This document shows, piece after piece, positions 1 to 38,266 of a stretch of 38,266 bases of DNA. The position numbers and the translations under genes were made by a program. The stretch lies in contig PTLL01000015.1 in the NCBI GenBank assembly GCA_002938315.1, positions 1 to 38,266 of the forward strand, in the 5' to 3' direction. A model generated the notes under the pieces. It was not told the DNA's origin, ran no database searches, and saw only the letters and a list, made by a program, of their open reading frames with translations. Position 1 is the stretch's first letter. The number at the start of each line of letters is the position of its first letter. This stretch comes from Alphaproteobacteria bacterium MarineAlpha3_Bin2. Lineage in GTDB: Bacteria > Pseudomonadota > Alphaproteobacteria > Rhodospirillales > Casp-alpha2.

Positions 1-1
1 C

Positions 2-361
2 TATGATTCGCTTCGCAAGAAGAGCGATTTTGACGTCTCCATCGACTTCAACTGCCAATCGGTGATCAACCCGATCGCCGACGTCACCAAGTTCCTTGGG
101 TCCGCCGGAAACAACTACGGCAACTACGAAGACCAGGTGCTTGAAGACATCTACGATAGACTTCTTCGGGCCGGTACCGAGAAAGAACAGCGCGTCATCA
201 TGCGTGAATATGAAACTCGGGCCGTCGGCGAACAGTCGCACCTGGGCATTACGCTTTGGTGGTACAAGATCAACCCGCACCGTTCCTACGTGAAGGGTTG
301 GAAGATCGCCCCGAGCCACTATCTCAACCAGTCTCTCGATCAAGTCTGGCTGGATAAGTAA
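2..361 (+). CDS. Peptide/dipeptide ABC transporter substrate-binding protein, C-terminal end (5' truncated by window)
   Basis: The frame is open from base 2 and ends in TAA at 359-361, so about 119 codons of a larger protein are visible. The end carries SIDFNCQSVINPIADV, EDQVLEDIYDRLL and WWYKINPHRSYVKGWKIAPSHYLNQSLDQVWL, matching the C-terminal lobe of family 5 extracellular solute-binding proteins (DppA/OppA type), where the chain ends shortly after a W-K-x-x-P segment. The full protein would be periplasmic and would deliver peptides or similar ligands to the two permeases that follow. A terminator-like hairpin separates it from them, a usual arrangement for keeping binding protein in excess. 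Ligand unknown. Confidence 0.85.
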   Translation, partial: YDSLRKKSDFDVSIDFNCQSVINPIADVTKFLGSAGNNYGNYEDQVLEDIYDRLLRAGTEKEQRVIMREYETRAVGEQSHLGITLWWYKINPHRSYVKGWKIAPSHYLNQSLDQVWLDK

Positions 362-365
362 CGGT

Positions 366-389
366 CTCGACAAGTAACTCGACAAGTAA
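366..389 (+). repeat. Tandem 12-bp repeat just after the binding-protein stop
   Basis: CTCGACAAGTAA occurs twice in direct succession, at 366-377 and 378-389. The last 12 bases of the preceding gene (350-361, CTGGATAAGTAA) match in 10 of 12 positions, so the stop-codon region appears to have been copied. Each copy carries a TAA. This looks like slipped-strand duplication with no obvious function. Confidence 0.75.
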
Positions 390-399
390 GACGAAAGCA

Positions 400-440
400 C
401 CCGCCCGTTGCCATTTTTGGCGGCGGGCGGGGTTTCTCTT
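400..440 (+). terminator. Hairpin terminator or attenuator between binding protein and permeases
   Basis: The arms CCCGCCCGTTGCC (400-412) and GGCGGCGGGCGGG (419-431) pair along their full length, with two T-G wobbles, around a short T-rich loop. A pyrimidine-rich tail (GTTTCTCTT) follows. This is a rho-independent terminator shape. Its position inside the transporter operon suggests partial termination that lowers permease expression relative to the binding protein. Confidence 0.75.
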
Positions 441-476
441 ATTTTAAAACACCCCAATTAGAGAACTCATTAGTTT

Positions 477-1448
477 ATGTATAAATATATCGCCAAGCGC
501 ATCCTGCTGATGATCCCGACCCTGATCGGGGCGGCGGTTTTGGTATTTTTCTTGTTACGCATCATTCCCGGCGACATCTGCGAATTGCGTCTGGCCGGCA
601 CCGGCCTGTACGCCGACCCAGCGGAAATCGAGTTGTGCCGGGAGAACCTGGGCCTCAACGACCATATCTTGATTCAGTTCGCCGATTTCGTCATCGGGTT
701 TTTCATTCTTGATCTGGGCGACTCCATGTGGACGGGCAAGCCCATTACCTTCGAACTCGGGCTGCGTTTCCAGTTGTCCCTGCAGGTCGCCTTCATGGCC
801 ACGTTTGTCGCCGTGATCATTTCCATCCCCCTAGGCGTCATTTCCGCGGTCAAGCAGGACACCTGGATCGATTACGTGGTTCGGTGTTTCAGTATTTTCG
901 GCATCGCCATTCCGTCGTTCTGGTTAGGCATCATGATTATCCTGGGACTGTTGATTATCACCCAGGCCTGGACCGGTGTGCCCTGGATGCCGCCCATCGA
1001 ATACGTGTCGCCGTTTGAAGACCTGGGCGCCAATCTGGCGCAGTTGATCTGGCCGGCGGTGGCGACGGGATACCGGTATTCGGCAGTCGCCACCCGGATG
1101 ACCCGGTCGGCGTTGCTGGAAGTGTTGCGCGAGGACTATATCCGCACCGCCCGCGCCAAGGGGTTGCTTGAGAAGCTCGTCATCAACCGCCATGCCTTGA
1201 AGAATTCGCTGCTACCCGTTGTCACCATCATCGGCATCGAATTCGCCTTCCTGATGGGCGGTCTGGTGGTCACCGAGCAGGTCTTTAACCTGAACGGCCT
1301 CGGCAAGCTGTTCGTCGAATCGGTGCTCAACAATGACTATAACCTGACCCAGGCGCTGGTCATGATCGTGGTTATGGTGTTCGTGGTTACCAATTTCGTG
1401 GTCGATCTATTCTACGCTTGGCTTGATCCGCGCATCCGTTATAGCTAA
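477..1448 (+). CDS. Peptide ABC transporter permease, DppB family
   Basis: This 323-residue inner-membrane protein begins MYKYIAKRILLMIPTLIGAA, the usual DppB start with a first membrane helix and a periplasmic loop containing IIPGD. About six hydrophobic segments follow. The cytoplasmic EAA loop is visible near residues 220-250 (EDYIRTARAKG followed by NSLLPVVTIIG), the contact site for the ATPase subunits. The length is typical. It pairs with the DppC-type gene 12 bases downstream to form the transmembrane pore, fed by the binding protein upstream. No ATPase gene is present in the window on this side, so those subunits must lie upstream of base 1 or elsewhere. The substrate is probably a short peptide or peptide-like compound, inferred from family only. 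Confidence 0.93.
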   Translation: MYKYIAKRILLMIPTLIGAAVLVFFLLRIIPGDICELRLAGTGLYADPAEIELCRENLGLNDHILIQFADFVIGFFILDLGDSMWTGKPITFELGLRFQLSLQVAFMATFVAVIISIPLGVISAVKQDTWIDYVVRCFSIFGIAIPSFWLGIMIILGLLIITQAWTGVPWMPPIEYVSPFEDLGANLAQLIWPAVATGYRYSAVATRMTRSALLEVLREDYIRTARAKGLLEKLVINRHALKNSLLPVVTIIGIEFAFLMGGLVVTEQVFNLNGLGKLFVESVLNNDYNLTQALVMIVVMVFVVTNFVVDLFYAWLDPRIRYS

Positions 1449-1460
1449 TAGGAACATTCG

Positions 1461-2363
1461 ATGGCTGTTGTTACTGAAAGTATCGTCGAAGGCAAATTAG
1501 AAGCCCCTTCCGAGGATAAGACCTGGGGCGAAATGGCCATGAAAATGACCCGTAAGTACCCGTTGGGGGCGTTCGGGGCGGTTATCGTGGTGGTGATGAT
1601 TTTTTTGGCGATCTTCGCCAACGTAATATCGCCTTATGATCCGGAAGCGAATGCGTTTGAATTCATGCTGACGGCGCCGGATGGGCAATTCTGGATGGGC
1701 ACGGACCAGTTCGGGCGCGACATCCTGACCCGCATTATCTATGGCTCCCGCACGGCGTTGTTCGTCGGTTTTTCCTGCGCCATCATCGGCGCGTCCGTCG
1801 GCCTTGTCTTGGGCGTCGGCAGCGCTTATTTCGGCGGCCGCTTCGATCTGTTTTTCCAGCGGGTCATGGACGTGTTCATGGCTTTCCCGTTGATCATCAT
1901 GGCGCTGGCCGTGGTTTCCATTTTCGGTACCGGCACTCAGAACGTCATCATCGCCATCACCATCCCGTTCATTCCCCGCTGTGCCCGGGTGGTGCGGTCC
2001 AGTGCGCTGGCCATTCGCGAAATTCCTTATGTGGACGCCGCCCGCGCGCTCGGGTTCACGCATTCGCGGATCATCCTCCGGCACATGGTGCCGAACGTGA
2101 TGGCGCCGTTTTTGATCATGCTGACGGCCTTCGTCGGCCAGGCGATCCTGCTGGAAGCGTCGTTGAGTTACTTAGGCCTCGGCGTCCAGGAACCGACACC
2201 GGCCTGGGGCTTGATGCTGCAAGGTGGCGCCGAGGAATACGCCGAAAGCGCGCCGTGGGTAGCGATCTGGCCGGGGGTGGCGATCAGCCTCGCGGTGTTC
2301 GGGTTCAACCTGTTCGGCGATGCGCTTCGTGATGCCCTGGATCCCAAACTCCGTCAACAGTAA
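1461..2363 (+). CDS. Peptide ABC transporter permease, DppC family
   Basis: This is a 300-residue inner-membrane permease. After a cytoplasmic N-terminus comes a first helix (residues about 35-55), then the DppC hallmark MGTDQFGRDILTRIIYGSRT near residues 78-97. The EAA loop is EIPYVDAARALGF near residues 188-200, followed by RHMVPNVMAPF. It ends with LFGDALRDALDPKLRQQ, the family's usual C-terminus. A GGAA Shine-Dalgarno sequence lies 6 bases before the ATG. It is co-transcribed with the DppB partner and followed 9 bases later by an M81 peptidase, so imported material is probably hydrolysed by that enzyme. Confidence 0.93.
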   Translation: MAVVTESIVEGKLEAPSEDKTWGEMAMKMTRKYPLGAFGAVIVVVMIFLAIFANVISPYDPEANAFEFMLTAPDGQFWMGTDQFGRDILTRIIYGSRTALFVGFSCAIIGASVGLVLGVGSAYFGGRFDLFFQRVMDVFMAFPLIIMALAVVSIFGTGTQNVIIAITIPFIPRCARVVRSSALAIREIPYVDAARALGFTHSRIILRHMVPNVMAPFLIMLTAFVGQAILLEASLSYLGLGVQEPTPAWGLMLQGGAEEYAESAPWVAIWPGVAISLAVFGFNLFGDALRDALDPKLRQQ

Positions 2364-2372
2364 GCACGGCCC

Positions 2373-3911
2373 ATGAGCGCCGGCGGCAATCCAAAGCGTA
2401 TTGCTATTCTGAGCATACATCTGGAAAGCAACAGCTTCGCGCCGGTTTGCGACGAAGCTGCCTTCCGCGAGCTTTGCTATCTTGCCGGCGACGAAATCCT
2501 TGCCGATCTGGAAAACGATAATCCTACCCAGCCCGCCGAAGTCGGAGGCTTTGTTTCCGAGATGAACCGCCTGGGCGTGGCCTGGGTGCCCGTCCCCATT
2601 CTGGTGACGGCGGCCGAGCCCGGCGGGCCGGTTGACCACGCGTTCTTTTCGGCGACGCTGGCCGAGATGGAGCGCCGCCTCACCGGCGCCATGCCCCTGG
2701 ACGGCGTATACGCCAGCCTACACGGCGCCATGATCTCGACCGAAAGCGACGACCCGGACGGCGAATTGTTGGCCATGATCCGCCGCGTCGTCGGCGTTGA
2801 CGCGCCGTTGATCGCGACGTTGGACCTGCACGCCAACATTTCCGAGCGAATGGTTGCGGAGGCCGATATCCTGGTTGCGTATCGTACCAACCCGCACATT
2901 GACCAGGAAGCCCGTGCCGCAGAGGCGGCCAGGCTGATGCTGGAAATGTTCGACGGCATGCGTCCCGAAACCGCTTTCATCCGCCTGCCTATCTGCGCGC
3001 CGACGACGACGCTGCTCACGGCCGAGGGGGCCTACGCCGACATGATCGACCTCGGGCAAAAGGCCAAGACCGGTGCCATCGCCAACGTCTCGGCCGTCGC
3101 CGGCTTCATCTACGGCAACTCGGTCCACAACGGTATCTCCGTCATCGTCACTGCCCGCGGCGACCTCGCTGCCGCCCGCTCACTTTCGGCTGATGTGGCG
3201 GCGCTCGGCTGGAATGAACGGGAACGTTTTCAAAAGCCCGTGACCAGCCTCGAGGACGCCGTCGAAATGGCGGTCGCCAACGGCCGGGACCCGTCGCGCC
3301 CGGCCTTGATCTTCGCCGATTCCGCCGACAACCCCGGCGGCGGCGGACGCGGCAACACCGCCTGGATATTGCAGGCACTCGTTGATGCTGGCGCCGAAGA
3401 CGTTCTGTTCGGCAACTTCATCGACCCGGCGCTGGTCCGGGCCGCCCAAGAGGCCGGCGAGGGAGCGGCGATCACGGCCCGCTTCAACACTGAGACCGAA
3501 AGCGAGTTCTCGAAACCCTTCGAGGCCGACGCCCGCGTCCTCAAGCTTTCCGATGGCGTCTGCGTCGGCCGGCGTGGCATCTGGAAGGACCGCGCCATCA
3601 CCCTCGGCCCCTCGGCACTCCTGGAACTCGGCGGCATCCGCGTCGTCGTCGCCACCATGCGCAAACAGTGTGCCGATCCGGTTTTCTTCGAGATGTTCGG
3701 CCTCGACATCGCAGACGCCCGCACCGTCGTCGTTAAATCACGAGGTCATTTCCGTGCCGGCTTCGACGAATTTTTCACCTCCGAACAGGTGATCGAGGTC
3801 GATGCCCCCGGTTTGACCTCGCCGGTGCTGAGCCGGTTTGATTTCAACAATCTGCCGCGTCCGGTGTTTCCGCTGGATCAAGACGCCACCTGGGACGGGC
3901 CCGGATGGTGA
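2373..3911 (+). CDS. M81 family metallopeptidase (MlrC/microcystinase C-like)
   Basis: This is a 512-residue cytoplasmic metallopeptidase. The N-terminal DUF1485-type domain starts KRIAILSIHLESNSFAP. The zinc site is visible as D151 and H153 in LDLHANIS and H175 in RTNPHID, with the same spacing as the reported MlrC ligands. The C-terminal MlrC domain contains DSADNPGGGGRGNT near residue 315. MlrC cleaves linear tetrapeptides from microcystin breakdown. Relatives next to peptide or opine transporters are common in proteobacteria and probably hydrolyse other small peptides or amides. The gene follows the permeases by 9 bases, so import and hydrolysis are likely coupled. No clear Shine-Dalgarno sequence precedes the ATG, which suggests translational coupling. 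Nothing here specifically indicates microcystin. Confidence 0.9.
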   Translation: MSAGGNPKRIAILSIHLESNSFAPVCDEAAFRELCYLAGDEILADLENDNPTQPAEVGGFVSEMNRLGVAWVPVPILVTAAEPGGPVDHAFFSATLAEMERRLTGAMPLDGVYASLHGAMISTESDDPDGELLAMIRRVVGVDAPLIATLDLHANISERMVAEADILVAYRTNPHIDQEARAAEAARLMLEMFDGMRPETAFIRLPICAPTTTLLTAEGAYADMIDLGQKAKTGAIANVSAVAGFIYGNSVHNGISVIVTARGDLAAARSLSADVAALGWNERERFQKPVTSLEDAVEMAVANGRDPSRPALIFADSADNPGGGGRGNTAWILQALVDAGAEDVLFGNFIDPALVRAAQEAGEGAAITARFNTETESEFSKPFEADARVLKLSDGVCVGRRGIWKDRAITLGPSALLELGGIRVVVATMRKQCADPVFFEMFGLDIADARTVVVKSRGHFRAGFDEFFTSEQVIEVDAPGLTSPVLSRFDFNNLPRPVFPLDQDATWDGPGW

Positions 3912-3962
3912 CAGGCGTTGCTGTCAGGGCTATGCTTGTCGGCTACACGGGGGAAACCATTG

Positions 3963-4187
3963 ATGCGTACCACGCTCGCCCTTTCAGCACTGATTTTGCT
4001 GCTGTCCCTGTCCGCCGGGTTTGCCGCCGAAAAAGCCGCCCCGGAAAGCGCCGAGGAGGTGGAGATGCGCGGCATCATCGGCGGTGCCTGTTACGGTGAC
4101 CGTTATGTGTCCGATAAAGACCTCAACGACGTTGCCGAGATTTCCGATGAGAAAATTTTTCAATTGCTCAATCCGCCCCGCAGTTAA
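3963..4187 (+). CDS. Small exported protein of unknown function
   Basis: Seventy-four codons begin at the ATG at 3963, with a GGGGG stretch about 8 bases upstream. The first 21 residues (MRTTLALSALILLLSLSAGFA) are a clear Sec signal peptide with a predicted cleavage site after GFA. The mature part is about 53 acidic residues with one cysteine, containing EVEMRGIIGGACYGDRYVSD and ending KIFQLLNPPRS. I do not recognise the family. A longer reading from an upstream ATG at 3918 would place non-signal sequence before the hydrophobic core and is less likely. It lies between the M81 peptidase and the CitE-like lyase on the same strand and could be co-transcribed with both. Confidence 0.6.
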   Translation: MRTTLALSALILLLSLSAGFAAEKAAPESAEEVEMRGIIGGACYGDRYVSDKDLNDVAEISDEKIFQLLNPPRS

Positions 4188-4202
4188 TACCGGCGTTTTA
4201 GC

Positions 4203-5075
4203 ATGAATACCGGTCCTTTCCGCTCGCTCCTGTTCACGCCCGGCAATCATCCCCGCAAGCTGGAAAAAGTCTTCGCCGCCGGCGCCGATGTGGCGATCCT
4301 GGACCTGGAAGACGCCGTCGCTTTGTCGGAAAAACCCGCCGCCCGCGCCCCCGTCATCGATGCCTTGAAGGCCGAACGGGCGTGCATGGGCTACGTCCGC
4401 GTCAACGCCGCCGATACCGAATTTTACGCCGACGACTTGGCCGCCGTCACCGGCCCGTGGCTGGACGGCATCATGTTGCCGAAGGTGGAAACGGCGGCCC
4501 AGCTTGTTTCCGCCGATGCCGAGATCACCGCCCTCGAGGACAAGCATGGCATGGAGACCGGCGCCATCGACCTGTTGCCGATTATCGAAACGGCGAAGGG
4601 CCTGGACGCGGTGTCCGCCATCGCCGCTTGTGGTACGCGGATGCGCAGGCTCAGCTTCGGCGCCGTCGATTTCGCCAAGGATTTGAACATGCGCCTCAGT
4701 CTGGATGAATGGGAACTGACCCCGGCCAGGGCGGCCATTGCGCTGGCCTCCCGGGTGGCCGGGCTGGACGCGCCTTTGGACAGCGTCTGGGTTCATTACC
4801 GCGACACCGAAGGTCTGGTGAAATCGGCGGAACGGGTCCGGGACATGGGCTTTCAGGGGAAAATGTGCATCCACCCGGATCAGGTCGCGCCGGTGAACGA
4901 CGCCTTCACCCCCGGCGATGATGAAGTCGCCAAGGCCGAAACCATCGTCGCCGCGTTCGAGGCCGCCGAAGCCGAGGGCTCTGCCTCGATCCAGATCGAC
5001 GGGTTTTTCGTGGATTATCCGGTCGTCGAACAGGCGCGCCGGACCCTGGACCGGATCAAACGCATTCGCGGCTAG
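4203..5075 (+). CDS. HpcH/HpaI aldolase / citrate lyase beta-subunit (CitE)-like CoA lyase
   Basis: This 290-residue TIM-barrel protein starts RSLLFTPGNHPRKLEKV and continues ADVAILDLEDAV, the CitE signature. The CoA/substrate arginine is R66 in YVRVNA. The Mg2+ ligands are E129 (LLPIIET) and D156 (SFGAVDFAKD). The C-terminal part has GFQGKMCIHPDQV. The family includes citryl-CoA, malyl-CoA, beta-methylmalyl-CoA and citramalyl-CoA lyases, which split a hydroxyacyl-CoA into acetyl-CoA or propionyl-CoA plus a keto acid. There are no CitD or CitF partners nearby, so a stand-alone acyl-CoA lyase is more likely than a citrate lyase subunit. With the CaiB transferase and MaoC hydratase further along, citramalyl-CoA or malyl-CoA lyase is a reasonable guess, but not proven. 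Confidence 0.88.
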   Translation: MNTGPFRSLLFTPGNHPRKLEKVFAAGADVAILDLEDAVALSEKPAARAPVIDALKAERACMGYVRVNAADTEFYADDLAAVTGPWLDGIMLPKVETAAQLVSADAEITALEDKHGMETGAIDLLPIIETAKGLDAVSAIAACGTRMRRLSFGAVDFAKDLNMRLSLDEWELTPARAAIALASRVAGLDAPLDSVWVHYRDTEGLVKSAERVRDMGFQGKMCIHPDQVAPVNDAFTPGDDEVAKAETIVAAFEAAEAEGSASIQIDGFFVDYPVVEQARRTLDRIKRIRG

Positions 5076-5096
5076 CCGGGCTCCTATGTCCGGTAT

Positions 5097-5858
5097 TTAG
5101 GTTCCGTAATACAAACCGCCGTTGACATGCATGACCTGGCCGGTGATGAAAGCGGCTTCGGTCTGGCACAAATAGCGCACCATGGAGGCGATTTCGCCGG
5201 GTTGGCCTAAGCGGCCTACCGGTGCCAGGGCCATCGTCGGGGGATGGGTTCCGGCCGACGCAGGGCGCACGGTGTCGGTATGGCCGGGCGAAACACAGTT
5301 GACGGTGATGTTCCTGTCCGCGAATTCCGCCGCCAGCCCCCTGGTAAACCCCACCAGCCCCGATTTTGCGACCAGGTTATGGACCCGTCCGGCGGCGCCG
5401 ACATGCCAGGCAACCCCGCCCAGGGTGACGATCCGGCCCCAGCCTTTTTCAATCATGTGCAGGATGCAGGCCTGGGACAGGAAGAAGGCGCCGTCGAGCG
5501 AAATATCGATGACGCGCCGCCATTCCTCATGGGTCATTTCGGTGAAGGCCTTTTGGCCGCGCGATGACGCGTTGCAGATCAGAATATCGACGCCACCGAA
5601 GGCGTCCACCGCCGCCTCGACCATGCCGTCGACGGCCTTGCGGTCGGTGACGTCACATAGGTGGGCGAAGGCCTTGCCGCCTGCGTCGTTGATCTCGGCG
5701 GCGACCGCGTCGGCGGCGTCTTTATCCTGCACCGCGTTGATGACGACGCTGGCGCCGTCGGCGGCCAATACCTTCGCCGTCTCCCGGCCGATGTTGCGGG
5801 CAGACCCGGTAACGATGGCGACCTTGCCGGCCAGTGATCCTGATGGGTCATCGGTCAT
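5097..5858 (-). CDS. SDR-family protein with degenerate catalytic site
   Basis: This 253-residue Rossmann-fold protein resembles FabG-type short-chain dehydrogenases from start (GKVAIVTGSARNIGRETAKV) to end (FITGQVMHVNGGLYYGT). The cofactor loop reads TGSARNIG, with N22 where the second glycine is normal. Of the N-S-Y-K tetrad only K165 remains. By alignment on K165, the tyrosine position is N161, the serine position is G148 and the asparagine position is S120. It may bind NAD(P) or a CoA ligand without classical SDR chemistry, or use a different mechanism. It starts 11 bases after the stop of the PrpB-like lyase and is probably co-transcribed with it. It is not obviously a pseudogene, because the frame is intact and full length. 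Confidence 0.85.
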   Translation of the reverse strand: MTDDPSGSLAGKVAIVTGSARNIGRETAKVLAADGASVVINAVQDKDAADAVAAEINDAGGKAFAHLCDVTDRKAVDGMVEAAVDAFGGVDILICNASSRGQKAFTEMTHEEWRRVIDISLDGAFFLSQACILHMIEKGWGRIVTLGGVAWHVGAAGRVHNLVAKSGLVGFTRGLAAEFADRNITVNCVSPGHTDTVRPASAGTHPPTMALAPVGRLGQPGEIASMVRYLCQTEAAFITGQVMHVNGGLYYGT

Positions 5859-5869
5859 GGCGATGTCTC

Positions 5870-6784
5870 TTATTCCCCAGGTGTCTCCGGCACCACGCTC
5901 CTGGCGATGGTTTGGTCCAATGCCTCATAATCGTAATATTTAATGGTGTCGTAAATTTCGGCGCGGCTCGGCATTTTTTCGATCAACCCTTCGGCGCCGC
6001 CGTTGTCCCTGATATGGGCGTACAGTTCGATGAACGCGGCGGCCGCAACCCGCATCGACGTCGCCGGCCAGATGACGATGTCATAGCCCATGTCCTGGTA
6101 CTGCTTGTCGGTGAAATAGGGGGTGCGGCCGAATTCGGTCATGTTGGCCATCTTCGGGCCGGGGACGGCGTCGGCGAAGGTGCGGAAATCCTCTTCCGAC
6201 GCCAATGCATCCGGGAACACCACATCTGCACCGGCCTCAACGTAAAGCCTGGCCCTGGAAATGGCGCCTTCCAGGCCCTCGACGGCGGCGGCGTCGGTGC
6301 GGGCGATGATACGAAGGTGCGACCGCGCCTTGACCGCGGCGCCGATCTTGGCGGCGGCGTCCTCGGGGGTGATCAGCCGCTTGTCGTTCAAATGGCCGCA
6401 TTTTTTCGGCAGCACCTGGTCTTCGATATGCACGGCTCCGGCGCCGGCCCGTTCCAGTTCCTTGACCACGCGCATGGCGTTCAGCGCCTCGCCGTAACCG
6501 GTGTCGCCATCAACGATCAGCGGCAGGTCCGTTGACCGCGATACCATGCGGGTGACGAAACACAGTTCCTCAAGCGTCATCACGCCCAGGTCGGGCAGGC
6601 CCATGGTGGCCGTCACCGCACCGCCTGAAATATACAGCGCCTCAAACCCGGCTTCCTTGGCCAGCATCCCGGCCAATCCGTTGTGCGCTCCCGGCACGCC
6701 CAGGATGCCGGGCCGTTCAATCAACTTTTTAAGCCGGATGCCCGCCGGTTCCAGGTCGGCGCCGTTTCCCTCTAACCACGTCAT
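5870..6784 (-). CDS. Isocitrate lyase/PEP mutase superfamily protein, PrpB (2-methylisocitrate lyase)-like
   Basis: This is a 304-residue TIM-barrel lyase. The substrate-binding segment is SGGAVTATMGLPDLGVMT (residues 53-70), the Mg2+ loop is VDGDTGYG (91-98), and the catalytic-cysteine motif KKCGH sits at 127-131. That motif marks true C-C lyases such as isocitrate and methylisocitrate lyase, as opposed to PEP mutases. The C-terminal region has MANMTEFGRTPYF. The probable reaction is retro-aldol cleavage of a 2-methylisocitrate-like or 2,3-dimethylmalate-like acid to pyruvate plus a second acid. GAGGTGA stands just upstream of the ATG as Shine-Dalgarno sequence. It is the first gene of a two-gene minus-strand unit with the degenerate SDR, divergent from the TauD operon across a shared 110-base region containing a palindrome. 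Confidence 0.9.
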   Translation of the reverse strand: MTWLEGNGADLEPAGIRLKKLIERPGILGVPGAHNGLAGMLAKEAGFEALYISGGAVTATMGLPDLGVMTLEELCFVTRMVSRSTDLPLIVDGDTGYGEALNAMRVVKELERAGAGAVHIEDQVLPKKCGHLNDKRLITPEDAAAKIGAAVKARSHLRIIARTDAAAVEGLEGAISRARLYVEAGADVVFPDALASEEDFRTFADAVPGPKMANMTEFGRTPYFTDKQYQDMGYDIVIWPATSMRVAAAAFIELYAHIRDNGGAEGLIEKMPSRAEIYDTIKYYDYEALDQTIARSVVPETPGE

Positions 6785-6816
6785 GGCTTCACCTCGTTTG
6801 TAAAAATTCCCACTCC

Positions 6817-6828
6817 ATTGTATGCAAT
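6817..6828. promoter_or_regulatory. Candidate GntR-type operator ATTGTATGCAAT
   Basis: This is a near-perfect 12-bp palindrome in the divergent region between the PrpB-like lyase and the dioxygenase operon. It differs at one base from the perfect palindrome ATTGTATACAAT found at 23671. Similar A/T-flanked TTGTATACAA sites are typical of FadR/VanR-type GntR regulators. Placement between two divergent starts fits control of both operons. Confidence 0.5.
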
Positions 6829-6857
6829 GTAGCGGCGAAAAGCCCTACAATCGAGGC

Positions 6858-6863
6858 TATAAT
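6858..6863 (+). promoter_or_regulatory. Candidate -10 box (TATAAT) for the dioxygenase operon
   Basis: A consensus TATAAT lies 31 bases before the GTG start at 6895 and about 30 bases downstream of the palindrome at 6817. No good -35 hexamer is seen at the right spacing. An activator-dependent promoter with the operator upstream of the polymerase site is possible. Confidence 0.35.
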
Positions 6864-6894
6864 CAACGACAAGCACAGAACAGGGAACGCCCCC

Positions 6895-7938
6895 GTGGGA
6901 GAATTTCTTAAACACCCCGTCACCGGGCCGTCGGCATGGACCAGCGCCGAGCTAGCCGCCGATCAGTCGTGGATTTATCCGTTGTCCGCCGATGATATTG
7001 CGGAGCTGGAAACCGCCGCAGACACGGTCCTCTCCCGGGGCTTACGTCTTTATGAATTCGGGCGGGATGATTTCCCGCTGCCGGGGTTGTCCGCGACCCT
7101 GGCCGATATCGTCGAACAACTGGAAAACGGTCGCGGCTGCGCCCTGATCCGGGGCCTGGATGCGTCCCGCTATGACGAGGAAACCCTAAAGATAATCTAC
7201 TGGGGGCTCGGCTTGCATTGGGGTGAGCCGGTCTCCCAAAACGCCCGCGGCCAATTGATCGGCCATGTCCGCAATCAGGATCGCGATTATTCTTCCAAAA
7301 ACGTCCGCGGCTACACCACCAATGCCCGCATTTCACCCCATTGCGACCCGGTCGATATTGTCGGCCTGTTGTGTGCGCATCCGGCGAAAAAGGGCGGTGA
7401 AAGCCAAATCACCAGCGCCATGTCCATCTATAACCGGCTGCTGACCCAGTATCCGGAATACCTGGAACCCCTGATCGGCGGCTTCCATTTTGACTTGCGC
7501 GGCGAAGGCGTCACCGATGACCCGGACGAAGTGACCTTCAACAAGGTCCCTGTTTTCAGCTATTTCGACGGACGGCTGAGCTGCCGCTTCAACGGCAAGA
7601 CCATCCTCGATGGCCAGGCCAAGGCCGGGGCGCCGCTCCAAGGCCTTGCCCTCGATGCCGTCAATAAGGTCACCGAACTGGCCATGGACCCCGAACTCCG
7701 GCTCGATTTGGCTTTCCAGGAGGGCGATATCCAGATCCTCAACAATTACCTGATCCTGCATGCCCGGGGCGGCTTCGAAGACCACCCGGAACCGGAACGC
7801 CGCCGCAACCTGCTCCGGCTTTGGATCAATCTCCACCACGGCCGCAAGCTGGCGCCGGAATTCGCCAACCGCCTCAACACCGGGCCCAGGGGCGGCGTCA
7901 TGACCCGACCTGATGCGCCTGAAGGAATTAGACCATGA
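6895..7938 (+). CDS. TauD/TfdA-family Fe(II)/2-oxoglutarate-dependent dioxygenase
   Basis: The 347-residue reading starts at GTG, with AGGGAA 7 bases before it. The iron-binding facial triad is visible as H149 and D151 in SPHCDPVDIV and H289 in YLILHARGGFED. The 2-oxoglutarate-binding arginine falls in ERRRNLLRLW (about residues 301-310). The RALIRGL-like segment near residue 82 (GCALIRGLD) is also typical. Such enzymes couple 2-oxoglutarate decarboxylation to hydroxylation of taurine, herbicides, carnitine precursors and other small acids. It leads a three-gene operon in which both following genes overlap by ATGA. A dehydrogenase and a crotonase follow, so it may hydroxylate an acid that is then oxidised. 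Substrate unknown. Confidence 0.88.
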   Translation: MGEFLKHPVTGPSAWTSAELAADQSWIYPLSADDIAELETAADTVLSRGLRLYEFGRDDFPLPGLSATLADIVEQLENGRGCALIRGLDASRYDEETLKIIYWGLGLHWGEPVSQNARGQLIGHVRNQDRDYSSKNVRGYTTNARISPHCDPVDIVGLLCAHPAKKGGESQITSAMSIYNRLLTQYPEYLEPLIGGFHFDLRGEGVTDDPDEVTFNKVPVFSYFDGRLSCRFNGKTILDGQAKAGAPLQGLALDAVNKVTELAMDPELRLDLAFQEGDIQILNNYLILHARGGFEDHPEPERRRNLLRLWINLHHGRKLAPEFANRLNTGPRGGVMTRPDAPEGIRP

Positions 7939-8897
7939 CCACACGCATCGCCATTCTTGATGATTACCAGAATTCGGCGCTGGGCGCCGCCGATTGGGAC
8001 AGCTTAGGCCAAGACGCCGAGGTCACGGTGTTCGATACCTATTTGGAGGGCGAAGCCGCCGTCGCCGACGCCCTTCAAGGGTTCAACGTGGTTATCGGCA
8101 TGCGGGAGCGGACGGCCTTTCCGAAATCCCTGATCGACGCGCTGCCTAATCTCAAACTCCTTATCACCACCGGCATGCGCAATTTTTCCTTAGATATGAA
8201 GGCGGCCCGTGAAAAAGGCATCGTAGTTTGCGGCACCGCCATGTCGGGCTTTCCGACGTCGGAACACGCGGTCGGGCTGTTGATGTCGTTGTTCCGGAAA
8301 ATCCCGCTCGAAAATACCCTCATGCACGACGGCGGCTGGCAGGGCGATGTCCCGGTAGGCATGAAGGGAAAAACTCTAGGGGTATTGGGATTGGGGAATT
8401 TGGGCGGCAAATTTGCCAAGGTCGGCCTGGCGCTCGACATGAACGTCATCGCCTGGAGCGAGAACCTGACCGAGGAACGCTGCGCCGAAGTCGGCGTCGG
8501 CTATGCCGATAAAGAAACCCTATTTAAGGAATCCGACGCCATCTCCATTCATCTGGTCTTGAGTGACCGGACCCGGGGTCTGGTCGGCGCAGCCGAATTT
8601 GCGTTGATGAAACCGACGGCCTATCTGATCAACACGTCGCGCGGGCCCATCGTCGAGGAGGCGGCGTTGATCGAGGCGCTCAAGAATGACGCCATCGCCG
8701 GCGCCGGGATCGATGTCTACGACGTCGAGCCGCTACCCAAAGATCACCCCATCAGGGACCTGAAGAACGCGGTGCTGACCGGGCACACTGGTTACGTGGT
8801 CCAAGAGCTCTATACGGCGGCCTACGGCGATGCGTTGGAAAACATCCAGGCCTGGATGAAGGGCGCGCCGGTGCGGGTGCTGAACGAAGCGCCATGA
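7935..8897 (+). CDS. D-isomer-specific 2-hydroxyacid dehydrogenase (NAD-dependent)
   Basis: This 320-residue cytoplasmic oxidoreductase has the NAD-binding loop GLGNLG at 152-157. The catalytic residues are R235 (NTSRGPIVE), E264 (YDVEPLP) and H283 (TGHTGYV), complete for the D-2-hydroxyacid dehydrogenase family. It interconverts a 2-hydroxy acid and its 2-keto acid using NAD(H). The ATG lies inside the stop region of the dioxygenase (ATGA overlap), so translation is coupled. It probably oxidises the hydroxylated product of that enzyme or reduces a keto acid from the pathway. A second, divergent member of the family is encoded at 36426-37478. Confidence 0.9.
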   Translation: MTTRIAILDDYQNSALGAADWDSLGQDAEVTVFDTYLEGEAAVADALQGFNVVIGMRERTAFPKSLIDALPNLKLLITTGMRNFSLDMKAAREKGIVVCGTAMSGFPTSEHAVGLLMSLFRKIPLENTLMHDGGWQGDVPVGMKGKTLGVLGLGNLGGKFAKVGLALDMNVIAWSENLTEERCAEVGVGYADKETLFKESDAISIHLVLSDRTRGLVGAAEFALMKPTAYLINTSRGPIVEEAALIEALKNDAIAGAGIDVYDVEPLPKDHPIRDLKNAVLTGHTGYVVQELYTAAYGDALENIQAWMKGAPVRVLNEAP

Positions 8898-9685
8898 CCG
8901 ACCCCATCCTGCTATCCATCGAGGGCACCGTCGCCACGGTGGTTCTAAATAATCCGGATAAGTTGAACGCCATCACCCTTGCCGGTTGGGTGGCCTTGGG
9001 CCAAACCATGACGGCGCTGTCGGACAACGCCGATCTCCGCTGTGTCGTCATCCGGGGGGCGGGCGACAAGGCCTTTTCCGCAGGCGCCGATATTGCCGAA
9101 TTCCCCCAAGTCCGCGCCAATGCGGCCCAGGCCCGGGAGTATGGCGCCGGCGTCGCCGATGCCCTGGCGGCCTTGACCAACTGCATACATCCCGTCGTCG
9201 CCGCCATTCAGGGCGCCTGCACCGGCGGCGGCCTGGAAGTTGCTTGCGGCTGCGATCTCCGCATCAGCAATGCATCCGGGCGGTTCGGGTCGCCCATCAA
9301 CAAGCTTGGCCATTCCTTCGCCTATGACGAGTTGAAGACCGTGCTGGCGGTGGCGAGCCGCGCCTTGATTCTGGAACTGATCCTGGAAGGCCGGATCATG
9401 GATGCTCTGGAAGCGCTCAGCCGGGGGCTGGTCAATCGGGTTGTCGCCGACGCCGAATTCGACAATGAAATTCAGGCCACCACCGCGCGCATCGTCTCCG
9501 GCGCGCCGTTGGTCAGCCGGACAACGAAAAAATTTCTTCGCCGTATTGTTGGCCCCGGGGCCGACCCCGCGCCCTTGACCCAGGCGGAAATCGACGAAGG
9601 CTATGCGCTCTGTGACAGTAAGGATTACGCCGAGGGCATGCGCGCTTTCCTGGCCAAGCAAAAACCGACGTTTGAAGGCCGCTAG
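8894..9685 (+). CDS. Enoyl-CoA hydratase/isomerase (crotonase) family protein
   Basis: This is a 263-residue crotonase-fold protein. The CoA-binding and oxyanion-hole segments are AFSAGADIAEF (residues 60-70) and IQGACTGGGLEVA (105-117). The residue equivalent to rat crotonase Glu144 falls in GSPINKLG and is not glutamate, while a glutamate is retained in the later LILELILEG helix near Glu164. Simple syn-hydration is therefore doubtful, and isomerase, hydrolase or C-C lyase chemistry on an acyl-CoA is more likely. It overlaps the dehydrogenase upstream by ATGA. Its stop codon overlaps that of the convergent broken dehydratase gene. Confidence 0.88.
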   Translation: MTDPILLSIEGTVATVVLNNPDKLNAITLAGWVALGQTMTALSDNADLRCVVIRGAGDKAFSAGADIAEFPQVRANAAQAREYGAGVADALAALTNCIHPVVAAIQGACTGGGLEVACGCDLRISNASGRFGSPINKLGHSFAYDELKTVLAVASRALILELILEGRIMDALEALSRGLVNRVVADAEFDNEIQATTARIVSGAPLVSRTTKKFLRRIVGPGADPAPLTQAEIDEGYALCDSKDYAEGMRAFLAKQKPTFEGR

Positions 9686-10847
9686 TCCTTTACCGGCGAC
9701 TGAAAAAGATTATTGAGTTCGGCGCGGGTTTCAAGCCCAATGCCGGGAGCATCGGGCGGTCGAATATGCCCGTCTTCGATGACGGCGTCATCGGAAAATC
9801 CGCCGAAGGGTTGGAAATTGTGGACATTGGCCTCGCTGCCGCCAAGGCCCAACGCCGCAACCACGTGCAGCGCGAACAAGTGCCCCCCATGGGGTTGAAA
9901 CGCGCGCCGGGAAAATCCGTGGCTTTCCCTCACGTCAATGATGCGCAGGTACTCGGACAAGCCATAGCAGTGCACAGGGTCGAACAGAAAAACGTCGTGG
10001 TCCCCTCGGAGCCCCCCGTGCAGCATCAGGTTTCTGGCATCGGCGGCGGAGAATTAGGCTTCGCCGGCGGCGATGGGCGGCGCATAGACATTGGCGACGG
10101 CTGCCAGGGTCTCAAAATCCAGGGGGTCGCAGATGTCTTCGAACCATCTCAGCCCGAAAGGCTGCAATGCAGCCGCCGCTGCCAATCCGGATTCCCGGTC
10201 ATAACGGTACATAGCGTCAACCGCGAGGTGTCCGCCGTTCGGCAAAAGAGCCAGGACCGTCTCGATCCTCTTGAGGTCTTCTTGTAGCGGAGAGAAGCCA
10301 ATCTTGATCTTTATATGGGTAAACCCATGGTCTAGGAGTTGGCGGATTTCCTCTTCAAGCTTGGCAAGCTCGTCGGACGGATAGATATAGCCGCCGCTGG
10401 CGTATACCGGCACCGGGCCCGGTGTGGCGTCCCGTCCCGTCATTTCCCCGATCAACCGGTAAAGCGGTAGCCCGGCGATTTTGGCCGCCGCGTCCCAAAT
10501 CGCCATGTCCAGGGTGCCGACGGCGACACACCGAACCCCGTGTCCGCCCGGTTTTTCGCCCGCCATCTGCAAGCCCAGGCTTTGAAAGGGTCGATCGTGT
10601 CACCGCCTTCGGTGCTCAAATCGTCTCTGCTCCCCGCCAACAGCCGCGGTGAAAAACGGTCCCGGATCAGGCCCGCCTGTCCATAGCGGCCGATCGATGA
10701 AAAACCGAAGCCGACCACCGGGGCGCCGTCCCGCTGGACATCCGTCACCACCGCCACGATGGAAGTGTCGAGCCCGCCGGAGGGAATCGACGGATCGGCG
10801 TATCGGGAAATGGGGACGGTGCGTTCACGGTTTTCTTTGATATGCAT
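9682..10847 (-). pseudogene. Broken mandelate racemase/muconate lactonizing (enolase superfamily) dehydratase
   Basis: Similarity to acid-sugar/tartrate-type dehydratases of about 390 residues runs over the whole span but in two frames. The N-terminal part (MHIKENRERTVPISRYADP and onward) reads from 10847 to about 10580. A one-base shift then moves the match to the frame reading MAGEKPGGHGVRCVAVGTLD. That frame keeps the K-x-K motif (HIKIKIGF), the metal ligands in LAVDAMYRYD and WFEDICDP, and the third acidic ligand in AAGE. It then meets an in-frame TAA at 10054-10052, where the family has GENLFS. After the stop the same frame continues through FSAADARNLMLHGG to GIGLETRAELNNLFQSPVKD. Two independent lesions argue for a true pseudogene, though sequencing error at the frameshift cannot be excluded. 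Confidence 0.85.
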
Positions 10848-10867
10848 GGAAAGGATGGTTTCCGGTG

Positions 10868-10879
10868 TTTGAATACAAT
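10868..10879. promoter_or_regulatory. Candidate operator TTTGAATACAAT
   Basis: This sequence matches the palindrome ATTGTATACAAT (perfect at 23671) in 10 of 12 positions. It lies in the 129-base divergent region between the broken dehydratase and the long catabolic operon beginning at 10977. A very AT-rich stretch (ATATTATAAA, 10881-10890) follows and may contain a -10 element for either direction. Weaker than the other two copies. Confidence 0.35.
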
Positions 10880-10976
10880 GATATTATAAACCCATAACCG
10901 TTCATGGACCCAATCCTCGGCAAAGTATGAACGCCGATGATGGGGCCAGACAAGCATTTCGGGGGGATTAACACCG

Positions 10977-11834
10977 ATGGGTCAGACCGACAAATTGCGC
11001 GCCCTATTGGCCGAAGAGGGGGCCTTGGTGCTGCCCGGCTGTTTCGATGCGCTGACGGCGCGACTGATCGAACGGGCCGGGTATTCGGGCGCCTTCATGG
11101 GCGGGTTTGCGGTATCGGCGTCGCGCCTGGGCGCGCCGGACACCGGGCTGATTTCCTATTCCGAAATGCTGGACCAGGGCCGCAACATCTGTTCCGCCGT
11201 CGATTTCCCCGTCATTGGCGACGGGGACACCGGGTATGGCAACGCCGTCAACGTGCAGCGCACGGTTAAGGGCTATGCCGACGCCGGCTTCGCCTGCGTG
11301 ATGATCGAAGACCAGGTATCACCGAAGAAATGCGGCCACACCCAAGGCAAGCAGATCGTCAGCCGCGACGAGGCGTTTTCCCGTATCCAGGCCGCCGTCG
11401 ATGCCAGAGAAGCCGGTGCGAATATCCTGATTATGGCCCGCACCGACGCCAACGCTACCGACGGCATGGACGAAGCGATACTGCGGGCACGCACCTTTGC
11501 CGACATCGGCGCCGATATCACCTTCCTGGAAGCGCCGAACACTATTGAGGAAATGACGGCATATTGCGATGGCGTGCCGGGGCCGAAAATGGCCAATATG
11601 GTCGAAGGTGGCGAAACCCCGTTTTTGCCGCCCGAACAGTTGGCTGAAATCGGCTACAAGGTCATCATTTACCCGATTTCATTGATGCTGGCCGGGCTCC
11701 AGGTGATGGAAGACGCGCTGGCGTCGATCAAGGGCGGTAGCCATCCGGATAACCTGGCCGGGTTCGGGCATCTCCGCGATGTCGTCGGCTTCCCGGAATA
11801 CTACGACGTTGAAAAGCAATACACGACTGATTGA
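10977..11834 (+). CDS. Isocitrate lyase/PEP mutase superfamily lyase (2nd copy; methylisocitrate/dimethylmalate lyase-like)
   Basis: This is a 285-residue TIM-barrel lyase. It has GDGDTGYGNAVNV (81-93) as Mg2+ loop and KKCGH at 117-121, the motif with the catalytic cysteine. The N-terminal SGG substrate loop of PrpB is replaced by GAFMGGFAVSASRLGAPDTG (39-58), so the substrate differs from that of the copy at 5870-6784. Known relatives include 2-methylisocitrate lyase, 2,3-dimethylmalate lyase and oxaloacetate decarboxylases. Lyases of this type split a 2-hydroxy diacid or triacid to pyruvate (or glyoxylate) plus an acid. It opens the long plus-strand run ending at 22176 and is followed 52 bases later by MmgE/PrpD, the same pairing as in methylcitrate-cycle operons. 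Confidence 0.88.
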   Translation: MGQTDKLRALLAEEGALVLPGCFDALTARLIERAGYSGAFMGGFAVSASRLGAPDTGLISYSEMLDQGRNICSAVDFPVIGDGDTGYGNAVNVQRTVKGYADAGFACVMIEDQVSPKKCGHTQGKQIVSRDEAFSRIQAAVDAREAGANILIMARTDANATDGMDEAILRARTFADIGADITFLEAPNTIEEMTAYCDGVPGPKMANMVEGGETPFLPPEQLAEIGYKVIIYPISLMLAGLQVMEDALASIKGGSHPDNLAGFGHLRDVVGFPEYYDVEKQYTTD

Positions 11835-11886
11835 AGGACGCCCCTGGGGCTTCTATGATGGGGCAACGAACCGGGAGGAACCTATT

Positions 11887-13293
11887 ATGACCGACGTTAC
11901 GCGCCGACTTGCCAAATTCGCTGCCGGTATTTCCCATCAATCAATACCGGCAGACGTGATGCAACGTGCCGCCATGCTGGTGATGGACAACGTCGGCATT
12001 GCGCTTCGCGCCCACCATGATGCCCAATCGACACCGGCGCTGGTCAAAGGCGCGACGGTGTTGGGCCTGGATGGCGGCAAATCTGTTGTTATCGGCGACC
12101 GCCGCGGTTTTACGCCGGCCGGCGCGGCGCTGATTAACGGTGCTCAGGCCCATTCCCTGGATTTCGATGACACCCACGCGCGTTCTTCGCTTCATCCTAG
12201 CGCCCCCATCGTCCCGGCGGCGCTGGCGGCGGCGGAAATGACCGGCGCCGATGGTGAAGAACTGATTCCCGCCATCATCGGGGGCTACGAAACGCAAATT
12301 CGCCTCAGCATGGCGCTGGGGCCATCCGATCACTACGACCGGGGCTTCCATCCGACCGCCACCTGCGGCGTGTTCGGCGCGGCGGCGGCGGCGGGACGGC
12401 TGTTCTGCCTTGATGCCGATCAGATGGCGCTGGCTTTCGGCATCGCCTTGAGCCAATCGGCGGGCTCCATGCAGTTCCTTGTCGATGGCGCCTGGACCAA
12501 GCCGTTTCATGTCGGCCACGCCGCCATGTGCGGGCTGATGGCGGCAACGTTCGCGAAAGAAGGCTACCGCGGCGTCGAAGACGCGTTCGAAGGCCGAGCC
12601 GGATTCTTCCATGCCTACGCGCCCGACCCGGACCCGGCGAAAGCCATCGAGGGCCTGGGCGAGGTCTGGGAAACCATGGCCATCGGCGTCAAACCCTATC
12701 CGTCGTGCCGCTACAGCCACGCGGCCCTGGATGCGCTGATTGAATTGCGCGCCGCCAACGATATAAATCCCGACGACATCGAAGCCGTCGACATCGGCTT
12801 GCCGGAAACCGGCTGGAAAATCATCGGCGACCCGGAAGCCGACAAGCACAATCCCCAAGGCGTCGTCGACGGCCAGTTTTCCATGGCCTTTTGCGCCGCC
12901 GTGGCGTTGCGCGAAGGCGGCCTCGGCTGGGACGATTACGCGCACCATATCGGTAATGCCAAGACACTGGACCTGTGCCGCCGCGTTCGCGCCGCCCCGG
13001 ATCCACAGGCCGAAGCCGAATTCCCCGCCAATCTCTCAGGCGTCGCCAAGGTGACGACGAAAAGCGGCGTATTCGAGGCCTTCGTCGCCATCCCTAAAGG
13101 CGAGCCCGATAATTTTCTAAGCGCCAACGAACTGCGGGCGAAATTCGACACCCTGGTCAGCCCCTATCTGCCCGCCCTCCGGGTCGATGAACTGGCGACG
13201 CGACTGCTGGACATACGTAATGAATCCGACATCAACCAAGTCCTGCGCCTGACCAGACCGGCTCCGGCCGAGGTCGCGGCAGCGGGGGAATAG
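11887..13293 (+). CDS. MmgE/PrpD family protein (2-methylcitrate dehydratase-like), copy 1
   Basis: The start is the ATG at 11887, 8 bases after GGAGG at 11874-11878. An upstream in-frame ATG at 11779 lies inside the previous gene and is rejected. The 468-residue protein has the PrpD all-helical domain (RLAKFAAGISHQSIPADVMQRAA, then INGAQAHSLDFDDTHARSSLHPSAPI near residue 80) and the second alpha/beta domain after VKPYPSCRYSHAALDAL. PrpD dehydrates 2-methylcitrate to methylaconitate, and MmgE/PrpD relatives include cis-aconitate decarboxylase (itaconate synthesis) and iminodisuccinate epimerase. It sits directly after a PrpB-like lyase, favouring dehydratase or isomerase action on a methylated tricarboxylate or dicarboxylate. 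Confidence 0.88.
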   Translation: MTDVTRRLAKFAAGISHQSIPADVMQRAAMLVMDNVGIALRAHHDAQSTPALVKGATVLGLDGGKSVVIGDRRGFTPAGAALINGAQAHSLDFDDTHARSSLHPSAPIVPAALAAAEMTGADGEELIPAIIGGYETQIRLSMALGPSDHYDRGFHPTATCGVFGAAAAAGRLFCLDADQMALAFGIALSQSAGSMQFLVDGAWTKPFHVGHAAMCGLMAATFAKEGYRGVEDAFEGRAGFFHAYAPDPDPAKAIEGLGEVWETMAIGVKPYPSCRYSHAALDALIELRAANDINPDDIEAVDIGLPETGWKIIGDPEADKHNPQGVVDGQFSMAFCAAVALREGGLGWDDYAHHIGNAKTLDLCRRVRAAPDPQAEAEFPANLSGVAKVTTKSGVFEAFVAIPKGEPDNFLSANELRAKFDTLVSPYLPALRVDELATRLLDIRNESDINQVLRLTRPAPAEVAAAGE

Positions 13294-13322
13294 ACTTATT
13301 CATAACAACATAAGGATAGAGC

Positions 13323-13841
13323 ATGGTCGCAGAAGCAAAAGAAGTCGGCAAAAACCGCTACCGGGAAAGCTACGGACGCTATCTGGAGGATTTCAAGATC
13401 GGCGATGTCTACGAACACCGTCCCGGACGCACGATATCGGAATCCGACAACACCTGGTTCACGCTGATCACCATGAACCAGCACCCGCTGCATTTCGACG
13501 CCGCCTATGCGGCCACCAGCGAATGGAAGAAGCCACTGGTCAATTCGGCGCTGACGCTGTCCATCGTCACCGGTATGAGCGTGTCAGACATCAGCCAGAA
13601 GGCGATCGCCAATCTGGGATGGGACAAGATCAAGTTGACCGGGCCGGTGTTCGTCGGCGACACCATCTATGCGGAATCCGAAGTCCTGGAAGTGCGCGAA
13701 AGCAAATCGCGGCCGACCCAGGGCATCGTTACTGTCAAGACCACCGGCAAGACGTCCGAAGGGTTGGTGTTCCTGACTTACGAACGATCGGTGCTGATCC
13801 CGAAACGCGACCACGGCGTCGATGACGCGGCGGATTATTAG
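13323..13841 (+). CDS. MaoC-family acyl-CoA hydratase (mesaconyl/itaconyl-CoA hydratase-like)
   Basis: This is a 172-residue hotdog-fold protein. The hydratase-2 motif appears as SDNTWFTLITMNQHPLHFDA (residues 41-60), with the H/D pair around P55-L56-H57. The spacing matches the single-hotdog MaoC clade that hydrates branched dicarboxylyl-CoA esters such as mesaconyl-CoA, in which a THP/QHPLHFD form is usual. It would add water to an enoyl-CoA to give a 3-hydroxy or 2-hydroxyacyl-CoA suitable for a CitE-type lyase. AAGGA precedes the ATG. Its 3' end is caught up in a 55-bp tandem duplication, and the stop codon at 13839-13841 lies in the first copy. Confidence 0.85.
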   Translation: MVAEAKEVGKNRYRESYGRYLEDFKIGDVYEHRPGRTISESDNTWFTLITMNQHPLHFDAAYAATSEWKKPLVNSALTLSIVTGMSVSDISQKAIANLGWDKIKLTGPVFVGDTIYAESEVLEVRESKSRPTQGIVTVKTTGKTSEGLVFLTYERSVLIPKRDHGVDDAADY

Positions 13842-13915
13842 GCGATGCCGCATCCCGAAACGCGACCACGGCGTCGATGACGCGGCGGATTATTAGGCGA
13901 TGCCGCATCCCGAAA
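13797..13915 (+). repeat. 55-bp tandem duplication across the MaoC/acyl-CoA dehydrogenase junction
   Basis: Bases 13797-13851 are repeated exactly at 13852-13906, and the next nine bases (13907-13915) begin a third copy. The unit covers the last 15 codons of the MaoC gene, its TAG stop and the start codon of the next gene. The ancestral junction was TAG-GCG-ATG with 2-3 bases between genes. The first copy now holds a decoy ATG at 13845 that opens an 11-codon reading ending in TGA at 13880. The true dehydrogenase start is the ATG at 13900. Confidence 0.95.
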
Positions 13916-15063
13916 ACATCACCTCGGCGGAAGACGAAGCGCTGATCCTCGATTCCATCGATCAGTTCCTGGAACGCGACGTCCGGCCCTATGCCCACGA
14001 CCTGGAAGCCGCCGACGAATACCCGCAAGACATCGCCGACAAGCTGGCCGCGCTCGGCATGATGGGCGCCACCATCGCGCCCGAATACGGCGGGTTGGGC
14101 CTGAGCGCCGTCACCTATGCCAAGATCGTCGAGCGGGTATCGGCGGTGTGGATGTCGGTGTCCGGGTTGTTTAACGCGCATTTGATCATGGCCCAGACGG
14201 TGGAACGCGCCGGCACCGAGGAGCAAAAGCAAAAATGGCTGCCCCGGTTCGCCAGCGGCGAATTGTTCGGCGGCATCGCCCTGACCGAGCCCGATTGCGG
14301 TACCGATCTGCAAGGCATCCGTACCAAGGCCACGTTGGACGGCGACGACTATGTCATCGACGGCAACAAAATGTGGATCACCAATTCGGTGAACGGCAAC
14401 ATCCTGGCGGTACTGGTCAAGACCGACCCCAATACGGACCCACCGCATAAGGGGATGAGCCTGATCCTGGCCGAACGGGACAGCGGCTATGAAGCTTTGA
14501 AGCTGGAGAAGCTCGGCTACAAGGGCATCGACACCGGCGAGCTAAGGTTCGACGGCGTCCGGGTGCCGGCGGAAAACCTGATCGGCGGCGAAGAGGGCCG
14601 GGGCCTGCAACAGATTTTGAGCGGCCTGGAACTGGGCCGCATCAACGTCGCGGCGCGCGGCGCCGGCCTGGCCCGGGCGTGTTTGGAAGAAAGCCTGGCC
14701 TACGCGCAAAGCCGCGAGACCTTCGGTAAGCCCATCGCCCAGCATCAATCGATCCAGATTAAGCTCGCCGACATGGCGACCCGGGTCGAAGCGGCGCGGC
14801 TGCTGGTTGACCAGGCCGCCCACGCCTACGATACCGGGCAACGCTGCGACCTGGAGGCCGGCATGGCCAAGCTGTTCGCCACCGAGGCGGCGGTGGAAAA
14901 TTCCATGGAGGCGATGCGCATTCACGGCGCCTACGGCTATTCCAAGGAATTCAATATCGAACGCTATTACCGCGACGCGCCGTTGCTGGCCATCGGCGAG
15001 GGCACCAACGAGCTGCAGCGCATCATCATCGCGCGGCAATTGGTAGAGCGGAATCCGGTGTGA
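13900..15063 (+). CDS. Acyl-CoA dehydrogenase
   Basis: This is a 387-residue FAD enzyme with the three usual domains. The first is an N-terminal helical domain (to about residue 120). The central beta domain contains GIALTEPDCGTDLQGIRT and DGNKMWITNS, the FAD/substrate signature. The C-terminal helical domain contains RETFGKPIAQHQSIQIKLAD and IHGAYGYSKEFNIERYYRDA. The catalytic base is E367 in IGEGTNELQ, at the short-chain/glutaryl-CoA dehydrogenase position. The GYSKE and GEGTNE forms resemble glutaryl-CoA and methylsuccinyl-CoA type enzymes as much as SCAD. It would insert a double bond whose product the adjacent MaoC hydratase could hydrate. Electrons go to ETF. Its start was duplicated together with the MaoC end. 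Confidence 0.92.
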   Translation: MPHPENITSAEDEALILDSIDQFLERDVRPYAHDLEAADEYPQDIADKLAALGMMGATIAPEYGGLGLSAVTYAKIVERVSAVWMSVSGLFNAHLIMAQTVERAGTEEQKQKWLPRFASGELFGGIALTEPDCGTDLQGIRTKATLDGDDYVIDGNKMWITNSVNGNILAVLVKTDPNTDPPHKGMSLILAERDSGYEALKLEKLGYKGIDTGELRFDGVRVPAENLIGGEEGRGLQQILSGLELGRINVAARGAGLARACLEESLAYAQSRETFGKPIAQHQSIQIKLADMATRVEAARLLVDQAAHAYDTGQRCDLEAGMAKLFATEAAVENSMEAMRIHGAYGYSKEFNIERYYRDAPLLAIGEGTNELQRIIIARQLVERNPV

Positions 15064-15102
15064 GGCGGGACGTCCGCCTTTAACTGAGGACCGAACACAG
15101 CC

Positions 15103-16359
15103 ATGAACCCGCAATCTGATCACCGCCGCCAGGTGACCGTTATCGGCGCCGGTATCGTCGGTATCTCCTGCGCGCTCAATCTGCTGCGCGATGGCCACGA
15201 TGTCACCGTTGTCGACCGGGTGCCGCCGGGCGAGGGTTGCTCGCGGGGTAATGCCGGGTTGTTTTCCAGCGATTCTTTCGTGCCGCTGTCGTTGCCCGGA
15301 ACCCTCAGGAAAGTTCCGGGATGGCTGCTGGACCCGTTAGGGCCGCTGGCGATCCGCTGGCGCCACGCGCCGAGGCTGCTGCCCTGGCTGATCCGTTTTG
15401 TTCTCGCCGGCCGGCCCGATCGGGTCAAGGCGATTTGCGACGCCCTGGAGCCGCTGTTGGATTCCTCGCTGGAGCATCACCTGGCGCTGGCGAAAGGCAC
15501 CGAGGCCGAAGGCCTGATCCGGTCAGAAGGCTGCATGTACGTTTACGAGGATGCCAAGTCGCTGGCCGATGAAGCCAAATCCTGGGATCTGCGCCAGGCC
15601 CGCGGCACGATTGTGGAGAAGCTCAACGCCGCCCAAATTCGCGAACGCGAACCGGCCTTGGCGCCGATCTTTGAGCACGGATATTATGTCTCCAATGTCG
15701 GCCATACGGTGGAACCCATGTTGTTGGTCAAAGGCCTGGCCAAGTATTTCGCACAATCCGGCGGGGTCATCCTTCAGCGCGAGGTTCGGTACATCGAGAT
15801 CGGGCCGGAAGGCCCCAGCCGGTTGATCACCGACGGCGATGATCTCGACATTGATGTCTTGGTCATCGCTGCCGGGGCGTTTTCCAACCGATTGACCGCC
15901 GGGCTGGGCAGCCCGGTGCCGTTGGAAGGGGAGCGGGGGTATCACGTTACCATTGCCAATGCGGGCATCCCCCTCAATATGCCGGTGTTCGCCAACACCT
16001 ATAAATTCATCGCCACGCCGATGGCGCCCGGTATCCGCATTGCCGGAACGGCGGAATTCGGCGGCCTCGACGCTGAGCCAAATTTCGCACGTGCGGACGT
16101 ATTGGCGACCCACGCCAAGTGGATGTTTCCCGACATCGATACGTCCGATGTCACAACGTGGTCCGGATTACGGCCGACCCTGCCCGACAGCCTGCCGGTG
16201 ATCGGCCCATCACCGGTTTTCGGAAACCTGTTTTTCGCCTTCGGCCATCAGCACGTCGGCCTCACCGGCGGGCCCCGGACCGGCAAATTAATCGCCGACC
16301 TGGTCGCCGGGCGGGCCCCCAATATGGATATCCGACCGTTCCGCGCTGACCGGTTCTAA
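15103..16359 (+). CDS. FAD-dependent oxidoreductase, D-amino-acid dehydrogenase (DadA)-like
   Basis: The 418-residue protein opens with the FAD-binding loop VTVIGAGIVGISCALNLLRDGHDVTVVDR (GAGIVG at 16-21). It continues with CSRGNAGLFSSDSFVPLSLPG, the DadA-like segment near residue 45. The C-terminus contains WSGLRPTLPDSLPVIG and FAFGHQHVGLTGGPRTGKLIADLV, also diagnostic. DadA enzymes oxidise D-amino acids (or hydroxyproline-type imino acids) to keto acids with electron transfer to the respiratory chain. Related DAO-family proteins act on other amines and 2-hydroxy acids. It sits between the acyl-CoA dehydrogenase and the CoA transferase on the same strand, with a GAGGA upstream of the ATG. 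It could feed a keto or hydroxy acid into the pathway. Confidence 0.88.
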   Translation: MNPQSDHRRQVTVIGAGIVGISCALNLLRDGHDVTVVDRVPPGEGCSRGNAGLFSSDSFVPLSLPGTLRKVPGWLLDPLGPLAIRWRHAPRLLPWLIRFVLAGRPDRVKAICDALEPLLDSSLEHHLALAKGTEAEGLIRSEGCMYVYEDAKSLADEAKSWDLRQARGTIVEKLNAAQIREREPALAPIFEHGYYVSNVGHTVEPMLLVKGLAKYFAQSGGVILQREVRYIEIGPEGPSRLITDGDDLDIDVLVIAAGAFSNRLTAGLGSPVPLEGERGYHVTIANAGIPLNMPVFANTYKFIATPMAPGIRIAGTAEFGGLDAEPNFARADVLATHAKWMFPDIDTSDVTTWSGLRPTLPDSLPVIGPSPVFGNLFFAFGHQHVGLTGGPRTGKLIADLVAGRAPNMDIRPFRADRF

Positions 16360-16442
16360 GGACCTGTTTCTGCGCTTTCTTTCTTAGGACAATCCCTTAC
16401 AATTTATTCTCCCGCCGTTGCAATGGAAACTGGAACCAATCC

Positions 16443-17627
16443 ATGACACTTCCTCTCGAAGGTGTCCGCATTCTGACGGTCGAACAGTACGGTGCCGGCC
16501 CCTTCGGCACCATGTGGCTGGCCGACCAAGGCGCCGAGGTCATCAAGGTCGAGCAGCCGGAAGGGGGCGATTATGCTCGCGTTTTAGGTCCCTATTGGTT
16601 CGACAACGGTGAAAGCCAATGGTTCCACGCCTATAATCGCAACAAGAAAAGCCTGACCCTGGACCTGGAAAGCAGCGACGGCCGGGCGGTGCTGATGGAC
16701 CTAGTGGCATCCGCCGACGCCTTGACGTCGAACCTGCGCGGCGATGTGCCGGAAAAGCTGGGGCTGACCTATGAACACCTGAAAGACGCCAATCCCCAAA
16801 TCGTTTGCGCCCATCTGTCCGCCTATGGCCGTGAAGGGACGCGGGCATCATGGCCCGGCTTCGATTACCTGATGCAGGCGGAAACCGGCTATTTCTCGCT
16901 GACCGGTGATCCCGACAATGAGCCGACCCGGTTCGGGCTGTCGGTGGTCGACCAAATGACCGGCGTCGGGCTAGCCTATGCGGCGCTTGCCGGCATTATC
17001 GGGGCCAGGGACTCGGGTGTGGGCGGCGACTTGGATATCAGTTTGTTCGATGTGGCGCTGTCCAATCTGGGCTATCCGGCAATGTGGTACCTGAACAACG
17101 GACACCTACAGCAACGCTTGGCCCGTTCCGCGCATCCGTCGCTGACCCCGTGCCAGATCTATAAGACCGCCGACGGCTGGATCTATTTGATGTGCAACAA
17201 GGAAAAATTCTGGCCGGTGCTGGCCGCGGCCCTGGGGCATCCGGAATGGGCCGACGATCCGCGTTTCAAGACCTTCAAGGAACGTTTCGAGGCGCGTCCG
17301 CTGATCCAAGACATGCTGGATGAGACGCTGTCGGCCAAAACCACCGCAGAATGGCTGATCGATTTTGCCGGCACCGTGCCGGCATCGCCGATCCTGGATG
17401 TCGGTGAGGCCATGGAAAATCCTTTCGTCAAGGACGAGGGCCGCCTGCAGGATATTGAACTGGAGGGCCATGGCACCTATCGTTACCTGCGCCCGCCGGT
17501 GCAAGCCGCGACCCCGGCGCCGGCCAACCCGGCGCCGAAGCTGGGCGAACATACCGACGATGTGCTGGCCGGTCTGGGTTACGATGAGGTCAAATTGGCG
17601 GCACTTAGGAAAGCAAAGGTGATTTGA
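16443..17627 (+). CDS. CaiB/BaiF family (class III) CoA transferase
   Basis: This is a 394-residue transferase. The N-terminus is PLEGVRILTVEQYGAGPFG, followed by ADQGAEVIKVEQPEGGD, both family hallmarks. The catalytic aspartate that forms the acyl-anhydride is probably D170 in LSVVDQMTG. The C-terminal domain includes SLTPCQIYKTADGWIYLM and a P-rich end region ending KLGEHTDDVLAGLGY. Class III transferases move CoA between carboxylic acids, for example succinyl-CoA to itaconate, mesaconate or citramalate, without an acyl-enzyme thioester. Here it is the only evident CoA-activating enzyme of the cluster, so it probably loads the substrate for the dehydrogenase, MaoC and CitE steps. An 83-base gap precedes it. 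Confidence 0.92.
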   Translation: MTLPLEGVRILTVEQYGAGPFGTMWLADQGAEVIKVEQPEGGDYARVLGPYWFDNGESQWFHAYNRNKKSLTLDLESSDGRAVLMDLVASADALTSNLRGDVPEKLGLTYEHLKDANPQIVCAHLSAYGREGTRASWPGFDYLMQAETGYFSLTGDPDNEPTRFGLSVVDQMTGVGLAYAALAGIIGARDSGVGGDLDISLFDVALSNLGYPAMWYLNNGHLQQRLARSAHPSLTPCQIYKTADGWIYLMCNKEKFWPVLAAALGHPEWADDPRFKTFKERFEARPLIQDMLDETLSAKTTAEWLIDFAGTVPASPILDVGEAMENPFVKDEGRLQDIELEGHGTYRYLRPPVQAATPAPANPAPKLGEHTDDVLAGLGYDEVKLAALRKAKVI

Positions 17628-17629
17628 AT

Positions 17630-18916
17630 ATGGGCCAATCTCAACCCCCGTCTCAATCCATGACACTTTCGGAAAAGATTATCGCCAAGGCCGCAGGGCT
17701 GGACTCGGTCAAACCGGGCGACATCGTCACCTGCGCCGTCGATGTGGCGATGATGCACGATTCCTCTGGGCCCAGGCGGGCTGGAAAAATGCTGGATGAG
17801 TTGGGGGTTCCCATTTGGGACAAGGATAAGCTTGTCGTCATCACCGACCATTACACCAATGATGAGGACCCCAACAGCGTCGAAATCCAGAAGATCACTC
17901 ATGCATGGGTGGCCGAGAAGCAGCTGCCCCATTTCCTGCCCGAACAAGGCATTTGTCATGTGGTGTTGCCGGAAAACGGTTTCCTGAAACCGGGCCTGTT
18001 CTGTGTCGGCGGCGACAGCCATTCGACCACCGCTGGCGCTTTCGGCGCTTTTATGGTCGGCATCGGCGCCACCGAACTGGCTAGCGTGCTGGCGACCGGT
18101 GAAATCTGGGTGCGGGTGCCGGAAACGCTGCGCCTGGATGTATCGGGGTGCTTGTCGGAGGGGGTCGCGGCCAAGGACGTCATTTTAAAGCTTTGCGGCG
18201 ATATCGGCATCATGGGCGCCAATTACATGGTCGTGGAATATGGCGGTGAAGCGGTCAAGGCGATGACCATCGATGAGCGCATGACGCTGACCAACATGGC
18301 CGCCGAATTGGGCGGCAAGACCGGCATCATCGCCCCTGACGAAACCACCGCCCAGTGGCTGGCGGCGACGGCGGCGTCGGGGGTCGATATCAAGACCTGG
18401 CAAGGGGACGCCGACGCCCCGGTGGCGAAGACCATTTCCATGGACGGCACAGCAATTTCCCCGCAGGTGGCGGCGCCGTCGAACCCGGAAAACGCCGCCG
18501 ATGTATCCGAACACGCCGGCACCCCTGTCGGCCAAGCCTATATCGGTGCCTGCACCGGGGCCAAGTTGGATGACCTCAGGATGGCGGCGGCCATCGTCAA
18601 CGGCCGGACCAAGGCCACCGGCACGCGTTTTTTCGTAGCCCCAGGGTCAAACCGCATCCGCGATGCGGCCGCCGATGAGGGAACCCTGAAAATTCTGGAG
18701 GACGCGGGCGCGACCATCCTGCCGACCGGCTGCGGCGGCTGCATCGGGCTCGGCCCGGCCCGGCTGGAAGAAAACATGACCGGCATTTCGTCGACCAACC
18801 GCAATTTTGTCGGCCGCGCCGGGGAAAAATCCTCAAAGCTGTATCTTGGCTCCGCCTATTCGGTCGCCGCCGCCGCCATCACCGGGGAAATCACCGATCC
18901 CCGAGAATTTTTATAG
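17630..18916 (+). CDS. 3-isopropylmalate dehydratase large-subunit (LeuC/HacA)-like aconitase-family protein
   Basis: The ATG at 17630 is preferred because AAGGTGA lies about 8 bases upstream; a TTG at 17624 overlapping the previous stop is the alternative. The 428-residue protein holds the [4Fe-4S] cysteines C308 (GACTG), C368 and C371 (GCGGC). It also has the GGDSHSTTAGAFGAF substrate loop (128-142) and the GIGATEL segment. The family hydrates and dehydrates 2-hydroxy acids: isopropylmalate, homocitrate, citramalate/methylmalate or dimethylmalate. The small subunit follows 10 bases later. No LeuA-type synthase is nearby, so leucine biosynthesis is unlikely and a catabolic isomerase is inferred. 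Confidence 0.92.
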   Translation: MGQSQPPSQSMTLSEKIIAKAAGLDSVKPGDIVTCAVDVAMMHDSSGPRRAGKMLDELGVPIWDKDKLVVITDHYTNDEDPNSVEIQKITHAWVAEKQLPHFLPEQGICHVVLPENGFLKPGLFCVGGDSHSTTAGAFGAFMVGIGATELASVLATGEIWVRVPETLRLDVSGCLSEGVAAKDVILKLCGDIGIMGANYMVVEYGGEAVKAMTIDERMTLTNMAAELGGKTGIIAPDETTAQWLAATAASGVDIKTWQGDADAPVAKTISMDGTAISPQVAAPSNPENAADVSEHAGTPVGQAYIGACTGAKLDDLRMAAAIVNGRTKATGTRFFVAPGSNRIRDAAADEGTLKILEDAGATILPTGCGGCIGLGPARLEENMTGISSTNRNFVGRAGEKSSKLYLGSAYSVAAAAITGEITDPREFL

Positions 18917-18926
18917 GGGAGTTCCT

Positions 18927-19430
18927 ATGAGCGATTCCAACGGGACCGGCCGCGCCTGGGTCTACGGCGATAACATCGACACCGATCAACTGGCGCCGAT
19001 TCATTCCTACAAGAACATGGAGGCCGAGGAAGGCTGCAAGTTTTGCCTGGAGCCGCTGGACCCGAATTTCGCAAGCGCCGTCAAGATCGGCGATATCTTC
19101 GTCGCCGGCAACAATATGGGGATCGGGTCTTCCCGGGAACAAGCGCCGCTGCACTTGAAGCTGTTGGGCATCCGCGCCGTGCTGGCCAAGTCCTTCGCCC
19201 GAATTTTTTACCGTAATACCTTGAATTTCGGGGTCCCGGCACTGGTGTGCGCGGAGGTTGACCGGATTAATACCGGGGACGAGCTGCGCGTCGATGCGCT
19301 CAAGGGCCGGATCGAAAACCTGAACACCGGGGAAACCCTAGAATGTGAGCCGTTGCCCGACCACCTGATGGCGATGATCGCCGATGGTGGGCTGATGCCG
19401 CATCTGAAAAACAAACTGCAACGGGAATAA
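18927..19430 (+). CDS. 3-isopropylmalate dehydratase small-subunit (LeuD/HacB)-like protein
   Basis: The 167-residue swivel-domain subunit starts at the ATG at 18927, which has AGGGGAG six bases upstream. Residues near the N-terminus read VYGDNIDTDQLAPIHSYKNM, the LeuD opening in which the D-T-D contributes to the active site. GIGSSREQAPL (near residue 72) is the substrate-phosphate/carboxylate loop in this family. The specificity loop, HSYKNMEAEE in place of the YLRT (IPMI) or YLRT-like (HacB) sequence, is unusual, so the side chain accepted is probably not isopropyl. It forms the active dehydratase with the LeuC-like subunit immediately upstream. Confidence 0.92.
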   Translation: MSDSNGTGRAWVYGDNIDTDQLAPIHSYKNMEAEEGCKFCLEPLDPNFASAVKIGDIFVAGNNMGIGSSREQAPLHLKLLGIRAVLAKSFARIFYRNTLNFGVPALVCAEVDRINTGDELRVDALKGRIENLNTGETLECEPLPDHLMAMIADGGLMPHLKNKLQRE

Positions 19431-19468
19431 AAGCGTGCAAGTGCAAGTTAATTGGCCGGGCCTCTAGC

Positions 19469-21103
19469 ATGTCTTCCCTTAAATCCGTTGCCGCCGCCGA
19501 TCTCAAGGCGATGATCGTGCGCGGGGATGAATTGGCGTTGTTGGACCTGCGCGAAGAAGGCACCTTCGGCGAGGGCCACCTGCTGTTCGCCGTACCCCTG
19601 CCGCTGAGCCGGCTGGAGCTGATCGTTGATGATTTGGTGCCGCGGCGCGACGTGCCCATTGTGTTGTGCGCCGGCGGCCCGGAAGACGGTGATTTGGTGG
19701 CGCGCGGGGCGGAACGGCTGATGGGCTTCGGCTATTCGGACGTTTCCTTCCTGGAAGGCGGGCTGGCAGGCTGGGCCGCGGCCGGGTTCGAGGTCTTTAG
19801 CGGCGTCAACGTGCCCTCCAAGGCGTTCGGTGAATTCATCGAGGTCAATTTCGAGACCCCGCATATTCCGGCGGCCGAATTGCAGGCCATGAAAGACCGG
19901 GGCGAAGATCTGGTCATCGTCGACAGCCGCCCCATGCCCGAATTCGAAAACATGTCCATTCCCGGCGGCATCGATGTGCCCGGCGCCGAACTGGCGCTCC
20001 GCATTCACGATATCGCGCCCGACCCGGATACCACCATTGTCGTCAATTGTGCCGGGCGGACGCGCTCCATCATCGGCGCCCAATCGCTGATCAACGCCGG
20101 GGTGAAAAATCGCGTCGTGGCGCTCGAAAACGGCACCATGGGCTGGCATCTGGCCGGGCTGGAACTGGCCAGGGGACAAACGCAATCGTTTACGCCGGTG
20201 TCCGACGAAGGCCTCAACCGCGCCCTGGAATGCGCCAAGGGCGTCGCCGCCCGGTTCGAGGTCCCTGAAATCGACATCGCCACGCTGGATAAATGGCGGG
20301 AAGACACGACCCGCACCCTTTATGTGCTCGACGTTCGCGGTCGCCGGGAATATGAGGCCGGCCACTTGGCCGACGCCAGGTGGGCGCCGGGCGGCCAGTT
20401 GGTGCAGGCGACGGACCGCACGGTCGGGGTTAAGGGCGCGCGGTTGGTGCTGGTCGATGACAACGGTGTGCGCGCCACCATGACGGCCTCGTGGTTGATC
20501 CAGATGGGATGGAACGACACCTATGTCCTCAACGATGCGCTGGAAAGCGGGCCGTTGGTCAAGGAATCGCACCAACCGCACGTGTTTGGGCTGGAGGCGG
20601 CTACGCCCGAAACGGTGTCGCCGCATGCGCTTTCGGCCCTCATGGTCGGCGGCGGCGCCATCGTCGTCGATTTGACTGACAGCCGCGATCACCGCAACGG
20701 CCACATCCCCGGCAGCCGTTTCGCCATCCGCGCCAACCTGCCCGGAAACCTCGATGCCATCCCCGACGCTATTTCCGGGGGGGCCAAGATCGTGCTGACC
20801 TCGACCGACGGGGTTCTGGCGCGGCTGGCGGCGGTGGACGCGATATTGTCGGGCCGCGACGTTAAGGTTCTCGACGGCGGCACCGGTGCCTGGGCCGATG
20901 CCGGCCTGCCCTTGGCCACGGGGTTCAAGGATGCCTTGGATGACACGGTGGATGTCTGGTACCGGCCCTATGACCTGGACGAAGGAAACGAGGAAGCCAT
21001 GGAAACCTATTTGACCTGGGAGGTGGGGTTGAGCGACCAGATCGAACGGGACGGCACCACCCGGTTCCGCAATTTTGCTGCCCCCCCGACTGCAAATACG
21101 TAA
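19469..21103 (+). CDS. Four-domain rhodanese-like protein
   Basis: This is a 544-residue cytoplasmic protein with four consecutive rhodanese homology domains, at about residues 1-115, 125-240, 265-365 and 375-480. Domain 1 has C67 in VLCAGGPEDGD and domain 2 has C194 in VNCAGRTRS, so these could carry a persulfide. Domain 3 has VDDNGVRAT and domain 4 has TSTDGVLAR at the active-site loops, with no cysteine. A tail of about 65 residues follows. Rhodaneses transfer sulfane sulfur, for example from thiosulfate to cyanide, thiols or proteins. Its location between an aconitase-type dehydratase and its dehydrogenase suggests a role in Fe-S or thiol chemistry linked to that pathway, or release of sulfur from a sulfur-containing substrate. 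Both are guesses. Confidence 0.88.
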   Translation: MSSLKSVAAADLKAMIVRGDELALLDLREEGTFGEGHLLFAVPLPLSRLELIVDDLVPRRDVPIVLCAGGPEDGDLVARGAERLMGFGYSDVSFLEGGLAGWAAAGFEVFSGVNVPSKAFGEFIEVNFETPHIPAAELQAMKDRGEDLVIVDSRPMPEFENMSIPGGIDVPGAELALRIHDIAPDPDTTIVVNCAGRTRSIIGAQSLINAGVKNRVVALENGTMGWHLAGLELARGQTQSFTPVSDEGLNRALECAKGVAARFEVPEIDIATLDKWREDTTRTLYVLDVRGRREYEAGHLADARWAPGGQLVQATDRTVGVKGARLVLVDDNGVRATMTASWLIQMGWNDTYVLNDALESGPLVKESHQPHVFGLEAATPETVSPHALSALMVGGGAIVVDLTDSRDHRNGHIPGSRFAIRANLPGNLDAIPDAISGGAKIVLTSTDGVLARLAAVDAILSGRDVKVLDGGTGAWADAGLPLATGFKDALDDTVDVWYRPYDLDEGNEEAMETYLTWEVGLSDQIERDGTTRFRNFAAPPTANT

Positions 21104-21114
21104 GGAAATCTATC

Positions 21115-22176
21115 GTGAAAATATTGATTCTGCCCGGTGACGGCATCGGCCCCGAAATTATGGCGGCGACGGTTTCGGCGCTGGAGGCGCTGGACGAAAA
21201 GTTCGGTTTGAAGCTGAACCTGGTCGAACGCGCCATCGGCCTGGCGGCGCATGCAGCCGAAGGCTCGACCCTGTCCGACGCGGTGATGGATGAAATCAAG
21301 GCGTCCGACGGGGTGATCCTGGGCCCCGCCGATACCTATGCCTACCCGCCCCCGGAAGACGGTGGCATCAACCCGTCGGCGACCATCCGCAAGCAATTGG
21401 ACCTGTACGCCAACATGCGCCCGTCCCGCGCCCGCGATGGCGTGCCTTGCCTGACGCCGGCCATGGATTTGGTCATCGCCCGGGAAAACACCGAAGGCTT
21501 TTATGCCGACCGCAATATGTTCCAGGGCTCAGGCGAATTCATGCCGACCGAGGACGTGGCGCTGGCGGTGCGTAAGATCACCCGCCAAGGTTCGCGCCGT
21601 ATCGCCGAGGCCGCCTTTCTATTGGCCAAACGCCGCCGCAAGAAAGTGACGGTGGTGACCAAGGCCAATGTCTTGAAAGTGTCCGAAGGGTTGTTCCTGG
21701 GCGAAGTCCGTGACGTCGCCAAGGCCCATCCGGAGGTGGCACTGGACGAAGTGCTCATCGACGCCATGGCGGCGTTGCTGGTGCGCACGCCTGATGCCTT
21801 CGATGTCGTCGTCACCACCAACATGTATGGCGATATCCTGTCCGACGAAGCCGCCGAGCTTTCAGGCGGCTTAGGCCTCGGCCCGTCGGTCAATGCCGGT
21901 GACGTTCACGGCGTCGCCCAGGCCGCCCACGGCTCGGCGCCGGATATCGCCGGCCTTGGCATCGGCAATCCGGTGGCGCTGATGAATTCGGCGGCGATGT
22001 TGCTGGAATGGCTGGGCGACCGGCACGGCAGGGAGGATTTGATCAAGGCTGCCGTCGCCTTCGATGCCGCCGTCGATACGGTCCTCGCCGATGCCGCCAA
22101 CCACACCCCCGACCTCGGCGGCACCGCAAAGACCGCTCAAGTGGGCGACGCGGTGGTGGCGGAGATCCAGAAATAG
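21115..22176 (+). CDS. Isocitrate/isopropylmalate dehydrogenase-family beta-decarboxylating dehydrogenase
   Basis: A GTG start lies 12 bases after the previous stop, with TAAGGAA upstream. The 353-residue protein opens MKILILPGDGIGPEI. Catalytic and metal residues are visible: R92 and R102 (ATIRKQLDLYANMRP), R123 and Y130 (ARENTEGFY), K183 (VTKANV), D216 (LIDAMA), D240 and D244 (NMYGDILSDEAAELSGGLG). The ENTEG motif is closer to isocitrate and homoisocitrate dehydrogenases than to leucine-pathway LeuB. The HGSAPDIAG loop suggests NAD+ preference. It would oxidise and decarboxylate the 2-hydroxy acid made by the LeuCD-like dehydratase, for example a 3-substituted malate to a 2-keto acid. Confidence 0.9.
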   Translation: MKILILPGDGIGPEIMAATVSALEALDEKFGLKLNLVERAIGLAAHAAEGSTLSDAVMDEIKASDGVILGPADTYAYPPPEDGGINPSATIRKQLDLYANMRPSRARDGVPCLTPAMDLVIARENTEGFYADRNMFQGSGEFMPTEDVALAVRKITRQGSRRIAEAAFLLAKRRRKKVTVVTKANVLKVSEGLFLGEVRDVAKAHPEVALDEVLIDAMAALLVRTPDAFDVVVTTNMYGDILSDEAAELSGGLGLGPSVNAGDVHGVAQAAHGSAPDIAGLGIGNPVALMNSAAMLLEWLGDRHGREDLIKAAVAFDAAVDTVLADAANHTPDLGGTAKTAQVGDAVVAEIQK

Positions 22177-22190
22177 TTTTCCACTGTTGT

Positions 22191-23549
22191 TTATTGGGCG
22201 GCGTTGGCCTTGGTCGGCGTCAGTGGCAAGGCGCAAAGGTCGTCGGTTTCATCCAGCCGCCACAGCTGGTCGAGATACGCCGCCGCGCCGTCTTCGCCGA
22301 GTACCGGGTTTGTGATCTCGAGGAATTTGTCCGTCAGTTCGTCGTCGGTTAAGGGATTGTCCGGATCACCCTTGCGGGTCGGTGCATAATGCTCCAGCGT
22401 TTCGCCTTGGGTGGTTTCGATGCTGATTTGGGCGGCGCGGCGCGACGGGAAACCGGCCTCGATGTCGGCATCGACGCTGAGATCGACCTTGGCGATCAAG
22501 TCCCGGAGCTCCCGGTCCTCAAGCAGGTCGGCGGAGAACGCATCCAGGCGGACGCGGCCTTTTTGGATCGCCATGGCGGCGCAATAGGCGAGGGAGAACT
22601 TGGCCTCGAAGATGGTCTGCGGGTCCATGTTACCGCAAATTTCGTGGGCCTTCTGGAAGCTGCCGACGCGGATTTTGGCGATGTCTTCGGGCTTGAGGTC
22701 ATGTTCTGCCCGCAACGCCAACACCCCATCGATGGCGGCGTGGGTATGGCCGCAGGCGGCGTGATTCTTAAACGTCATCCGCTCGATGGTGAACGATGTG
22801 TCCAATGCATCGGCGGCGGCGTTCCAATCCGGGTTGTTGCACATGGCGGCGCCGAAGCCGCGTTCGCCTTCCAGAATATCGATGACCCCGGTGACGCCCT
22901 GTTCCGCCGCCAGCGCCAGGGTGACGCCGGTTTGCGCCGCGTGCGCCGCATGCATGGGCTTGGCCATGGCTTCGCCGCGAAAGGCCTGTTGCAGGCCGGC
23001 GGCCATGGTGCCGGCGTTGGCCATGGCGTGTGCCATGCGGTTGGCGTCCAGGTCTAAGACCGCCGCCGCGCCCGCCGCCGCGCCGAAGGTGCCGATGGTG
23101 GCGGTGGTGTGCCAGTATTCGTAATGGGCCGGGTTGACGGCAACGGCCATGCGGTTGGAGACCTCATACCCGGCGATGACGCTGCGCAAGAAATCCGGAC
23201 CGCCCAAGCCCTTGGCCTGGGCCAGGGCCAACACCGCCGAGATCACCGGTGCGCCGGGGTGGTAGAGGCCGTCACGGTAAATATCGTCGAATTCGATGGT
23301 GTGCGACGCCGCGCCATTAATGAGCGCGGCGGTGCGCGGATCGGTGGTGTGCCCGGACGGATACAACAGGGCCTTGCCGGCACTGTCGGAAAAAGCCTCG
23401 GTCAGCAGCGTCGCCGGCGCCTCAAGCCCGCCCCGCAACGTCGAGGCGAACCAATCGATGACGGCGCGCTTGGCGGCGTGGATGGCGTCTTCCGGCAGAT
23501 CGGTGACCGTCAGCCCGGCGGCGTAATCGGCGAAACGTTGAAGTGCCAT
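22191..23549 (-). CDS. MmgE/PrpD family protein, copy 2
   Basis: The start is the ATG at 23549, preceded by a purine-rich GAGGAAGAGGGAA. A longer reading from 23681 includes unrelated sequence and is rejected. The 452-residue protein has the PrpD opening MALQRFADYAAGLTVTDLPE, INGAASHTIEFDDIYRDGLYHPGAPV near residue 80, and FKNHAACGHTHAAIDGV near residue 275. The motif histidine/aspartate region matches copy 1, but overall divergence is large, so a different substrate (methylcitrate, aconitate or another polycarboxylate) is likely. It is convergent with the dehydrogenase upstream (14-base gap) and followed on the other side by the TcuA-like gene. Its former operon partner survives only as a 3' scrap. 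Confidence 0.88.
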   Translation of the reverse strand: MALQRFADYAAGLTVTDLPEDAIHAAKRAVIDWFASTLRGGLEAPATLLTEAFSDSAGKALLYPSGHTTDPRTAALINGAASHTIEFDDIYRDGLYHPGAPVISAVLALAQAKGLGGPDFLRSVIAGYEVSNRMAVAVNPAHYEYWHTTATIGTFGAAAGAAAVLDLDANRMAHAMANAGTMAAGLQQAFRGEAMAKPMHAAHAAQTGVTLALAAEQGVTGVIDILEGERGFGAAMCNNPDWNAAADALDTSFTIERMTFKNHAACGHTHAAIDGVLALRAEHDLKPEDIAKIRVGSFQKAHEICGNMDPQTIFEAKFSLAYCAAMAIQKGRVRLDAFSADLLEDRELRDLIAKVDLSVDADIEAGFPSRRAAQISIETTQGETLEHYAPTRKGDPDNPLTDDELTDKFLEITNPVLGEDGAAAYLDQLWRLDETDDLCALPLTPTKANAAQ

Positions 23550-23566
23550 TTCCCTCTTCCTCTTCC

Positions 23567-23656
23567 TCAGAATTGTACGTCGTATTGTGTCGGATCGATA
23601 CAGGCTTCGACCAGCAACGGCCGGTTCACGCCGTGGGCGCGGGCGAACACGTCGTT
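23567..23656 (-). pseudogene. 3' remnant of a thiamine-diphosphate-dependent enzyme gene
   Basis: About 29 codons read VFARAHGVNRPLLVEACIDPTQYDVQF and end in TGA, 17 bases before the PrpD start. The P-x-L-x-E-x-x-x-D-P-x-x-Y pattern is the usual C-terminus of acetolactate-synthase or decarboxylase-type ThDP enzymes. Upstream of about 23656 the frame runs into the palindrome and the opposite-strand flavoprotein, with no further match. The spacing to PrpD is typical for an operon, so a larger gene was probably lost by deletion. Short match, so identity is uncertain. Confidence 0.4.
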
Positions 23657-23670
23657 CTGTAACCTGAAAA

Positions 23671-23682
23671 ATTGTATACAAT
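23671..23682. promoter_or_regulatory. Perfect palindrome ATTGTATACAAT, candidate GntR-type operator
   Basis: This is a 12-bp perfect inverted repeat between PrpD copy 2 (minus) and the TcuA-like flavoprotein (plus), about 69 bases before the latter's start. Its core TTGTATACAA is the form bound by many FadR-like GntR repressors. Near copies lie at 6817 and 10868. It is the best of the three sites. Confidence 0.55.
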
Positions 23683-23750
23683 CCGCCAATGCTGGGTCAA
23701 TATTGGGCCCGGAAGATTTGTAACTAGGCTTTTCAAAGGGTGTGGGATCA

Positions 23751-25238
23751 GTGAGTGGACGGGAAACGGATGTAGTGGTAGTCGGCGCCGGGAATGCAGC
23801 GCTGACGGCGGCGCTGGCGGCCAGGGAACAAGGCGCAAAGGTGCTGGTGTTGGAACGCGCCCCTTTTGATGAACGGGGCGGCAACAGCCGCTATACGGCC
23901 GGCGCCATCCGTTTCGCCTATGAGGGGCTGGACGATTTGCTGAAGGTGATGCCGGACCTGAACGAGGAAGAAATTAAAAACACCGATTTTGGCACCTATG
24001 GCCGCGACGAATATTTCGACGACATGGCCCGGATGACGCAGTATCGGGCCGATCCGGACATGGTCGAAATGCTGATCGATCACAGCCTCGACACCTTGAT
24101 CTGGATGGGCTCCAAGGGGATCAAGTTTCAGCCATCCTATGGCCGCCAGGCGTTCAAGGTCGATGGCCGGTTCAAGTTCTGGGGCGGGCTGTGCCTGGAA
24201 ACCTGGGGCGGCGGGCCGGGGCTGGTGGACGCGCTACTTTCCGCCATCGAAGCCAATGGCATCGAGATCGCCTACGCGACCCGGGGGGTTGAGCTGATCG
24301 TTGAGACCGGTGAGGTTAAGGGTGTCGTCGCCCGGGAAGGCAACGACATCTTTGATGTTCGCGCCAAGGCAGTGGTATTGGCGTCGGGCGGGTTCGAAGC
24401 CAATACGGAATGGCGGACCCGCTACCTTGGTCCCGGGTGGGATTTGGCGCCGGTGCGCGGCACCCGGTACAACACCGGCGACGGCATTAAAATGGCGCTC
24501 GATATCGGCGCCATGTCGACGGGCCATTGGTCCGGCTGTCACGCCGTCGGTTGGGACAGAAACGCGCCACCCTTCGGTGACCTGGACGTCGGCGATAATT
24601 TTCAAAAACACAGCTACCCCTTGGGCATCATGGTCAACGCCACCGGCAAACGGTTCGTCGATGAAGGTGCCGATTTCCGCAACTACACCTATGCCAAATA
24701 CGGCCACGTGGTCCTCCACCAGCCGGGCCAGTTCGCCTGGCAGATATTTGATTCCAAGGTCATCGACATGCTGCGGGATGAATACCGCATCCGCCAGGTC
24801 ACCAAGGTCACCGCCAATACGATTGAGGAACTAGCGGCCAAGCTGGACGATGTCGATGCGGATGCCTTCGTGCGTGAGGTCGAGGCCTATAATGCCGCCG
24901 TGCGCACCGACATTCCCTTCAATCCGGCGGTCTTGGACGGGCGTTGCACGGTCGGCCTGGACGTGCCGAAATCGCACTGGGCCAACCGGTTGGATGAGCC
25001 GCCTTACGAGGCCTATGCCATCACCGGCGGCATCACATTCACGTTCGGCGGGCTTAAGATCACCACCGAAGGCCACGTCATCGATGGCGACGGCATGCCG
25101 ATCTCCGGCCTCTACGCGGCGGGGGAACTCGTCGGTGGTTTGTTCTATTTCAACTATCCGGGCGGCACCGGCCTGATGTCGGGCGCCGTGTTCGGCCGCG
25201 CCGCCGGGGCTTCGGCGGGCCGGGCGGCGACGGGGTAA
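23751..25238 (+). CDS. FAD-dependent tricarballylate dehydrogenase (TcuA)-like flavoprotein
   Basis: GTG at 23751 is chosen because AAAGGG and GGGA lie at suitable distance; GTG at 23742 in the same frame is possible. The protein has about 495 residues. The FAD loop VVVVGAGNAALTAALAAREQGAKVLVLERA is followed by ERGGNSRYTAGAIRFAYEG, characteristic of TcuA, which oxidises tricarballylate to cis-aconitate. The fumarate-reductase-type flavoprotein domain includes LASGGFEANTEW and RYNTGDGIKMAL. The C-terminus has GGITFTFGGLKIT, LYAAGELVGGLFYFNYPGGTGLMSG. A tricarballylate-like or 3-oxosteroid-like substrate cannot be separated by eye. There is no TcuB partner, and the palindrome at 23671 lies just upstream. 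Confidence 0.85.
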   Translation: MSGRETDVVVVGAGNAALTAALAAREQGAKVLVLERAPFDERGGNSRYTAGAIRFAYEGLDDLLKVMPDLNEEEIKNTDFGTYGRDEYFDDMARMTQYRADPDMVEMLIDHSLDTLIWMGSKGIKFQPSYGRQAFKVDGRFKFWGGLCLETWGGGPGLVDALLSAIEANGIEIAYATRGVELIVETGEVKGVVAREGNDIFDVRAKAVVLASGGFEANTEWRTRYLGPGWDLAPVRGTRYNTGDGIKMALDIGAMSTGHWSGCHAVGWDRNAPPFGDLDVGDNFQKHSYPLGIMVNATGKRFVDEGADFRNYTYAKYGHVVLHQPGQFAWQIFDSKVIDMLRDEYRIRQVTKVTANTIEELAAKLDDVDADAFVREVEAYNAAVRTDIPFNPAVLDGRCTVGLDVPKSHWANRLDEPPYEAYAITGGITFTFGGLKITTEGHVIDGDGMPISGLYAAGELVGGLFYFNYPGGTGLMSGAVFGRAAGASAGRAATG

Positions 25239-25246
25239 GGGAACCC

Positions 25247-26041
25247 TCAGCGGCCCTTGAATTCGGGTTTGCGTTTTTCCATGAACGCCTTGCGGCCTTC
25301 CTGGTAGTCCTCACTGTTGAAGCAGTCGTCGACCACCTGCTGGCAAAGGTCCAGGTCGCGGTCATCGGCGTCCTTGAGCACCTGGCCGATCACCGTTTTT
25401 GCCGCCAGCACCGTCAACGGCGCATTGCCGGCGATGGTGGCCGCATACTCATCGACATAGGCAGCCAATTCATCGGGCGGCAGCACCCGATTGACCAGAC
25501 CCATTTGCAGGGCCTCTTCGGCGTCGAATTGACGCGCCGTGAAAAATATCTCCTTGGCCGCCGCCGGGCCGACATGGTCGACTAGAATCTTGAGGCCTTG
25601 CATCTTGTAACCCAGGCCCAGTTTGGCTGCCGGCACCGCGAACCGGGAATCGGCGGCGGCGATGCGCAGGTCACAGGTCATGGCGACACCGAGCCCGCCG
25701 CCGATGCAGAACCCATCGATCTTGGCGAGCAACGGTTTCCGGGCGTCGATCAGCGCGTCGGTGGCCTTTGAAACGGCTTCGTTGTAGACGGCGACGGCTT
25801 CCTCGCCGGACCGCTTCTTGGCGAATTCGGAAATGTCGGCGCCGGCTGAAAACGCCTTGCCGCCGGCCCCGGACAACACGATCACCCTGACCCCGTCATC
25901 TTCGGCGAAATCCGCCATAACGATGGGGATTCCCTGCCACATCTCATAGGTCAGGGCATTGCGCCGGGCCTGATTGTCGAAGGTGATGCGGCCGACGCCG
26001 TCTTTTTTATCGATGATCAATTGGTCGGTGATGGTGTCCAT
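25247..26041 (-). CDS. Enoyl-CoA hydratase/isomerase (crotonase) family protein, second copy
   Basis: The 264-residue protein starts at the ATG at 26041, which has AAGGA a few bases before it. Readings further upstream are not family-like. It contains AFSAGADISEFAKKR (63-77) and IDGFCIGGGLGVAMTCDLRI (108-127) as oxyanion-hole segments. The residues aligned to crotonase Glu144 and Glu164 are not obviously glutamates (VPAAKLGLGYK and KEIFFTARQF). Ordinary hydration is therefore unlikely, and isomerisation, hydrolysis or cleavage is more plausible. It converges with the flavoprotein gene with only 8 bases between stops and is divergent from the MFS gene. Confidence 0.87.
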   Translation of the reverse strand: MDTITDQLIIDKKDGVGRITFDNQARRNALTYEMWQGIPIVMADFAEDDGVRVIVLSGAGGKAFSAGADISEFAKKRSGEEAVAVYNEAVSKATDALIDARKPLLAKIDGFCIGGGLGVAMTCDLRIAAADSRFAVPAAKLGLGYKMQGLKILVDHVGPAAAKEIFFTARQFDAEEALQMGLVNRVLPPDELAAYVDEYAATIAGNAPLTVLAAKTVIGQVLKDADDRDLDLCQQVVDDCFNSEDYQEGRKAFMEKRKPEFKGR

Positions 26042-26201
26042 GGGGGTCCTTGGATTAGCTGGGTTCATTGCGCCGCGTATTGTTGCGCTTATGCTTTTTC
26101 CAGGCAAACAGTTAATGACGCCAGAGGTGAATAGGGGGTGCTTGCTAAGACCCGAAAGGCTGCTTAGATTCCTTTCCCCTTCAAGCAGAGGAACCTCCCT
26201 G

Positions 26202-27455
26202 TTGATAGCGACAATCGAGCGTCTCACGGGTCTGGAATGGAAAGGCCAGAGCACCGTCTTCCTACTCGGGCTGGGCCACGGCGGCATCCATTGGACCGCC
26301 GCCACGCTCTACTTGCTGCTGCCATTCATTACCCGCGATCTTGGCCTCACCTATACCGAGGCCGGGTTGCTGGTGGCGGTCTTTCATGTCTCCGCCTTTG
26401 CCGCCAATTTCGCCAGCGGCCTGGTCGTTGACGTCACCGGAAAGCGCGTCGTGTTCCAGGTGTTGTCGCTGGCGATCGGCGCCGGCGCCTTGCTAGCGTC
26501 GGGGTTCGCTCAGGGAATTTGGTGGCTGGTGCCGATGGTGGTTTTGATCGGCGCCACCAATAATCTATGGCATCCGCCCGCGATCTCGTTTTTGTCCGAA
26601 CATTATCCGAACCAACGTGGCTATGCGCTGTCCATTCATGCGCTGGGGGCGAACGTCGGTGATGCCGTGGCGCCGTTGGCGGCAGGCGCGTTGTTGGTGT
26701 GGGTGAGCTGGCGGGAAACGGCATCCTTGAGCGCCCTTCCCATATTTGTGGTGGCGGGCATGATCGGGGTGTTGCTGAGCAAACGGGACCGGCCGGCAGA
26801 TTCCTCTGAGCGGGGGGGAACGGCCGAGAAGACAGGACACGGGATGGGTCTAGCCGAATATTTTGAGAGCCTCAAGGCATTGGTCAAGAACCGGGCGGTT
26901 CTTCATCTTAGCCTGATGGCCGGGTTCAGGACCGTGGCCCAGATGGGGCTATTGATCTTCCTGCCGTTGTATCTGGCCGATGTCGTCGGCATGGGGCCGT
27001 TGATGATGGGGGTGACGATGATGACCCTGCAATTGGGCGGCGTCTGTGCGTCGCCCGTCGCCGGCGCCTGGTCAGACCGCATCGGCCGCCGCCCGGTGGT
27101 GTTGGGCGGCCTTTCCATCACCACGGTGTTGATCATCGTGCTGACGTTGGTGCAAAACGAAGTGGTCTTTATCGGCGGCGTCGCGGTGATGGGGTTTGCC
27201 ATGTATGCCGCCCGTCCCGTCATCCACAGTTGGATGATGGATCTGGCCCCGCCGGAAGTCGCCGCCAGCGCCACCAGTGTCATGTTCGGGGTGCAGGCGC
27301 TGTTTACCACCATCATGCTGGCAGTCGGCGGCGGAGTCGCCGATAAATGGGGATTGCAGGTGGTGTTTTACCTTCTCGCCGCCTCGATGCTGGTCGCCAA
27401 TGTGCTGGTATACATGCTGCCCAATAAGCTTCCCGACGACGCTTCCGGGGCCTAA
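26202..27455 (+). CDS. Major facilitator superfamily transporter
   Basis: TTG at 26202 is proposed as start because GAGGAA lies 8 bases before it; the in-frame ATG at 26115 adds 29 polar, non-membrane residues with no ribosome site. From TTG the protein has 417 residues and about 12 membrane segments in two halves, separated by a charged loop (SKRDRPADSSERGGTAEKTGHG). The first helix includes VFLLGLGHGGIHWTAATLYLLL, and motif A in the second half is SDRIGRRPVVLGG. The C-terminal half has WMMDLAPPEVAASATSVMFG. It could import or export an organic acid used by the cluster. Family relatives are uncharacterised drug/sugar/acid carriers, so the substrate is unknown. Confidence 0.88.
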   Translation: MIATIERLTGLEWKGQSTVFLLGLGHGGIHWTAATLYLLLPFITRDLGLTYTEAGLLVAVFHVSAFAANFASGLVVDVTGKRVVFQVLSLAIGAGALLASGFAQGIWWLVPMVVLIGATNNLWHPPAISFLSEHYPNQRGYALSIHALGANVGDAVAPLAAGALLVWVSWRETASLSALPIFVVAGMIGVLLSKRDRPADSSERGGTAEKTGHGMGLAEYFESLKALVKNRAVLHLSLMAGFRTVAQMGLLIFLPLYLADVVGMGPLMMGVTMMTLQLGGVCASPVAGAWSDRIGRRPVVLGGLSITTVLIIVLTLVQNEVVFIGGVAVMGFAMYAARPVIHSWMMDLAPPEVAASATSVMFGVQALFTTIMLAVGGGVADKWGLQVVFYLLAASMLVANVLVYMLPNKLPDDASGA

Positions 27456-28093
27456 ATACCCTTCTGGCGCATACGCCAGACCATAAGATCGATCCTGTCC
27501 TGGCCGTAGAAGGGTTCATTCTCAAACACCATCAACGGCACGCCCCAATGCCCAGCGGCATGATGTGCAGCTTGGTTTTCCTCAATAGCGTCGTCGTATG
27601 TATTGGGATCAGTGGCGACATCGGTTTCCTGCGTTTCCGGGTCCAGTCCTGCCCGGATCATGGCGTCGGTAAGGTGGGGTGGCTGGTCCCAGTGATCGAC
27701 GGAGCCATCCCAGATGATGCGCGACACTTGGTCCAGAAACGCTAGGCCTTTGCCGGCCATTACCGCCGCTTGGCCCAGTCGCGTAAGGCGGAAAATATAG
27801 GGTTGTTCTTTATCGGGGATGCCGGTTTCCATGTCCATGGAGATGGGATCGGGGATCGGCCGACGGAAGGGCACACCTAAGTTTTCAGCGACCCGGTGGC
27901 TGTCCAGCGTATGGTATGGGCGGTAAAGGGGATTGGTGGTCTTGAAGAAATCCGGCGTCCGCACGGCGATCGGGTAAATGGGGCGGACGTTGATTTCGAC
28001 TCCTAAGTTCCGATTTAGGGTCAGCAGGCGGTCCAGTGCCAGATAGCAGTAGGGGCTGCGGAAGGACCAGAATAGGTCGATCGAAAATCCCAT
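27452..28093 (-). CDS. DsbA-family / 2-hydroxychromene-2-carboxylate isomerase-like protein
   Basis: The 213-residue thioredoxin-fold protein begins SIDLFWSFRSPYCYLALDRL, with S13 of FRSPYCY in place of the redox CXXC cysteine. This is typical of HCCA isomerases and kappa-class GSTs that activate glutathione. The C-terminal part has the cis-proline region HWGVPLMVFENEPFYGQDRIDLM, common in this family. HCCA isomerase works in naphthalene catabolism, but relatives act in many glutathione-dependent isomerisations. Its stop overlaps the convergent MFS stop by 4 bases. It is third in a minus-strand group with a GST and an alpha/beta hydrolase, so a glutathione-linked ring or acid degradation is suggested. 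Confidence 0.85.
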   Translation of the reverse strand: MGFSIDLFWSFRSPYCYLALDRLLTLNRNLGVEINVRPIYPIAVRTPDFFKTTNPLYRPYHTLDSHRVAENLGVPFRRPIPDPISMDMETGIPDKEQPYIFRLTRLGQAAVMAGKGLAFLDQVSRIIWDGSVDHWDQPPHLTDAMIRAGLDPETQETDVATDPNTYDDAIEENQAAHHAAGHWGVPLMVFENEPFYGQDRIDLMVWRMRQKGI

Positions 28094-28116
28094 CTCGCCC
28101 CGTGCCTGGCCCTGTC

Positions 28117-29028
28117 TCAGCCCAGTCCCATCTGTTGCAGCACCGCTTGCGTCAAAACGCTTTTAGGGTCGGCGTATTCACCCAAGATGGTGAAATGATT
28201 GATGCCCTCCAGGGTCATCATCCAGCACTCGATGTTGCCCGGCGCCCCCCAATGTTCGGCGAAAACCTGGCTTTGGCGGATGAATTCCTCGCTTTCATCG
28301 CCGCCGACGCCGACGATCAGCGGCGCCTTGGTGGACGGTGACAGCGTCACCGGTGAATTTCGCGCCACCTGGTCCGGTGTAAATTGCAAAGTTTCCTGCA
28401 TGTAACTCAGCGGAATCGGCGTCAGGTCGAAAATACCGCTTAAGGCGCATCCGCCCTTGATGATATTGCCCGGCAGGTCGTCCCCAAGCGCCGGCCAAAC
28501 GGTCGACATCATCATCGCCGTCAGGTGACCGCCGGCGGAATGCCCGGATACAAAAAGCCGATTAGGGTCGCCGCCGAAGTCGACCGCGTTCCGATAGGTC
28601 CAGGCGATGGCGGCGCGGCATTGGCGGACCACTTCGTCCAGGTCCACCGACGGCACCAGGGCGTAATTGACGACAATAAGGGCCGCGCCCGATGGAATCA
28701 TGCCGCGGGCCAGGAAACGATAGTCGTTCTTGTGGCGGCTGAACCAATACCCGCCATGGAGAAAAACGTTAATTGGCATTCCGCCGGTAGGGGCGCCCTC
28801 TTTGGCCGGGGCGGGGGGGGCGGGTTTCGGCAGGTAGATATCCAGCGTTTCCTCGGCGCTGGGCCCATAGGAAACGTCAAGCCGGGTGTCGAAATCGGCC
28901 AGCACCGCATCGGCCTGAGCCTGATAGCCAGCATGAATGTCGGCGTGTTCCGGCACCCGGGCGCGATTATTGTACTGGGCGTCCAGTCCGGCTTGGTCAT
29001 AGCCTTGGTACAGGGGGGCGTCGTTCAT
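28117..29028 (-). CDS. Alpha/beta hydrolase (arylformamidase/carboxylesterase-like, HSL-type)
   Basis: This is a 303-residue hydrolase. The HGG oxyanion motif is at 91-93 (FLHGGYW), the nucleophile S164 is in SGHSAGGHLT, and D244 (VGGDESEEF) and H278 (EGINHFTIL) complete the triad. The N-terminal extension PLYQGYDQAGLDAQYNNRARVP resembles kynurenine formamidases and related arylformamidases, which hydrolyse N-formyl or ester bonds. It starts 10 bases after the GST stop and is followed by the DsbA/HCCA isomerase gene 23 bases later, so the three are probably one transcript. No signal peptide was seen, so it acts in the cytoplasm. Confidence 0.88.
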   Translation of the reverse strand: MNDAPLYQGYDQAGLDAQYNNRARVPEHADIHAGYQAQADAVLADFDTRLDVSYGPSAEETLDIYLPKPAPPAPAKEGAPTGGMPINVFLHGGYWFSRHKNDYRFLARGMIPSGAALIVVNYALVPSVDLDEVVRQCRAAIAWTYRNAVDFGGDPNRLFVSGHSAGGHLTAMMMSTVWPALGDDLPGNIIKGGCALSGIFDLTPIPLSYMQETLQFTPDQVARNSPVTLSPSTKAPLIVGVGGDESEEFIRQSQVFAEHWGAPGNIECWMMTLEGINHFTILGEYADPKSVLTQAVLQQMGLG

Positions 29029-29038
29029 GGGGCACCGT

Positions 29039-29659
29039 TCAGGTTAGGGGCATCATCACATGGTCCTGGTAGGCAGGGCGTTCCTGAAGTCTTTGGTGCC
29101 AAGCTTCCAGATTCGGCAGGGAAGGGCGTTCTACATCCATGGCGTACCAGCGGCTGACCGAACAGCCCACCGGAATATCGGCGATGGTGGGCGCCGGGCC
29201 GTTCACATAATCACTGCCGTCCAACTGATTGTCCAACAGGGCCCACAATTGCCCGGCCTGTTCAACGGCGGCGTTGACGGCGTCCACGTCGCGGTCTTCG
29301 GGCGCGGTGCGGATCAACTGCCAGAAAATCACCGTCATATGCGGGTGCAACTTGGTCAGATACCAGTCCATCCACTGTGATGCCAACGCCCGGCCGGTTT
29401 CATCTTCCGGCGACCACGGCGACCGACCGTATTTTTCGGAAATGTAGCGGAGGATAGAATGGGATTCCCAAAGGATGAAATCGCCGTCTTCCAGAGTCGG
29501 GACCAACCCGTTGGGATTTTTTGAAAGATAATCGGGGTCGTCGTTGCCACCGAACGGCCCGCCGATATCGACCCGTTCGATTTCTAAATCTAATTCCGCC
29601 GCCAGCCACATAACTTTCTGCACATTGACCGACGTCCTTCGGCCTAAGACCCTCAACAT
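29039..29659 (-). CDS. Glutathione S-transferase family protein
   Basis: The 206-residue protein has an N-terminal thioredoxin-like domain with glutathione-binding NPNGLVPTLEDGDFILWESHSI (NPNGLVP and the E-S pair near residues 48-67). A C-terminal helical domain contains ISEKYGRSPWSPEDETGRALASQWMDWY and GPAPTIADIPVG. The catalytic Ser/Tyr near the N-terminus may be S10 in RRTSVNVQKV. It joins glutathione to electrophiles or isomerises substrates. It opens a minus-strand group with the alpha/beta hydrolase and a glutathione-using isomerase-like protein. AAGGA stands upstream of the ATG. Its partner enzyme in the same transcript also uses glutathione, so a shared pathway is inferred. Confidence 0.9.
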   Translation of the reverse strand: MLRVLGRRTSVNVQKVMWLAAELDLEIERVDIGGPFGGNDDPDYLSKNPNGLVPTLEDGDFILWESHSILRYISEKYGRSPWSPEDETGRALASQWMDWYLTKLHPHMTVIFWQLIRTAPEDRDVDAVNAAVEQAGQLWALLDNQLDGSDYVNGPAPTIADIPVGCSVSRWYAMDVERPSLPNLEAWHQRLQERPAYQDHVMMPLT

Positions 29660-29686
29660 CTTATCGTCCTTTTTTCTTTTTTTGAT

Positions 29687-30406
29687 TTATTCAATCCGGG
29701 CACTGAACTTGTAGCCGCAGCCGACGACAGTGGTGATGATTTCCGGTTTTTTGGGGTTGGGCTCGATTTTCTTTCGCACCCGGCTGATGAGGATGTCAAT
29801 CAGCCGGTCGGTCGGCGCATCGGCATCCTGGCTGACGGCATCGAGCAGATAATCGCGGCTTAAAACCCTGTTGGGCGCTCTCGCCAGGGAGGTTAAAAGA
29901 TTGAACTCGGCACGTGTCAGCGTCACCTTGTCGCCGTCAGGGCCAGTGAGGCTATGACCACCGGCGTCCAGGGTCCATCCCAGGAACTTAAAAACCTCTG
30001 TCCGTTCCCGCAAGGCTTCTTCGGCGTTGGTGTTTGAGCCGTCGCCGGCACGGCCCAGAATATTGCGGACCCTGAGGGTCAGTTCCTCAGGGTCGAAGGG
30101 TTTGGTCAAATAGTCATCGGCGCCAATTTCCAGGGCCGCCAGCCTGTCTTTCTGTTCTTTCCTGGCGGTCACCACGATGATCGGTAAAGACGACCGGGCG
30201 CGGACTTGACGGGCCAACACCAGGCCGTCTTCATCGGGCAGGCCAAGATCCAGGAGCACCAGGTCTATGGCTTCGGAATCGATATAGGCGAGCATCTCCT
30301 TGCCGGTTGCGGCGAGGCTGACCTTGAAGCCATCATTCTGCATCTAGGCCGCCAGCAGGGATTGCACCAATTCATCGTCCTCGACGATCAGCAAATGTTT
30401 GTTCAT
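29687..30406 (-). pseudogene. OmpR/PhoB-family response regulator interrupted by an in-frame TAG
   Basis: Starting at the ATG at 30406, the frame gives MNKHLLIVEDDELVQSLLAA, the N-terminal receiver segment with acidic residues E9, D10 and D11, and then TAG at 30346-30344. Immediately afterwards comes ATG (30343) and QNDGFKVSLAATG, the rest of the receiver, with phospho-acceptor D53 in LLDLGLPDEDG and K in the later VTARKEQ. The winged-helix domain (TLTRAEFNLLTSLARAPNRVLSRDYL, then VVGCGYKFSARIE) is intact. The stop stands where the family usually has a tyrosine (LLAAY). A product from 30343 alone (218 residues) lacks strand 1 and the Mg2+ pocket. No histidine kinase is adjacent. Confidence 0.75.
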
Positions 30407-30659
30407 GGATATTGCGGCTCCGAATTTATCCTATCGACCAAAAAAGGCCTGGCAAAGGCTTAAAGGACCCTCAGAACGGTGAATTTCGGGCGTTAAAATA
30501 TGCCCAAAAGCCTCAGAAACAAGCCGTTACATTATTTCACATCATGTTAAAACCGCATTCATCGAATTGCAACAGAGAGGCCTTAAAACGAACACCATGA
30601 TAACGCTGGGTCCGCAGCGATTGCGGGAAGCAATATCGGATTAAAACCCGGAGGCGAAA

Positions 30660-31013
30660 ATGGTGAAGAGTAAACAAAAACCAGTCACTCAATCCGACCC
30701 CAAAAACCACCAGTCTCAATGGCGGGATTGGAGGGGGGATGTGAGCATCCTGGCGCCCAACCACGAAAATGTGGCGCTTCTGCCTTTGGGATATCCGCTC
30801 AAGCGGTCGTCGTTTAACCGTCGGGGAATGCACCTGATTGTACAGGGACCGAATTGTCCCGAGATTGTCGTTGCAAAATTTTTCAACGGCGGCGGGCAGG
30901 CCACCCTGTTGACCGAAGACGGCGCCGAGGTGTCCCGGCACATGGAATTGGTAATGGCGAATCTTTCTTCAAGGATAGAAGAGGCGTTGATCACCCTATC
31001 CGTTCCCGCCTAA
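30660..31013 (+). CDS. Small protein resembling the N-terminal module of large T1SS adhesins (uncertain)
   Basis: This is 117 residues starting at the ATG at 30660, 5 bases after GGAGG. The text contains FNRRGMHLIVQGPNCPEIVVAKFFNGGGQATLLTEDGAEVSRHME. The pattern of a hydrophobic repeat, 'F(F)...GG...L.T.DGA.V' and then a helix, resembles the N-terminal module of large repeat-containing secreted adhesins in alphaproteobacteria. No repeats follow; the frame simply stops. It may be a genuine small protein, or a truncated start of such a gene. The broken TolC gene nearby would fit a lost type I secretion system. I have no firm family assignment. Confidence 0.5.
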   Translation: MVKSKQKPVTQSDPKNHQSQWRDWRGDVSILAPNHENVALLPLGYPLKRSSFNRRGMHLIVQGPNCPEIVVAKFFNGGGQATLLTEDGAEVSRHMELVMANLSSRIEEALITLSVPA

Positions 31014-31123
31014 GAATAATCCTGTTTTTATCCCGCCCGTCTCATCCGGCTCATACCCCCGGTTGCCCTACATTAGACATTATTTACTGGCTATCCTACG
31101 GCTCCCTTGAAGGAGATATGGCC

Positions 31124-31420
31124 ATGAAAAAGGCGGCGATAGGACTGTTATTAATAGGCTTTCTGGCTTTTGAGGGCCGGGCTCTCGGCGCCGATACACC
31201 ACCCCCGCCGCCACCGTCAGGCAATGAAACACCAAGCGATTTGCTCAAGGATGCGACCCGCGGCATCCTCAGGGCTATGGGGCTGTTCTTGCAATCGATC
31301 CCGCAATACGAAGCGCCGGAGATCTTGAAAAACGGTGACATCATCATCCGCCGCAAAAACCCCGAACCGGCACCGGGCCCAAAACCTGAACCCGACGCCC
31401 CGGATAAAACCAGGATCTAG
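31124..31420 (+). CDS. Small exported protein with conserved APEILKNGDIIIRRK-type C-terminal motif
   Basis: ATG at 31124 is taken because AGGAG (31111-31115) lies 8 bases upstream; the ATG at 31118 is too close. The 98-residue product has a signal peptide (MKKAAIGLLLIGFLAFEGRALG, cleavage probably after ALG), a proline stretch, a short helix DLLKDATRGILRAMGLFLQS and IPQYEAPEILKNGDIIIRRKNP, ending in a proline/glutamate-rich tail. I recall the YxAPE-L-NGDIIIRRK motif from other alphaproteobacterial small periplasmic proteins, but no function is known to me. A cluster of 55-bp repeats begins 3 bases after the stop. Confidence 0.65.
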   Translation: MKKAAIGLLLIGFLAFEGRALGADTPPPPPPSGNETPSDLLKDATRGILRAMGLFLQSIPQYEAPEILKNGDIIIRRKNPEPAPGPKPEPDAPDKTRI

Positions 31421-31423
31421 AGC

Positions 31424-31576
31424 AAATCCCGAGCAAATGGACACATTTGCGACGACGAATTTGCGGTTATATAAAAGCGAATTCCGAGCAAGTGGCTCCA
31501 TTTACGACGACAAATTTGCGGTTATATAAAAGAAAATCCCGAGCAAATGGACACATTTGCGACGAAGAATTTGCGG
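31424..31576 (+). repeat. Three tandem copies of a 55-bp element
   Basis: Copy 1 is 31424-31478, copy 2 is 31479-31533 and copy 3 is 31534-31576 (last 12 bases missing). Copy 2 differs from copy 1 at 9 of 55 bases; copy 3 differs from copy 1 at 1 of 43. Copies 1 and 3 hold the perfect inverted repeat GCAAATG-GACA-CATTTGC (31433-31450 in copy 1), and copies 1 and 2 end in TTATATAA. The array fills the gap between the convergent stops of the small exported protein and the TolC remnant, so a hairpin-based terminator or dispersed repeat element is possible. There are no spacers between copies, so it is not a CRISPR. Confidence 0.9.
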
Positions 31577-31585
31577 AAAATGCCA

Positions 31586-32588
31586 CTAGTAAAGCTTGAG
31601 GCCTTCCGGATTGAGAAGGCCCATGGCCAGCAATAGCTGGTAAACGGAAAGCCGCTCGTCATAGGACGCCGAGGTGTAATTGATCTGTGTGTTGTTGACC
31701 TCGTTTTCCGCATCCAACACGTTGATCACCGTTTCCTTGCCGGCCTCGCGCAGTTGTTGGCGCGATGAAAACACTTCGGCCGCGATGTTGACGGCATTTT
31801 CCAGAAGCTCCAAGCGCTTCCTGGCGGTCAGCAGCGCTTGCCAAGCCAGCTTGGTCTGCTCAATCACCTTGCGCGAGGTAAAATCGTAGGTGTCCTTGCT
31901 GGCACCCAAGTCGAAGGACGCCTGGGATAAAAGGTTGCAGGTCGAAAATCCGGTGAACAAATCCCAAGTCGCCGTCAGCGTCATCGAATAATCACGCCGG
32001 ACGCCAAGGGTGCCGCCGGCGTTCCTTGGCCGATTGTAAGCGGGATTTCGCTTGCAGCACATCAACGGCGATGCCGGAACCGCGCTGGACGCGTTCGTCC
32101 TCGAGGCTGAGTTGTTGCTGGATGGTGGCTTCGTTTTCCCGCGATAGTTCGATCAGGCGTTTCTGACGTAATACATTTACGTAGCCGGTGATGCCTTCCA
32201 GTACAGTATTCTGGCGGGTTCCCTCCAACGTCAGTTGTGCCAGTTCCTTGTTTAGTTTCGCGGTTCGCACCGCTGACACCGTCGCGAACCCGTTGAACAG
32301 ATTGTGGGTCGATGAAAAGCTGAAGCTTTGCGGGGTCCGCGAAGATGGCTTGCCGTCTTGTCCATCGCCTTGTTGGCGTTCCGAGGGGCTATCGATGACT
32401 TCCTGGGCGATGTCGACGCTGATGGAAACTTGGGGATAATAGGCGGACTTGGCATGCGCGATTCCCTGTCGCGACGATTCCACGGTTTTATAGGCGGCGC
32501 GGATGTTGGGATGATCAAGCAGCAACGCGGCGAGCTCCTCTTCGAGGGATGAAGCGAACGCAACATCAACCACCCCGAGGCTTATCAC
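31586..32588 (-). pseudogene. TolC-family outer membrane protein with internal deletion and frameshift
   Basis: The N-terminal half (GTG start at 32588) has a possible signal-peptide end (AFASS), ALLLDHPNIRAAYKTVE, a first porin-barrel segment (SSTHNLFNGF) and a long helical part ending RLQSAKERR. There the frame changes. The C-terminal half, from about 32045, reads NAGGTLGVRRDYSMTLTATW and LFTGFSTCN, then ENAVNIAAEVFSSRQQLREAGKETVINVLDAENEV to the TAG at 31586. Typical TolC proteins have about 440-470 residues, and roughly 120-130 residues between KERR and GGTLGVRRD are absent. The shared GAACGCCGG/AACGCCGGCGG sequence at the junction suggests deletion by short homology. With it, type I secretion or drug export from this locus would be lost. 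Confidence 0.8.
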
Positions 32589-32658
32589 CGCTACCCACGA
32601 TATATGGGGATAGGAAAGCGGAAATTTGATCCGATTCGGGTTTTAACGAGTCTTAGGC

Positions 32659-35600
32659 CTATGGTTTTCCGAACCCGCCGCCGCCGGGGGTTTCGATGAC
32701 GAAGACGTCGCCCGCCCGCATCTCGGCGCTGTCCGTCGGGCCCAGGTCCTCCCTCGATCCATCGGCGCGTTCGATCCAGTTGACGCCAGTCATGCCGGGA
32801 TTGCCGCCATCCAGGCCGTGGGGTTCGTTCTCTCGGTTGTTGGACAGGATCGCCGCCGTCATCGGTTGCAGGAAACGAATTCGCCGAACGGCGCCGTCGC
32901 CGCCCCGGTGGCGTCCTTGGCCGCCGGAGCCGTGGCGGATCGCAAAACTTTCCAGCATCACCGGGAAACGCCATTCCAGGATTTCGGGATCGGTCAGTCT
33001 TGAGTTGGTCATGTGGGTCTGCACCGCATCGGTGCCGTCGAAATCCGGCCCGGCGCCAGCGCCGCCGCAGATGGTTTCGTAATACTGATACTCATCGTCG
33101 CCGAAGGTGAAATTGTTCATGCTCCCTTGTGATGCCGCCAACACGCCCAAGGCGCCGTAGAGCGCATCGGTCACGCATTGCGACGTTTCCACATTGCCGG
33201 CGACGACGGCGGCGGGATGCCGCGGGTTCAACATGCAGCCCTCGGGGGTGACGATGTCTAGCGGCTTCAAGCAGCCGCCGTTCAAGGGGATGTCGTCATC
33301 CACCAGGGTGCGGAAGACATACAGCACGGCGGCCTTACAGACGGCGGCGGGGGCGTTGAAATTATTGTCGGTCTGTTTCGAGGTGCCGGTGAAATCGATT
33401 TTGGCGCTGCGGGAATCTTTGTCGATGGATATTTGAACCTTGATCCGGGCACCGTTATCCAGCGTCAGGGTGAACGACCCGTCCCTCAGCACGTCGATCA
33501 CCCGGCGCACCGATTCCTCGGCATTGTCCTGGACGTGACCCATATAGGCCCAGACCACGTCGAGGCCGAAGTGATCGGCCATCTTCCTCAATTCCTGGGC
33601 GCCTTTTTCGTTGGCCGCGATCTGGGCCGCTAGATCGGCGAGGTTGTGGCGCGGGTTGCGGGCCGGGTAGGGGCCTTGGCTCAACAGTTCCAGGATCTCC
33701 TTTTCCCGGAGCCGCCCGCCGCTGGCGAGCAGGACGTTGTCGATCAGTACGCCCTCTTCCTCGACGGTGGTGCTGTGGGGCGGCATGGACCCCGGCGTAA
33801 TGCCACCGATGTCGGCATGATGGCCGCGCGATCCGACATAAAACAGCACGTCTCTTCCAGCAGCATCGAACACCGGCGTGATCACCGTAATGTCGGGCAG
33901 GTGGGTGCCGCCGTTGTAGGGCGCATTCAGGGCATAAACGTCGCCGGGCTTCATGGTGCCCCGGTTTTCGCGGATCACCACCTGTATGCTTTCACCCATG
34001 GAGCCAAGGTGCACGGGCATATGGGGCGCGTTGGCGATCAGGCCGCCGTCCGCATCAAACACGGCGCAGGAAAAATCCAGGCGTTCCTTGATGTTGACCG
34101 AAAAGGACGTATTGGCCAGCGTCGCCCCCATCTGTTCGGCGATGGACATGAACAGGTTGTTGAAAATTTCCAGCATCACCGGGTCGGCGCGGGTGCCGGC
34201 GGCGTGTCGCGCCTCACGGGCCTCCACCCGGGTCAGCACCAGATGCCCGAGCGCCGTCGTTTCCGTCTGCCAGCCGGGCTCGACGACGGTGGTGGCATTT
34301 GCTTCAATGATAATGGCCGGGCCGTTGAATAGGTCGCCTGGCAACAGGGCTTCGCGGTCATAGACGGGGGTGTTCAGCCATTCCCCATTGGTGTACATGC
34401 GGACCATTTCGCGCGACCGGAGCGCGGCGACGCCGGGGATGGCATGAATTTCTGGATCGGCCGCCGTTTCCGAAACGCCGACGGCCTCGACGGAAACCGC
34501 CTCGACCATATAACCGCGCTCGGGCGCGGAAAAACCGAACCGCTGTTTGTGTAATGCCTCGAAGGCGTCGGTCATGGCTTGCTTGGCGCCGAAGGGAACG
34601 ATCAACGCCGTATCGGTGCCGGCGTAGCGAAGATGCGCCTTGCGGATGACGGTGGTGTTGTTGGCGGCAATGCCCTGTCCGGCGATTTCGCTGCGGGCGT
34701 CGGCCTCAAGGGTATCCAGGGTTTCCGACAATATGGGTGCGGCGCCGTCTTCATCGTCCAAGGCGGCCTCGATGGCGTGTTCGCGCAACGCCCTGACGTC
34801 GGCCAGCCCCATTCCATAGGCACTGAGCACGCCGGCGAAGGGATGAATGAACACCCGGTTCATGCCCAGGGCGTCGGCGACCATACAGGCATGCTGGCCG
34901 CCGGCGCCGCCGAAACAGTTAAGCGTGTATTCGGTGACGTCGTAGCCGCGCTGCACCGATATCTGCTTGATCGCGTTGGCCATGTTTTCGACCGCGATTT
35001 TGAGGAATCCCTCGGCGATGTCTTCGGGCTGGGTGGGTGTTTCCCCCGTTACCTTGTTGATGTCTTTTGCCAATTCAGCGAACCGGGTGCTGACGCCTAG
35101 ATGGTCGAGGGGCTGATCGGCGCCGGGGCCGAAAACTTGGGGGAAGTGTTGGGGCTGGACCTTGCCGAGCAGCACGTTGCAGTCGGTGACCGTCAACGGC
35201 CCACCGCGCCGGTAGCACGCCGGGCCTGGATCAGCGCCCGCCGACCCCGGGCCGACGCGAAACCGTTGGCCGTCGAAACGGCAGATGGACCCGCCGCCGG
35301 CGGCGACGGTGTGTATGCGCATCATCGGTGCGCGCATGCGGACGCCGGCGATGGTGGTCTCGAAGGCGCGCTCGAAGGTGCCGTCGTAATGGGACACATC
35401 CGTAGACGTGCCGCCCATGTCGAAGCCGATGACCTTTTCGAAACCGCCCATGGCCGCGGTCCGGGCCATGCCGACGACGCCGCCGGCAGGCCCCGACAGG
35501 ATGCTGTCCTTGCCCTGGAACAACTTGGCATCGGTAAGACCGCCGTTGGATTGCATGAACTGCAGCCGGGGGGGCCCCTCCATCGTATCGCCCCCGGCTT

Positions 35601-36306
35601 CCAGATCGGCGGCGACGCGGTCGACATAGCGGCGCAGGATCGGTGACAAGTAGGCATCGACAACCGTGGTATCGCCCCGTGACACCAGCTTCATCATCGG
35701 GCTGACCCGGTTGGATACGGATACCTGGGTAAAACCGATTTGGCCGGCAATGCCGGCAACCAGGTTTTCGTGCGCCGGATAGCGGTAGCCGTGCATGAAG
35801 ACGATGGCCGCCGACCGGATGCCGGCCTCAAATGCGGCGCCGAGCTGGCCTGTGACCGTGTCCGGGTCCGGCGCCGCCAGGATATCGCCGTGGGCGTTCA
35901 GGCGTTCGTCGATTTCGATCACCCGTTCATAGAGCATTTCGGGCAATTGGATTTGGCGATCGAACAATTTCGGCCGGTTCTGATAGCCGATCCGGAGCGC
36001 ATCGGCGAAGCCTTTGGTGATGATCAGCACGGTGCGGTCGCCGGCGCGTTCCAGCAACGCATTGGTGGCGACGGTGGTGCCCATGCGCACGACCTCGACG
36101 GCGCCGGGCGGGATCGGATCGGTCGGGGATAGCCCCAATAAGTCGCGGATGCCTTTGAGGGCGGCATCTTCATAGTGGTCCGGATTTTCCGATAGCAGTT
36201 TGTGGCTGACCAGTTTGCCGTCGGGACGCCGCGCCACCAGGTCGGTAAAGGTGCCGCCCCGGTCGATCCAGATCTGCCAAGCCTTGGCGTTTTCTGCTGC
36301 GTTCAT
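32659..36306 (-). CDS. Fused hydantoinase A/B protein (5-oxoprolinase/acetophenone carboxylase-like)
   Basis: ATG at 36306 (preceded by GGGGTGG) is preferred to a GTG at 36315. The 1215-residue protein joins HyuA (about residues 1-690) and HyuB (about 705-1215). HyuA shows the ATP/metal segments [27 protein letters not shown] and [17 protein letters not shown]. HyuB begins [41 protein letters not shown] and ends [14 protein letters not shown]. Such fusions include 5-oxoprolinase, which hydrolyses 5-oxoproline to glutamate using ATP, and N-methylhydantoinases. With peptide import and peptidase genes elsewhere in the window, 5-oxoproline or a cyclic amide is plausible. The exact substrate is not determined. 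It diverges from the dehydrogenase at 36426. Confidence 0.92.
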
Positions 36307-36425
36307 TAAAGCCACCCCCCGGATGGAGACTTAATATAAGGGTAAGCATGTTGGTGTGGATAGTCGGCCATTTGGGTTATAGTCCACGCCCAAGAATGGA
36401 AATCCGCAGGTAATAAGGGGCTTTG

Positions 36426-37478
36426 ATGACAACCAAATCCATAAATTTGGTCTGTTTCGAAAAATGGATGGACCCGGTCGGCGAAGACATAATCAATGGT
36501 GCCGATGGGATTGATCTCCAGATGCTCTCCTTTGCTAACCCCGAGGACGGCAATTGGGAGGCATTGGTTGCCGCCCATGGCTATCAGCTGCTGCCCACCT
36601 ATGAGATTCAAGAGCCGTTTTTCCCGAAAAAGCCGTTGATTGACCGCTGCCCGAACCTGTTGGCGTTTTCCGTCACTGGGGCCGGCTACGACATGATCGA
36701 TGTCGACGCCTGTACCGAGGCCGGCATTTTGGTGGTCAACCAAACCGGTGCCAATGCAGTGTCGGTGGCGCAGCATGTGCTCGGCATGATGTTGGTGCTG
36801 TCCAAGCAGATCGTCCAGGGCGACCGGCAAATGCGCCGCGGCCCCGGCGATTGGGGGCGTTGGGATTTTAAGGGCAAGGAACTGACCGGACGCACCATCG
36901 GCATCATCGGTCTGGGCAATGTCGGGCGTCAGGTGGCGGCGCTGACCGGCGGCGTGTTCGGCATGAAGGTTCTTGCCTATGACCCCTATATCACCGATCA
37001 AGATTTCAAGGATCGCGGCGCCGAAGCGGCCGGGTTCGACGACATTTTCCGCCAGTCGGATTTCGTGTCCGTCAATTGCCCGTTGACCGAGGAAACCGCC
37101 AATATGATCGGCGACGCGCAATACCGGATGATGAAGCCGACGGCCTATTTCATCACCACCGCGCGCGGCGGCATCCAGGACGAAGCGGCGTTGGCGCGGG
37201 TGCTGTCGGAAGACCTGATCGCCGGCGCCGGCGTGGATGTGTTCAACCCGGAACCGCCGCCTGCCGACCATCCCTTGATGGCCTTCGATAATGTCATCAT
37301 CAGCCCGCATGTGGCCGGCATCACAGACGACTGCCTCTATAATATGGCTGAATACGCCGCCCATCAGTGGTTGGCCATTTTCAAGGGGGAACGGCCGCCC
37401 CGCTTGATCAACCCGGAAGCCTGGCCCAAATACCGGGATCGCTTCAAGGCGATTATCGGCCATGCCGCCGAAGAGTAA
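36426..37478 (+). CDS. D-isomer-specific 2-hydroxyacid dehydrogenase, second copy
   Basis: ATG at 36426 is chosen over the TTG at 36423, with AAGGGG five bases upstream. The 350-residue protein has the NAD loop IIGLGNVGRQVA near residue 162. The catalytic residues are R in TTARGGIQDEAAL, E in FNPEPPPADHP and H in SPHVAGITDD. The N-terminal half contains the substrate-domain segment NLLAFSVTGAGYDMIDVDA. It oxidises or reduces a 2-hydroxy acid with NAD(H) and is related to phosphoglycerate dehydrogenase-type enzymes. It is only distantly related to the copy at 7935. It is divergent from the hydantoinase gene across about 120 bases and is followed 14 bases later by a PilZ-like gene, so it may form an operon with unrelated signalling proteins. 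Confidence 0.9.
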   Translation: MTTKSINLVCFEKWMDPVGEDIINGADGIDLQMLSFANPEDGNWEALVAAHGYQLLPTYEIQEPFFPKKPLIDRCPNLLAFSVTGAGYDMIDVDACTEAGILVVNQTGANAVSVAQHVLGMMLVLSKQIVQGDRQMRRGPGDWGRWDFKGKELTGRTIGIIGLGNVGRQVAALTGGVFGMKVLAYDPYITDQDFKDRGAEAAGFDDIFRQSDFVSVNCPLTEETANMIGDAQYRMMKPTAYFITTARGGIQDEAALARVLSEDLIAGAGVDVFNPEPPPADHPLMAFDNVIISPHVAGITDDCLYNMAEYAAHQWLAIFKGERPPRLINPEAWPKYRDRFKAIIGHAAEE

Positions 37479-37492
37479 CGGAGAACGCGAGA

Positions 37493-37843
37493 TTGGTTGA
37501 AAAAATCGAAAGACGGGAAGCGCCGACTACCGACCAACACCGTCATGCCCGCACCAACCTGCCTGGAAACTTCCGGGCGGCGCTAAAGGGCGAAGACGGC
37601 ACCACTTATGAGGTCGGCGTCCAGGATATTTCCGCCGCCGCCGGACTGCTGGTTGACGGCGTCTTCGAAAATGCCTCGTTCGTTGAATTGCATATGGAAG
37701 GCCTGGGCAGAATCAATGCCCATGTGGCGCGGGACTTTGTCGGCGGTATAGGCGTCGAATTCGATCTCAGCGGGCGTCATAAAAAAGAAATGGAAGCGGA
37801 GTTAAAGGCGTTTCGGAAGACGGTTGCCAGTGGGAATTTTTAG
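37493..37843 (+). CDS. PilZ-like domain protein (degenerate c-di-GMP-binding motifs)
   Basis: TTG at 37493 has GGAGA eight bases upstream and lies 14 bases after the dehydrogenase stop. A longer reading from inside that gene is rejected. The 116-residue protein shows the PilZ pattern of an N-terminal R cluster (RHARTNLPGNFRAAL), then VGVQDISAAAGLLV and VARDFVGGIGVEFDLSG. In canonical PilZ proteins RxxxR and (D/N)xSxxG bind c-di-GMP. Here the arginines are one residue too close (RHAR) and DISAAAG has an extra residue, so binding may be weak or lost. I infer a regulatory role from the fold only. Confidence 0.6.
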   Translation: MVEKIERREAPTTDQHRHARTNLPGNFRAALKGEDGTTYEVGVQDISAAAGLLVDGVFENASFVELHMEGLGRINAHVARDFVGGIGVEFDLSGRHKKEMEAELKAFRKTVASGNF

Positions 37844-37852
37844 AAGGGCGCC

Positions 37853-38233
37853 ATGGTAAGCGCAGGCGGCAACGAAAGTACCGGCGGCTTTTACAAGCGC
37901 GTGCCGGCCTTCGGTGATATTGAAGGCTTCACCGACCCATCGCGCTATCAAACCCTGCCTGCGGATTGGCGGGTCGTGATCGCGGACATCCGGGGCTCCA
38001 CCAAGGCGATTGCGGAAGGCCGCTACAAAGACGTCAACATGATGGGCGCCGCCTGCATCACGGCGGTGCTGAACGCGCTCAAGCAGTTTGATCCGGTGCC
38101 GGACACCGCCCTGATGACCTGCTTGGTGTTTAACCTGGAAAAATCCGAGCACGTCCACTTCATCGATGGCGGCGACGGCGGCTTTGCCATTGCCGCCAAG
38201 CAGTTGAAGGCGCAGTTGGCCGGCGGCGGGTGA
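37853..38233 (+). CDS. DUF3095-like protein, N-terminal part only (possibly truncated or frameshifted)
   Basis: ATG at 37853 follows AGAAGGG. The 126-residue reading starts FYKRVPAFGDIEGFTDPSRYQTLPADWRVVIADIRGSTKAIAEGRYKDVNMMGAACITAVLNAL, which matches the opening of DUF3095 proteins, a family distantly like adenylate cyclases. DUF3095 proteins I know of run to nearly 400 residues. This frame ends with TGA at 38231-38233 after IDGGDGGFAIAAKQLKAQLAGGG. The GGDG motif resembles the family's FGGDG, so the gene may be cut short by a stop or frameshift, or the remainder may lie past the window end. Function unknown; it follows the PilZ-like gene by 9 bases. Confidence 0.6.
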   Translation: MVSAGGNESTGGFYKRVPAFGDIEGFTDPSRYQTLPADWRVVIADIRGSTKAIAEGRYKDVNMMGAACITAVLNALKQFDPVPDTALMTCLVFNLEKSEHVHFIDGGDGGFAIAAKQLKAQLAGGG

Positions 38234-38266
38234 CGGTGGCGGGAATACCGAGATCTCGGCGCCGCA

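What the first reader, a model, noticed from the sequence alone, without database searches (positions are those of the whole stretch)
6817..23682. A shared palindrome, ATTGTATACAAT-like, at three operon boundaries
A perfect palindrome at 23671-23682, a one-mismatch copy at 6817-6828 and a two-mismatch copy at 10868-10879 all lie in divergent intergenic regions flanking PrpB-, PrpD-, TauD- or TcuA-type genes. The form is typical of FadR/VanR-type GntR operators. Together they could define one regulon covering most of the catabolic genes, although no regulator is present in the window. The seen part is the three sequences and their positions; the regulator type is inferred.
Basis: partly seen in the sequence, partly recalled or inferred. 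Interest (0 to 1): 0.6.

Follow-up and report, generated by a model that had tools for sequence, protein, structure and literature searches.

The report
Operators of a PmiR-like GntR repressor
Two of the three short palindromes flagged in this marine bacterium's DNA are very probably docking sites for a known type of metabolic switch protein, whose gene lies elsewhere in the same genome and which appears to control a scattered set of acid-degrading genes; the third is no better than chance.

Summary
ATTGTATACAAT occurs three times in the 2.27-Mb genome (0.03 expected); five places have at most one mismatch (1.6 expected); 33 have at most two (33.9 expected). So 23671 is far beyond chance, 6817 is rescued by orthology, and 10868 is background in a gap not seen in relatives. 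One exact copy (contig C82) lies 35 bp upstream of a GntR/FCD regulator gene, one of only four GntR genes in the genome; another precedes a PrpD-TcuA-PrpF gene cluster on C57. In ten genomes of the genus, 27 of 29 exact copies sit at the same few gaps: regulator|amidase (9), TcuA|PrpD (7), PrpB|TauD (6), an ECH-PrpB-PrpD operon (1), PrpD_3 (4). The regulator's nearest solved relative is P. aeruginosa PmiR/PrpR, the 2-methylcitrate-cycle repressor, whose published motif ATTGTCGACAAT differs only in the two central bases. Best reading: a PmiR-like, autoregulated repressor occluding promoters of tricarboxylate-type catabolic genes, released by a tricarboxylate. Binding, repression and ligand are inferred; nothing was tested at the bench. 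A new member of a known kind, moderate interest.

The parts
23671..23682 (.). Exact operator ATTGTATACAAT between PrpD_2 and TcuA (TcuA_1)
   Evidence: same gap has an exact copy in 7 of 8 genus genomes with a (nearly) full-length TcuA_1, G008 being the exception; AAATTGTATACAAT is the only long conserved block in the gap
6817..6828 (.). One-mismatch operator ATTGTATGCAAT between PrpB and TauD
   Evidence: exact in 6 of the 8 other genus genomes with this PrpB, one mismatch in G005, absent from that gap in G008
10868..10879 (.). Two-mismatch candidate TTTGAATACAAT upstream of PrpB-like B; not distinguishable from background
   Evidence: matches with up to 2 mismatches 33 vs 33.9 expected; no counterpart seen in the other genus genomes with PrpB_B
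5870..6784 (-). PrpB, methylisocitrate lyase
   Evidence: TIGR02317 393.9 bits, over its cut-off 354.4
6895..7938 (+). TauD/TfdA-family dioxygenase
   Evidence: PF02668
10977..11834 (+). PrpB-like protein B (isocitrate lyase/PEP mutase superfamily)
   Evidence: PF13714; TIGR02317 258.9 bits, below cut-off
22191..23549 (-). PrpD_2, MmgE/PrpD family
   Evidence: PF03972/PF19305; start ATG 23549 chosen by comparison with orthologues; no PrpD equivalog over cut-off
23742..25238 (+). TcuA, FAD-dependent tricarballylate dehydrogenase family (TcuA_1)
   Evidence: NF006130 589.5 bits, over its cut-off 369

Best explanation
ATTGTATACAAT is the operator of a PmiR-like GntR/FCD transcriptional repressor encoded on contig C82 of the same genome (L020 2767-3447, minus strand). 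A dimer binds one palindrome, each recognition helix reading one ATTGTA half; bound at core promoters it blocks RNA polymerase at TcuA|PrpD_2, PrpB|TauD, the PrpD_3-TcuA_2-PrpF cluster on C57, and at its own promoter region shared with a divergent amidase gene. A tri- or dicarboxylate of the pathway (2-methylisocitrate, tricarballylate or aconitate type), probably held at the metal of the FCD domain, would release it. Shown: the sites, their positions and conservation, the regulator gene beside a site, its predicted fold and its conserved DNA-reading residues. Inferred: that this protein binds these sites, that it represses, and the ligand.
For: Genome-wide excess of exact sites. Only four GntR genes in the genome; the one on C82 has an exact site 35 bp upstream; the other three have no such site within the 400 bases upstream of their GntR domain. 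In the genus, 9 of 9 genomes with this orthologue have an exact site upstream of it, and 27 of 29 exact sites in 10 genomes fall at five orthologous places at the regulator or PrpB/PrpD/TcuA genes. Over 22 homologues down to 35% identity (those whose surroundings I fetched and put in alignment A1), 19 have a site with at most 1 mismatch upstream of the gene or of the gene(s) before it, 1 has a 2-mismatch site, 2 have none; in several the gene is next to a TcuA-type gene. In the family, exact sites are in 13 of 14 genomes with an orthologue of 50% identity or more and in 3 of 11 without (Fisher p 0.001). Residues that read DNA in Atu1419 (E34, R45, T46, R49) align with E44, R55, T56, R59, invariant in all 22. 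Nearest solved structure by sequence and by fold is PmiR (E 1.3e-24, Z 22.9, 35% identity; a Brucella GntR protein at Z 22.0 counts as tied in fold); PmiR/PrpR is a repressor with motif ATTGTCGACAAT (PMC9765439). At PrpD_3, four genus genomes have the exact palindrome and four have GTGTATAAT in its place, which suggests overlap with the -10 box.
Against: No binding or expression data. The same exact palindrome stands beside a different, 28-31% identical GntR gene in G018 and G023, so the motif is not private to this regulator. G015 has 12 exact sites, several next to genes without a metabolic link that I could see. Two of 29 genus sites (L087, L094) lie at unrelated or unidentified genes; G008 lacks the site at TcuA_1; 4 of 8 PrpD_3 genes lack it. 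PrpD paralogues match no PrpD equivalog over cut-off, and no 2-methylcitrate synthase passes the cut-off, so the classical PmiR pathway is incomplete here.
Confidence: 0.8

Rival explanations
1. The palindrome is a core promoter element: TACAAT reads as a -10 hexamer on both strands, so ATTGTATACAAT is a back-to-back bidirectional promoter, not an operator.
For: TACAAT on each strand; the EmrAB gap keeps TGTATACAATCC in 9 genus genomes while the second base of the 12-mer is never T; at PrpD_3 the site is replaced by GTGTATAAT in four genomes.
Against: Full symmetry is kept at 29 places in the genus although a one-way promoter such as PrpD_3 needs none; the sites select regulator and Prp/Tcu genes; at PrpB|TauD a separate TA(C/T)AAT-like box lies about 24 bases further on; sites accompany the GntR orthologue.
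Confidence: 0.07
2. A true GntR operator, but shared by several FCD regulators or read by another paralogue, so that the sites do not form one regulon of the C82 protein.
For: In G018 and G023 an exact site stands beside a different GntR gene; a related regulator shares the half-site.
Against: In this genome the other three GntR genes lack the site, and C69 carries its own different palindrome-like sequence; genus-wide pairing with the C82 orthologue.
Confidence: 0.11
3. Chance: AT-rich gaps produce palindromes and the three sites are unrelated.
For: True of the two-mismatch class and so of 10868; 17 perfect palindromes of 12 bp or more in the window.
Against: Exact class 3 vs 0.032; 52 exact sites in 41 genomes vs 3 of the reversed pattern; orthologous placement.
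Confidence: 0.02

Closest known systems
PmiR / GntR-type PrpR (PA0797) of Pseudomonas aeruginosa
   Same: Nearest solved structure (7xp0/7xp1, Z 22.9 and 22.6, 35-36% identity); FCD-type GntR repressor; published motif ATTGTCGACAAT has the same half-site ATTGT/ACAAT and length (passages of PMC9765439); controls PrpB/PrpD/PrpF-family genes.
   Different: Central dinucleotide CG instead of AT; there one prp operon with the regulator and PrpC, here scattered gaps, TcuA and TauD genes, an amidase, and no 2-methylcitrate synthase over cut-off. That 7xp0/PmiR and PA0797/PrpR are the same protein is recalled; that PmiR senses 2-methylisocitrate was seen only as a reference title.
Atu1419 (VanR group) of Agrobacterium fabrum
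   Same: FCD/VanR repressor binding a short palindrome with the GTATAC core (ATGTATACAT), overlapping the -10 box at two targets; same DNA-contact residues (passages of PMC7797058).
   Different: Tetramer with looping between two sites; hydroxycinnamate genes; outer bases differ.
MdcY, repressor of malonate decarboxylase genes
   Same: Listed with PrpR among FadR-subfamily regulators with a 2-nt distance between GT and AC (passages of PMC4494728). I recall its operator as the identical ATTGTATACAAT; this comes from memory, the paper was not held.
   Different: Target genes (malonate) are not those near the sites here; the proteins were not compared by sequence.

Membership tests
GntR family, FCD (FadR) subfamily, VanR group | N-terminal GntR winged helix plus FCD domain (Pfam) | tested here: met
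   PF00392 52.7 bits (cut-off 27), PF07729 101.1 bits (cut-off 24.3)
GntR family, FCD (FadR) subfamily, VanR group | Six rather than seven C-terminal helices | tested here: met
   Predicted model, mean pLDDT 91.0: helices 86-110, 113-128, 133-150, 154-168, 180-196, 200-223
GntR family, FCD (FadR) subfamily, VanR group | Operator of the form TKGT..ACMA, palindromic, A/T-rich | tested here: met
   TTGT-AT-ACAA, 2-nt spacing; consensus from PMC4494728
GntR family, FCD (FadR) subfamily, VanR group | Binding of the operator by the protein | not testable with these tools
   Only positional and evolutionary pairing
PmiR/PrpR (GntR) regulators of the 2-methylcitrate cycle | Nearest solved structure is PmiR | tested here: met
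   (in fold, tied with a Brucella GntR protein, Z 22.0)
PmiR/PrpR (GntR) regulators of the 2-methylcitrate cycle | Motif ATTGTCGACAAT | tested here: not met
   Ten of twelve bases the same, centre differs
PmiR/PrpR (GntR) regulators of the 2-methylcitrate cycle | Regulates an operon with 2-methylcitrate synthase PrpC | tested here: not met
   One citrate synthase in the genome, 330.3 bits against the TIGR01800 cut-off 421.3; PrpB is over cut-off, PrpD and PrpF are not
PmiR/PrpR (GntR) regulators of the 2-methylcitrate cycle | Response to 2-methylisocitrate or 2-methylcitrate | not testable with these tools
   No ligand data
MdcY (malonate) | Linked to malonate decarboxylase genes | not tested
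   No malonate family was searched for; none is named among the genes scanned next to the sites

The most novel reading that the evidence does not exclude
In this uncultured marine genus a PmiR-like repressor has been detached from the 2-methylcitrate cycle (no PrpC) and rewired into a multi-locus regulon for a tricarballylate/methylisocitrate-type degradation route that joins TcuA, PrpB, several PrpD paralogues, PrpF, a TauD dioxygenase and an amidase, possibly with an EmrAB exporter: a so far undescribed catabolic pathway with its own switch.
Probability: 0.35. Interest if true: 0.55.

Novelty: new member of a known kind. Interest (0 to 1): 0.4.

Why it matters
Because the regulated enzymes belong to families that work on tricarboxylates and the nearest studied regulator is reported to sense one, the regulon narrows the search for the substrate of an unassigned pathway.

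Tried and rejected
Chance was rejected for the exact sites and accepted for the two-mismatch class. I first took the exact site of G008 (C26, L078) as the counterpart of 10868; the larger locus shows it in front of ECH-PrpB_B and not in a gap between ECH and PrpB_B, so it does not support 10868. The EmrAB gap (ANTGTATACAAT, second base never T, in own + G001 and G003-G009; exact in G015 upstream of a 57% EmrA homologue) was not counted into the regulon: the asymmetry fits a promoter box or another regulator as well. One-mismatch sites at other genes (ETF/cobalamin adenosyltransferase, CoxG, Rieske and others) were left out; some recur between genomes and were not resolved. In one search some loci had the gene on the minus strand, so the upstream scan there looked at the wrong side for them; the gap alignments and the scans replace it for PrpB_A and PrpD_3; for PrpB_B the relatives' gene order carries the argument. 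Literature: no held paper contains ATTGTATACAAT, TTGTATACAA with GntR, or GntR + FCD + operator + tricarballylate; GntR + tricarballylate gave one paper, unrelated by its listing. Papers: passages read in PMC7797058, PMC4494728, PMC9765439, PMC3223726 and PMC13086498; PMC11982470 was searched for terms and held none of them. The reference EmrA sequence in my BLAST set was in the wrong frame; EmrB and PlsY carried those identifications, and one search repeated EmrA in frame.
Full report
OBSERVATION. The three sites are at 6817-6828 (one mismatch), 10868-10879 (two) and 23671-23682 (perfect), all between divergent ORFs. In the window alone the case is weak: six matches with up to three mismatches against a shuffle mean of 5.6, and 17 perfect palindromes of 12 bp or more of any sequence.

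GENOME-WIDE TEST. The window is the whole of contig C31 of a 2.27-Mb, 123-contig genome, 97% complete. ATTGTATACAAT occurs three times: C31:23671, C57:13660, C82:3483; with one mismatch also C31:6817 and C24:27058; 33 places have up to two mismatches. A Markov model expects 0.032, 1.60 and 33.9; the reversed control pattern gives 18 in the two-mismatch search. So the exact class is strongly enriched (5e-6), the class up to one mismatch mildly (0.02), the class up to two mismatches not at all. The 10868 site belongs to the last.

THE REGULATOR. The genome has four GntR-domain genes. The C82 gene (226 aa, P0001; GntR + FCD) starts 35 bp from the exact C82 site and is divergent to an amidase gene. 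The other three show no such site in the 400 bases upstream of their GntR domain; the C69 gene has its own sequence CTGGTGTACAGTATACCACAG. The C57 site precedes a PrpD-family gene followed by a second TcuA (NF006130, over cut-off) and a PrpF-family gene. In the window, PrpB (TIGR02317) and TcuA (NF006130) are over their cut-offs.

RELATED GENOMES. In 41 genomes (own, nine of the genus, 15 of the family, 16 of the order) there are 52 exact sites in 16 genomes, against 3 for the reversed pattern. All 10 genus genomes have at least one. Of the 29 genus sites, 9 lie at regulator|amidase, 7 at TcuA_1|PrpD_2, 6 at PrpB|TauD, 1 in G008 before ECH-PrpB_B-PrpD_1, 4 at PrpD_3 and 2 elsewhere (L087, L094). 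Per gap: regulator 9 of 9 genomes with the orthologue (best match only 34% in G002, 74% complete); TcuA_1 7 of 8 (nearly) full-length genes (in G008 the best upstream match has four mismatches; G002 and G007 hold only fragments at contig ends); PrpB|TauD 6 exact and 2 with one mismatch of 9 genomes with this PrpB, the ninth being G008; PrpD_3 4 of 8. In the regulator and TcuA_1 gaps the palindrome is the only long invariant non-coding block.

DEEPER CONSERVATION. Farther homologues (38-58% identity) often sit beside TcuA-type genes: G013, G014 and G023 have TcuA_1 followed by the regulator; G011, G030, G040 and an Amylibacter record have TcuA-like neighbours; G031 lies near LeuCD, PrpB-like and TcuA_1 genes. 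Of 22 homologues put in alignment A1, 19 have a site with at most one mismatch upstream of the gene or of the gene(s) before it, 1 has two mismatches, 2 (L129, L229) none; in L106 and L125 the site lies inside the mechanical ORF start of TcuA_1, and the true start was not settled. Left out of the 22: G020's partial gene, cut at a contig end (L130), and the weaker matches. Within the family 13 of 14 genomes with an orthologue of 50% or more have an exact site and 3 of 11 without (p 0.001; the genomes are related, so this p is optimistic). Against specificity: exact sites stand beside a different GntR gene in G018 and G023, and G015 has 12 exact sites, some at genes without Pfam match or clear link.

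MECHANISM. The predicted model (pLDDT 91) has a winged helix and six C-terminal helices. The GntR-type PrpR (PA0797) of P. aeruginosa represses the prp operon and has the predicted motif ATTGTCGACAAT, with binding to its upstream region shown by gel shift (PMC9765439 passages); that it is the same protein as PmiR is recalled. Atu1419 binds ATGTATACAT through E34, R45, T46, R49, and its sites overlap -10 boxes (PMC7797058 passages); the aligned four residues are invariant in the 22 homologues. N140 and H144 are invariant and H188 and H210 nearly so, which fits the metal site of FCD proteins (recalled) and a carboxylate ligand. The operator lies at core promoters: at PrpD_3 it takes the place of GTGTATAAT found in four relatives; at PrpB|TauD it is centred near -35 relative to a conserved TA(C/T)AAT-like box. 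Repression by occlusion is therefore most likely. It is inferred, as is the ligand.

PATHWAY. The genome has PrpB, PrpD, PrpF and TcuA family genes but only one citrate synthase, below the cut-off for the 2-methylcitrate synthase family. So the regulon is not a plain copy of the 2-methylcitrate cycle; degradation of an outside tricarboxylate is my guess.

VERDICT. Two of three sites are operators of a PmiR-like repressor with high probability; the third is not supported. Known kind of system, new regulon composition.

Noticed in passing
L020 about 3517-4866 (+), and the same gene in eight genus relatives: The amidase gene opposite the regulator seems to start with ATT: a G-rich stretch (GGGAG or GGGGG) then ATTTC(C/T) is kept in 9 of 9 genus genomes, and in L020 no ATG/GTG/TTG lies in frame between the upstream stop and that point.
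   Followed up: partly
window 9682-10850 (-): Enolase-superfamily (MR_MLE) gene broken over two frames with an in-frame stop, lying between ECH and PrpB_B, which are neighbours in relatives such as G003.
   Followed up: partly
L022 8059-8070 (G000:C24:27058): A near copy (ANTGTATACAAT) precedes EmrAB in nine genus genomes, always with the second base changed, and an exact copy precedes a 57% EmrA homologue in G015.
   Followed up: partly
L025 (G000:C69), upstream of the GntR gene at 45708: CTGGTGTACAGTATACCACAG, a likely operator of that other GntR protein.
   Followed up: no
window 19469-21103 (+): A protein with four rhodanese-domain stretches sits inside the catabolic operon, followed by an isocitrate/isopropylmalate-dehydrogenase-like gene; in G014 (L105) that pair has an exact palindrome next to it.
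   Followed up: no
G015 (L113-L124): Twelve exact ATTGTATACAAT sites in one 4.0-Mb genome, at varied genes; a larger regulon or several regulators sharing the motif.
   Followed up: partly

Follow-up and report, generated by a model that had tools for sequence, protein, structure and literature searches.

A conserved alphaproteobacterial gene cluster that probably serves the catabolism of a branched C5 dicarboxylic acid

We analyzed a 38,266-nucleotide stretch of contig PTLL01000015.1 from Alphaproteobacteria bacterium MarineAlpha3_Bin2 (the window), in which a preliminary description had proposed a run of catabolic genes and, farther upstream, a CitE-type lyase gene (4203-5075). All of the genes that it named, citE included, lie where it placed them (Table 1), and their products scored far over the Pfam cut-off or fell near family models. 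The likelier start of PrpD1 is 11890 rather than 11779, and the gene ends at 13293. Positions 2-361, upstream of dppB, carry the end of a possible binding protein. Judged from its sequence, the M81 product is only a distant MlrC relative; a link through this gene to microcystin or methylaspartate was dropped in view of its MlrC score (Table 1) and the lack of conservation of the DadA-like gene.

Table 1. Features of the locus, with positions in the window and supporting model scores or occurrence.
Feature	Position	Strand	Model or occurrence
Likely uptake-system permease DppB, Dpp-type ABC	477-1448	+	BPD_transp_1
Likely uptake-system permease DppC, Dpp-type ABC	1461-2363	+	
M81/MlrC-like hydrolase	2373-3911	+	Conserved position; MlrC model 167 bits, cut-off 999
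CitE-type lyase, candidate (S)-citramalyl-CoA lyase (Ccl-like)	4203-5075	+	
SDR-family dehydrogenase	5097-5858	-	Conserved, adjoins CitE
PrpB2, 2-methylisocitrate lyase-like	5870-6784	-	393.9 bits, PrpB cut-off 354.4
TauD/TfdA dioxygenase, variably present	6895-7938	+	PF02668; 8/29 family genomes
D-2-hydroxyacid dehydrogenase (D2HDH)	7935-8897	+	19/29 family genomes, 9 genera
Enoyl-CoA hydratase family protein (ECH1)	8894-9685	+	21/29 family genomes
PrpB1, ICL/PEP-mutase-family lyase with KKCGH; candidate 2-alkylmalate lyase	10977-11834	+	
PrpD1, MmgE/PrpD; candidate 2-substituted-succinate epimerase (methylsuccinate isomerase-like)	11890-13293	+	
MaoC hydratase, RipB/Ich-like; candidate mesaconyl-C4-CoA hydratase/itaconyl-CoA isomerase-hydratase	13323-13841	+	
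Acyl-CoA dehydrogenase (ACAD); candidate 2-substituted succinyl-CoA dehydrogenase	13900-15063	+	
DadA-like FAD oxidase	15103-16359	+	PF01266
Class III (CaiB) CoA transferase; candidate itaconate/methylsuccinate CoA transferase (Ict-like)	16443-17627	+	PF02515, 365.6 bits
LeuC/HacA-like large subunit	about 17624-18916	+	Above aconitase/IPMD family model cut-off
LeuD/DmdB-like small subunit	18921-19430	+	TIGR02087, 172 bits, cut-off 108.95
Four-domain rhodanese protein	19469-21103	+	PF00581, four stretches
IDH/IPMDH-family beta-decarboxylating dehydrogenase	21115-22176	+	PF00180; under every equivalog cut-off
PrpD2, second MmgE/PrpD	22191-23681	-	Isomerase-type group in tree
TcuA-like FAD dehydrogenase, occasionally adjoining cluster	23742-25238	+	589.5 bits, cut-off 369

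Conservation was assessed in 29 genomes from 11 genera of the organism's own family, with occurrence counted from tblastn only; longest-ORF calling gave antisense false clusters in GC-rich loci. The recurrent order in the family is PrpB2 and then D2HDH-ECH1-PrpB1-PrpD1-MaoC-ACAD-CaiB (50-94% identity), often followed by LeuCD, the rhodanese and IDH. In eight of the family genomes, spread over four genera, dppB-dppC-M81-CitE is joined to the cluster upstream. Therefore, the true locus spans approximately 477-22176 and not only the 10977-22176 first described, and the CitE gene is part of the conserved unit. Five functions (CoA transferase, MaoC, acyl-CoA dehydrogenase, MmgE/PrpD and CitE) fall within 4203-17627, and the family preserves them as a group. 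Because orthologues retain order and strand in many genomes, including three single-contig assemblies (G015, G026 and G027), the run is not due to chance, and the earlier proposal that its genes belong together is borne out. One presumed member was lost in the comparison: none of the 29 family genomes compared has the DadA-like gene, hence it is an insertion in this genome, probably outside the pathway, and we rejected it as a catalytic step. PrpD2 was likewise found at this place in none of the 29, TcuA adjoins the cluster loci of only two, and an MFS gene was not conserved among the family genomes compared; PrpB2 is present in 19. Retention is uneven among the remaining genes as well. Beyond the family, conservation is confined to the PrpD-MaoC-ACAD-CaiB part, and in some family genera LeuCD or IDH is absent without the other, so that the two do not always occur together. 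Such a pattern would suit two or more unrelated neighbouring operons, one a CoA-dependent module and the other a separate LeuCD/IDH/PrpB/D2HDH set. We find this arrangement conceivable but rather unlikely, for PrpB1, D2HDH and ECH1 remain joined to the CoA module in 8-9 genera, which would not be expected by accident.

The five functions kept together are those of the itaconate/methylsuccinate route proved in 2025 in Cupriavidus and Pseudomonas (PMC12290011), with which genetic data agree (PMC9875883). In the characterized five-gene cluster of P. aeruginosa and C. necator (ich-mcd-mmgE-ict-ccl), the acyl-CoA dehydrogenase is a methylsuccinyl-C4-CoA dehydrogenase and the MmgE/PrpD protein a (S)-(R)-methylsuccinate isomerase (PMC12290011, PMC9875883). 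The preliminary description rightly saw itaconate/mesaconate-type parts in the CoA transferase, MaoC and CitE; its statement that the set matches neither standard pathway overlooked this cluster. With a Marinobacter cluster of the same gene order as a stand-in for the Pseudomonas-type enzymes, the likeness extends to the class III CoA transferase, the isomerase residues and the CitE lyase, yet the CoA transferase, dehydrogenase, PrpD and CitE proteins are only about 31-34% identical. CaiB carries its catalytic Asp in SVVDQ and is 31% identical to Marinobacter Ict. The acyl-CoA dehydrogenase (32% identical to its Marinobacter counterpart) retains the canonical catalytic Glu in GEGT, whereas Marinobacter Mcd lacks Glu at that alignment column. 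The MaoC protein is of the short RipB type (172 aa) and had no BLASTP match at E 1e-10 to the longer Marinobacter Ich (about 275 aa). Further, the window has LeuCD, IDH, PrpB and D2HDH genes that the characterized cluster does not.

The short RipB-family MaoC and the CitE-type lyase also recall the Y. pestis-type ripABC genes. The best NCBIfam model for MaoC is RipB/Ich (RipB_Ich, NF038241; 238.7 bits, under the cut-off of 340), and the protein is 55% identical to an annotated Paraburkholderia RipB, with which it has the TMNxxxxH motif in common. Unlike ripABC, however, the window has a CaiB class III CoA transferase in place of the RipA type, adds a dehydrogenase and a PrpD, and encodes MaoC and CitE proteins that score under the RipB and RipC cut-offs (RipC, NF038242, 169.2 vs. 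375 bits for CitE, which is also under the citE cut-off). CitE is 31-39% identical to Ccl, RipC and CitE proteins from related clusters; its orthologues in the family loci examined (51-85%) are in most cases in the same locus. The closest relatives outside the family are uncharacterized plasmid clusters of Azospirillum (MaoC-PrpD-ACAD-CaiB with CitE), Caballeronia (the same set) and Pseudosulfitobacter (the same set, with TRAP dicarboxylate transporters). They match MaoC at 59-66% and the dehydrogenase at 65-68%, and CaiB at 57-58% in two (57% in Azospirillum) but 29% in Pseudosulfitobacter; their PrpD belongs to another subtype, in which the catalytic Tyr is missing, and no LeuCD, IDH or PrpB genes were seen beside them. 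Plasmid records from Cupriavidus metallidurans, C. necator C39, Paraburkholderia and Burkholderia arboris, unannotated in this stretch, were read by tblastn. By sequence, the core chemistry is most likely that of Pseudomonas and Cupriavidus, performed by largely different enzymes. Its CoA transferase and dehydrogenase share only about 31-32% identity with the enzymes of that route, its MaoC belongs to another type, and curated cut-offs were reached by none of the core members tested; we read the cluster as a third, parallel lineage of the itaconate/methylsuccinate route.

The PrpD1 residues H88, D91, H102, Y149, H154, K204 and K268 are invariant in 24 orthologues and align with the methylsuccinate-isomerase active site (H88, E91, H102, Y148, H152, K202 and K266; PMC12290011), with Asp for Glu at position 91 and the Tyr-His spacing shifted by one residue. 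The best structural match of its predicted model is iminodisuccinate epimerase (Z 42.2), as published for PA0881 (PMC9875883); cis-aconitate decarboxylase (Z 39.9) and methylcitrate dehydratases (31-35) are lower. Thus, the model looks like an epimerase and not like a methylcitrate dehydratase. An itaconate-forming route from TcuA, with PrpD1 as cis-aconitate decarboxylase, was not our first choice because PrpD1 has the epimerase Tyr, for which cis-aconitate decarboxylase has no counterpart in the alignment, and has iminodisuccinate epimerase as its best structural match, although a Z gap of only 2.3 makes this weak support. Against the isomerase reading, PrpD1 scored only 249 bits on an approximate HMM built from two isomerase-type members (self scores 960-973), the published cut-off, defined for the authors' own model, being 550. 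PrpD2 clusters with the CH34/Marinobacter isomerase-type proteins (tree support 0.997). Neither protein reached the PrpD equivalogs (53.6 vs. 950 and 26 vs. 575 bits for PrpD1; 63.3 vs. 950 and 33.3 vs. 575 for PrpD2). These scores bear on the reading of the locus as methylcitrate-cycle genes for propionate, with PrpB as methylisocitrate lyase, PrpD as methylcitrate dehydratase and LeuCD as methylaconitate hydratase. PrpB2 does exceed the PrpB cut-off and a LeuCD-type hydratase is present, but the only citrate synthase of the genome (a MAG 97% complete) is under the cut-off of the methylcitrate synthase family TIGR01800 (330.3 vs. 421.3 bits), both PrpD proteins are far under the PrpD models, PrpD1 is structurally nearer the epimerase, and the cycle leaves CaiB, the dehydrogenase and MaoC without a role. 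It is therefore a very improbable explanation, already mostly refuted, and PrpB and PrpD do not form a methylcitrate pair.

The genes that flank the CoA module may act on free acids. PrpB1 scored below the PrpB cut-off (258.9 vs. 354.4 bits) and has the petal death protein as its nearest solved structure (200.7 bits), an enzyme known to cleave 2-alkylmalates; the K-[KR]-CGH motif is invariant across its orthologues. The best solved match of LeuD is the small subunit of isopropylmalate/citramalate isomerase (3vba), and the TIGR02087 (LeuD/DmdB) subfamily also contains biosynthetic members. A canonical LeuC and a LeuB-like homologue are encoded elsewhere in the genome, at a distance of about 2 kb from each other on C47; by homology, the LeuCD and IDH-like genes of the cluster are additional to these and not the sole leucine-biosynthesis copies. 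We also considered the specificity loop of LeuD as a guide to the substrate, but the residue that corresponds to homoaconitase Arg26 lacks conservation, and the loop was uninformative. In the IDH-like protein, a conserved N-x-S falls, by hand alignment to E. coli IDH numbering, on the positions for the gamma-carboxylate of isocitrate. A 35% homologue of the rhodanese adjoins the Pseudomonas-type cluster in Marinobacter. The same chemistry could act on another 2-substituted succinate, for example a longer alkylsuccinate or a carboxylated analogue like tricarballylate, with LeuCD, the IDH-like protein and the PrpB lyases processing the matching tricarboxylate or alkylmalate. The low identity to characterized enzymes, the adjoining TcuA above its cut-off, the N-x-S residues and the affinity of PrpB1 to the petal death protein all speak for this substrate class, which we nonetheless judge unlikely given the scarcity of TcuA in the family loci, the unconserved Arg26 equivalent and a CitE product logic that is simplest with C5 acids. 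The comparison with nicotinate fermentation (DmdAB dimethylmaleate hydratase and dimethylmalate lyase) was correct as to family membership, LeuD belonging to the LeuD/DmdB subfamily and the lyase to the ICL/PEP-mutase family, but goes no deeper. With neither methyleneglutarate mutase nor methylitaconate isomerase among the window proteins scanned, the evidence for that route is weak.

The locus thus probably serves to break down a branched C5 dicarboxylic acid. Methylsuccinate and/or itaconate/mesaconate are the most likely substrates, and a close 2-substituted succinate is a possible one. The acid would be taken up, perhaps, via the DppBC ABC system, and PrpD1 would interconvert the free-acid enantiomers by a His/Tyr two-base mechanism. 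CaiB would then load CoA onto C4, the acyl-CoA dehydrogenase would form a mesaconyl-C4-CoA-type enoyl ester, and MaoC would hydrate the ester to citramalyl-CoA and might also isomerize itaconyl-CoA. Cleavage of citramalyl-CoA by CitE would yield acetyl-CoA and pyruvate. LeuCD, the IDH-like protein, PrpB1/PrpB2 and D2HDH may provide side routes for free acids, for example from citraconate/citramalate through 3-methylmalate to 2-oxobutyrate, or from an alkylmalate to pyruvate and a carboxylate; the side routes are a weak part of the scheme because LeuCD and IDH do not invariably co-occur. We infer the substrate, step order, transporter role and side routes from the gene content, conservation, family assignments and PrpD1 catalytic residues observed here and from a predicted fold; the five reactions themselves have been shown elsewhere, for distantly related proteins. 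More tentatively, the cluster may be a third, separately assembled lineage that is widespread in aquatic Proteobacteria and that LeuCD/IDH and the ICL-family lyases extend, in one family, to a new 2-substituted succinate/alkylmalate route and a substrate new for growth.

Methylsuccinate use has been described mainly from Beta- and Gammaproteobacteria, and the published model retrieved only 78 alphaproteobacterial isomerases (PMC12290011), a model that the lineage described here would probably escape. Our literature search found nothing relevant on an alphaproteobacterial version of the pathway or on citramalate lyase. If the proposed function is right, aquatic and soil bacteria would draw on branched C5 diacids for carbon more generally than has been recorded, and a testable role would follow for many genes that now carry MmgE/PrpD, CaiB or MaoC labels. 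A core assembled largely from different enzymes suggests that methylsuccinate- or itaconate-like acids serve as a carbon source in water more often than has been assumed. MaoC of this type occurs in 63 of the 385 genomes of the class that were sampled, and its relatives are encoded in at least 591 genome stretches. None of five tested partners accompanies MaoC in 26 of 141 distinct loci, and the MaoC clade may therefore contain more than one function; the acyl-CoA dehydrogenase is paired with it in 100 of the 141.

The window is a single contig (C31) of a 2.27-Mb MAG that is 97% complete, whose named close relatives are Rhodospirillales or Alphaproteobacteria MAGs, mostly from aquatic samples going by their isolate names. 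All genes between 10977 and 22176 lie on the forward strand, and family scans bore out every enzyme that the preliminary description had listed for this run. A search with the window MaoC protein matched 38 of 61 genomes (its own included), and all window proteins were mapped onto the loci fetched around the matches. The gene order recurs in these surroundings as PrpB2 divergent from (TauD)-D2HDH-ECH1-PrpB1-PrpD1-MaoC-ACAD-CaiB, followed in a subset of loci by LeuC-LeuD-rhodanese-IDH. A CitE search of the same genomes placed dppB-dppC-M81-CitE immediately upstream in 8 genomes of 4 genera. Together with the family counts, this order delimits a conserved locus of approximately 477-22176; the zero counts mark DadA, PrpD2 and an MFS gene as local. 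In two genomes (G005:C132, locus L008; G006:C192, locus L010), extra partial copies adjoin the full MaoC gene, as if duplication or insertion had recurred at this spot.

Features of the window and number of family genomes in which each was mapped (29 genomes, 11 genera; counts are minima, since many MAG contigs are broken)
Feature	Position	Family genomes
CitE	4203-5075	12
PrpB2	5870-6784 (-)	19
TauD	6895-7938	
D2HDH	7935-8897	19
ECH1	8894-9685	21
Enolase-superfamily frame	9690-10840 (-)	
PrpB1	10977-11834	19
PrpD1	11890-13293	25
MaoC	13323-13841	28
ACAD (acyl-CoA dehydrogenase)	13900-15063	26
DadA	15103-16359	0
CaiB (class III CoA transferase)	16443-17627	24
LeuC	17624-18916	13
LeuD	18921-19430	
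Rhodanese	19469-21103	8
IDH	21115-22176	11
PrpD2	22191-23681 (-)	0
TcuA	23742-25238	2
HyuA/HyuB fusion	32659-36315 (-)	
MFS gene		0

According to a 2025 study of the itaconate clusters of C. necator and P. aeruginosa, the acyl-CoA dehydrogenase is a methylsuccinyl-C4-CoA dehydrogenase (Mcd) and the MmgE/PrpD protein an (S)-(R)-methylsuccinate isomerase, which together feed the CoA transferase, hydratase and citramalyl-CoA lyase (PMC12290011). Gene deletions in engineered P. putida are consistent with these methylsuccinate roles (PMC9875883). All five of these functions are also encoded in the window. The gene run described in the earlier proposal was confirmed and its interpretation partly upheld; the nicotinate fermentation also invoked there resembles the locus at the family level only. 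The methylcitrate cycle was largely ruled out, because no methylcitrate synthase scored over the cut-off in the genome and PrpD1 and PrpD2 fall far below the PrpD equivalogs. The core function is probably of the itaconate/methylsuccinate type, known in kind but served by a new enzyme set, a reading drawn, like all functional assignments here, from families, residues, fold and neighbourhood. The core also carries a family-specific extension.

The P. aeruginosa gene order was found on a Marinobacter sp. M3C plasmid (L179), which was taken as a proxy for the characterised cluster type because its PrpD has exactly the published residue spacing. Against this proxy, rather than the characterised sequences themselves, identities were 32% (ACAD), 31% (CaiB), 34% (PrpD1) and 33% (CitE); the best NCBIfam model of the short window MaoC was RipB/Ich. 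In Azospirillum, Caballeronia, Pseudosulfitobacter and Variovorax, uncharacterised clusters also combine MaoC, ACAD, a CaiB, CitE and, in most, a PrpD; these are closer in MaoC (59-66%), ACAD (60-68%) and, except in Pseudosulfitobacter, CaiB (47-58%). From identities and gene architecture, rather than a dated phylogeny spanning the five proteins, we read the cluster in the window as a putative third lineage of this five-function module.

Across 24 orthologues, seven PrpD1 residues (H88, D91, H102, Y149, H154, K204 and K268) never vary, and they align with those of methylsuccinate isomerase. In alignments to solved structures, the Tyr matches that of iminodisuccinate epimerase and is absent in cis-aconitate decarboxylase. 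The midpoint-rooted MmgE/PrpD tree joined the PrpD1 and isomerase clades (support 0.999) and placed PrpD2 inside the latter (0.997). The AlphaFold model of PrpD1 (pLDDT 88.6) was nearest the epimerase (Z 42.2, 2.5 Å over 430 residues), ahead of cis-aconitate decarboxylase (Z 39.9) and methylcitrate dehydratases (Z 31-35); in Foldseek, the epimerase tied with the Bacillus IRG1-like protein. The PrpD subtype of Azospirillum-like clusters lacks the Tyr, and function may therefore differ between subtypes. PrpDs beside MaoC-ACAD-CaiB in Azospirillum and relatives (L164, L167, L168 and others) carry H-Q, H-H or H-K in place of the H-Y of isomerases, and may represent a further, candidate MmgE/PrpD activity.

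Window-type MaoC occurs in 63 of 385 sampled genomes of the class, and at least 591 stretches of GTDB contigs encode a relative, some in records labelled Gammaproteobacteria, Betaproteobacteria or SAR324. Among 141 distinct loci, gathered via MaoC and thus covering MaoC-bearing loci only, the neighbours included ACAD (100), CaiB (69), PrpD of the window subtype (46) or a different one (15), and CitE (22). Within this set, window-type LeuC, PrpB1 and IDH are almost confined to the family. MaoC is also present in very small genomes of the class (~1.4 Mb; G329, G108, G233 and G405), possibly SAR11-like by size; the one such locus fetched (L079, from G329) had no partner genes beside it.

The usual glutamate of the GEGT motif is retained in the window dehydrogenase, and the nearest solved relative of this enzyme carries the annotation FadE3. 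At the same column, the Marinobacter Mcd-type enzyme (L179 5828-6988) reads APIST and lacks the usual catalytic Glu; its base must therefore be sited elsewhere. The nearest match of PrpB1 is petal death protein, that of LeuD an isopropylmalate/citramalate isomerase small subunit and that of the IDH-like protein homoisocitrate dehydrogenase. The IDH-like protein conserves an N-x-S that, by manual equivalence, we take to occupy the gamma-carboxylate-binding place of isocitrate dehydrogenase. Separate LeuC and LeuB homologues elsewhere in the genome argue that the cluster copies are not the leucine pathway, and some family genomes have LeuCD without IDH or the reverse, so consecutive steps are not required. 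A multi-domain rhodanese (L179 12279-13895; 35% identity to the window protein over 535 residues) adjoins the Pseudomonas-type methylsuccinate cluster of the Marinobacter plasmid; a sulfur-handling protein thus recurs beside two versions of the module. The enolase-superfamily frame, mandelate racemase-like by eye, has at least one frameshift and in-frame stops from 9690 (open piece, 10054-10572), and is either a pseudogene or an assembly error. The window also encodes a fused HyuA/HyuB hydantoinase/oxoprolinase of 1218 residues.
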